In this document: positions 1-64,000 of the stretch, piece after piece
How positions within the stretch are numbered: the stretch's first letter is position 1
Layout of the letters: each line of letters opens with the position of its first letter
Program-made: the position numbers and the translations under genes
Notes under the pieces: model-generated
What the model saw: the letters and a program-made list of their open reading frames with translations, nothing else
The model's database searches: none
Told to the model about the DNA's origin: nothing
From: Tetrahymena thermophila SB210
Lineage: Eukaryota > Ciliophora > Oligohymenophorea > Hymenostomatida > Tetrahymenidae
Length of the DNA stretch: 64,000 nucleotides
NCBI RefSeq assembly: GCF_000189635.1
Contig: NW_002476507.1
Span: forward strand, 930,001-994,000
Direction: 5' to 3'

Positions 1-1770
1 TAAGCAAGAATCATATAAAAGAGCAGCAAAATCACCTGCTTTAATGAAAAATCTTTATAATTACTTAGATTAGCTATTTTAGTAAAATATTTAATTTATT
101 ATTAAAGTGTGAATAGTATCTAAAAAAATAATTGATTTATCAAATATAGAAACGAGTGTACTTTCATCTGCATAAATTACTTATTTACAAGTTCCTTAAT
201 CATAAATTAGCTATTATCCAATATATATTGGCTTATATATATTGGAAATATCCCACGTAGTAATTAAACCATTCACTGTACAAGTAGAAATCATACTTGT
301 ATTAGAATTTAAATCTATACTATTAATTTATTCTTGTGGATTTGTGTCACGCTTTTAAAAGTAGCTTAAAGAGTATTAGTCTTCTATAGATATTTTGTTT
401 GTTTAAATATTGTACTAGTATATTATTGTTTATACACTTTGTGAATATACCAAAATGTAAAGTTAGTATATTTCATTGTTTATTTAATTAATCTAAAGAT
501 TTAATATAGTTTATGGGTTTTGGATTGTACTTTGGGAAACATTTATAATTATAAAATTTTGTAATTATTCGTTAAAATTATATATATTAATATCATTATT
601 ACTGAATAAAATAGCCAATAATTGTAAATCTTTATTGATTTTGATGTTAATGAAATCTATTATTTCATTTTAATTATTCAGGATTTACAATTTTGTCAAA
701 TTGCTATCGAATAATATAAATTTTGTTTAGAATTAGATGGTGAGATAGTTTGTGATATTAACAGTAAAAACCTAAATATCAGTTGGTATTTCTTCTAAAG
801 CTAGAATAGAGCAATTTTATGATGATAATTGCACTAAATTTTTGGAAAGAGATGAAATTAGTAAGTATTAATCATCTTTCAATTAAATAACTTTTTTAAT
901 GTTTTGAATATTATTAACACAAATAAATTCTTTGCTAATTTGCTAAAGAAGGAGTGAAGAGCTCTCGAATACAACTTAATAAATTGAGATAACATTTCTG
1001 TTTATCTTAAACAAAATATCTTGAAAGAAATAAATTAATTAATCTGGGAGTAATTCTACACTTATCTATTCTTAAAAAATTAATTGATTATTAATTTTCT
1101 AAATTAATCTTAAAAAAACCTTTGTTTATTCCTTTTCATAATTGATTAAATAAGCAAATTAATTATTAACATCAATTAATTAAGTAGAAGAATCAAAAAT
1201 ACCAAATTATTAAGTTATGTTCTACATTTATTCTTCTAATAAAGAATATTATATGATCATGTTATTATTATTAAATTGCAGCAGATTCATGTTTAAATAA
1301 TAAGTAAAAATTGTGTCTTATTAAAATTATATAGAATAGAGCAAATTACCTTCTCTCATGTTGATAATACTCCCTTAACTTTAATAGATTACTAAAAAAG
1401 TACTGTTATCTATCACAACAATTTCTTTTATATTATTATTTGGTAGGATTCCTGTTGATAAATTGAACTATTAGGAGCAAGACAATATAGGCTCACAAGT
1501 ATTAGTTAAAGAGTTTGCTTAAAAGCCTTAATCACATATTGCTTAACAGAAATCTTGCTATGTAGAGATATAATCCTGTTTTTGCTAAAAAAATAACTTT
1601 TATTAGCAATTTTAGTATATACAAACATTGTTAAAACTATCTAACAAGTAGCTATCTTCACATTAAACACATATGCCTTATTAATCACATTATTTACAAC
1701 CTATTGAGCATAATTAAGCTTATTATACTGATATTTTAATTAGCCAAATCGCAATAAAAATTCTTTTCAT
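1..1770 (-). CDS. Giant surface membrane protein, tandem copy 1 (N-terminal part; runs off the left edge)
   Basis: This is one uninterrupted reading frame of 590 codons in the ciliate code, from the ATG at 1770 to base 1, with no TGA. It begins with a signal-peptide-like segment (MKRIFIAIWLIKI...) followed by a cysteine cluster, CSIGCKQCDQQGICVQC, at about residues 21-37, matching the same position in the three downstream paralogues. More cysteines follow (QDFCQAICDQG near residue 85), then a long region rich in beta-strand-like hydrophobic runs. Near residue 490-500 is a WD-type motif, NGLITTWDIS, also aligned in the other copies. The rest, which in the paralogues holds the beta-helix, cysteine module and membrane domain, lies outside the window. 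It is probably an intact gene rather than a remnant, because the frame is fully open. The function is unknown; a cell-surface location is inferred. Confidence 0.8.
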
Positions 1771-2162
1771 TTCAAATTGATGAATAAATTCTACTTTTGG
1801 TTTACTTCTTTATATTTTTTATAAGCTTAATAATCTTTTTTTATTAATATTGCTTCTATTTATTAACTTTATATTTAAGTTAATTTTTTTAATCATAACT
1901 TTAAAGCGAATTAAATTTACTTATTCAAATAAAAAAAATAATATTTAAATGAAAATTGCAAACAAATAATTATAAATATAAGAAATAAATTAAAAAAAAT
2001 AAGATAAACTAAAAATGAAAGCAATATACAGAAGTCAAATACAATAATTTTTGTATGAATAAAATAAATAGTATATATAAATTTTAGATTTTTTAATATA
2101 ATTATATTGTTTGTAATTAGGTATGATTTATACAGTACTATTTTCTATTCAAAATTAAATTA
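1771..2162. other. Intergenic spacer between tandem copies 1 and 2
   Basis: About 390 bases of very AT-rich DNA upstream of copy 1 and downstream of the copy 2 stop. It should hold the copy 1 promoter and the copy 2 3' end. I see no further reading frame or RNA gene. Confidence 0.6.
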
Positions 2163-5100
2163 TCAGTTTTTTTCAACTGGTGAATTTAAATTTTATCTTT
2201 GAGAAAATAGCTTGAATTGAGTTTCATAATTCTATTAAAAAATAGCATTTTGAGGAATAGAATTTAAATCCAAATCTTATAATCCATTAATGTACTCAGA
2301 AGATTTATCTAAATTTTCTTTTTCAAGCAAAATTTTTGTTTCTTTTTATTCTCCTGTATTCGATTTACTAGAGACAGATGAGTAAATTTCATTAGATTGA
2401 GCTTATTTATCATGGAAATTAGTATTCTCGTTTCTTGTTTCTGTCTGTTAAAATTCATAATTTGGCTTTATAGGATTTTCATTTTGTGAACTAAAAATAG
2501 ATTAATTTTATAAGTTTATAATTAAGCTTGCCTTTTGCTCAATAAAATTAGCTTAGAAGTTACGTATGCTTTATAGAAATACTGTTTAATCTTTTTAATA
2601 AATAATATTAAATAAAATAAAATAATAATTACTAATTACTTTATGTCTAGCTTAAATAATTGAATGTTGAGTTCTAATTGATCTATTCAAAAGCTTATTT
2701 TTTTATCAAGACTTAAATGTTTTTAAAAATATGCTTCCAATAAAGCAATGATTTTTTCTCTTTGTTTTAGCGGCTTTAAAGGTTTTAGCTTAAACTAGTA
2801 AAATGCAACTTTTAAAGTAAAGAAACTAAATTTTTTCTGAAAAAATTTTAAGGATTATTGAACTTGAAAATAATTATTTAAAATATTATTTTCATGATAA
2901 AGAGGAAATGAATTGTCCAAATTATAACTAAAAGAATTTGTGATTAGAGAGAAGAGTTTATGGTAGACAAAATTGTGTTGAATATGATCACCTAATAGCA
3001 AAAATTATCAAATTTTTGTAAATTCTTATTTACGATAGGAGAATAAAAGATTGCTTTTTTGATGTAAATATAGAGAATAAAAACACAAATCTGTTAATTT
3101 ATGAATGAATATTCTTTAAGCAAAGTAGAAAGAACCACAATCAATACTCTAATGTAAATCCTAATTATATCCCAATAATAGAATTCATTTTTGAATTCAG
3201 TGTAATAGTATCCAAATATGTATCTTGTCTTACAGTAGTCTAAAGTTTTTGATCTTTTTCTCAATTTAAAGAATATCAAAAGAGGAAGGAAACTCCAGAA
3301 CAACAAAAAGGGTATTGAAATTGTGTAAGCAAATTTCCTGTAAGCTGGATCACTGCAATCAATATGCATGTCAGAAGATACATAATATTTAGATCCTACT
3401 TTGGTACAAACGAGCTGATTTGAGAAAAAGCTAACTTAATTCGGTTAGAAAATTACAAATATTAGGTTAATAAGAGTAAATTTATGATACTGTTTGATGT
3501 CAAATTATTTCATAGATTGTAAAACGTTTGTTACAAATAAGCAAAAAATCAAATAAAGAAAAGGTAGTATCGATTGTAATATCTGAAGAGTTTGAATTCT
3601 CTCTATCTCGCTTTTAGAAAGTTAACTTACAAGACAACTAATACTAATCATGATTGAACTTGTTGGAGATCCAAAAAAGGAAGGTATTACAGAGAATACG
3701 TCAGGGAAAATAGAGTTTTGATAAGAAACTAAGATAGAAGATATCTGGGTGAAATTAATTAGAATTTTAAGGTAAAAGCTTGATTGGTCTTTTATTGAAT
3801 TGTTTAATATTGGAATAATCTTCATAATACGTAGATAGTAGCAAATTTAATGTTGCATAAAGCTATTCATGAATAAAATCATCTAAAGCTATAGGTAAAT
3901 CATAAAAGATAAAAAAAACAAGATCGTTATGGTAATTTATAGATACAAAAATAAGCATTCACTGCATTTTAATTCATTTTGGAGAGATTTTGAAAACTTT
4001 TTACCATACCAAGTATTCCCTAAATAATCACATTCTCTACAAACCGGACCTGTATATCCATAACCACAGTAATTTTTACTATTTGAATCTTACCCTTGAC
4101 ATGCATTAAAGATGCTGTTGCATTGTATTATTTCTGTAGATTATTCACTTTCTCGCCAATACCCATTTTTCAATTCAATTATGTCCCTTTAACAAAAGAA
4201 AGCCTCAAATGGGCAATTATTACATTATTAACTTGAAGTATTCGTAGAGTCAGTAGCATTTTATTGATAAGAAGGCTATACAGGGTCAGCTATTGAATAA
4301 AATCCAACAGGGCATTAAAAACAACTAAATATATTATTACTTATCTACTTTACTATTTCACCTCTCTAACATTTTCTCAAGTTTAATTTAACTAAAATTG
4401 GTTTATTTTTAACTTTTTAATATAGATTTAAAGTATAAGAAATTTAAATGTATTGCTGGGAGCTTGGCAAAGATGTTACCTAAACTTATTTAAATATATA
4501 TTTGTTGTTTTATCCAATAAACTATTAATGGGTTATAATATCTTAACCAGTAATTGAAATGAATGAAGACTGAGAAACCTTTTCTAGTTTAAATTTAATA
4601 CTAGTTATTTCCTATGAGATTGAAAGAGGGTAAAGGTCCTAGGTAAGTTTTTAAGGCGAATAAGTAAATTCTCTTTTCTCTAAATCAATTAAACTAAGCT
4701 ATAAAATAAAATATGAACCACTTCTAAAGTTATCAATAACAGCTACTCCATACCACAGTTCATTTTCAATATTTTTCAATTGGTCTTTGGTTCTGAAATC
4801 TTTTAAAGTGTTATTCCCTTATTCTTCTCCTAATTCGCTATGGTTTTAAGGTAAGCTTACTTATATATCTTGCAAAAATGTGGTAAAATTATTTCCATAT
4901 ATCTCGGCAGTGTTATTAATAAAGACAAATTTTATTTAATTCCAAAAGTTAAAACCAAATTTATCATTATTTTGGTTTATTATCCTTAAGCCTCCTCCAA
5001 TTAAAGCATTATTATCTCTAATAATTGTTGAAGAAACTTAAATACTAAAATTACCATAAAATTCTGAAATAAATATTGCTCCTCCACTGGCAAAGGCTCT

Positions 5101-8100
5101 ATTAGAAATAAAAGTGGTAGTTGAAATAGAAATTTTATTTAAGCAATTTTAAATTGAAAGAGCTCCTCCATCTTAGTTCTAGTTATTACTTAAAAAACTT
5201 TGACTAATTTCAAACTCAGAACATATACTCACTTAAATATTTCCTTAATTTGAAATGTAATTGATGTTTGTAAATGTTATGTATGAATTCCTAATAAAAA
5301 TTAATGGTGAGATTTTAGAATTTGAGAAGATGTTAGATGAAATTTTAAAATTTTTAAATATTATGGTATCAGATTCGAAGTTGACTTATTAATACTTAAG
5401 CAATTATGAATTTAATGAATATATTAGAGATAAATCTTTGCAGTTTAGCATTGAAATATTTTCAAAAGTAGTTGTCTAAACACCCGTTATCAAGAAAATA
5501 GATTAAAGGTTTAAAGAATAATTCGAGGACTATTTATATTAACAATTAATTATGTTAATATTTTCTATAAAAAGTTATTGAACATTATAGATATTTATAA
5601 ATTCTTCCATATAAGCGTTTTTGATTGTTAGGTTTTTTATGACTAGTATAGTTACATTATTCGCTGTCAGTAAGGATCTAAATTAAATTTTATTTGAGAA
5701 GTTATTATCTATTACAAAGTCATAAATATATATTTATTCTATATTCTAGAAATTTAAAAATGAGCCACTATTCTCTCCCTCTGATATACCCATGTAAGAA
5801 TTAAAAAAAGTATATCTTTTAAATACAACACTTGTTAAATTGAAGTATGAACAAATTATATTTGTAAGTTCTTAATTTTCAAAATAAAGATTTTCAAAGC
5901 TAATATTCTTCATTTATTCAGAATGATTCATAAAGGTATTATTTTAGAAAACTATTTAGAAGTCTCTTAGATAAACATCTTATTTTTTGTTATAAAATAA
6001 AGTAAAGTTATTAACATTCAATTAATTTATACTCTGATTATTCTCAATAGGCGTAGATATCTAGCTTGAATAAAAAACTACAGAACTGTTTTTGGTATTA
6101 GAATTGTCTAAAGGAAACATGTTTTAATTTGAAAATTTCACCATTAAATAATTATATGAAGATGAATTTGGATTTGCTAAAATATCTATTTAAGTTGAGC
6201 TTGGATATGTTTATGGCTTAACTTAACTTAACTCTTTAAAAAACTAATAATAACTCTATACTTAAAAACTAGCAAAGCAATATTTTTATTCACCATCAGA
6301 TTCCTCATAATCTAATGAATATCTTTTCTCAATGATTTGATTTTCTCCCAATATAATTGCAAATAAAATATTTGGGTTAAAATAATATTTTAATTAACTT
6401 TTAGAGCTTTGAACTTAGAAATTTACTATAATAGGATTGGTAACATTTACTTAATCAACTAGTTTTGGAGATTAGATATTAGTAAGTATAAAAAATTCAA
6501 CTCTTTATTAGCTAATTATGAGTAAATACTAATCTAGTATTAACTTCACTTCTGTTATAAAATATTGATTGTTTAATCTTCTAATGCTACTCAAATATTA
6601 AAGAGTTTGTCTATCGTAAATTAGCATGAAAGCAGATGAATATAAAATCAAAATATTATTACCCAATTATATCTTATTTTACTGCCTTTTAGTGAGCATA
6701 ATATATTTAAAACTTAAAGGATTTTAGTCATATTAGTACCTTCTTAATATTGTTTCAGATACAAAATTGAGATAGATTCTTGAAAATTTTTCGTCTACCT
6801 CAAACATTTAAATAGTAGAGTCCTATATTATTTAGTATTTCTGTATATCTTAAAATTTTAACATTTACCTTATGTTATAAGTTGTCTTGCTAATTTAGAA
6901 TACTCCTAAAGCACTTGAAAAGCATATAAAAAATTCGCTTTAAGTTTCTTTGATAAAAGAAATAGAAACAGAAGCAGTTTATTATTAATCAAATTAACTT
7001 AGTTTAAATATTTTTTCTTATTTTTCAATTAAATTATAAATCACTAAATCTCCGCTACTTAATCCAAGCAAAAGTAAATTTTTTGTGACAGAAAATAACT
7101 CACTGCTTATTCTCAAAGAAAATTGACCGAAAGAAAACTTGTAAAGTATCATTTATGTTGAAAAGTCATAATGCCATATTACAGAATCTTGAGTTAAAAA
7201 AATACCTTCACTTAAAAATCTAGTAAATTAACTAGTGCCTAATAGTATTTCTTACTTTTAAATTAATTTTTAAGAAATTTATTAAATACTGGTCTAATTT
7301 ATGTTTTTAAAAACTGTAATTTTATCTAAAAATGCAATAAGTAGAATTTATTATTATTGATTGTATTAGATTTGTATGGCTTCCTCATCAAAATTATAAA
7401 AGAAGTTCTATTGTGCTTATTAATACTTATATAAAATCCCTGATTATCCTAAAATTATATAAGTATTATTTTGCAAATCTTAGTTATTAAAGCTAATATC
7501 GGCAAATAAATACTAATTTGAATATTTTATTTATTTCATATAATCATTCAAATCTCCATAAGGTATGTAATAAACTGAAAGAGAATTATATATCAGCAAT
7601 GTATTTGTCCTTAAATCTAAAGAAAGTCCTTTTAAATTATTGAATTTCGGTTGCATAAAATCTGGTATTTTTAAAATGATTTTTGCTAAATAAAGTCCTG
7701 AGTAATTAATAGCCTAAAAATTTCCAAACTTATCTATCAATAAAATAAAATTTTGATCTCTATCATATAAAGCATCTACTAAAACAGTACAATCATTTTA
7801 TTATTATGCACAAGTATAGTACATTACTGTTTGAAAAGTATTTAAGTCATATGATGCAATTTATGAAAACCTTATGTTTGTTGTAAAAAATACCAGATGA
7901 TAATACTCTTTGATAAAAAAGAATTTTATTATCTTTCCACCTCCAACACTGAGTATCTATCCAATTTATTAGAAATTGCTTCTTTAGCATATTGTAGCAT
8001 CTATTTACAAAAAAATTTAATTAAAATAAAAAATTAAGAATAATATTATCATAAATGTAATAAAAAACATTAAACAATACATTTTAAATTAAATTTTCAT

Positions 8101-11100
8101 TTAATTTCAAGAAAAAAATATCACTGAATTTTTTTGACTTATTATTTTAACCAAAAGTTGTGGAAAAAAAATTTTGATTTATTTATGATAATTTAAAGAA
8201 TATCTGAAATATTATTTTTTAGTCTAATATGAATCAAAAATATAATTAAAGAAATTATTAATAACAATTATTTTAGAAATTAAATTATTACATCCTGGAT
8301 TTCTGTAAACAGTAATGTCTTCGAAAAATTGTATTTCTAAAATTAAACCATTAGGTTAAGTTACTTTTTAAACAAGATTACCATCTAATGTATATAATTC
8401 TATAGTAGAGGTGAATAAGTAAACATACTTGTATTCTTCATCTATAGCAAATAAATAACTAGAATCTAGATATTCAGAAGTTATAGTCTAGAGAATTTAT
8501 AAGCTACTCAAAGAATATATGTGGAACTCGGCGTTTTACATTTTGCAACCTAAAGTTGAGCCAGCTTTAATGCAAAATAAAGCTGCATTTGTTAAAATTG
8601 ACTAGTCTTTGTTTTAAGAGATTTTTAGATTTAAATTTAGTGCAATAATACTGCTCCCATATACATAAATTGTTTGATTGCTAACAACAAAGCCTTATAT
8701 AATTTGCTAACTATTAAACATAAAAACCTAATCATTCTAATAGTTTTTCAATAAAATATAATTTTTTTTAAGTGCAATTATTGAAGAATATTCATTCATT
8801 ATAATAAATTATTCTATTGAATTTAGAGATTTTTCTATTTCTAAAATTTCTATCATTTCATTTGTAAATAGATTAAATACAACTATATTTTATTTTATAA
8901 CAAAAAATAATCCTAATTCAAGACTCTGCTATACATCAATAATGTATTCTTATAAAATTTATTCTGCGTCACTGATACAGTAAATCTATTTGATCAAATT
9001 TTGTTTAATAAGGCTTAGAGCTAGTTTTCCAGTTTAATCTCCAGCTATCAAATAAGAATTATTTTATATTGCCTTATAATAACTAAATTATAAATCTTTA
9101 AATTATTAAATATCACCTACTACACTATTAGACATATTTATTCCCCATTAGAATGTTTCGATTTAACTATTTTGGCTACTATAAAAAATTAATTTTATTT
9201 CATAAAATGTTTAGTTGTTTTATACGTTAAAAATTTTAAATACTTTAAAAATACTTTGGCCTCCATTATTTTATATGCATATTTAAGAATTATTTTTAAC
9301 TTTCGAAATTGCATATACTATATTTTAGAAAGTAGTTATATTTTTAAAAGCTTAGCCAAGAATAAAATAAAATTCATCCTCAGGATTTTATTCAACAAAG
9401 TTAATATCGATAGGTAAATTTAGGAGTATATTTGCGATTGCTAGATTTACTTAAAGAAATTCATTCAAAATCAGAAATTCATAACTTGCATTAAAAATAA
9501 GTATTTCAAATAAAGCATTTTTTAAATAATTTTTAGGATAATTTCTTATTTTAACTTACCATATTAAATATTTACTATTGTAGATATTTATGTAATTTAG
9601 TTTAGGACTCTAAGACAAAATATCTAATTAGTAAGAAATAATTTAATACTACTTCTAAATAATTATAAAATATTCTTATGTAAATTCTACCAATTTTATT
9701 TATTCTTAAAAGTTTTATGAGCAATCTTTTGTTATTAGATTATTATTCTAATCAATAATAGTTAGGCAATAATCAAAAACGAAGACTGCATAATTGCTTT
9801 GGATAGCAATTAATTTATTAATCTATTTCTAATTGACGAAATTCCATTAATTTTCTATAAAATGAGTAATTACATTATACCTTATGATACAACTCTCAAA
9901 TAGTAATAATAAACTTACTTCAGTAAAGTAAATCATTTTTAAACAATTACCAATACCTTAAAATTGAATAGAATCAACTAATTTAACATTAAAATATTAG
10001 CTAGTATCCCATGTTTAAATTAAACCATTTATTGAACTAGCAGAAAGAAGTTGGTTATTATTAAATTATATGGAAACTATTTATTAAGTAAATTAGTTAT
10101 TTTTCCTTTAAAAAGAATTTAAAATCATTTAAAAACTTAGTTCTATTGTTTAATCGTCAATATTTATATTATAGACATAAATATCTTTAAAATAAGAGTA
10201 TATTTGAAATTAGTGAGTATCTAAATTGAGTTCTTCAGTGGAATTACTTATTTAAAGAATCATTAGATTTTAGGAGCTGTTGATTTGTTATTAATTAACT
10301 AGTTCGATCTAGCTAGATAAATTACTTTAATATTATGCAAAAGAGTAGAAAGCTAAAGTAGAGTTATCGTATAAAGTCGCTATAAAAGTATTATTCAATC
10401 TTTAAAATGTTAATAATTCCAATAGTTGAACCTCTTGCTATAAATCTATTTAAGCTTTTAATCCTAAAAAGTTATCTAAAATTAATATCTTAGTTTTTAG
10501 CCCAAGAAAAATGTTATAATAATTATTTTATTAATCAAGGATTAATTATTATGGGTAACTATCCAAATTAAGTGAATCACAATCAGTTTGATTAATTTTG
10601 ATAAGATATTAAACTGAATTAGAAATTATAAAGTAATAATTAGTATTGGAAAATTGAGAAAAATCTTAAATTTAAATAGATGAGAATTAGCTGCATATAA
10701 AATCATTTGTGTAGTTTTGCATTTTTATAACAGAGTCATTTTCTTAAATTTAAATTATTTTAATTCCTTTTGAACTTGTTATAATTATATTTGAATTAAA
10801 AACAAATATCAATTCTTATTCACTAAATTTAATTTAGGAAAATTCATTATTAGTTTCAAACGAAGAGTTTTAAATATTGAAAATTTTTTTTATTATTAAA
10901 GTATTAGTGTCTTATCTAGATTTAGTTATTAAGTAAACCTTATTATTAAGTAGAAGTAACTAAGTAAATTTATCAAATTTTCCTACTGTTTCAATATAGC
11001 TCAAAATGGTATCACTTTATAACTGCAGTACTTAAATTGATTGATTATTATTGAACAAGAAAAAGTTATCTTCTAAAAAAAAAGCAAGCAGCGTGTTATC

Positions 11101-11550
11101 ATAAAACTAAATACTTTTTAAAAGTTATCCATCAGATAAAGAAATTAAGTTTATCTTATCTTCATAGTAAACTAAGGCACTGTTTAAATTATACTGAGTT
11201 ATTTTCAATATTTATTTCTACGAATCGATAGCATCAAGTGTGATTAAAGACTTTGAGCAAGGATATATTTATTAACATATATTTAGATTGTCATTAATCC
11301 AATATCCTTCATCACAAATAGACTAACATGATGATTAAGAGTAGCTAATTAGTGGATATTTTACTTACCAATATAAATTTTAATCGCACAGTTAATATAC
11401 ACATTAACCTAAACTTTAATCTAGTTCAAAATTTGGAGCGCACTATAGACAGGAGTCAAGCTAGTTGCAAATTTCGCATCCTATCTAGCATAATTAAGAG
11501 ACTACAAATTATTATGATATAAAAATAAATAATAGATTGCTTATTTTCAT
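2163..11550 (-). CDS. Giant surface membrane protein, tandem copy 2 (complete)
   Basis: The start is the ATG at 11550 (signal peptide MKISNLLFIFIS...) and the stop is TGA at 2165-2163, giving roughly 3,000 residues. The N-terminal cluster is CQIGCEICNQLDSCLQC. A propeller-like region follows with the WD-type motif NGLIQTWDTS, interrupted by an intron at 8291-8001 (GTAATA...AAATAG, 291 nt). Around plus-strand 5,000-6,200 is a beta-helix region with PMP-type motifs such as FISNRAFASGGAIFI. Near 4,000-4,300 is the module NGYWRESE...C...CGYGYTGPVCRECD. Then come several hydrophobic segments, including YWDIIRIYIRVLIVVLSTLL near 3,150, and a polar cytoplasmic tail after an intron near 2,650-2,600. 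The tail ends with QNYETQFKLFSQRQ and is shared in part with copy 4. Location at the plasma membrane with a large ectodomain is inferred; the ligand is unknown. Confidence 0.82.
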
Positions 11551-12064
11551 GTTTTCTTAACTTTTGAATTAACAGTTTTTTGATTAATTTCAGAGTAGAA
11601 TGAATGTAATATTGATTAATAAAGAATAATAATATGAATAACTAAAATTTTTATGTTTTAAAGTAAAATTTTTAATGAGGTGATTAATATTTCTTAAATT
11701 AATTAATAAATTAATTTGAAAAATATATTTTTTACTTACTATTTTGAGAAAAAAGATAATTTAAATAAACTCCAAATATCTTTGTATTATTAGAACATTT
11801 GTTTTATTTATTTATATAATGTATAATTGAAAAAAAGGAATTTAATAAAATAAAATAATACTTATTCATTATTCATAACAATCCATATTAATTTATAAAA
11901 AAACAAATATCCATTTTGCATTCTAATTCTTCCTCATCAAAAATTTCAAAATAAGTTTTCATTAAATAATAATGAATTAAAAATATATATTTTTAATAAT
12001 ATTTTTCAATGCTTTATTGTGAAAAATTAAGAAAGAAAATTATTTTATTGATTAATCATTAAAT
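11551..12064. other. Intergenic spacer between tandem copies 2 and 3
   Basis: About 515 bases of AT-rich DNA with long T/A runs. It lies upstream of copy 2 and downstream of the copy 3 stop. I see no gene in it. Confidence 0.55.
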
Positions 12065-15000
12065 TCAATTAATCCCTGAGCTGGATTAAAACTATTAAAA
12101 TGAATCATAATTTTTCTTTCTATTAAATCTTGCATCGTAAACCTCATCAACTATTTTTTTTTATCCATAATTTGAGAAAATTTCTGATTTAAAATTTAAT
12201 TCATCTGAATTTACTCCTTACTATAAAATCATTTCCTCTAAATTTTAACCAATCCTATCCTTTTTTGGTATATCTATCAGTTCAAGATATTTCTGAAAAG
12301 GGGTTTCACTTTACTCTCTTTCTAATTTGATAATACCTTTTGATAATAAAAATTAATTATATTAATTTTATAGAAATAGTTACCTGGAGTTAGGTCTTTG
12401 AATTTAGATAGCTCATAAAGGGTAGAACGTTTAGATGATTATTTATTGATATTAGATAGCTTTGTTTTGATAATATCACTTTTTGTCTTTATTAATGGAT
12501 CTAAATCTTTTAAAATATAATTAAAATTATTTGTATATTAGCTATAAAAATATAAATTACCTATATTGACTTAGTTAGAGTTTGGCTAGCATTTTTATTA
12601 AGTAACTTTTTCAATAGCTTGTAAAGAAACTATTAGACTTAAATTCTTTTGTAACCTTTTCCAACGAGTCAATACTTACCAATTTGAACTGTAGATTTTT
12701 ATATATTTATTATAAATACTACGTGGGAGGATTTTGTATAGGAACTTATTAAAAAACCTTCCAACAAAAGTAAAAGGATTGTTTAATTTAAAAAAGATAA
12801 TAATTAAAATGGTCATAAATATGACTATAAAATGCAAAGAGTAAATGATTCCAGATATAATACCAGATTTTATATCGATATTTATTATCGATAGCAGTGA
12901 ATTCAAAATAATCATCTTGTTACAAAAAAGGTCAAATCTTTGTAAATTATTATTTCTTATTGGATTAAAGTACAATGTGAATTTAATATAAAAGAAGAGT
13001 AAGAAAATCACAATTTAGTAGCTAATAAATTATGATTAAGAGGTCAGAGTAAAAGCAACAATAATAATAACTCTTAAGTAAATTCTAATGAATTCCCAGT
13101 AATAAAACTTTTCTTTAAATTCTTGATAATAGTATCCAAAGTAATATAGAGTAATACACTTTTAGAGATTATTCTATCTTTTTTATAAGCGCTTAAATAT
13201 TATAAACGGAAATAAACTCCAAGTTATAATTAAAGGTATAGACAATGGTAATATGAATGAATTATACTTAAAATTATTACATTTTATCATATAATCGGAA
13301 GTAACATATAGCTCAGATCCAATTAGAGTACAAGTTAGTTATTTACAAAAGAAATTAATTTAATCAGGCTGAAAGAAAACAAAAACAATATTCATTAGAG
13401 TAAATTTATGATACCTTTAAATTCCGAATAATTTTAGCTTTTCTAAAGAAAAAATTATTATAAATAATACCAACAAAATGGCTACCAACAAAGATACTTA
13501 TATGACTTATGTAATACTAGCTTAACTGAATTGTCTAATATAATCTGAACTTATTAAGCAACTAATATTAACTGAAATTTTACTGATAGGATCACCCAAA
13601 TAATCTGAAAAAGAAAGAAGTAAATCTGGTAAAAAGCTAAACTAAAAAGTCACCAGTGTAGAAGATATTTTAACATAATTAACTAATATTTTCATATAGA
13701 CACTTGATTTATCTTTGATAGAGTTACTTGAAATTGAAATCAAATTTATTTTTCTTAAGTAGTAGCAGATGCAAGAATTGACAAATGAATTATAAAAAAT
13801 TTGCATGCTGAAAATGAAATAAAATAATAAAAGTAAAATTGCTAGGATTATAGTAAATACCAAATATTTTATGTCACTACATAATTAGCATTTTGATTAG
13901 CCAAGATGAGATTAAGAAAAACGTTAACCTTTCCATAATTATCCTCCTAGATCACACATTTTACAAATAGGTCCCATATAACCACTAAGACAACCATTTT
14001 TACTTGTTTAATCTTATTCATCACATGCATTAAATAATATTGGACATTCAACAATATCTGTAGAGGTACTATTATTCCTCCAATAACCTTTTTTTAAAAT
14101 AATTGTACTTTTTTAGCAAATTATAGCTGAATCTGGACACTTTTTGCACTCAGATTGATACACTTGTGGTTAAGTATTCAATGTGTTAGTTTCAGTCTTT
14201 GATATCTTTTCAGACCAAAGTTAATCTTTGGTAGGATCTGTTATTGAATAAGACCCTAAAGGACAAGGATAACAACTGTAAATATTATTTTCTAGCTATC
14301 TGACAACTTCTCCAGGGTAACATATTCTCATATGAATTTCTATATAAATTGGAAGCACGTTAATATTTGCTGGTATGTAGTATGGTATAATTTGTAAACT
14401 TGCTGTTTAGTTTGGCATACTTGAAATTTAAATTTATGTAAATATAAATTAATTATTTTAATCATAAAAATCAGAGGAAGTTATAATATTATGACCATTT
14501 ATAAATAAATCCTAATTTTGTGTGTAAGATTATATTTTGAATTATATTTATCTCAGTTCATCCATAATTGGATCAGGATATTATTAAGAATAATATTTTT
14601 ATACTTCAATCTTCAAATATGTTCCTTCAGCATCAATCAATTGAATAGATAGATTAATAGTACCACCACTTTAAAATTTGAAAATTTATAGAATTTATTA
14701 AAATTTTTATTAATCAGATTTATTCATTTCTTCATTCTTGATTATTTTGTAATCTATTTTTTATTGATCTGATTAATTCATATCAGAAGTTTAAGCAGAA
14801 ATATCTTATATCACTCCTATAGTTGCGTTTTATAAAAAAGTTCCTACATTTTTTCCATATAACTATGCACTGTTATCAAAAATTAAATTTTTATAGTTAA
14901 AATTTAGAGATTAAAGTAAATTTAGTTTATTGTTTAAAAGTCTTATTCCTCCACCTATCAAAGCTTAATTTTTATTTATTTAAACTAAACTATCCATTTA

Positions 15001-18000
15001 TATTTGTGCATCTACATTTTCAAAATAAATAGCTCCTCCACTTGCAAAAGCTTCATTATATTAAAATTTACTATTTTGTATTTTTAATGTATTTGAGCAT
15101 TAAATTAAAGAAAGGGCTCCTCCATTTAGGCATGTGTTATTTTAGAAAATACTATTTTAAATTTACACGCTTTTAGATTAAGTTACCAACATATTTCCTT
15201 AGTTAATTTAATAGATGATCTTATTAAATATGCAATAAGAGCTTTAAACAGATATTAAAGATTAATTTTTGGAGGAAGAAATTTAATTTTATGCAGCATA
15301 CAAGCTTGTAATGTTTAAGAAGTCGGTTTTTTAAATATACTAGATATCACTTTCTTAAAATACATTTGATGTGTAAATGAACTATAAGTTAAAATTTTGA
15401 GAAATAAATATATTTGAAAGAGTAGAATTTGTCACTCCAGTAATATTTAAAATATATTCATTTTAATTATTCGAAGCACTAGAGCAATTTATTATTGAGA
15501 GATTTTTTATTAATAGATTCTCAACTTTTTAAATACTAATTAAAGGATAAATATTTGAGTTTTAAATTGTCAAGTTTTAAATAGTCAAATTTTAAACATT
15601 AAATACTGAAATTAAACCACCAAAGCTTAAATTCAATAAATTATTATTGTCTATAACTAAATTATAGAGGTTGACTTCATCTACATTTTTAAAAGAAAAC
15701 AAAAAACTAATTTCAGAGCTATTTTAACTAAATTTTCTTTGTAAATTTTTCAATTAAATTTAGTTGAAAACTATTTTTTTCATATTAAAAAATTAGAATG
15801 TTATATTATTGGTTATTTATTACAAAATTTGTATATTTTAAAAATAGATATTAGTGGAATTATTGTCAAAATTTATTAAATTTAGCTAATCCTAAAAGAT
15901 GAAGCTAAAATCTCTTATTTATATTTATTACTTTTTGTATGAACTAAACGAGTCAGAATAAATTGAGAGTGAATTAAGCTCTTAGTTATTTTATACTTAA
16001 GCAGGGTAAACTTGAGTTAAGCTATTTAGTGTACTTTAAAAATTAATACTCCTTAAATCACTGACATTCAACAAAATATTCCAATAATTATTTAAGCTGT
16101 AATCTGTTACTGGAATCATAGATCTTTAAGATGGATCTGGAAATGATACAGGCTTAATTTTGTTCATATAAAATGAATTATCATAAAATGTGCTTACAGG
16201 CACTTCAATACTGCAAATATTATTTAGTGTTTAGATACTCTCATAAATTAGATTGTACTTCTACTCCAGTATTTGGTTAGAGGATAGTAAAAATACTTAC
16301 ATTATTTAATCAATATTTTAATTACTATTATCATTATTATTGATAGCATATGACATGAATGTAGGATTTTGTAGAAAAACTTGGTCCATTAAAACAGCTT
16401 CTTTTGAATTTTACTTTAATTAAAATAATTCATACTTACTTTAGCTTAAAATAACTAAATATTAGCTATTAATTTCAACAACTTCAACTATAATATCATT
16501 CTGATTATCCCTCCTTATTCTTTAAATGTATTAAAGAGTTATTCTATCATAGATCATAACATGGAAAGTAGTATAAACTAGTAAGTGGGATGAACTAATT
16601 TATAAAGTATTGTAATATATACCTGCTAAAGATATTATTTAGAGCAAGTTTCCTGATAAATCAAACACTCGCAATACTTTTTCTCCTATAAAATTCAAAA
16701 AAAATCTAGTATTTTATTCATCTACATCGAAGATCATAACATTTAGCTCTTAAATTGTCTTGTAAGTATTTAAGCTATTAAATTAAATTATTTATATAAA
16801 GCTCTGGTCCTTAAGATTAATTTTGAAAATTCCCTGTGTACTACTGAAGCAAGCCCATAAATCTGTCGAAGTTTCTGCCAAGTATGCTATTTCTAAACCA
16901 AAGTATTACTATCCTTACTATTTAGAGACTAAGCTAATAATATACTATTGATAAGTGTTTCTGTTGTAAATTATTATATCTCCATTACTTAAACCAAAAT
17001 AAACATTTGGTGAGGTAGTAGAACAAATTTTTTTGATTACTCTGGACTGAAAGTCTTATAAATTTATTTTACCTAAAGTGATTTTATTCATAAAATCATA
17101 ATGGCTAATTAATCCATCTTTAGTTAAAAAGACATCATTACAGATAAATGAAGAAAAAAGACTACTTAAAGCAACAGTTTATTTTTAATTTTACCATAGG
17201 TTCAAATTTGACAAAGAGTTTTGATCAAAATTATTAAAAATAATAAAAGACTGAGAAAGTGCTATGATTAGTAGTTTCAGGTTTTAAATGTAATTAATAC
17301 TTTGAATTTCTTCATTGAGCTGATAAAAATACTCAAACTCAGTATTTTAATATTTATAAACCAATCCTTAATCTCCAGCGACAATAAAAGCAATACTTGT
17401 TTAATCTTAGCTACCTTAAGTAGAATCTGATATCTATGCAAACAATTATTTCTTGTCTGTTCTAAATCTTATTAATTAATTAGTTAAATCTCCATAACAA
17501 AGATTGAAAACTTAAGTTTAAGAGTAAACTAGTAAGTTATTATTTTGAAAATCTAAAGAGAATCCTACGAAACTATAAATTGAATATTAATCATATTCAA
17601 CAAACTTTGTTGTTGTCTATGAAAGAAACTAACCTTGATAATCTATAGTTTAAAAATTTCCAGTTTAATCTAAAAGCATGAATAGATTTTAATCTTTATC
17701 ATATGCATAACCTACACCATTTGAAGGTTAATTTTATGTAAATTAATTTTTAAATGACATAACTAAAAGCAAAGTATCTAAATTAACTGTAAAAATTTAA
17801 GCAAATCTTATAACAGACACTTAAAATACTAATTAATTTAACTCAGGTATAAATCCTGTATTTAAAATAGCTGCTCCTCCTGGGCTTAGAATCTCTCCTC
17901 GATAATTAAATGTTTTTCTGTCATATATAAATATATCTAATATTTTAAATAGATAAAAACATTAAATAATTTGAAGTAAAAAAAAAATATATTAATAAAA

Positions 18001-21000
18001 AATTAGTTTTGTATTAATTTACTTGTAGATGTTACAGAGATATCATTAGTAAATACTTATAATGCACTGATTTATGTATTAATCTAAGAAATATACATCT
18101 AAAAATTACCATTAAAGCTGTATACTTCAATATTAGATGAATAAAGAATAATTCTCTGATAAAGGTTATCTATTTAAAACCTATAATTGTTATCTAAGAA
18201 ACGCTACTACAAAGTGGTTATGGGATTCAGGTTATTTTTGTCAAAAATTGTAATTATTGATGATGCTTTTTTACAAATCAATCCAATTTAGCTTAAAATA
18301 CAATTTTAAACTAAGCTTTTATCTGAAGACTATTTTAAAGAATATTTTTCAGTCAAATCAAAATCTAAAATAGAAATGCTAGATCCAAATAAATAGATGT
18401 TGTTGTTATCTATTAAATAATTAGTAATTTAAAGAAAATTAGTATAATAATATACTTAGTTTTTTTAATAATTTTTTGCAAATAATATATTTTGTTTAAT
18501 ACAAATAATTATATTCTACTAATCTAATATTGAAAACTATTAAATTGGTTAACTAGGATTTTACTTTACTTCTAAGATTTCTATTAATTCGTTCGTTAAT
18601 ATTTTAAATACATAAATATTTGATTTTATTATAAAATACTTTTAAAGTATCAAGCTTTAATACACTCCTTAAATAAAATCATTTTATAATATTTCAGAAG
18701 GACTTAGATTATATACTTTTGTATAAATTTATTTTCTTGTTGCATCAACAGTCATCAAACCATTTTAATCACCAACCATGTAAAATTGATCTTTTTTAAA
18801 AAGCTTAAAATTATTAGTTAATACATTTTAAGATAAATAATTTGATCCAAAAAAATTATCTAAGCTTTACATATTATAGTAAAACGTTTATATTGCAGTT
18901 TTTTAATTCATTAATAAAACAGTTTTGAAATTGTACCCAAGTGAGCCATTTTCTTTGTTTAAATCTTTCTATACAGGAAAAAAATAATTAAAGGCACGTT
19001 ATTAAATAACTTAAAAGATATTTGTATAGTTCTTAAATAAGGCATATGCTTAATATTTATAATCAGCAGAACTTTAGCTAGTAATCCCTCCTATTATATA
19101 AAGATTATCATCTGGATCACTATTCATAAAAGATATATCTATTGCAGTAGAAAGTAGGATATTATAATATGATTTTATAGGCTTTAAATCCTAAGAAAAT
19201 ATAATAAAGGATTAATCAGAAAAATATGATACTATTTCGAATATAATATTGTTTGCTTATTAATAGCTTTATGGAAAATTTCTTATTTTCCAAATTTATA
19301 TTTAAGCCATACTTAAATATGTTACTTTTTGATTCAATTGGTTGTTTAGTACCTAGAAAATTGTAAAAGAATAAGCCTTTTACACAACCAAATTCATACT
19401 TGGGTCAAGTTTTGCTTGAACAATAGTATCATCGAAAAATGAGCTACAATCTTAGAAGAGAAGCTAAAAGTTTTAGTCAAATGCTTTAAAGCAAGAATCG
19501 TATAAGAGATATGAAATTCCATTAACTGGCAATATAAATTAATTTGTCATTTTAGATTATTGATTGACAAAATTCCAAGTGTTCAAAATTCTAGAATAAA
19601 CTGCATCAAAAGCTATTATACTTGTTTAAAATAGAATTAGAACATAATTATTTACTAAATATTGAATAGATTTGCATAATCCTTGATTGTTTATGAAAGT
19701 TGAATCCAAAAGCTAAGGTTTCGATAAAATAGAGTAATCCCAAGTCATTATCTGCCCATTTGTTGAACAGTATGTAACTATATTGTTTGCATCATTAATA
19801 TCTACAGAAGCCACGCTAGACTACATTTCATTAATTTTTCTTTAAATTGGCTTTAAAAAATACTAATTTGTAAGAATTAATTAGTTACTGTTAGTTATGT
19901 TTAGAGATATTGATTATAAATATTTAGAATAAGCAATTATTTACACTTGTTTTAGTTAATTGCTATTATCTATTATTTAGCTAATAAGTACTAAATTTGT
20001 TGGATTGAATGTATTCAATTTAAACTAATTCAATTACTGTTATTTGAAATTTTATAAATCTAAACTTAAAAAATTCAAATTTGATGAACTATCAAGAACA
20101 GCTAAAATAATGTTTGAGTTAAAAGCTGAAATGGTAAGAAAATCAACAATATCTAGTTAATTTTATATTTAGGAAACTTAAGATAAGTGATCATTCAAAA
20201 TAAGGATCATATTTTAAAGTTGCAAAAAGTAAAAATTCAATGGTGAAGAAGAAAATATTTTAATTTAAGAGCAAGGTTATGGAATTTAAAATACTTAGCA
20301 GGAGGATTAATCTAATATTAAATAATTATTATTATCATTTATTATTACTAAAAATTATTAGTTATCTAACTTCAGCGCTTGCTTAAAATTGATATCTTTT
20401 AAATTTGAGCATTAGTAATAGCCATTAGAATAATTTGAAGTGATTAAATTATTTTTGTTATTAATTAAAAGTTATTGAATACAAATACCTTATGGGGAGG
20501 CCAATAAAACAAAATCATTTAAAAAGTAGTAACTTTTATTATTTTATAAATCGAACCAAATAGTTGGTGGTTTCAAAACAAAGCTTTTTTGATTAAGATC
20601 TAACATTAAAGTGGCATAAGTTTTTTTCTTTTTACTGTCTTAAGTAATAATAAGGCCATAGTTTCCCTTCACAGAAATGATTTTAATTTCTTAATCGATA
20701 TTACCTTATAAAGCCCAATCAAATAATTCAGTTATGTTTTGCTAAAGATTCCATCTTACAACTTTCTTATCATTCTAAAATAAGTAAAAATTATCATTAT
20801 AATATTACACATATTAAATGTTTTGTTAGAAAGGAATGCTTTACACAAACATACCAGTTGATTTAAGCTGTATATTAATATATTAGGAGTATAATAAAAT
20901 AAAGTATTATTCTTAGTAGGATAACACCAAGTTTATATTTTCGCTTTGCTAACTAATACCTGTGAGAGAGCTATATGTTAGGGAGCATTTGTTTAAATTC

Positions 21001-21272
21001 ATGCATAACTTAGTATGGTTATCTCCTAAGTAACCTTAATCGCAGATTGATTAACAAACTCCTGATTTATAATTACTTTTCTCCTAAAAGTATAAATATT
21101 ATTCGCAATCCTTAAAAATGCAAACTCCTAATTCTTAATCTAATTAAAAATCTTGTTCACACTAAATACAAAAATTCTAATTGTTGCATTAATTGCAACC
21201 TTATGGACAGGCTAAAGATTGTTTAAATAGCTGCGTTGCTGCTATAATTATAAAGAAATAAAGCAATATCAT
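12065..21272 (-). CDS. Giant surface membrane protein, tandem copy 3 (complete)
   Basis: The ATG at 21272 opens a signal peptide (MILLYFFIIIAATQLF...) followed by CPQGCNQCNNQNFCIQC. The order of parts matches copy 2: propeller-like region, intron at 18022-17937 (86 nt, same place as in copies 2 and 4), a second propeller-like stretch, beta-helix region with GGAI motifs (about 14,900-15,500), the GYTGP-type cysteine module near 13,950-14,300, and a multi-pass membrane domain (13,900-12,600). Two small introns near the end, 12560-12507 and 12383-12337, separate tail exons. The tail differs from copies 2 and 4: it reads LSKGIIKLEREQSETPFQKY... and ends at TGA 12067-12065, without the QNYETQFK motif. 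The body is closest to copy 4. About 3,000 residues; function unknown. Confidence 0.82.
16312..16944. repeat. Near-identical tract in copy 3, matching 26361-26993 in copy 4
   Basis: The two segments align without gaps at a constant offset of 10,049 bases. By eye I count roughly 18 mismatches over 633 bases, with only one in the last ~190. Flanking sequence on both sides is clearly more diverged and gapped. The tract lies in the ectodomain coding region. Confidence 0.75.
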
Positions 21273-22082
21273 TTAATTAAATTTTAGTTGAGAAAATCTT
21301 ATTTATTTCAATTTATTATCCACAATTTTTGTTTATTTTCAATTAAAAATAAACTTAGTTTCGTAATACAAATACATATTTCGTTTCATCAAAAATAATT
21401 TACATAGCAAATAATATTTGAAAGAGTTCTTTTTAAAAAACATTCACTAAACAAACAAATTTATTTATTATTGAAACCCATCAAATAATAATTTATTGTA
21501 CTTTTATTTCGTACTGCAATTCTTAAATCAAAATATCTTAAAAAACTTGGATACAAATTTAAATTAATTTTCTTCTTTTTCTTTTGATAATTCTTATATT
21601 AAAATCTAATGGATAAAGATATTAGATAGTAAACTTTCTCATATTTTAAAAGCCTATTTACAAAGATAGATTAGAAGTGATAAAATATTAAAAATAAATA
21701 AAGTAAATAATAATTTTTTTAAAGATATTCTTATTACACTATAATATATTTTTAAATAAAAAATTTTGTATTATTTTTATAAAAAAATATTTTATTATAA
21801 TTAAAGTAAAAATTAACTATCAAATATTTAGGATATTTTAAAATAAGATATTTATTGTCATTAATAAAAATAAAATATATATTTTGATAAATTTTTATAT
21901 TCGGTTATTGTAGTTAAAAATGAAGCAAATATGTTAAGCTATTCAAAATAAATTGATAAAAAAATAATCAAAATTTAATTTATATATTTGAAGATACAGA
22001 TATGATAAGAATAATTATTATACTATATAAACTACATTGATTCAAATATCAGAGTTAGAATTATAAGTAAATTATATTTTGA
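21273..22082. other. Intergenic spacer between tandem copies 3 and 4
   Basis: About 810 bases of AT-rich DNA, the longest spacer in the array. It should hold the copy 3 promoter and the copy 4 3' UTR. I see no coding or RNA signal. Confidence 0.55.
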
Positions 22083-25000
22083 TCAAATTTTATTTTTATT
22101 ATCAGATTTTCTATTAAAATCAAGATTTTTTTTCACTTTAAACTGGGTTTCATAATTTTAATCTAAAGTCTTATTTTACACATTACTTTGATATAATTCT
22201 GATTAGAAGTTTATTTCATCTACTTGTTCGGCTTGCTAAGAGTAATCATCATTCAAAAATTAATCATTATAATCACTTTTGTTTCCATTTATTAGCTAAA
22301 TCTCATTATTTTTACTGTTTTCACTCTAATTTTTTGCTAATTATATAAAATCTATTTCTGATAAAATTATATTATTTTTATGTTTTGATAAATAAAATAT
22401 ATTTAATTAATTAATTAATTACCTTCTGTTTAATCTTTACATTTCGAGTGCTCTTGAATGTAAGAACGCTGAACTTGATTAATAAGAGATATTTTTTATA
22501 TTACGTTGCTTTTCAAGTTCATCACAGTATCAAATGCTTTTATTAAGAAATAAGATAAAATTATATTTTATTAATGAATTAATTTTTAATTACTCTAGTT
22601 GAGTTAATTTTATTTAAGCTAAGATTTTTCCTATGTGACTTTTTCTATGGCTTGTAATTACACAATTAGATTTAAATTTTTTTGTATTTTCTTCCAAAGA
22701 GTGTATATTTTCCAATTAGTAATCTAAGATTTTAAATATTTACTATAGATAGATCTTGGGAGGATTACTGAGAGAATCTTTCTAAAACATTTACCAACAT
22801 AAGTTAAAGGATTATTTAACTTAATAAAAATAATTGCTAATACAATCATAAATATAAATACTAGATGAAGACAGTATATTATTCCTGATATTGCATATGA
22901 TTTTATTTCTGTATTTATTGTGGATAACAAAGAATTTAATATAATAACTTAGTAGCAAAAGAGGTCGAATCTCTATAAATTATTACTTCTTATTGGGTTA
23001 AAATATAGTGTAAACATAATATATAAAAAAAGTATGAAAATCACAATTTAGTAGCTAATAAAGTAAGATTAAGAGGTGAGAGTAAATGCAACAACAACAA
23101 TAACTCTTAAATAGATTCTTATGAATTCCCAGTAATAGTACTTTTCTTTAAATTCTTAATAGTAGTATCCAAAGTAATATAGGGTAAAACAGGTTTAAAG
23201 TACTTTCGATTTTTTTTACAAAAGCTTAAATATTATAAATGGAAACAAACTCCAAATTAATATTAAAGGTATAGCCAAAGGATATGTAAATGAATTATAG
23301 TCTGGATCATTACATTTAATTGTCAAATCAGAAGTTACGTACTTTTCAGATCCAAATTGGGTACATGTTAATTATTTAGAAAAGAAATTAATTTAATCAG
23401 GTTGAAAGAAAATAAAGATAAAGTTCATGAGAGTAAACTTGTGATACTTTTTAATTCCAAAAATCTTTAACTTTTCTAATATGAAAACTATTCCAAGTAA
23501 GACTATTAAAAATAGCAGTGGTAAAAAGGCTTAAAACACTTATATAACGTGAGCTTATCCAAATTATTTGATAAAGCTCAAACTAACTACACAATTTATG
23601 CTTACTATCACTTAGGAGTTAGGATCTCCAATATAATTTGGTAAAGAAGATAGCAAATCAGGTAAAAAGCTAACCTACATAGATACTAAAACAGAAGATA
23701 TTTAGATATAATTAATTAATATTTTTAAGTAAAAGCTTGATTAGTCTAGAATCGCATGCCTCGATATTGGTAGCATTTTTATTTTTCTTAAGTAGTAGCA
23801 TAGGCATGAATGAACAAAAGAGTTAAAAAAAAGGATCATACTTAATATGAAATAGCACAGCAAAATAGCAACTGCTAGCAAGATAAAAAATATTTAGTAG
23901 TTTATATCATTGCATAACTCACATTTCAACTAATTTATAAAAGACTATGAGAAACGTTAACCATCCCATATCTAACCACTAACATCACATGCTCTGCAAA
24001 CAGGTCCCATATAACCTTTAAGACAACCTTATTTGCTTGAACTGTTTTAATCATCACAAGCGTTAAATAATGTAGAGCATTAAATAATATCAGTAGATGT
24101 ATTATTCTTCCTCCAGTAACCAGTTTTTAAAATTAATGTGTTATTTTAACACACAAAAGCTGAATCTGGACACTTTTAGCATTCAGATTAGTAAACATTT
24201 GATTATAAACTCTAATTTGTCATACTAAAAGGGGTATTTGATATTTATTCAAACCAAAACTCATCCTTAGTAGGATCTGTAATGGAATAAGAACCATAAG
24301 GACAAGAATAACAACTATAAATATTATTTTCTAACTGTTTTACAACTTCTCCAGGGTAACATATTCTCATATGGATTTCTATGTAGATTGGAAGAACATT
24401 GATATTTGCTGAAATGTAGCTTGGAATAATTTATAAGCTAGTTGTCTAGTTTGGCATACTAGAAATCTGAATTTAAGTAAATACAAACTGGTTATTTAAA
24501 TCATCAAAATCAGAAGAAGTTATAATATTATGCCCATTAATTAATATATCTTAGCTAAGTACATAAGATTATATTTTAAATTAAATCTATTTTAATTCGC
24601 TCATTATAGAATTAGGGTATTACTGTAAATTATATTTTTATATTGAAAATTTCAAGTATGTTCCTTCTGAGTCAACCATTTTAACACAAAAGCTTATCAT
24701 ACCACCACTCTAAAATTTAAAAATTTATAGAATTTATTAAAACTTTTCTTAATCAGACTTTTTCATATCTTCATTCTATATTATATTGTAATTTATTTTT
24801 AATTAATCTGATTGTAAATTATCTGAAGTCTTTGAAGAACTGTCTTATATTACACCTACAGTTGCATTTTATAGGAAGGTTCCTACATTTTTTCCATACA
24901 GTTATGCATCATTATCAAAAATGATGTTTTTGTAGTTAAAATTCAGAGATTAAAGCAGATTAAGCTCAGTATTTAAAAGTCTTAATCCTCCACCAATCAA

Positions 25001-28000
25001 GGCTTAATTTTTATTTATTTAAACTAAACTATCCATTTATATTTATGCATCTATATTTTCTAAATAAATAGCTCCTCCACTTGCATAAGCTTCGTTATAT
25101 TAAAATTTACTATTTTTTATTTTTATTATACTTGAGCATTATATTAAAGAAAGGGCTCCTCCATTTAGGCATAAATTATTTTAGAAAACACTATTTTCAA
25201 TCAATAAGCTTTTAGATAATGTTATGAATACATTTCCTTAATTATATTAGTAAGTAAAGTTATTAAATATACAAAAAGAGCTTTAAACAGATATTAAAGA
25301 TTAACTTTTGGAGTAAGATATTTAATTTAATACACTATATAGGCTATCAATCTTTAATATGTCAGTCTATTAAATATACTAGATTCCATCATCTTGAAAT
25401 ATGTTAGAAGTGTAAATGAACAGTAAGTTATAGTTATGAGAAATATTTATATTTGAAAGAGTAGTATTAGTCACTCCAGTAATATTTAAAACATATTCAT
25501 TTAAATTATTAGAAGCATTAGTACAATTTATTATTGAGAGATTATTTATTGAAAGATTTTCAACTTATTAAATTCTAATTAAAGGATAAATATTTGAATT
25601 TTTAATTGTTAAATTTTTAATTACCAAATATTTAGCATTTATGGCTGAAATTAAACCTATAAAGCTAAGATTCTGTAAATTACTGTTATCTAAAACTAAA
25701 TTGTAAATGTTTACATATTCTACATTTTCAAAAGAAAAGAAGTAATTTTACTTTTGAAAATTTGGATTAAATTACCTTTATAAATTCTTTAGATATATTT
25801 AATCAAAAACTATTTTGCTCATGTTAAAAAATTGAAAGGTAATATTGTCTGTTACTTATGATTCTATTTAAATGTTATTAAAAGTAATGTTTAACGAATT
25901 TTCATAAAAATTTATTGATTCTAATTATTTTTAAAAGATGAAGCGAAAATCTCTTATCTATACTTCTTACTTTTTATATGAAGTAAATGTGTCAGAATAA
26001 ATTTAAAGTGGATAAAGATCTTAGTTATTTGATACTAAAGACGTTTAAACAGGGTAAACTTGAGTTAAACTATTCAGTGTACTTTAAAAATTAATAGCCC
26101 TAATATCATTTCCATTTAATAAAATATTCCAGTAATTATTTAAACTATAATCTGATACTGGAATCATAGATCTTTAAGAAGGATCTGGAAATGATACAGG
26201 CTTAATCTTACTCATAGAAAATGAAACATCATAAAATGAACTTACAGAAACATCCATGCTACAAATCTTATCTTTTGTTTAGATACTCTCATAAATAAGA
26301 TTGTATTTCTGCTCGAGTACTTGGTTAGATGATAATAAAAATATTTACATTATTGAATTAATATTTTAATTACTATTATCATTATTATTGATAGCATATG
26401 ACATGAATGTAGGATTTTGTAGTAAAACTTGGTCCATTAAAACAGCTTCTTTTGAGTTTTACTTTAATTAAAATATTTCATACTTACTTTAGCTTAAAAT
26501 AACTAAATATTTGCTATTAATTTCAACAACTTCTACTATAATATCGTTATGATTATCCCTCCTTATTCTTTAAATGTATTATAGAGTTATTCTATCATAG
26601 ATCATAACATGAAAGGTAGTATAAACTAGTAAATGGGATGAACTAATTTATAAAGTATTATAATATATACCTGCTAAAGATATAATTTAGAGCAAGTTTC
26701 CTGATAAGTCAAACACTCGCAATACTTTTTCTCCAATAAAATTCAAAAAAAATCTACTATTTTATTCATCCACATCGAAGATCATAACATTTAGCTCTTA
26801 AATTGTCTTGTAAGTATTTAAGCTATTAAATTAAATTATTTATATAAAGCTCTGGTCCTTAAGATTAATTTTGAAAATTCCCTGTGTACTACTGAAGCAA
26901 GCCCATAAATCTGTCGAAGTTTCTGCCAAGTATGCTATTTCTAAACCAAAGTATTGCTATCCTTACTATTTAGAGACTAAGCTAATAATATATTTTTGAT
27001 AAGTGCTTCTGTTGTAAATTATTATATCTCCATTACTTAAACCCAAATAAACATTTTGCGAGATAGAAGAACAAATATTTTTGATTATTCTGGATTGAGG
27101 ATCTTATAATTTTATGGTACTTATATACTTTTAATTTAAAAAATCATAATGGTTAATTAATCCATCTTTAGTTACAAACACGTCTTCACATATGAATAAA
27201 GAAAATAGGCTATTTAAAGCAACAATTTATTGTTAATTTTACCATGGATTCAAATTTGCCAAAGAGTTTTGATCAAAATTATTAAAAATAACAAAAGACT
27301 GAGAAAGTGCTATGATTAGTAGTTTCAGGTTTGAAATGTAATTAATACTTTGAATTTCTTCATTGAGTTGATAAAAATACTCAAATGCAGTATTTTAATA
27401 TTTATAAAGCAATCCTTAATCTCCAGCGATAATAAAAGCAATACTTGTTTGATCTGAGCTACCTAAAGTAGTATCTGATATCTAGGCAAACAATTATTTC
27501 TTGCTTGTTCTTAATCTTATAACTTAATTAGTTAAATCACCATAACAAAGATTGAAAACTTAAGTTTATGAGTAAACAAATAAGTTATTGTTTTGAAAAT
27601 CTAAAGAAAATCCTACAATGTTATATGCTGAATATTAATCATATTCAACAAATTTTGTTGTTGTCCATGTAACAAACTAAGCTTGATAATCTATAGTTTA
27701 AAAACTTCCTGCTAAATCTAAAACAATGAATAGATTTTAATCTTTATCATATGAATAGCTTGCAATAACTGATGGTTAATTCTATGTAAATGTATTTTTG
27801 TACTGCATAACTGTTTATAAATTATCTAAACTAATAGTGAAAATTTAAGCAAATCTTATAACAGCTAGATAAAATACTAATTAATTTAGTTCAGGTATAA
27901 ATCCTGTATTTAAAATAGTACCTCCTCCTGGACTGATAATTTATCCTCTATAATTTAAAGTTTTTCTGTCATAAATAATAATACCTATTTTATAAAATTG

Positions 28001-31000
28001 AAAAATAAATATATTAAGTTAATTTTAATTTATTTACTTGTTGATGTTACAGAGATGTCATTAGTAAATATCTATAATGTACTGATTTATGTATTAATCG
28101 ATGAGATATACATTTAAAAATTACCATTAAAGCTATATACTTCGATGTTAGACGAGTAGAGAATAATCCTCTGATATAAGTTATCTATTTCAAATCTATA
28201 ATTGTTATCTAAGAAGCGCTACTACAAAGTGGTTATGGGATTGAGGTTATTTTTATCAAAAATTATGATTGTTGCTGATTATTTTTTACAAATCAATCCA
28301 ATAGAACTAAATGCACATTGCTACACTAGGCTATTATCTAAGGTATTCTTTTAAGAATATTTTTCAGTTAAATCTAAACCTAGTATAGAAACATTAGATC
28401 CGTATAAATAGATGTTGTTACTATCTACTAAATAATTAGTAATTTAAGAAAAGTTGGTATAATAGTATACTTTATTAATTTTATAGTCCTTCACAAATAA
28501 TATATTTTGTTTTATACAAATAACAATATTATACTAATCTAATATTGAAAAATATTTAATTGGTTAGCTAGGATCATTCTTAACTTCTAAGATTTCTATA
28601 AATTCATTTGTGAGTAGTTTGTAGACTTAAATATTTGATTTTATTATAAAGAATTTTTAAAGCACTAAACTTTAATAAACTCCTAAAATAAAATCTTTTG
28701 ATTGAATATCTTAAGGGCTTAAATTATAAACATTAGAGTATACTTTTCTCCTCGTACCATCTATAGTCATCAAACCATATTGATCTCCAAACATGTAAAA
28801 TTAATCTTTTTTTATTGTTTGGAAAACATTCATATATACATATTAGTTTAAATAATTAGTACTATAAAAGTTATCTTAGTTTTACATATTATAGTAAAAC
28901 GATTAAACCACAGTTAAATAACTCAAATCAACTACTGCCTTAAACGTATATGCTACAGCTCCATTACCTTAGTTAATATATTTATATACAGAAAAAAGTT
29001 TATTTAAACCACTTTACTAAGTTACTGAAAAAATGGTTGTTTAATTCTTAAACAAAGCAAATGATTGATATTTAAATGATGCTGACTTTTGGCTATTAAC
29101 TCCTCCTACTACATAAAGATTATCGTATGGATCATCAGACACAAAATTAATGTCAATCGCAGTTGAAATAAGAATATTTTAATATGATTTTATTGGTTAT
29201 AAATCTTAAGAAAATATAGTAAGGGATTAATCAGAAAAGTATGAAATAATTTCAAAGGTAATATTGTTCTCATCTTGATAGCTTTATGGAAAATTTCTTA
29301 TCTTCCAAATTTATATTTAAGCTATGCTTACATAGGCGCCTGATAGATTCAATTTATTGTTTAGCACCTTGAAAACTGAAAAAGAATAGGCCTTTTACAC
29401 AACTAAATACATACTAGGGTCTAGTTTTGCTTGAATAATAACATCATCTAAAATTGGGTTACAATCTTAGAAAATCTGCTAAAAGTTTTAATCAAATGCT
29501 TAAAAGCAAGAATCGTATAAGAGATATGAAATTCCATTAACAGGTAATATATATCTATTTGTCATTTTAGATTATGCATTATTGAAAGTCCAAGTATTCA
29601 AAATTTTAGAATGAACTGCATCATAAGCTATAATACTATTAGAAAATAGTATTAAAGCATAATTATTAATTAAATACTAAATAGATATGCACAATCCTTG
29701 GTTATTAATGATAGTTGAATCCACAAGCTTAGGTTTTATTATTATAGAATAATCCCATGTCATTATCTACCCATTTGTTGAACAAAAAGTAACTAGATTA
29801 TTTACTTCGTTTGTATCTAGAGAAGTTATACTAGATTACATATCTGTAAGTTTTCTTTAAAACGGCTTTAAAAAGTACTAGCTTGTTAAAGAAAGAGAGT
29901 TTTAATTATTTCTGTTTAGTGTTATAGATTATAATTATTTAGAATAAGCAATAATTTGCATTTGCTCAAGTTAATTATTGTTATCTATAATTTAGTTAAT
30001 AAGCATTAAACTGGTTGGATTAAATTAATTCAATTTATATTAATCTAATTATTAGTATTGCAAATTCTATAAATCTAAGCTGAAGAAATTCAAAATTGAT
30101 AAATCATCAAGAACAGCTAAAATCATATTTAAGTTAGAAGTTGAAATAGTAAGAAAATCAACTATATTCGCTTAAATTTGAATGCGCGCAAATTAAGTTA
30201 AATCTGTATTTAAGCCAAGTACGATTGTTTAAAGTTGTAAAAAGTACATATTTGATGTTGAAGTAGAAGCGATCTTAACTTTGGAGCATGGTTATGGAAT
30301 TTGAAATATTTTGCAAGAATTTTAATCTAAAATTAAATACTAAGGTTAGGTATTCAATATTATCATATTTTATTTATCATTTAAGTTCAATACCTTTAAA
30401 ATGCTTATAGAATTTAATTCTTTGCAATAATTTTAATTTGATTAATTTTGAGTGTTTAAATTATTATTCTAATCTATGTAGAATTATGAAACATTAATTC
30501 CGTTAGATTAGTTAGATGTGGTAATTAAAATTAGATCATTAAAAAAATAATAATCCTAATTATTTAATTAATTTATTTTAATAGTTGAAGAATATTACAC
30601 AAAACTTTATTAAGTCAAATCTAACAACAAAGTTGCATAGATTATTGATTTTTTCTTGTCAAAAGTGATAACAATTCCAAATTAATAATTGAGAGAAATA
30701 ATTTGTGTACTTTAATCTATATTACCTGATAAAGCAAACTTGAATAGTTCTGTACTATTGTTCTAAATGTTCCATTTTACTACTTTGTTGTCATTTTAAA
30801 ATATGTAGAAATTATCTTGGAAGTATTCTACATACTCTAAATTCTGCTAAAAAGGAATATTTTGCACAAATCTCCCTGTTGATTTAAGCTATTTGCTGAT
30901 ATATGTTGAATAGACTATGATAAAATATTAATCTTAGTAAGGCAAAACCAGTTTAATGGTTTCGCTTACCTAGCTAATACCGGTCTGAGAGCTGTATGTT

Positions 31001-31293
31001 AATGAACACTAGCTAAGATTAATGCATAAATTTGTTTTACTATCACCTTGATATCCTTAATCGCAAATAGCTTGACAAACTGCTGGTTACTAGTTACCTT
31101 TATTTTATAAGTATAAGTATGATTCACAACCTGTGAAAATGCAAACTCCTAATTCTTAATCTAATTCAAAATTTTGCTCGCACTATTAGCAAATATTTTA
31201 TTCGTTGCAATTAGTACAACCTGTTGGACACGCAAATAAGCTTTTAAAAAGCTACAAAGCAACTAATGCTACAAAAAATTAATATGCTTTCAT
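22083..31293 (-). CDS. Giant surface membrane protein, tandem copy 4 (complete)
   Basis: The ATG at 31293 opens a signal peptide (MKAYQFFVALVALQLF...) and CPTGCTNCNEQNICQQC, then a propeller-like region with the WD-type motif NGQIMTWDYS. A 53-nt intron at 28037-27985 sits exactly where copies 2 and 3 have theirs; the downstream exon resumes with IYDRKTLNYRGQI. The beta-helix region, GYTGP-type cysteine module (near 24,000-24,300) and membrane domain (about 23,900-22,650) follow. Two small AT-rich introns near 22,600-22,540 and 22,430-22,365 precede the tail, which ends QNYETQFKVKKNLDFNRKSD and stops at TGA 22085-22083. The body is most like copy 3, while the tail motif is shared with copy 2. 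About 3,000 residues. It is the most upstream member of the array and is divergent from the UBR gene. Confidence 0.82.
26361..26993. repeat. Near-identical tract in copy 4, matching 16312-16944 in copy 3
   Basis: Partner of the copy 3 tract. It starts at the shared AATATTTTAATTACTATTATC-like stretch and ends where the copies diverge just after GAGACTAAGCTAATAATATA. Confidence 0.75.
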
Positions 31294-32184
31294 ATTACAA
31301 AGTCTAGTAGAATATTGTCTTTTTTATTATACTTCAACTATTCGTTTTAATTTTTTTTTTTTAAATTATATTGTTGTTATTATTTATTGTTTTAATATAA
31401 ATGTTTTTAAAAATTATAGAAAGTTTAAATTACGAACTCTCTTTTTTCTTGACATAAAAAAGTTTTTAATTTAAAGATAAAAATTATTTTGAAAGGTGAT
31501 TATATAGCTAATGTTATTGATAGCTTGATAAAGAAGCATTTTTTGATTTTTTAAAGCAATAATTAAAATGAAGATTAATAGCATTCATTAATTTAATATT
31601 TATATAAAAACTGAGATTTAATTAAATTATTATAAAAATAATCAAAAAGTATTTTGTTTAAGTATTATTTATTTGTAATTTTAATTCTATTTTAAAAAAA
31701 ATATCAAGAAAAACTTAAATAATTTTAGTTTAAATGAGAATAAAGATAATTTATTTTTTACTAAATAAGTAAAAACACTAATCCCAAAGGAATATATTGA
31801 CTTAAAAGTATATAGAATTTAATATTCTGACAAAAAATTGTTTATTTATATTATTTACAATGAATTTTTGATTATTTGATGTATGTATGAAGAGAAATTA
31901 AAAACAAAAGAATTTTTGATATATTAAATAATTTTACATTAATATTATTAGAATACCATAGCTAAGGGTAATAGAAAAATTAAAAATAATAATACAGCAA
32001 TCATTATACATAAATTAAAAAAATACAAGCAATTAATAGTAGTAGTAGGAGAAGAAGATAAAAAATTTATTAGTAGCAATTATAACCCTTATTCAAAAAA
32101 AAGTCATTAGTAGTATATTTCATATTATTTAGGAAACAAAAAGTAGGGAATTTAAAATTAAAATTAAAGCTTTTCAACTTAAAA
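31294..32184. promoter_or_regulatory. Divergent intergenic region between copy 4 and the UBR gene
   Basis: About 890 bases separate two divergent starts, so it must carry both promoters. It is AT-rich with long A and T runs and a small purine-rich stretch near 32,038-32,060 (AGTAGTAGTAGGAGAAGAAG). No individual element can be named. Confidence 0.45.
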
Positions 32185-35100
32185 ATGAATGCAAAAGAAT
32201 TGCAAATGATTGATGAGCTACTAGATAACCCCTAAAGGATAGAGGCATGTATGGAGTCTAATGAAGTCATGTATTTATGCCTTGATTGCAGCATAAAAGA
32301 CCCTAAAATTTATGTTTATATTTGCCAAAACTGCTTAGAGAGCTAGACTCATAAGAAGCACAAAATAATATAAACTGACAATGGAGACTTAAGTGAAAGA
32401 TGTAGCTGTGGAGATTCAGAAATGCTCGGGGTAGTTATAGAATGCGAAAATCATAATAAAAATACTCATACTATTAGATAAAAAGTTGATAAAAAAGTTT
32501 CACCCTAAATATTAAGCTCATTTGAGCAGTATGCAATGGCAAATTTTACAAGAATATTCAAAACTTTAGAGGCAAATTTTGGAAATAGCAATTAAAATAG
32601 CAGCGATGCTGTCGATCCTTTTTATGAGTAGTTTTTGGATATATCTATTAAATAGCCATAATTATGTGCATCTATTTTAATGAAATCATTAAACAACTTT
32701 TACACTCGCCATAATTGTTAATCACCTACTATAGATATTGATTCAGCAAGATACCAAAGGTTGTGCTCTTGCTCAATAATAGAGAACCTTTTTAGGTAAT
32801 ATCTTTAAATATTACATTTTAGTTAGCTTAAAGTAATTAGAAATTAATACCATTAGCAAAATATGAAAAATGATAATTTTTAAATTAAAATAAATCATGA
32901 CTTAAATAAGATAAAATGGTTACTGAGGAATAAATTATTTTATTTTTACCTACTTATATAACAGCAATCGGATGTTAGATGATTTATTGATTTCATTAAC
33001 AAATTTATCTAATTATTTAAAAAATTCATTTATTAAAAAAACAAAAGGTAGTCAGAAAAAACAAGTTGGTATTTAAAAAGAATATTATTAAATTGCGTGA
33101 GACATCGTCCATTTGTTTTCTAATTAACTAAAATATATTCGAAAATGCTTCTTCCTTTATTTGAGACAGAAAATAACTAGCTACTTGATCTTATGAAGGA
33201 ATTCAACCCTCCTTAAGTTTTTTAAGTATAAATTAATGAAAAAAATTTTAAACAGAATTTGACCAAAAGTTATTTTATAAAAATAAGAAATAATTAAAAT
33301 ATTTTATTTCGATAAATCAAAAATCTTTGATTTTTTAAGTAATCCTTACTTATTTTTTAGAGTCTAAACATTATGGAATAATTGATTATGTTCAGCAAAC
33401 AATAAATTGCTAATTATTTTTTAAATCTAAAATTTACTCTCGATTCACCAAAAAATTTTTGAAGGTGATTGATTTATCATACAATCTTTATGAACAAATT
33501 TATAAATTTTAAAAATTCAATTAATTCTCTTCGAAGTTTTAATTAAAAGCAAAATCAAAATTTGCTTATTTTTAATATTATTAAAACAGGACTTAATAAA
33601 TCTTATTATCAAATAAAGACTATTTTTTAATCTAAATTTATTTTTAAAAAAATAAAATTAATGAATTTTTTTTATTAATTATTAAGGTATTTATTTCTTA
33701 AGTAGCATTAGTAAAAAATATAATGAGTCTTTTAGAAAGTATTTTGCAAAATCTTGAAACAGTAAACTATGAGTCATACCTCAAAAAATTTGAAACATTA
33801 AATAACTTGATGAAATTCATTTTTAAAAGAGAAATGCAAGTAGATGAAAGTATGATGAAGTAATTTTGTAATATAATATCAAAGGTATGTGTTAAGAGAA
33901 AAGAAATAAAAGATTATTTTCACGAAGAAATTTTGATAGTAATGGAGGAAATGAATTTTGATTTTTTGAGACTTTTGCTAAACTCTTTGCATAGGTAGGC
34001 AGATTGGAAATAAATATCAGCTAATTTAATCTATGAGTACATTGTGAAGTGTGAATGTGAAGTAGATTATGAATTTTCGGAAGAAAGAAAGAAAAACCCA
34101 TGGTTTTAAGGTAGTGTTGGCATATTGGGCATTCTACTTTGCTCAACTTTTGTTGAAATCTATGAAGAAGTTGTTGGAGAAGAAATAAACTAATCTAACC
34201 AATAGTTCAAGAAGCATAATAACTAAAAAAATAATAGTGGAATATTTATTACTAAGAATAGTGAAGGAAGAATAATAGGTAATATTGAAAAAGCAAAAGA
34301 GGCGATGAGGAAGTATACTCTGACCATTTCTAAACATACCTAAAATGGGTTAGAAAAGCTATTTAAAAGTATTTGTAGAGAAATAATGAGAGATCTATTT
34401 TTTATTTTCACTTAGGAAAGAGCATTAAGAAATAATCCTAGAGCTTAATACAATGAGGAGTCTAATGAATACCAAATGAAGACAGTTCTTCATTGTTACA
34501 AAAATAGATTATACTACAGAGAACTCTCTAACTTATAAATTTTTGGCATGCTTATTTCTCCTGAGATGTTTATGTAAGCTGCCTTTGAAGCTATGAAGTG
34601 GAAACCTCAAAGATTTGATAGGACGTTTTATAAATACCAAAAACAACACTATCCCCAATAATTTGAATAATCTCCAGCATTAAGTTAGTCTCCTTAAAAA
34701 AGTTCTATTTGCACTTCATAAGTATCTAATTGTCATAATTCTCTTGGTTATAAAATTTAAAGCCTCAACAGCAGCAATAATAATTTACAAAATTCAACTC
34801 ATAAAAGGGCAGTCTCCTATTAATAAGCTCGCAATTTTTCATCATTTTCTTGTAGTCCTTCTAATAATAGTAATTAAGATAAAGATAGTATTTAAAGAAA
34901 TAATAGGAGAGCAACAAATATTTCCGAAGCTGGTATTTTGAAGGAGCATTTCCACAAAGAAGGAATAGAGGATTTGTTATATGATTTTTACGATGATGGT
35001 ATTGATGAAGATGATGAAGATTTATTTGATTTAGAAGAAAAAAAAGGGACATTTGATGAATCTATATTGCTGAAGTATGAATTTGTGTCAGAAATTTTGA

Positions 35101-38100
35101 TTCTTTGTAATGTAGATGTGCTTAATTTTATAAATAATATTTAACCTTGCTTTAAAGAGGATAAGATAATACTCAATGAAATCAGAAGAAATATTTGTAT
35201 AAATGCTTTTAACTTTTAGAGTCAAATTTCTATGGTCAACTTAACAATAAAATTAGAAAGCATGAAACTTTTTGACACATCATCTTTGAAAAAAATAATT
35301 TTTAACTTCTCAGAACTCGGAAATAATAAATTACTAAAACTTAAAAGTTAATTCTGTGACAAATATGAACCAGTTATGTGGAGACCTTACAGCTGGTTGG
35401 ATGCAGAATTTATAGAGAAGCTAAAAGAAAAAAAATTAGAATGCATTTTAGGAAATATGAGTCCTTTATTAGAAAAACACATATTCTTTTCTGATCTTCC
35501 TGCTTCTCCAACATTTTTAAAATTTATTAGAAACTCTTTTCATTTTCTTTATAAAAACCCAGCTATTCTATCCAATATATTAAAAATCACTTATGATTTG
35601 CTAATTCTCAATAATATTAAATAAAACTCAGAGTAAACAAATATATAAGAAAAGGAAATACCCAAATAAAAATTAGAAAAGCAAAAAGTCATCATGGATG
35701 AAAATTTTTCTTTAAATGGTTTTGATTCTGGAAATAAGAAGGAAAAAACTTTAGAATTTAGATTAAGTAAAGAGAAATTTTTTCAATTGAGATTAGACAG
35801 TTAATAAATTTAAGCTATAAAATAATTTTATTCTTAGCCTGCATAGCTTACAGGACTGCAAAGTAATTAAACAAGCCCTGCAAGAGCTGCAGGAATATCT
35901 GATCATGAAGGATTACTATAAAGTTTTAATATCTTTTTTGATCTGATAAATAAGTACGATTTTATTTATTGCAGCCCCAAGAATTCATCAAATAATATTG
36001 AAAGTATTTCAACAGAAATATAATTAAATTCTGTAAATAATAATGCCTCTACCAAAGGAGGAAGCATAGATTCAAGTAATAATTTGTAAACATAAATATC
36101 GGACTAACAGCGCAAGTAACTACTCTTAGCAAAATAAAAAGAAATTATGGAGTAATTTCAAAACAAACAAAAAAAATTCCAAGATCAAAATGAGTAGATT
36201 TTAGACAAATCTTTTAATACTGTTATAAGCTCAAATAATAACAACAATAATAATAACAGTGGTAATAAAAGTTTAAGCATTTACAGCTAAGCTAATAATC
36301 ATATATAATATTCTCCTTATTAAGACTCTCTGCTAGAGCAGCAAGAATGTGTTATATGCAAAACAGATATTGGTATCACTGTAATACATGCTTATGTTAT
36401 CTAAGATAATCTTAATTCTTACTTTTAAATTACTGAAAAGAACTTGATACCTTCTTCTCTTTCTTCAAGGTTTGCTATTACTAGCTGCTAACATATTACT
36501 CATTAAAGATGTCATGAAATGGGTATTGAAAACATTTAAATTAGCAAAAGGGCTTTAAGTAAAGAAGACAAAGAGGCTTAGCTTGAAACCTTTTGCACAA
36601 TTTGTAAATCTCTATCAAATATTTCAGTAGTTGTCTTAGATTGTTATTTCAAAAAAATTACATATGGATCAATATACCATCAACTTTTTTCATAATCATA
36701 AAATCCTACTAACAAAAGGTATTTACATTAAACAGTAAACCCTATCACTTCCTTTAATCATAATACTAATCATATAGCAATGCCCAATTCCTAATAAATC
36801 TATTAGAAAAGTTCATCTTAATCTAATTCAACCTAATTTACTTAAGCGAGCATTCAAAAATAAAATAATCAATTTAATTAAAATTAAGCTTGTAAGAGCG
36901 ATTTTAAAGATAGCACTAAAAAGATACTTGATAGCCTTGTTCATCAAGAGATAATTGCATTAGATAAATAAATTATAAATAATATTTATTCGGCTCTAGA
37001 AGAATTTTTATCTCTTTTAGCAATTATAAGCAACAATGAAGATAATATTTAAGAATTTCATATTTATAGCGTTGGCGATTGTCTTTTACAGTCCTTATTA
37101 GAAAAAATCTTATTAACTCGTAATTTATTATTAAATATTTTAACTAATTATATTAAAAATAATTTTATTTAATCAATAGAAAATATGGAAAATTACTTTG
37201 AGAAAGACTTCAAACTTTTAGAAAATCTGTTCCTAAATTTAAAAGTGATATTTAAAGGTTAAGAGTGTGAATAAAAAAGATTAAAATAAGATTATTTAAA
37301 TTTAACTATACAAAAAATATTAGAAACTGATATTTTTGAATATGCTTCAGATTAACTTTCAATAAATAACAGCAAACCACATGAAAGTGTTTCTTTTTGC
37401 ATGATGTATATATCAATTATATTCAGGATAGCTTTGGTCTATGGTGAAGAATAATCAGTTTAGTATACAAGAGATTATCTCTAAAATATTTTTCTAATTT
37501 TTACTTTAAAAGAGATAATGAATAGTTAAAAATCATCTTGTGATTTTAGTTTATTGCAATAAAAATAATAATCATTCTATAGTGATCAGTAAATTAACCT
37601 TCTTATTAAAGATATTAAATCAATTTGGCTTAACGAAGAAAATATTGAAAGTAGAGAAAATATTTAAATATCATGTATCCCATTTTTAAGAATGGGTTCT
37701 ATTTTTTTATAGTTAGTTTGTGATATTAGCAATAACTCTAATACATCATTTTAATATCCTAAAAATAACCTTGATCCTATTAGCGAACTCGAGAAATACG
37801 AAAAAGCATTTGGAAAATATTTCATTAACCTTGACTTAGAATTTGCAGAATATACACTAAAAGAAAGTAGTGAATACTCACCTTTGAAATTTCTTAAAAA
37901 TTTATATGAATATAGTGAAAACCACTAAAGGCAAATAAATAATTTCTATGAATTTGACAAAAAGATTTTTAAATTATCCTAAATTGATCAAAATTTTGAA
38001 ACTTTTTATAAGTAACAATTTTGGAAGAAATGCTAAATAGATTTCAACTTCCCTTAAATTGAGAAGTCTCCTTTGATAATGTGCTTAATTTGTGGATTAT

Positions 38101-38447
38101 AAATGGCAGATAACTGTCAAAGAGGAAATAAGATAGTATAAAATGATGTAAACCATGCTCATATAGCTCATAAAGGATACTGCGTTTACATTCAGCTATA
38201 AGATGGACTTTTAATTTATGTTGAAAAAGATTCAGTTTAGACATCTTAAAGTTTGTATTATGATAAATTAGGAAGAATGGCCAACTGCTTGAACTACCCT
38301 GAATGGGATGAATTTTAGTTAGATAAGGGTAAATTCTAAGAAGTTGAAGAATTAGTAATCAATAGAAAACTAGCAAATTATGTTAGATATATCTTAATGT
38401 AAACAGAAGATGACTATGCATATTTTGATGAAGATTATCCACTTTGA
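32185..38447 (+). CDS. UBR1-type N-recognin E3 ubiquitin ligase
   Basis: The ATG at 32185 leads at once into a UBR box: YLCLDCSIKD...YICQNCLESQTHKKH...ERCSCGDSEM (about residues 28-80), the zinc fold that binds N-terminal degrons. A RING-like domain is at about 36,346-36,620 (CVICKTDIG ... SCQHITHQRC ... FCTIC). The C-terminal UBR domain follows at about 38,080-38,330 (LICGLQM...NHAHIAHKGYCVYIQLQ...LNYPEWDEF). The stop is TGA 38445-38447, giving about 2,015 residues, a usual length for UBR1. An intron at about 33226-33362 (GTATAA...TTTAGAG) restores the frame between the first exon and a long exon open from 33363 to the end. A TGA at 32980-32982 in the first-exon frame implies a further short intron, perhaps 32974-33051. 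A N/Q/S-rich linker with an acidic block lies at about 34,700-35,040. Role (N-degron degradation) is inferred from family. Confidence 0.88.
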
Positions 38448-38849
38448 GTACTTTTTAATCATAATCAAAACTATATCACAGTTCAAACAAGACTAATCCC
38501 TAAACATACTTTTTGCAAAGTCTAGTTTAAAAGTATTTATTATATTTAAATCTTTGGTATTTAAAGTATTTCTTAGTAAATAAATCCGCTTTAAAACAGT
38601 AAACATATATAAAAATAATTACAAAATATAAATATATAATAATTAATTACTATTGTACATACATTCATATATTTTATTTTATTTTCAACACCTTTACTGA
38701 TATAAATTCTTTAAACATTTATTTTTTATTTCTTATTTTAAATATTTTTATAAAATAAATAAATTTTTTGCAATTTTTTTAAATTAAAAGTAAATTATGT
38801 AAAGCAAATTCAATACATTAAAAAAAACAAAAATATTTAGATACCATAA
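38448..38849. other. Convergent 3' intergenic region
   Basis: About 400 bases between two converging genes. It is almost pure A/T with long runs and should hold both polyadenylation regions. I see no gene in it. Confidence 0.55.
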
Positions 38850-41800
38850 TCAAAAGTCATCTGCTTTTGAATAAATATAAGATCTATTAAGTTTCTTTTG
38901 ATCTTCAATAAGTTTATTTCTCTCTTCTATTATTTTTTGTTGTTAATCTTAAGGAAGGTCAATAAAAAGTTTAGAGGAGGATTTTGAATCTTAAATAACA
39001 CTCTCTTATAAAACATCTTTTTAAGTATCTGCTATAACCATACTATTTTACTTAGAAGTAGTTTTATAATTGCTAGGCTTAAAATTTTCTGATTTTTCTA
39101 GCACTATGCTTTCTCTTAGGTTACTTTTCTCAAAAATATCATTGGTGATATCGTAATTTTTATCTGGGTCAAATTTCTCTTAATCTTTAAATTAGTTTAC
39201 ATTTTTTTTCTAAAAATTAAATTTCTTTTTATGTATTTAATTTAACGAATTTTATGGTTTTTTCATAACATTATTTGAAGCTATGCTAAAGTTATCATTC
39301 ATTTGCTGCTTGTTTTGCATTTGACCTGATTACCCACTAATTATATTATAGTTCTTAGAGCTATCTATGCTAGATTTAACAGTTAATACTTTAGATGGAA
39401 CTTTATTCAATCCTAAATCATTTAATGGTGAAGGGGTATTATATTGTTTCCTCAACTATATAGAACTTTGATTTTTTACCAAACCATTATTTATGTTATA
39501 CGACTTCATGATAGTATTTAAATCTCTAGGCTTGTTAAAATCAATTTTTTTGGAATTCAAAGATATTAAGGAACTTTTTTTAGTTAAAGGTATGGCAGTA
39601 TCTACAAAGAATTCTTTTCTTTTTAATTTTTTATTAAAATATTATTATAATTTTTTAAATGATTATATTTTCTTTACTTTATATTTCTTTCTTATGGAGT
39701 TTAGACATTATTTAGAGGTTTTAGTTTAACAGGTCTTGGAGTTTATCCTAAATTTAAAGATAGCTTTGAATCATTCTGAATAACAAAGTCATTAACAGGC
39801 TATACAATACCTCTAAAAGATATACTTTTTTGCATTTTTGTCTCTTAGCTATATTACTTAAGATTGTAATTTTAAGGACTCTAATAGATAGAATCAGATA
39901 TTAGTTTAGAATTATTTATTTTCTAATATAAAAATATGGAATATTTTAAATTGTTGATTATTAAATAAACTTACAGAATCTATAGATTTATTAAGCAAAA
40001 TAGAACTCTTTTTACTCAGGTTTTCTAATTCATCTTTTTAGGAATTAATAATAGATTTGGTAAGAAATAAATACTTCAATTAATAATTACATTAACTGTA
40101 AGGAGACTCTACATCTACTAGAACAGTCATCACATGTTTTTCAAAATCATTTATTTCTATTGGAATGTCTTTTGCATTAATTCTTAAAGAAAGCTCTCCT
40201 TTTCCTACTATATTTTAAGTATTTAATTCAATGTCTAATTCGATGAGCGAAATCTTTGCAATTGATTCTTTTGGGTAAAATTGTAAATAAAAATCGATTA
40301 AGCTTATCTCTTCTTCACTTTTATTAATCTAATGAACTTTTTATTATAATGAATCTCCTATTTGTAAAAAATATGATTTGCTACTATTTTTATCAAAATT
40401 AACAATTGAATTTTCATCGAATTTAATTCTTAAATTATATATTTTAACTTAATTTTTAACATTATATCTTTTTTAAGCAAATTATCCTTCTATCTAAGCT
40501 TCTCCAGCTGAAGTATTTTCATCGATTTGTATCTTTTTGTCTACAATCGAAGTCTTAAATATATTGATTTGCTGCTTTTAGACATTTTAAAATTCTATTT
40601 ATGGTTCTTTAGATTTAATTACAGCAACAAGCTTTTTAAGCTCATCATAAATTCCTATTTGAGCATAGCTAATGACACCCTAACTAATGATTTCTTTTTA
40701 AACCTTAACTTAAAGGGAGTCAAAAATAGAATAAGAAAGAGTATTAGATTCTTATTCTTTCAGCTAGCCAGTTACATAGGAATCTATTGTATCTTGACAT
40801 TTAAGATAAATAGTTTAATAACTTTAATCATTAGTCCAATTAATTAGTTCCTTCTTTAAATTTACTTTATCTATTTTAAGATAAACATAAACATCTCCTT
40901 CTTCTAATTATGTAGGAGTCTCTTCATATTCTTCTTCATTATCATCACTAGAATAATATGAATCCATTTCATCTTATTCATTTTTTTCTTTTTTTTATGT
41001 TTATTCTTTTTAATTATTACTTTCATCTTTAGCTATTTAAATTCTATTCACTTAATCAAACTTACATTGATTCCTTTTAAAATAATCTTTGTCCTTTAAT
41101 CCAAATTTCTATTCAAAGAATCCTTCAATCTTACATAATTTTTCAAATTGAGGATATTTAAAACCTAACTTTACAAAAATAATTTATTCAGTTTATTTTT
41201 AAAAAATATTTTCTAAATTTAGTTTAAAATAAATGTAACATTTCCGAAAATAGCTTTACATCAACATATTCTTCTTCTTAAACTTTCTCCTTTTCATCGA
41301 TTTCCTCATCATCTGAAGTAATTGTGGGTTATTTTTAAGCTATTTTAATATCTTCTTTTTCATTCTAAACTATTTTAGGTTGCTTGAGATTTTCTTAAGT
41401 TTTATCACTTTTTACTTTATCAATAGATTCTTATTAAGAGGCAACAGGTATATTTTAAACTTACTGTGTCCTCTTCAGTACTTTAGGTTATTATTATTCT
41501 ACTTAAGGGACAAATCCAATGTTAAGCGAACTATTATCCTAACTGGGTGGTTTATTTAATACAGGTTAATTCACAATTACTTTTTATTAAATTAAATAAT
41601 GTTTAAGCCTTCAATCAATATGAATACAAGTAATATAAAATTATACCCTGTTACTACTATTCTTATATAGGAGCTTAATCAACTATAGGTTACTAAGGAG
41701 AAATATCTTAGACTCTTTAAGGCTCACTTTCTTAACTGGGCTATCTTCTAACTAATGATTGATTAACCACTGCTTGAAATGAAATTTATAATAATTTATA

Positions 41801-41936
41801 ATTGCATTTCAAAATTAATGTGTAATAATTTAGAATTCATACTTATTGGTTAGGCGTTTTAAACTCTTTAAGGTTAACTTGGATTAATACCATCTAAATT
41901 TTAAAAAATTTAATCAGAGACTTGTTAACTTGCCAT
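38850..41936 (-). CDS. Q-rich and acidic protein of unknown function, six exons
   Basis: The ATG at 41936 (MASQQVSDQIFQNLDG...) opens a glutamine/proline-rich disordered N-terminus, followed by charged tracts (TSDDEEIDEKEKVQEEEYVD; SYYSSDDNEEEYEE). A middle part of about 300 residues looks folded, with alternating hydrophobic strands (VYVYLKIDKVNLKKE; AKISLIELDIELNTQNIVGKG). The C-terminal third is S/N/K-rich and ends in a short helix, QQQKIIEERNKLIEDQKKLNRS, before TGA 38852-38850. Introns that keep the frame are 41842-41773, 41646-41580, 41259-41169, 39974-39923 and 39677-39619, giving about 915 residues. I recognise no family. The folded middle could be C2-like, but no calcium-binding residues can be pointed to. 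It is convergent with the UBR gene. Confidence 0.72.
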
Positions 41937-42293
41937 ATTTTTAGTGTGGAATACTCTCTAGATATTTTTTACTAAAAGCTTTTGTCAAGAATTAAGTATA
42001 TTCTTTATTTTAAAAACGTTTATTTAAATGATATCAAGAAAAAAATGTTTATATAATTGTAAATTCTAAAAAAAACTAAAAGTTTAACTTAAATAACAAA
42101 ATAAGAGGATATAAAAATTTTTGATATTGATAAAACTCTAAAAATAACAAATAAAATAAGTAAAAATTATATTTATCCATTTTAAGTTACAAACAACCAT
42201 TTTTATAAAATATAATTTGAAGTTGCGAATGATATTTTAATTAATAAAATTTCTAAAATTAAGTAGAAATTTATATATAAATAAGTTTAATTA
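41937..42293. other. Intergenic region
   Basis: About 360 bases of AT-rich DNA between two minus-strand genes. It holds the promoter of the Q-rich protein gene and the 3' end of the coiled-coil gene. Nothing else is visible. Confidence 0.5.
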
Positions 42294-44082
42294 TCAGTTT
42301 CTGATCATCTTAAGCAAATTCAGTTTCTCGTCAATTTCTTTTTATCTTGCTTGGAGGAGCTCAACATTTGTGTTGATTGAGTCATTTAATTACTTGATAC
42401 GTTCAGGATAATGGTCAATTTCTTGAATGCTCTCTTAGACTAAATTATCCATTTTATTCATTTGGTAACCAGTTTTTTCAAGCTATTGATCTTTCATAAT
42501 CATTAGTTTCTCAAGTCTGTCTTCGATTTTTCTAACATCAACTAAATATTTCTTTTTTGTTCCATGAATTTGATTTTTTAATGAGAAGAATCTATCTTCC
42601 AAAAATGTGACCTCTTACTTGATTTCACTCTAATTCTTTCCATTCATTGTTAAGTAACTCAACTATGCTATCTATATTTTAAAAATTATTTTCATTTACA
42701 AACTTAATTCCACACATATTTTTGTAAAATAAATTTAAAAGCTAATAAAAACATATATTAGAGCTAGCTAGTCTTTAATCAAGAATATTATTATTACCTT
42801 ATCTTCTAGGCAATCCAATTCATAGACTAATCTTTCTTAGTTTTCAATATCGAATCTTTCAATATCTTCAAAGAAAACTGATTATTCGATGTTAGCAATT
42901 GCAATCTTCTTTTCTTCATGATCTAAATTAGGAGGGAATTCATTAATTTTATTAAATATATATGCTTTGCGACCCTTGTCATAGAATTACTCCAATTCAC
43001 TTCTAAGCATTCCTATTTCCCTGTAGAGATTGTTAATATCTCTATCATATTATTTTTGAATTGTATCAATATATCCATCAACCTAAATTTTAATAAATAA
43101 AAATTTATTTTAGATATCAATAACTAACTCTTTGTAATATTTTGATATTTAAATGTGTAAAAAGTAAAATAATATATTTCAAATATACTGGAATAAATTT
43201 TTTCAAGTTTTTTTGACTTCAAACATGTTTTATTTTTATTTTCAAGGATATTAGAAAAAAGAGGAGTATTAAATAAATAAATAATACCTTATCTTGAAGG
43301 TTTCTTTCAAAATGCTCATTTGGTTCACCAGATCCTTTGAAAGTATGTTAGAAGTCTTCTTATCTCTTTATTGACAAAGATATAGAATTTTTGAACTCTG
43401 CTAGTAAATTTTGAATGTCTTTTTTATTCTTGTCAATCCTAACTTCAACGCTTCTGACAAGATTTTAAGATTCTTCTCTCAGCTATGATGAATTTTACTT
43501 TGTGTTGTTTTGCAATTAAGTTTAAATATCTTTCATTTCACTTTTCATTTATGTTATCTTAATTTAATAAAAAATAGAGTTAGCTCTTAGATTGATTATT
43601 TTTCATTTACATTCATTATAAAAAAACTCTAAAGAATTTAGATGGCAAAATAATAAAAAAATATTTACGAGCTATGATGTGTTCTTAAAGTTACGGTCTA
43701 TTTGAACAAAGACATGGGGATTATTTTTAGAGTTGCAGTTTTATTCTAATTTTTCTAATTTAGTTTCTAAATCTGATATTTTTTTCTACATTTACTTCAT
43801 AGCTTATTCGTTATTATTAATTTTAGGTACTGTTTCGAGCAATGAAAGTAAGGGCATAAGTGCATCATGCTAGTTGCAAACTCTATTAAGATGGCTTTCA
43901 ATTACTTCTAGTCTATTTTGAAGCCCAATATTTAAGTTATTTTGATTGCTTGGCATCAACACATCTCTTTATGATCCAGGAGAATCTAATGGTACAGTTC
44001 TTTTTTAGAAAGATTACTGAGAAGTACCTGGAGAGGCTACCTTCTAAACATTATTTTTTTGATTAATAGGGGCAAAACTCAT
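42294..44082 (-). CDS. Coiled-coil protein of unknown function
   Basis: The ATG at 44082 begins MSFAPINQKNNVQKVASPGT..., and four exons join in phase through introns 43668-43558, 43287-43083 and 42797-42672, giving 448 residues ending at TGA 42296-42294. After a polar N-terminal ~55 residues the protein is almost all heptad-type helix, for example MQKKISDLETKLEKLEQ, IEDRLEKLMIMKDQQLEK and VELLQARQKEIDEKLNLLK near the C-terminus. There is no signal peptide or membrane segment. This composition is common among ciliary, basal-body and cytoskeletal proteins, but nothing in the sequence fixes a location. The two minus-strand neighbours are separate genes with their own spacers. Confidence 0.8.
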
Positions 44083-45169
44083 ATTTATTAACTTATTTAG
44101 AGTAGATTTTTGAATTATCCTAGGCTTTTAATAGGCTTTTATATAATTAAATTACTTATATGTTTTATCTTTTTTGATATTTATTTTTAAATTAAAAATC
44201 TTTTGAGATAAATAATTGCAAATTGTGTTTAACAACTTTTTGTTTATTATCAAATTTTATTGTTTTCAAGATTATCATTTAAAAACTATCTCTCTTTCTC
44301 TCTCTTTTCACATTTTAAGAGATTTGTTAAAAGTATGCATGTACGCATGCAAGGTCTCACATTTAGAATAGTTATTTTTCTTATTTATTTCAAATTAATA
44401 AAATGAACAGTTAATTTTAAAAATATTATTTTCTATTGATTGATTTTGATAACTAAAGTACACTTTCATTCTATCAATAAATGAATACAAATTAATTACT
44501 CTTTTTTATCAGACAGACAGACAGACAAGTTCTATTTAAAAATTTTAATTCAATTTTTCAAAAATTATGAATGATTTTTATTAATTAATTTTCAACTAAC
44601 TATTTGAAGAGACAAACTAGTTTTTTTTGAAAATTAATTTTGAATATCTTGTTAAAATTCATAAAATTTCTTATTTTAAAATATAAAAATTTAAAATAGT
44701 AAAATATTTTATTTTAATAATTAAAGAAAATATTTTGAAATAAAGTTGAAGGCCTAAATACAAAAAATAATCAAATATTTATGTTGATAGAATTGATAAA
44801 TAAGATAAATTTTTTATTAGTCATAATTTTATAGTTAATTAATTTAGATCGCTTATTTAAGTCATTTTATATATATTATTTAGTATAATATTTCAAACAA
44901 TTTTTACAAAAATTAAAGTATCAACAAAATATTTTATATAATTTAAATTACTGAAGAGAATATCCTTTCAATTTAAGAAAAATTTCTTTCATAAATTAAT
45001 TTTTAATGAAGCATTTGAAAATATTAAAATCAAATTTTTAACTACCTAACTAAAAATATTCCAAACTGGGAACCATTATAAACTGAACATTATTTAAAAA
45101 GGATAAAAGCTTTTATTTAAAATTATACTTTTTCATCATAAAATACATCTCTAATAGTGTAGACAAATT
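44083..45169. other. Intergenic region with simple repeats
   Basis: About 1.1 kb upstream of the coiled-coil gene. It carries a pyrimidine run of CT repeats at about 44288-44308, an inverted repeat TGCATG-TACG-CATGCA at 44336-44351, and an AGAC microsatellite at 44511-44527. No reading frame or RNA gene is convincing. Confidence 0.55.
44511..44527 (+). repeat. AGAC tetranucleotide microsatellite
   Basis: Four and a quarter tandem units of AGAC, unusual in its G+C for this AT-rich spacer. Confidence 0.85.
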
Positions 45170-47517
45170 TCATTGTTCTATCTTTTACTATTAATTAAAT
45201 TGCATTTAATTCTAAGGACTCATTTGTTAATATACTTGTTAAACTCCTTATCCTGTTTGATGATAGGTTTTATTTTAATTTGGAGAATAATTATTTACGT
45301 CCTTCCAGCAGTTACTAAGCATGGATTATAATTTTGAAGGCTTTGAATCAATCTTTTGATTTTATTATTTTAAATCTATTTAGGATTTTAAATACTCTAG
45401 GTAACTGAAATTATTATTAATATTTTTTTGAGGAGATAAACTGCTGGTTTTTTATATAAAACTTCTCATTGGTGTTGAGTTTTAAGATGCTGACTGATTC
45501 TTTTAAAAAAGAAGTTCTTATGATAATAACTCCTTACTTTGCTATATTTTAGAAGTTTCGTTGGTTGTATTTTAACCAGGAGAGTTTGAATAATGCGACT
45601 AATAACTTGAAGTTACATTCTTTAATTTAAGTGGACTGAATATTTAGTTATTTGATCTAAGCTAAGGACTAGTTAGATAAGATATACTTTTTAAGGTATC
45701 TTATTTAAGTGGAGAGTTTATTTTATTGAAAGTACTGTACTGCTTATAAACGTTTTACTTAACTGGACTTATTAACTGAGATTCTTTTTCTATGATATCA
45801 GCCATACTATTTAATTTTTCTATATCTGTTTCTGCTTAAGTATTTTAATCATATATAAAATTTTCAGGTAGGTTTTTATTAATCTGATAATCTGGAATCT
45901 CTAAGTCAATTTAAAAGCTTTTAATTGTTTTATTTTATTAATCAGTTTTAGATTTGAAAGATATTGATTTTATGAAAGGTTAGTTAAATTACTATTATTA
46001 TTAAAATGTAGAGTATAAGCTTGCAAATACTTTTTAATTTTCTCTAAATATCACATTATAAGCATCTGAAAAGATAAAAAATAGTGTTTAAACATTTTCA
46101 ACCATAGTTAGAATGGCTTAGTTCTGAGAATAGCTGTTGTTGAATATTTTAGTTAACTCTTCCGAAAGCAACATCAAATTAAATATTTTTTCTTAATCAA
46201 AGTAATATTTAAGGGATTCAAAATTTTCAATCAAAAAGAGATATAAAATCCTTGCATATTAATCACATAAAATCATATTTTCAAATATTAATTTATTAAA
46301 CTATTTTGTTTTTTATATTTATCTTATAAAATTACTAGAGTCAATTTTGTTTTTAAAATTTGTAGTCCACAGAGCTTTTTGTTTAGGATTTAAAGTGAAG
46401 GCCAAATAAAACGATTTATCTATTAATTTGAATCTTTGCATACTCAAAAATTTATAATAGTACATTCTAATTTATAGTTTATCTTCCTCAGTGTAAATTT
46501 AATTTAAAACAAAAAACTATTTAAATAATCTAACAGTCAGCTTGCCTTCATAAATTCCTATTTTTTTACAAAATTCTAAGTATTATTTTTTATACATTAG
46601 CCCATCGCTGCATTAAAATCTCAAAACAGATTCTTTTGAGAAAAGAAGTGTCTAGAATAAAAGCAAAATTCTATCACCTTCAATGAATCCTTTTCCATCT
46701 TCATCAAAAAAAGTGTAAATTTCTTCAATAATTTTTAACTTTAGATTTACAAAAGCAAAATTAAATTAATATATTTTTTTAAGATACTAGAATAAAATAA
46801 TAAATAAATACTTAAATACTATTTACTTATAACTAAGTAATCTGTTGTTATTTTTGAATTCCTTAAAACCCATTAAATATAATTAGAGATGAATCAAGTG
46901 ATTCATTGAATTACAGATTTAAAAAATCTAGCATGCTAGAGAGCTTATTTTAATAAAAAAAAGTTATTGTTGGTTGACCTATTTCACTTTCAAAAAAATC
47001 TATTTAAATTTGATTTTTACTTTCTCTACATTTAAATAATTTTGTTGCTTATTTGACAATATTGTTAAAAAATGAGATAGCTTTATATTTCTTAAGTACT
47101 TCCAGTTTTCTAAGATATCACTGATTCCAAAACCTCTAGAAGTTAACCTTTATATAAATAATTATTAACTCATATCAACTGAAATCTAATGATTGGAATG
47201 TTTATTAAATAACTTAGTTCAAAATGCAAAAATTGATTTACCAATTCCTATAGCTAATTCTGGTTTAGTCATAGGTAATTTTGTTATCTACATACTAGCA
47301 AAGAACACTTTATTTAAAAAATTTTGAATTCAAATTTATTTGATTATGTGATATAAAAAAATATAAAATACTCTAAGATTACAAGAAATTGCTCGTATTG
47401 TTAATTTGATGCTTTTTATGTTATTGGTATATCTTTTACAATAGATAACTCTAGCAACAAGCTCTAGGATAGCTGGTGAGTAAGTAAATCAAGATTGATG
47501 GCAATATCTAAATTCAT
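45170..47517 (-). CDS. Protein with one degenerate EF-hand-like loop, unknown function
   Basis: The likely start is the ATG at 47517 (MNLDIAINLDLLTHQLSQ...). Exon 1 ends at an intron 47382-47295 and resumes YVDNKITYDQTRISYRNW, then LTSRGFGISDILENWKYLRN after another intron. Near plus-strand 46,700 is KIIEEIYTFFDEDGKGFIEGDRILLLF. This reads as an EF-hand helix-loop-helix with D, D and G at the expected loop places, but arginine where the final glutamate should be, so calcium binding is doubtful. A helical region (LTVRLFKQFFVL..., NLMLLSEELTKIFNN) follows. The last ~230 residues are a disordered N/S/Q-rich tail ending MQFNQQQKIEQ at TGA 45172-45170. Splicing between about 47,250 and 46,750 is not fully resolved; about 680 residues. 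I cannot name a family. Confidence 0.65.
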
Positions 47518-48436
47518 TTGAAGTTGTAGAACTCTAAATAGATATCTTTCGCTGAATTATACAAATTAAAAAATTAATCAAAATAAATTTATTTAATAAA
47601 ATATTATGATAATGACCATCAAATTAATAATAAACAAATTAATTAATGTTTGCAAAAATTTCTTCAATATTATAAAGCATAAATAGAAATTTATCACAAA
47701 ATTTACATTTCCAATATTTTCCAATACTTATTTACTTATTTTATTATGATAGTGAGTATTTAGCTAAATATTTGTTTTAAAAAAATGCACTCAAAATTGA
47801 GAATACTGTAAAATTTAAGTAAATTATCTTTTGTTTAATTTTAATATCTTCTCATTTCTTTCTGTCAATTTTTATTTTTATAAATTTTTTCAACAAAATA
47901 ATTTTGTTAACTATTAGCCTTTATCTAAAAATATATCAAAAGTATATTGATGTAATTGCTTTCTCCAAAGATTCAATAAAATTATCATATAAAACACTTA
48001 GTATATTCATATTTTATGTAAATTCTTATTATTAAAATAAAATAAATATTTTAAAAACTAATTAATAATTTGAATTATTTTTAAAAGTTAAATTCAATTT
48101 TTTTAATTTCATTAAAAAGTAAAATAATTTATTTTAATATTTCTAATTTTATTAAAATAAATAAGAGATTTATTCAATTCAAATTTTCAATTTTATATTT
48201 TTGTATATTTAAAAATGTATTAAAAAAGTTATTTAAAAAGAAATTATTTAGCTTTTTAAAACTTAGAATTCATTTTAATATTTATAAAATACATTAATTA
48301 GTGTAAAAAATTGTTGAAAATAAAATCGTTTTGTTTTAAAATAAAAAATATTGTTAAAATATATTAAAGATATTTGTCATAATTAGTTAGTTAAAATAGG
48401 ATATAATAAATATTATAAGTTTTATATGTAAATTTA
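47518..48436. other. Intergenic region
   Basis: About 920 bases, among the most AT-rich of the window, between two minus-strand genes. No gene is seen. Confidence 0.5.
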
Positions 48437-49669
48437 TCATTTTTAAATTCTACTCATTTGGTTAAATTCTTATGGAAAGAGTGTCCTTCTATCAAATAAA
48501 GGATCATTAAGTAAAATATCAGCTTAAAACTTTCTTCTCAGGTTTATGTAAGGATTAATCAACTACTCCTCCATTAAAGTAATATCTCTTTTGCATTTAT
48601 ATAGCTCAAACAAAGTATCTAATAAAAATACAGTAACTATCACTAGTGGTATTCCTCCTAAAAATGAACGCATTAACATACTGAAGTCAAAAGTAACTAA
48701 ATCTTTTTCAAAATTCCATAAGTATTTACCCTTATATTCTTCTAATGAAAGCTCTTCAAATATTTTTTTATTTACACTCAGTTCGTATTTATTTCTAGAA
48801 TTTTTTTGAGTTGTATCTTCTTCTTAATCAATTTTATCTTGAGAATCTTGTTCTGATGAATCTACTGATGTCAATCTTTACTTTTTCTTTTAAACCTTTT
48901 TGCCAACAGCTAGCAAAACTTTTGTATTTTTTTCTATTACTATGTCCTTATCTTAAGGGATATTATTGACATCAATATCCTCTAAAAGAATAGAGTTTTA
49001 TGGTAATACATCTACAGTTCCTAATGAAATCTAGTGGAGACCCTCTACATTTCCTAAAAGGGAAGTGTCTGACGTATTTAACTTATTTACTATGATTCTA
49101 TCATCTCTAATATCTATCTTTCCTTCTGTGAGAACTTTAAGAGCAAGAGGATTATCTTTAAGTTATAGCTCACTTTTTTAGTTAATTGAGAGTCCATTTT
49201 CATTTTAATAAAATCCTTATAAGGCTAAATTAGTTGATTCATCATCAACTCTATCTGAACCAGATGAAAATTTTAAATGAGTTGGACTATTAGTATAGTC
49301 ATCAACCAGCAAGTCTTTGTTCTCTACGTTAAATTTCAACTCAGGAGTTAAATCAAATATTTTTTTATTTTTATTGTTTTCTTCTTTTTCTTTGATATTA
49401 TGATTTGAAAGAAAATTATTATCATCCTCATGATTCAAAATTGTAGATTTAGCTACTTATGATATGTTTTCTGAAGAAGATGAGGTGGTAGAGGATTAAT
49501 TTTAATCATTTGGTTAGGAAGAAGTAGAAAAGAATCGCAATTGATTAGAGATTTAGAAAGAAGTAAATTAGCAATGATGAAAGGTTGAGGATAGAAGTTC
49601 TATCTTCTTCTTCTAGCTTAGATTACTCCCAGTTTTTAAAAATTTAGAAATGCGATTTCTTAAAATCAT
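48437..49669 (-). CDS. Intronless single-pass membrane protein, possibly mitochondrial
   Basis: This is a single open frame of 410 codons in the ciliate code from the ATG at 49669 to TGA 48439-48437. The N-terminus MILRNRISKFLKTGSNLSQKKK is basic and lacks acidic residues, like a mitochondrial presequence. The middle ~250 residues are S/N/D/E-rich, with the strand-like patch VLTEGKIDIRDDRIIVNKL and the segment VIEKNTKVLLAVGKKVQKKKQ. Near the C-terminus a clear membrane segment, FLGGIPLVIVTVFLLDTLF, follows YLWNFEKDLVTFDFSMLMR. A helical tail (KRDITLMEEQLINPYINLRRKF) ends QEFNQMSRIQK. An inner-membrane protein with a short internal tail would fit, but I do not recognise the family. Confidence 0.75.
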
Positions 49670-51941
49670 AGTCAATATTAAAATAAAGAAAAGAATGAAA
49701 AAGTTAATTATTTGATAAATTAACTTTTTTTATCATATGAATAAAGAAGGAATACTTACATCATAATTCTTAATTGTCTTTAGGTAAATTCATACAAAGT
49801 ATTGGTGATTATTATTATTATTATTTTGATTGAGCAATAAATGATAGATAATATGGTTTTTTAGTTTTTTAATTATAAATGTAACCATTATATTTTATTA
49901 AAAATTGTAAAATGCTTTATATTATCATTTATAATTTTATGAAAACTAAATAAGAAATAATTTTAACTGAAAATAATGTTAAATTGACAAAATGTTTTGA
50001 TATAGTTTACTTATTTAGTTTTATTTCTCAATTGGCTACGAATAACAAATGCTTGTAGTTATTTAGAAAAAATTTGAATTGGCTTGATATATTTTTTTTA
50101 ATGAGTAAAAATTTTCATTAAAAAAAACTTGATTAAGTGAAAAAGCATCCTTTTTTATCCAGATTTGCATGTTAGATTTTAATTTATGAGAAACGAGATT
50201 CTTAAATTTACTATTTTCTCAAATTTATTTAGTTAATTAATGGGTAGAGTAATATCAAAATATATATATTAACTATTTTCTCTCTCTTTAACATCAATTA
50301 ATTTTAAAAATAATCAATTATTAAATTCAAATTCTAAAGTATATTTTTCTTCTTCCTGTAAAGTTTGAAATAGATCGTCAATTATTTCGTTAAAATAATT
50401 ACCTCTTTTCAAAATTTTCCTTCTTTTGTTGATTATTGATAAATTAATATATTAGTTTCATTGCTTATTTTGGAGTAATTATCTCTTTTTATTCATAAAT
50501 ATTATTTTATTTGTAAGTAGAAATATAATTTTAACAGAAAACCAAAAGATTTAAATAGTTCTCTTAAAGTATTTAATTTTTTATTAATCAAGCAATTGAA
50601 TAAGCTTTATTTCTATTGACATTAATTAAAAGTTAAACTGCGAAAATATTTAGATATATTTACTTCTTTTTAGCAAGACTGTTATAACTATGAAACAAAT
50701 ATTTTAGCGTAAACAAAAATTACTTAATTAATAACAACCAAAAGTACTAACTTTTATTCAAATGCATTTAAATACTCATGATTTGATTTATTTTTAAATC
50801 TCTTTAACAAAAAAAGATGCTATTTATTACTAACCATTGAGCAAATTATGTAAACGAATATTTAGTTCGTAATGAACAAGTTTTGGAATAAAATAGATTA
50901 ATTTAATAAAATTTATCAATTTAATAATACATATGATCATTTTTAAGCTTTTTCGTTTCTTTTAATATTAAGATACCATTTTTGTGAGTATTTTTATATA
51001 TTCCACAACTTAATGTATGAGTAGTATTTATTATTAAAGTATGAATGTGAGTTTATAGTCATAATTATGCTTTTTGTAATAAGATTAAAATATGTTAAAC
51101 AAAGATAAGTGAAATTAAATCTATGAAAGAATATCTTTTTAATGTAAAAAGCCATATAATATAATATTAAGATATAAAATTGTGTTTTTAGAGAACTATA
51201 ATTGAAAAGTAATGTTTTTTTATAAATTTCATGCTTTTTTTCAAAAAAAAAAAAAAAGCATACAAAGATAATCATTATCTAAATCTAATCAAATAGCTCG
51301 TATTCTTTTGAATCTAATTAAAAAGCAATTTCTAAAAATATTGAAACAGAGTTGCATTCATAAATAAATTATTATTATTAGTGTTGTTTTAAGTACATGA
51401 AAAAGTAGGGTTAATAATTATTTCAATTTCGAAAATAGCTAAACAGTAAATAATCATAAAAATATAAAACTTTATCAAAACTATTTACTGCTGCATTATG
51501 ATAAATATCCAAACAAATTAGGCATGAAATAAAAATGATAAAACGAATCTATTTTTTCCTAAGCTTTATATATTCTTGCAATTAAGATCAGTAGAATTTT
51601 CTTAATTATAGTGTACTCTTGAAGATTAAATACACCTAATCCAATACTACTTAAGTAAAATTGAGCTATTTCATAAAAATGGCTAATTAAATAGAAGAAA
51701 AAGTAAGAAATTCCAATAGTAATTGAAAAAGAGTTGTTTTTGTTAATTTTATTTTTTTGGTTTAAAGATAGGAGCATGTATTTAGATTAGAGTATTCGCT
51801 TAATTAATTTACTTTAATTATCTTTTTTTTTCTTCCCTACCTCTTTTTTTGCAATTGTTTTTCGTTGATTGATTAATTAGTTTTAAGATAATTTACTAGT
51901 TATGAGAAAACCTCCATCCTGATTGGTAATCATTCAATAAT
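49670..51941. other. Long intergenic region with only weak reading frames
   Basis: About 2.3 kb without a gene I can support. It contains an ATT/TTA repeat at about 49808-49826 and a 15-base A run at 51243-51257. Two minus-strand pieces are open in the ciliate code: one near 50,330-50,460 ending NYFNEIIDDLFQTLQEEEKYTLEFEFNN, and one near 51,480-51,777 with two hydrophobic segments (MLLSLNQKNKINKNNSF...). Either could be an exon of a small gene, but composition alone could produce them. Confidence 0.5.
51243..51257 (+). repeat. Poly-A run
   Basis: Fifteen consecutive A bases, the longest clean homopolymer I noticed in this region. Confidence 0.8.
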
Positions 51942-52622
51942 TCATAGATTTTATATTAAAGTTATTGTTTTGTTGGTTAATTTGTTGGGACTTCCTAAGT
52001 TTCTGTTCATCTTAATACAAGCAAATTTGCTTTTTTTCATATAATGAAAAGTTAATTAAATAAAAAATTATAAAAAAAATAGATCGAAAAAAAAATATTA
52101 TAAATAAATAAAAGGAAAATTAAAACAAAAAAAGAGATTACAAGGCTACCTTAAGATCCACAAAATTTCATAATTAATTGAAAAGACAAATAAGAAACCA
52201 ACAAAAAGAATTATTTTCATTTTCAATATTAAAAAGTTAGGGTAGTAAACTAGTTAAAAAAGCCAAACCCAATATTCACTAAAAACACGAAAAAATAAAG
52301 GAAACCCTCTTAAATACAGTTTTTAACTATTAAAAGCAAGATAAGCATCTTCAGTGACTTAATAAGAATGAGCATAAATAATTAATAAAGTTGCTACTCT
52401 TTTGTGGATCTGTCTCCTGTCATAAATTTTACTAGCTGCTTAATGCCAGTGCAAACAAAAATAACTAATTTCCTTCATGGCGACAATAGACCTAGCACTT
52501 TGAATTAGTTACCTAGCCAAAATAATATTGGAAGCGCTATGTAAATTTCTACTTTTTCTTTAATTTTTTTTTTGCTAAGTGACAGCTTTGATTTTGTTGT
52601 TTAGTAGAATAAGTTCAGTCAT
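51942..52622 (-). CDS. Small hypothetical protein (weak support)
   Basis: A 226-codon frame runs from the ATG at 52622 to TGA 51944-51942. I checked it triplet by triplet. The first ~110 residues look like real protein and are richer in G+C than the surroundings: MTELILLNNKIKAVTQQKK..., SASNIILARQLIQSARSIV, YFCLHWHQAASKIYDRRQIH, VATLLIIYAHSYQVTED. The second half is dominated by F, L and Y from A/T runs and is probably 3' UTR, or intron followed by another exon, so the true 3' end is uncertain. The first half would be mostly helical and basic. It is divergent from the CXC gene. I recognise no family. Confidence 0.42.
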
Positions 52623-53621
52623 ATAAAGAATAACCCAAAAATATAAATCGAAGCGTTTTTTATAAAAGAAATAGAATTAAAACCATAAAATTTTTCAGTA
52701 AAAATACAAAATCATTCTATTTTTGACTATTTTATTAATTTTAAACAAAAATCTTCATTCTAGTTCAAAAAAATAAATGAATTTTCTCATGACTAGTTTC
52801 ATGAAGGTTTGTTTGTTTATTTATTTATTTTACTCTAGCTTTTTTTTGATGTTATCTTTATTAATTAATTAAACCTACAAAACAAACAAACTAAGATTAT
52901 TCAATTTTGGTTAATAGATCCGATTATTTTGATAGTAAGACTGATTGATTCATTAATATAAGTTTTCACTTTTATTCTTCTATTATCAATTCCCCACTTT
53001 TTCAATTACCCACTTTTTATTTTAATTGATGTAATTCAGAGTACTTTGTCTTTGTAAAAAAAGAAAAAATTTAATTAAGCAAAAAATTAATCATTATTCA
53101 TTCGAAAGTAAGTAATAAAATTTCATGAAAAAAGTAAATATTGAGATGTTTATTTATTCTTTTTTACCAGCATTGATTATCAAAAAAACTCTTCTTATTT
53201 ATATTAGATTTTAATTCATTAATTAATTCATAATCATGTTTCATATGCCAATTAATTTGATATGTAGAAAAAATTCTTTCTTTAATATTCATTTATTTAT
53301 TTGACCCTATAAAATTCCCCTAACCTAGTTAAAAACAAACTGACTTATCATAAATAATCTCCTAAACAATACTTTACATTTATTTGAAAGCCATACTTTA
53401 TTTTATCAAATACACTTTTTATTAAGATTATTTTCAAAACTAATAAATAATACGTAATATAATATAGATTTGACAAAACAGAAGACCCAAAGATTAATTT
53501 TAATAAAAATCATTATTTCGCATATAATCCTAATTTATATATATTTGATGCTAGTAGTCATCATAATTTATACTTTCCTCACAACAATCCAGAAACAAAC
53601 GATTTTTCATAGTAAGATGAA
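52623..53621. promoter_or_regulatory. Region upstream of the CXC gene
   Basis: About 1 kb between the weak minus-strand gene and the first in-frame ATG of the CXC gene. The CXC reading frame is already open, without an ATG, from about 53388. The last ~230 bases are therefore either 5' UTR or the front of an exon spliced to an upstream start; TATAATATAG at 53458-53467 would serve as a 3' splice site. Confidence 0.45.
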
Positions 53622-55475
53622 ATGAATCATATTAATCATAAGCTTGATTCAGTTAGTATTTTAGTAAAAAAGGATATTTCACATGATAATGTATAGCAAT
53701 AAGAACCTTTTGATACTGAATAGGAAGTAGGTATGCCAAAATATAGCAATATTTGTACACCTCCTACTCACTCTAATAATAGTGATTTATTTGGTATGGT
53801 TTAAATTTAACCAGACTCAAAATATTTACAAACCTTAACACCAACTCAAAAGAATAATTCCTCTTAATATAGTCCTAAAAGTAATATACCTACTCCTAAT
53901 ATTACATAAGCCATTTCTTCAGCGTCAGATAAAATGAACTAATGTGCATTTAGTGAGTAATAATAATTTAAATAATTAATTAACAATAATAATTATCTCA
54001 ACAATAATCCAATTTATTCAAATTAAAATGCATTTGGACTTGGAAAGTAAGAATATTTTTAGGGGGTAAACAATCCTATTAATGGTTTTAACTCCTCTTT
54101 GAGTAATAATTTATAGAATATTAGTAAAAATAAAACACATGAAAACATAAAAGAAGAAATGAAGAAAAGATAAGAGTAATTGAATTAAGGTCAAAGCAAT
54201 TACTAGTAAAATTACAATCATTATAAAATAAATGCCTAATCGACAAGCTCCATTAACTCATAGGCTTCTATATCATCCACTTCCTCAATAAACGACTAAT
54301 CTATATCTAATTAAAATAACAGTAATAATAACGTATGTCTAAAAATTAACTATCCCTTACAGTATGGTAATAGTAATCAAATGCATGGGATGGTAGTAAA
54401 TAGTTTGACCTCTTCTCTACTTGCAGGATCTTCTTCGCATTCTGTAGGAGGAATTTATACTGCCAACAAATTAAATATTCCAATATCTATGACTACTTCA
54501 GTTAATAATACAATTGTAGAAGAAAAGGAAAGAGACTTTAAAGATCGTAACTAATAAAATTCTAAAGACTCTAACTCAGATGACGAAGGGTATGACAATA
54601 GCAACAAATAGGCAGTAAATATTGATATGTAGGAATTTGCAAGAAAAGTAGACTTTTGCAAATGTAAAAAATCTAAGTGCTTAAAGCTTTACTGTGAGTG
54701 CTTTTTAAGAGGTAATTATTGCAATGATCAATGCATATGCACTGAATGTGGTAACAATGATAAAAATTTAGAAGAACGTGAGAAAGCTATTGATGAGGCT
54801 AAAACAAGAAATTAAGATGCATTCAACTTGAAATTTTAGATTACAAGCAATTCTACAGTAACTCACAAAAAAGGGTGCCATTGCAAGAGAACTCATTGTT
54901 TGAAAAAATACTGCGAGTGTTTCAATGCAGGATTAAAATGTACTAATAACTGTAAATGCGAAGAGTGTAGAAATACTTAGGATGGATTAAAAACAATGGG
55001 AATTAGTGGTGGTGGTACTTCAGGACTTAACACGTTAATCAAAGTTGATGAAGATGTTAATTCTTCAGAGATAAACTCACAGATGCTTCAATCTATTGAT
55101 TATCAACTTCAATAAGGGCCAACTGAAAGAAAAATTAGCATGTGCTCTTCAACTGGTACATCAGGTCTTTAAAATAGAAAACGTACAAGAAGTGAAGTAT
55201 TAGATTAGCTGACATCTAAAAATGAGATTCAATCATTGCAATAAACTGATTAATTGGAGCCTGAAATTCGCAAAAAGAAAAACTCTCTTTGTTTAAAATA
55301 AAATCCACAAAATAGCTAAGTTAATTCTGGTTCTCAAATCAAGATAAAGAGCTCATATTAGCCTAATTAAACCAGCTATAATTCTTTTGAATAAAATTTT
55401 GTATACCCAACTTCAAACAAAAATGGTGCAAACTTTTAATCAACTACTGTCTTCCATAAAAAAATACAATCATGA
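53622..55475 (+). CDS. Tesmin/TSO1/LIN54-type CXC-domain DNA-binding protein
   Basis: One open frame of 617 codons runs from the first in-frame ATG ([17 protein letters not shown]) to TGA 55473-55475. Two cysteine-rich CXC motifs lie at about residues 345-385 ([19 protein letters not shown]...[10 protein letters not shown]) and 420-455 ([19 protein letters not shown]...[10 protein letters not shown]), joined by a helical spacer ([21 protein letters not shown]). This is the CRC arrangement of LIN54, which binds CHR-like promoter sites as part of the DREAM/MuvB complex; the tyrosine in each KxYCECF element that contacts DNA is present in both. The N-terminal half is a Q/N/S-rich, probably disordered region; a basic patch NRKRTR lies C-terminal to the domain and may aid nuclear import. 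A nuclear regulator of cell-cycle or meiotic genes is inferred from family. The start could lie in an upstream exon. Confidence 0.9.
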
Positions 55476-56705
55476 AGATGACAATAGCTGAGAGAAAAAA
55501 AGGTAGAAAAAAACTAATTAATAAATACCTACCCAAAGAATATTTTATATTAATAAACATGAAAATTAAAATATAAAGCCAAACCAAATTTTGATCAATT
55601 ATTGAGTCATTGCTAAATATTAAAAATAATAATAATAATAATTCAATATAATAAAATCACTATTCCTTTTTCCTACTATTTCTGTGTCTTTTAATTAAGT
55701 AAGCCAATACATTAATAATGATAAACAAAAGGCCTACTTTACACATTTCAAAATATTTTCTTTTAAAACCAAAAACATTTAATAAAAGTCTTTATAAAAT
55801 AAATAACTAAATGCCATGAATTTCTTTAATAGTTTCGTCACTATTCAAATACCAATAAATTTACATTGCCAAAATAAATTATTTTTAAAGTAAAAAAGAA
55901 TCAATCAACCAATTCTGATCTAAAACATTTAACATTAATTTTTAAGATTGAGAAAGGAATAATGATTTTAATAAATAAATAAATATAGATATTTAAAGCT
56001 TATTATAAAAACTACTCTGTAGCAAAATCTAAAAAAAGATATTTAAATTACTTCCTATAATTTATTTAGAGATTTTTATATAATCACAAAATATAAATAA
56101 TTAAAAATAAATAAAAAATTGCATAAATATATCTTAAAATATCTTTAATAAAGATAATAACTTACAAAATATAATAAAAATATATATTCATAATCAGAAA
56201 CTCCTTACTTACTTCGTTTAATTTGTAATGTCTATGTATTTTATAAAAATTAATCCTTCATGTAACCAATTTTAACTAGAATATATCAATTTTTATTAAA
56301 CTTCACAAACAATAAATAAAATACAAGAAGCATATTTTATAAGCCAATATTTTACTAAAAAAACAAAATAAATTAATTTATATGTTGATAAAATCTATCT
56401 GATTATTTCAAGAAAGTGTTTTTTAATAAAAATTTAAGATTTTTAAAATAAGATAAATGAATGAATGAAATATTTATTTAAATTACAGCTTAAAATGCAT
56501 AAAAGGCATTTTTATTTTTAATTTGAATAAAATTTAATTTGTATTTTTAAGTAATAACATAAAACAGAAAAGTAATTGATTAATTTTATTTGTATTATTT
56601 TATATATTTTATAAGGACTGTATAAGCTAAATATGTATTTGTTTTCATATTATAAAGACATACTTTAAATATTTAAATGTTATACTTAACGAAATAAAAG
56701 TAATA
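55476..56705. other. Convergent 3' intergenic region
   Basis: About 1.2 kb of very AT-rich DNA between the ends of the CXC gene and the channel gene. It contains AATAATAATAATAATAATTC at about 55625-55644 and an ATGAATGAATGA run near 56458. No gene is seen. Confidence 0.55.
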
Positions 56706-59700
56706 TCATTTAAAGTTTTATTTTAGTGGAGTAAATTAAATATCAGGTTCTTCTATGAAGCTATCATCATTTATTTTTTATTTTTATTTGATTTATTAAA
56801 ATTCTTTAGATTTCTTATGAGTGAGTGAATAATTTTATGAATGCTTTTCATTTAATTATTAAGATAAGTTTAATTATGAATTTATCATTTTTTTGTCATT
56901 TTCTTATTAGTTAAAGCTTTTTTAAGAATTTTGTTAAGGCTTATATATATTTTCTTTGTTGCTAATATTTAAACCAGATTAACTCTAAATCATAGGTAAA
57001 CTCTTTATTGATTTATTTGCACTGGCATTATAACTTTCTTCAACTCTATTATTTTTTTGAGGAGTAAACTGAATATTTTAATTTTACTTTTTATTTGAAT
57101 TTTGTAAAATATTAGAATTTTATATTTCCATCTTCTTTTAGACTTTTGTTTACTAAGGAGAACTCATTATATTAGTTAATGAGTATATTTCATTTTGATG
57201 ATCATCTAAGTTTGGAACATTATTTTTAATATTTTATCTGGAGCCTGTCTTTTTATTTACATCTTCTAGCTCTTCTATTTTACTTCTCTTTACAAAATTA
57301 ATAAATATTAATGGAATCTTTATTTAAATGTAAATTATTTTATTTTACAGAGCTTTTTAGATTATTGCTAGAATCTTTACGACTGCTCTTAAATAGTTAA
57401 AATGCAGGATTTAGTTAATGATATGTCTATTTTAATAGTTTATCAATTAATATAAATTAATTAATCATAAATTGTATTTACTTCCGGAAATTTCTACTTA
57501 ACAATACTAAAAGGCTGCTCTACTATTTCTTTTCTTTCTTATTTAAATAACTTTTAGGTAATTAAATCTGATGGAATCCAACAGTTTATCAAGCTAAGTA
57601 ATACGCCTACAATAGACGCATAAGGAATAAAATAGGATTGAATATAAAACATAAAAATCAGATTAGCGATCTATTTTTTAAATAAAGTAATTTAACGATA
57701 TTAGTTTGATGTTTGAGATTATAATAAAATGTTTATAAATTTGATAAATTAATAAATATTTTACTGAATAAATTAAAATAACATATTGTAGAAGGTCAAT
57801 CATCAAAAAGAATAAGTGGTGATTCTACTTATTAACTATTGATCTCTTATTTAAAATTATATATTTATCAATAAAATATTTCAGAAACAAGCCACAGAAT
57901 GCATACACAAGTGAAAAGGGTATTATAATTGAGTACATAAGAGCTTAACATATTATTACTATCGAAGTACTATAACCATCCATAAAATCGATTTCTGGTT
58001 CTTCAAACAATCTAAAATTTTATTCAATAGTTTTTTTTATTACAAAATGCTTAAATAGCAAAAATAAAATTATATTTATTTGAAAATAAAAAATTATAAA
58101 TTACCTGTTAAGTTAACTCTATGTTAAATTTATTTATGTATGACTAGAGCATTTCTCTATTTTAGCTCTTCTCAAATTATAAATTCTAGAGTCTGCATCA
58201 AAGATGCTGAAAATGCTTAGTAAAAAACTTTAAGTAATTACTATTAATTATTAATTATGAGCTAAGCCACCTATTTAATTTTGAATTTTTTAATATTAAT
58301 CTCATAATAATTTAAGAAATACTAACCTGCATTGAAAATTCTTCCTACAAAATTATTTTTTGTAAACACTAGCTAAATAAAAAGTGTGGTGAAGCAAGTG
58401 ATAAATATTTAACTTTTAACCAAATTTCTTGTAGCTTAATAATATTCAGTTTATTTAGTTTGATGCAATTCTCCCCTAATTAATAAAAAAGTAAGTAAGT
58501 ATTAAATTATTTTATTCTTTAATTTACCCTGAAATCAATTTAACAAAATAAAGTAGAAATTTGTTTAAAATTGGTGTAATAAAGGCAACACAAAGAGACA
58601 TAGCTGTTGTAAGATTGTTATCATTACTAGTAAAATCATAAGAATTAAGATCTAAGAAATTGTATTAAACCAGGAGGAATATCATAATAATTAAAAAGAA
58701 AAACCTAAAATATTAAATTTAAAAAAATATTAATTTTAATAAATCATTTTAAAATAAATTTTAAAAGTGAAAAGCTTGAACTAATTAATTACACTGATAA
58801 CAGACATACTCCAATTAATCCAATTGTATTTTTTTTTAAATACTCATCTCTACTTACATGTAAATTAGCCCAATTTACTTCGCTTGGATTAGGAGCTTAA
58901 CTAATTTCTATTATTTGGTTTCCTGGTGTAAATTCAATTTAACTTTTTGTACCCCAAATTTTATAGTCTGGAGGTATTTAAGTTTGCTAAAGCAGTAATT
59001 CTTTTTCTATTATTAAAATAAATAAAATGATTAATACAAAAATTAAAATATTTATTGCATAATTTATTTGAAAATTATGTATTTCTTAATGATCTAATTT
59101 ATATAAAAAAAAAGAAAAGAAAATAAATTCCAATTCGTTATTTTATGAAATAAAACTTAATTACCTCTAATTGTAGAGAATGTTACAAATGCCTTTCCTA
59201 AAAAATATTTTTGATAGAACTTTAAGTCTTTGTGAAGTGAGTGATATTCAAACTCACTTATCTCTTTGTTTATTAAAGTAACTTAGCTCTGAAGTTTTTC
59301 AAGTTCTTTTTATAGCTTTTCAGATATTATCATTTTACTTTTGATATTTTTTATACTCTTCTCTAACTCAGCTTTTTAGATTTTTAATCTTTTGGGTAGG
59401 GTAACATCAAAGCATAAATCAATGCTTTCTACTTTTAACATTCTTTCAAGAAAAATGACTTAGATTGAATTTTCAAAAAAAGAAATTATTGTTTCTGCAA
59501 AATTTGAGTTAATTTTAGAAGGATCTATTCCAGTAACCATAACACTATAATCTGCTATAGATAAATGTTTTACATCATATTCAAAATCCTATTATTTATA
59601 ATTACAGATTATAAAATAAAATTTTTAATTTTTATTAAAATAATCTATAAAAAAAATTAAAATATTTCAGAAGATGATAATTAATAAACAAATAGATTGA

Positions 59701-60511
59701 ATTGTTTACATCAATTAGTTTTCTTGCTATTCCTCTATAATAATGAATAGCTAAAATCAATAAAAAAATAGAAATAGTTCCTAATATAGATTATATTTCT
59801 ATGTCTGATTGACTATTTAATATATTTCCTAAAGAAAAGTAAGTAATCCAATTATAATAGCAATTATTGTAAGCATTTGTTTAAGAATTAGGAACTGATA
59901 CGGAGCAATTGCTTCCTTTGCTATTTTAAACGATCGAATATATTGAGCTCGAAGACAAGTGGACGAAGGCCAAAAGCATACAAATCTTTATAAAATGTAA
60001 GTATAAAGGTATTCCTGTACCCAAAAAGCTTAACCTACTTAACTCGCAGTTGATTGAGAATTATGATTTTTCTATTTATCTTTAACAACAAGGACAAATT
60101 TTTAATAGCTCTGGTCTTGCTACATGTTTCTTATCTATTCCTACCTTAACAGATTACTAGAAATAAGGAGGTATATTTAATTGTTTATATATGAAACTTA
60201 ATTAATTTTACTGCATGTTCTTAAGCTATTTAAATGAGAGGAGGTTTTTTATTAGGGTCGTACTTATCTTATAGGATAGGAGGTTTTTGACTTTAATTGT
60301 TAAAATGGATGTCTGTGACTGATAATGCTGGTTAATTAAATGATTGAAAATCTGACCCTCTAAGCATCTTGTTATTTGATGCAAATAAATTCACATTATT
60401 TGATGCTGTTAGTCCATTAGGAGATTATAAAATACTAAGTTGCTACTAAGGATACTATTATGGAACAGGATTAATCTCCTTTGAATTTGAGGAGTTTGTG
60501 TATAGTTTCAT
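56706..60511 (-). CDS. OSCA/CSC1/TMEM63-like membrane channel, multi-exon
   Basis: The start is the ATG at 60511 (MKLYTNSSNSKEINPVP...), with a polar N-terminal ~100 residues, then CPCCQRQIEKSQ and the first membrane segment, LSFLGTGIPLYLHFIKICMLL. After two more hydrophobic segments comes the cytosolic domain typical of the family: ADYSVMVTGIDPSKIN near 59,550, a long helical pair (RLKIQKAELEKSIKNIKSKM), and FLGKAFVTFST near 59,190. Then NPSEVNWANLHVS near 58,880 matches the APxPxDIxWxNL element before the 7-TM core. Membrane segments include IFLLVQYNFLDL, TAMSLCVAFITPILNKFLLY, a GRIFNAG loop, MYSIIIPFSLVYAFCGLFLKYFIDKY and YASIVGVLLSLINCWIPSDL. The tail ends DDSFIEEPDIQFTPLKQNFK at TGA 56708-56706. 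At least eight short introns break it; a likely first one is 57 nt with GTAAAA...CTAG. Role as a mechanically or osmotically gated cation channel is inferred. Confidence 0.82.
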
Positions 60512-61582
60512 ATGAATTAAAGATGATAATTTTTCCGTTGATATTTTAATAATTGAATATTTTATGGTAATGTTTTATTCAAAGTAAAAAAATCTATTCA
60601 GTATTAAAAAGATTTGTTTAAAAAATGAATGAATGAATGAATTTTTAATTCATTATATGTAAATGTTTCTTATTTTGAAAACACCTATTTATATTTGAAT
60701 TTTTAATTATTGTTAAAAATTCAGTGATAGAGTGATTGATTAATTAATTGAATTTACAGTCAATTCATATTTGATTAAGCTCTACTAACTACATTTTACT
60801 ATCAATTTTAAATTTAGTTGATTGGTTAAAAATATTTATTTTTGGTAGTATTTTTACAATGTAAAAATCTCTTTGCAATTTAAAGCTTTCTTATATTTTT
60901 TTTTCAATATTAATAAGATTCTACTAAACTTGAGTTTTTCATTTATTTTTAATGTCTAATTGATCAAGTTTAGAATTTAGTTAATAAAAAATCTAAAATA
61001 GTAATATAAATTGAAGATAAACATGAAATAATGATCAAAACTTAAAAAAATTATGAAAGCTAATAAAGTTGATAATTAATTATTTTTAAAATTCTATGAT
61101 AAGAAATAAAACATTTGGAATAATTATTTTAATAAACAATAATTTAGAGGTGTATGTATTATGTTTGATTGATTTGTGATTAAAAACCTTCTATTTTAAA
61201 TAATTGTATATTTATTTATTTTTTCTGTTTAATTCTGAGAAAGGATGAAAATTTATTTACCTTAAATTATATAAATAATTTTGATAAGTTTTCATAAATT
61301 TTTAAAAATTCATATAAGCAATATAAGCAGAATAAAGGTTAGAAAGAATACTTACAGAGATGATAAATATAATTTTAAATTAAGTTAGTAGTAATTATTT
61401 CAATTAAAATACTTTGTTTATTAGTTAATATTGAATATAAATAATTATTTGGTTAAGTTGGTAAATAAATTGATCCTTTTATTGATTATAAATCAATAAT
61501 TTATCAAAAATTTTGTTAGTAGTTGTTTGTTATCAAGATAAATGTATGAAATTCATTAAATATGAAGTTCATAGATTCTTGC
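60512..61582. other. Intergenic region with an AATG repeat
   Basis: About 1.1 kb upstream of the channel gene and downstream of the small minus-strand gene. It has an ATGA microsatellite at 60624-60642 and long A/T runs. No gene is seen. Confidence 0.5.
60624..60642 (+). repeat. ATGA tetranucleotide microsatellite
   Basis: Four and a half ATGA units about 115 bases upstream of the channel start, with a related short run at about 56458-56470 past the other end of the gene. Confidence 0.8.
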
Positions 61583-62167
61583 TCAGCTTTCTTATGATTA
61601 GGTTTTACTTTAAGAGTATATTGAAGGTTTTATAACTGGTGATCCTTGAACAAGCATTGTTTTCATTCTTCCTTTTCTTCTCTCAAAAAGAGAATCACTA
61701 TTCTTACGAGAGTTTAAAGAAAGTTCCTATTCAGAATTAAGATCGCAAATGCTATTAAGTTTTGGTAATAGTCTAAGCTCAGGACTGCGGCTAGGTGAGG
61801 ATAAGCATGATTCATTATCTAAAGGTTGGCTTCCTATTTAGGTCATACTACCTAAATTGTTACATGAATTTGAACTACGAAAGTTAGCCCATATGTTATT
61901 TCTTTTATTTTCATAGAATTTTTCTTCTTTTTCAGCAGGGTTTGCCATAAATATACCATTCTAATCCAACCAATCATTTATTTTTGCTTCTATTTAGTCT
62001 ATGCACTTTGGTAGTTCATACTTCTACTAGAAGTGAACACGTTAGAAAGGGATCAAAGGAGAATTATTATCATCTTCAAAAGAAGCTTAGGTGCAATTAG
62101 TTGAGTTATTATCAAGTGTGTAATCTTAATGTGACAAAAGTTGCTCGACGATTGAAATTTTATTCAT
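61583..62167 (-). CDS. Small intronless hypothetical protein
   Basis: A single frame of 194 codons runs from the ATG at 62167 (MNKISIVEQLLSHQDYTLDN...) to TGA 61585-61583, and is markedly richer in G+C than the DNA around it. A central segment, YELPKCIDQIEAKINDWLDQNG then IFMANPAEKEEKFYENKRNNIWANF, looks helical and ordered. The C-terminal half is serine-rich with repeated SP/RSP-like sites (SSPSRSPELRLLPKLNS) and a basic stretch, SRKNSDSLFERRKGRMK, that could be phosphorylated or bind RNA. There is no signal peptide or membrane segment. I recognise no family. Confidence 0.72.
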
Positions 62168-64000
62168 TTATTATTTTTACAATATCAAGGTGACCTTATG
62201 AAAAATTTTAAATTAATTTAATTTATTTGTCTGTAATTTGTTTTTAGATTTTTAACATCAACTATAATCACAAAAACTTTTTTTAACTATTTTACTAAGA
62301 ATTAATATACATAAAGTTAGATAGTATCATAGTAAAAAATAATCTTAAATTGATACATATAAATTTATAATATCAAAAAGATAAGCCAGCTCATTATATT
62401 AGGTTTCTAAAGAATTAATTAATTGTTACATCGATAAAAGAGTTATCTTAGTAAAAAGATTCAACTGCCTTTCTCAAATTAAAATTAATATGATAGAAAA
62501 TAAATATTATAGCACTTTTTGTAGAAGTATTAAGAAAAATGTTCATACTATCTATTAGCTAAAAGATTTAAAGTTTTTATTTCGAAGATAAAAAGATATA
62601 CAATCATTTTGATTTGCGACTAATTCTTACCTATCATAAAAATGTTTAATTTCTTTTAGTTATTATTATGTGTGTAAGTTAATTCATTAAAAGCAATTAA
62701 TTATTGAGAAGCATAATCTAATTGAAATTTTCGAGAAAATTGGTGATTCTTTTCAAAATTAATCTTAAGCATAAGTTGAAAAAAAGAAGCTGAACATCTT
62801 TTGTTTTTCAAAATGAGCAATTTTTCTTACTGATTATGTTAACATTTAATCAAGTGCTAACATAATTAATTAAAAAATCAATAAATCTATTCATGAATGA
62901 AAAATCATCTATTTAACTTTAATTTTTGGGTAGTTTATAATATTGACATTTTTTTCTATTATTTTTACGTTATTTAAAAATATTTTTTAAAAATAATTGC
63001 AAATAATTTAAATAATCATCCTAGAAAACCATTATTTTAATGTTTAAGTAAATATATTTTAGTTCTCACTTATTTTAAGATAAAAATCTACCTAAATTGC
63101 TCTTTTTTTATATAGACTTTGTTTCTAGAGTTTAATTATCTTTTTAAATACCAAAACCTTTTTTGATTAGGTAAAGCTATTTATACATATAAAAAATATA
63201 CATTTTGATAAATCATTTACTATTTCCATAATATTTTAACATTTTCTTTCAACTTTTGAAAAAAATAACTTTAACAAAATAAACATAAAAAATAACTAAA
63301 TTTTTTATTATCTTTTTATTTTATATATTTGTTTCTATTTTTCCTTAACACTAATTTGGGCATAAATTCTTAAGAAAATTAAAATTTTTATGTAATAAAT
63401 TATTATTTGAAATATATTCTATAATTCATACAAAATTCATCTATAATTAATACTAGAAACAAATTTTAAGACTTTTAAAAGATTAGTATTATTAAACAAA
63501 ATTTTAATGGAAAAGTTTTTGTTAGACTGGTATATTTTAGGAAGTATTACTTTAAAATAACTTATCTCTTTAAGTATTATCTTTACATACTATTTAAAAT
63601 TTATTGATAAATTCATTTTAAAATTTTATATAAACTTTATATTAATATAAAAAAAAAACAATTTAATACAAAACTAAAGATTATCTTTGTATAAAAAATA
63701 CTTACAACATTTTTGATTCTTGAAAAATATACTAAAATACCCTACCAAAAAATTATTAATTGTTAAAATTAACAATGATTTTTTTAAAGCAATATAAAAA
63801 ATAAAATAGTAAACACCTGTTTATTTTTAGTTGATTTATTTTCTAAAGTAAATTTAATTCTTATTCAAAGTCATGAAAAATTATATTTTGTAATTTAAAA
63901 AATATTTTTCTAAATTATTTTTAAATTAGCTAAAAAAATAACAAATTATTTTATTAATTTATTTGATTGTACATTTTTCAACACAAAATAAAATATATAA
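62168..64000. other. Gene-free AT-rich right end
   Basis: About 1.8 kb of very AT-rich sequence with long A and T runs. I read both strands and see no sustained reading frame of normal composition, no RNA gene and no telomeric GGGGTT repeat. It should contain the promoter of the small minus-strand gene at its left end. Confidence 0.55.

Follow-up and report, generated by a model that had tools for sequence, protein, structure and literature searches.

Four tandem genes for giant multi-pass membrane proteins in Tetrahymena thermophila belong to a large family of possible surface receptors

Class C GPCRs bear a Venus flytrap as their ectodomain, and an autotransporter barrel is a feature of the polymorphic membrane proteins (Pmps) of Chlamydia. 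In the ciliate Tetrahymena thermophila the mating-type proteins MTA and MTB, together with MRC1, are described in the part of PMC10901506 drawn on here as having five transmembrane (TM) segments and a growth-factor-receptor cysteine-rich domain, while MRC2 is described there as a protein with a pectin-lyase fold and eight TM helices that co-purifies with the mating-type proteins. MRC2 terms were not found in the vesicle paper PMC12029339. A survey of ciliate GPCRs, in the sections considered, reports no family C members from a screen using known GPCR seeds and 7TM signatures and covering three to eight TM helices (PMC9960496), and because the screen relied on such seeds and signatures the family described below may have escaped it.

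The window analysed here is a stretch of 64,000 nucleotides (C65:930001-994000, the C-numbers being contig labels of the genome) with a GC content of 18-28%. We take the genome to be macronuclear DNA of T. thermophila: a telomerase exon stretch taken from it matches PDB chain 6d6v_A, the telomerase of this species, letter for letter in the exon cores and departs from it only where introns are read through. Translation of the window with table 11 listed no ORF of at least 150 aa; using the ciliate code very long frames were found, among them four co-oriented copies, c1 to c4, all on the minus strand (Table 1), with predicted masses of ~345-348 kDa per protein. The four-copy array proposed in the initial annotation is therefore present as four co-oriented genes, although c1 lies in the window only as a 5' fragment and runs ~7.4 kb beyond base 1. 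Just beyond the array an ORF with a UBR-box zinc finger (PF02207, E 1e-10) is located at 31891-32982 on the plus strand, followed on the same strand by an open frame of 1735 codons at 33240-38447, for which neither a Pfam match (E <=0.01) nor a PDB match (E <=0.001, phmmer) was obtained, and by an ORF with Tesmin/TSO1 CXC domains (PF03638, E 2.2e-23) at 53388-55475.

Table 1. Positions of the array genes and of their predicted features in the window (residue numbers refer to c4).
Feature	Position	Strand	Remarks
c4	31293..22083	-	putative complete gene model, 3010 aa, by homology
c4 N-terminal 11-cysteine cluster, residues 22-96	31006..31230	-	all 11 Cys shared by the 8 paralogues aligned
c4 exon 1 propeller-like region, residues 97-1085	28039..31005	-	WD repeats in matching part of C10 and C389
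c4 phase-1 intron	28037..27985	-	same place and phase in ten paralogues compared (two inferred)
c4 side of c3/c4 exchange tract, residues ~1204-1653	26282..27631	-	six windows of 75 codons with dS 0.07-0.24
c4 modelled beta-propeller, residues 1246-1651	26288..27505	-	predicted structure
c4 right-handed beta-helix with PMP-type repeats, residues 1751-2110	24911..25990	-	model pLDDT mostly >80
c4 cysteine-rich domain, calcium-sensing-receptor-like, residues 2290-2372	24125..24373	-	similar predicted structure
c4 GYMGPVCRACD motif	23984..24016	-	
c4 membrane domain	22814..23905	-	nine predicted helices of at least 18 residues; AlphaFold2, mean pLDDT 76.8, pTM 0.70
c4 tail intron	22593..22469	-	less sure
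c4 C-terminal cytoplasmic motif NYETQFK	22137..22157	-	similar motif in 9/10 clade members
c3	21272..12065	-	putative complete gene model, 2990 aa, by homology
c3 phase-1 intron	18022..17937	-	
c3 side of c3/c4 exchange tract	16234..17583 (approximate)	-	coordinates carried over from c4
c3 tail intron	12560..12412	-	unsure, weak acceptor
c2	11550..2163	-	putative complete gene model, 3012 aa, by homology
c2 phase-1 intron	8291..8001	-	
c2 tail intron	2639..2582	-	less sure
c1	1770..1 in window	-	first 590 codons; 2993 aa in all
c1 phase-1 intron	just outside window	-	

The copies each consist of two long exons with a phase-1 GT..AG intron between them and probably a second intron, assigned with less certainty from the sequence, in the tail. 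The phase-1 intron is found at the same position and in the same phase in the family genes C308, C186, C17b and C167b, and its splice sites were identified in 8 of the 10 paralogues compared, the remaining two cases (C17a and C167a) being deduced from a read-through insert. In the genes at C17:237960-247802 and C167:586283-595834 this intron is apparently 3n long and TGA-free, and since a conserved intron of such length lacks TGA both genes look like single ORFs of more than 3,000 codons in the ciliate code. The reading of these single-ORF copies as intronless genes was discarded, because in the alignment an insert falls precisely at the site of the intron; introns of this kind are a trap for ORF-based annotation.

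All four copies begin with a hydrophobic, signal-like N-terminus, in agreement with the signal peptide first proposed, followed by the expected C-x3-C-x2-C cluster, which in each of them extends to C-x3-C-x2-C-x5-C-x2-C. The ectodomain comprises ~2,400 residues ahead of the juxtamembrane cysteine-rich domain. WD repeats are detectable in the part of the family members C10 and C389 that is equivalent to exon 1; no direct WD match was obtained for the propeller-like region of exon 1 in the array copies themselves, and a PDB profile search with exon 1 gave nothing useful, nor did PDB phmmer with exon 2 of c4. For residues 1246-1651 of c4 the predicted model showed a circular fold of four-stranded blades, as in WD40/beta-propeller proteins, and the WD-like propeller suggested earlier thus corresponds to a true beta-propeller in the model. 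An internal duplication relating the propeller regions of exon 1 and exon 2 was given an hhalign probability of only 6.5%.

Downstream of the propeller, 8 of the 12 members scanned gave a match to Chlam_PMP (PF02415), at best with E 2.4e-4, the repeats of c4 remaining under the Pfam cut-off (12.4 bits vs 20.6). The sequence GGA[ILF] occurs once in c1 and twice each in c2, c3 and c4 where shuffles expect 0.00-0.02, and the PMP-style part is modelled as a beta-helix. F..N.A by itself is not far from what chance would give in c3 and c4 (1 seen, ~0.5 expected). The cysteine-rich domain gave weak Pfam matches to NCD3G in 4 of 24 modules and to Ephrin_rec_like in 3, and a PDB profile search with it yielded nothing useful. 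The motif GYxGPxCxxCD is present in 4/4 copies, yet the exact letters GYTGP, by which this module had been named, occur in c2 only.

The multi-pass membrane domain anticipated for these proteins is borne out by the nine helices modelled in c4 and by a crude hydropathy scan, which gives 5-7 helices per copy. When the membrane helices were compared by Foldseek, 86 matches were returned at E <=10 and 0 at E <=0.001, and the fold-comparison (VIA) rows are of a common kind. A PDB profile search with the TM module and a search of ncbifam gave nothing useful, and a Pfam scan of 24 modules at E <=1 showed no 7TM family. The tail, originally described as variable, diverges more between c3 and c4 than any other part, but its terminal motif is conserved in c2, c3 and c4 and absent in c1.

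A search of the genome (101.02 Mb, 445 contigs) with one 597-aa query revealed 76 matches at E <=0.001, representing at least 73 genes on 37 contigs; the count is a lower bound, 73 of 686 first-look candidates having been scored. The array, although real, is accordingly part of a larger family and a closed four-gene system is ruled out by the members elsewhere, just as a ubiquitous single-copy housekeeping orthologue, named beforehand as the finding that would speak against a recognition system, is contradicted in this genome. Of these genes 48 are organised in 16 co-oriented arrays with a spacing of 9.5-17 kb and 25 are single. Single-sequence queries for the upstream parts (exon 1 and the ectodomain of exon 2) matched at the expected place in 44 of the 73 genes (exon 2 part 34, exon 1 30, both 20), and the remaining 29 either lack this part or have one too divergent for these queries. 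Among divergent genes, C389 contains the Cys cluster, a propeller-like region, the beta-helix and the membrane module, and C60 and C10 the propeller-like, beta-helix and membrane parts, with no Cys cluster seen in the stretch fetched. No TGA interrupts any of the 24 modules read.

Some members are of separate interest. A relic family gene at C17:248366-250285 (minus strand), matching c4 residues 726-1306 and containing an in-frame TGA, sits between two full copies (86% identical) and is a case of birth and death within an array. The gene at C10:762968-769518 (minus strand) has the longest branch in the tree, is not in an array, and has more exons and clear WD40 repeats; it may be nearer to the ancestral form. 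Several family genes lie a few kb from contig ends or on short contigs (e.g. C74:13, C45:147, C136:3676, C335:7544 and C345:6940), which gives the impression that the family may be concentrated close to the ends of chromosomes or to breaks in the assembly.

In a tree of 30 rows the array forms a clade with C308, C186, two C17 and two C167 genes (support 100/99), within which c1 branches off first and then c2, before the group of c3, c4, C308, C186, C17 and C167. With this order the array is not the product of a single recent tandem expansion. Between c3 and c4 (dN 0.177 and dS 0.648 overall) the propeller (1246-1651) has a dS of 0.156, whereas exon 1 reaches 0.768, the beta-helix 0.602 and the membrane part 1.077, and the lowest 150-codon window (dS 0.085) is below the lowest shuffled value (0.191), with 0 of 2000 codon-order shuffles as low. 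Read from the sequence, this tract fits the trace expected from gene conversion of the propeller unit, and the proposed ectodomain exchange is in this way supported for c3/c4. One low-dS stretch (0/2000 shuffles) was also found in the C167 pair; the C17 pair showed no dS heterogeneity (333 and 1163 of 2000 shuffles), c4/C308 has a low window (5/2000) yet ordinary variance (304/2000), and c3/C308, c4/C186 and c3/C186 have an ordinary dS pattern. Exchange is not general across the pairs compared.

Overall dN/dS is 0.27 for c3/c4, 0.26 for C17, 0.23 for C167 and 0.19 for c4/C308. By module the four pairs range from 0.10 to 0.38 in the ectodomain parts and from 0.15 to 0.25 in the membrane part, the tail being highest in 3 of the 4 pairs (0.39-0.73, values that are rough outside c3/c4, where tail introns were left in). 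A dN/dS above 1 was found in no module and, in the three pairs windowed, in no 75-codon window, so that nothing points to diversifying selection.

We give an even chance to the reading that the array comprises four members of a large T. thermophila family of giant multi-pass cell-surface proteins acting as recognition or sensing receptors. The predicted anatomy supports an outside-in receptor, in that surfaces for binding are followed by a cysteine-rich coupler, by a membrane domain that is conserved and by a motif at the cytoplasmic end. The propeller and the beta-helix would bind a partner outside the cell, which might be prey, a second cell or a glycoconjugate of the matrix; the cysteine-rich domain would relay a change from the ectodomain to the helices, possibly working as the coupler of class C GPCRs does, and the NYETxFK-type tail motif would recruit a cytoplasmic partner. 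Tandem duplication and dispersal, together with the swapping of ectodomain units such as the propeller of c3/c4, could give rise to new specificities. The recognition or sensing system put forward in the initial annotation agrees with the receptor-like topology, the tandem amplification and the c3/c4 exchange; the dN/dS values give it no backing from diversifying selection, and the role is one that we infer.

The same genes could encode non-signalling proteins of a surface coat or of adhesion, whose ectodomain would form a glycoprotein layer or surface hold and whose helices would be an anchor. The giant size of the ectodomain, its 28-41 N-x-S/T sites in each copy, the many paralogues (at least 73) and the purifying selection all suit such proteins, but a plain anchor needs neither a tail end motif nor a conserved multi-helix module, in which 12 of the 29 invariant columns among 24 members fall, and we regard this alternative as unlikely. 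Distinctly improbable is a mating-specific role, in which the array members would be MRC2 relatives that assist the mating-type recognition complexes of starved cells as accessory subunits: MRC2, as described in the part of PMC10901506 used, combines the same two kinds of module, a pectin-lyase fold and eight TM helices, but the complex components reported there are of 92-212 kDa compared to ~345 kDa for the array proteins, and 73 genes are hardly needed for one complex. That the membrane domain is a TRP-like ion channel gated by the ectodomain, e.g. mechano- or chemosensory, we consider very unlikely, since the Pfam match to TRP (PF06011, E 0.0094) that favours it is gappy, below the cut-off (15.2 bits vs 28.5) and limited to 1 of 24 members, and no channel structure stands out in the fold comparison of the helices.

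If the proteins are receptors, as in the reading preferred here, T. thermophila would have at least 73 giant surface proteins beyond its catalogued GPCRs, providing a concrete gene set for the recognition of prey, surfaces or mates by a single cell, and this would suggest that a class-C-type cysteine-rich coupler is combinable with quite different binding and membrane domains. A bolder generalisation, to which we attach a low probability, is a ciliate receptor superfamily outside the GPCRs with propeller and beta-helix, a CaSR-type cysteine-rich coupler and a new nine-helix domain, its at least 73 genes swapping propeller units and MRC2 being included. Knockouts and tagging are routine in T. 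thermophila, according to the parts of PMC10901506 and PMC3226668 drawn on. The parts of these proteins are of known kinds; their combination and the size of the family were not found in searches of the open-licence literature and appear undescribed there, and a literature search for PTHR11319 gave nothing useful.

When compared with known systems, the array proteins are, like MRC2, large membrane proteins of T. thermophila, and the right-handed beta-helix predicted for their ectodomain from the model and the PMP repeats is of the pectin-lyase type described for that protein. Their membrane domain may also be comparable to the eight helices of MRC2, nine being modelled in c4 and 5-7 counted per copy by hydropathy. 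They differ from the MRC2 type in their size, and the part of PMC10901506 considered makes no mention of a propeller in MRC2. MTA, MTB and MRC1 are likewise large membrane proteins of this organism with an extracellular cysteine-rich domain, but have five TM segments against the ~nine modelled here (a difference that rests on the model, hydropathy giving 5-7), and neither propeller nor beta-helix is listed for them in that part of the report. Their cysteine-rich domain next to the membrane has a predicted structure similar to the one that class C GPCRs such as the calcium-sensing receptor carry at this place, and may be its counterpart; unlike these receptors the array proteins have a propeller and a beta-helix, ~nine modelled helices instead of seven and, among the 24 modules scanned, no 7TM Pfam family. 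The GGA[IL] and FxxNxA-type beta-helix repeats are of the kind found in the Chlamydia Pmps (PF02415), whereas the array proteins are without the autotransporter barrel and carry a helical multi-pass membrane domain.
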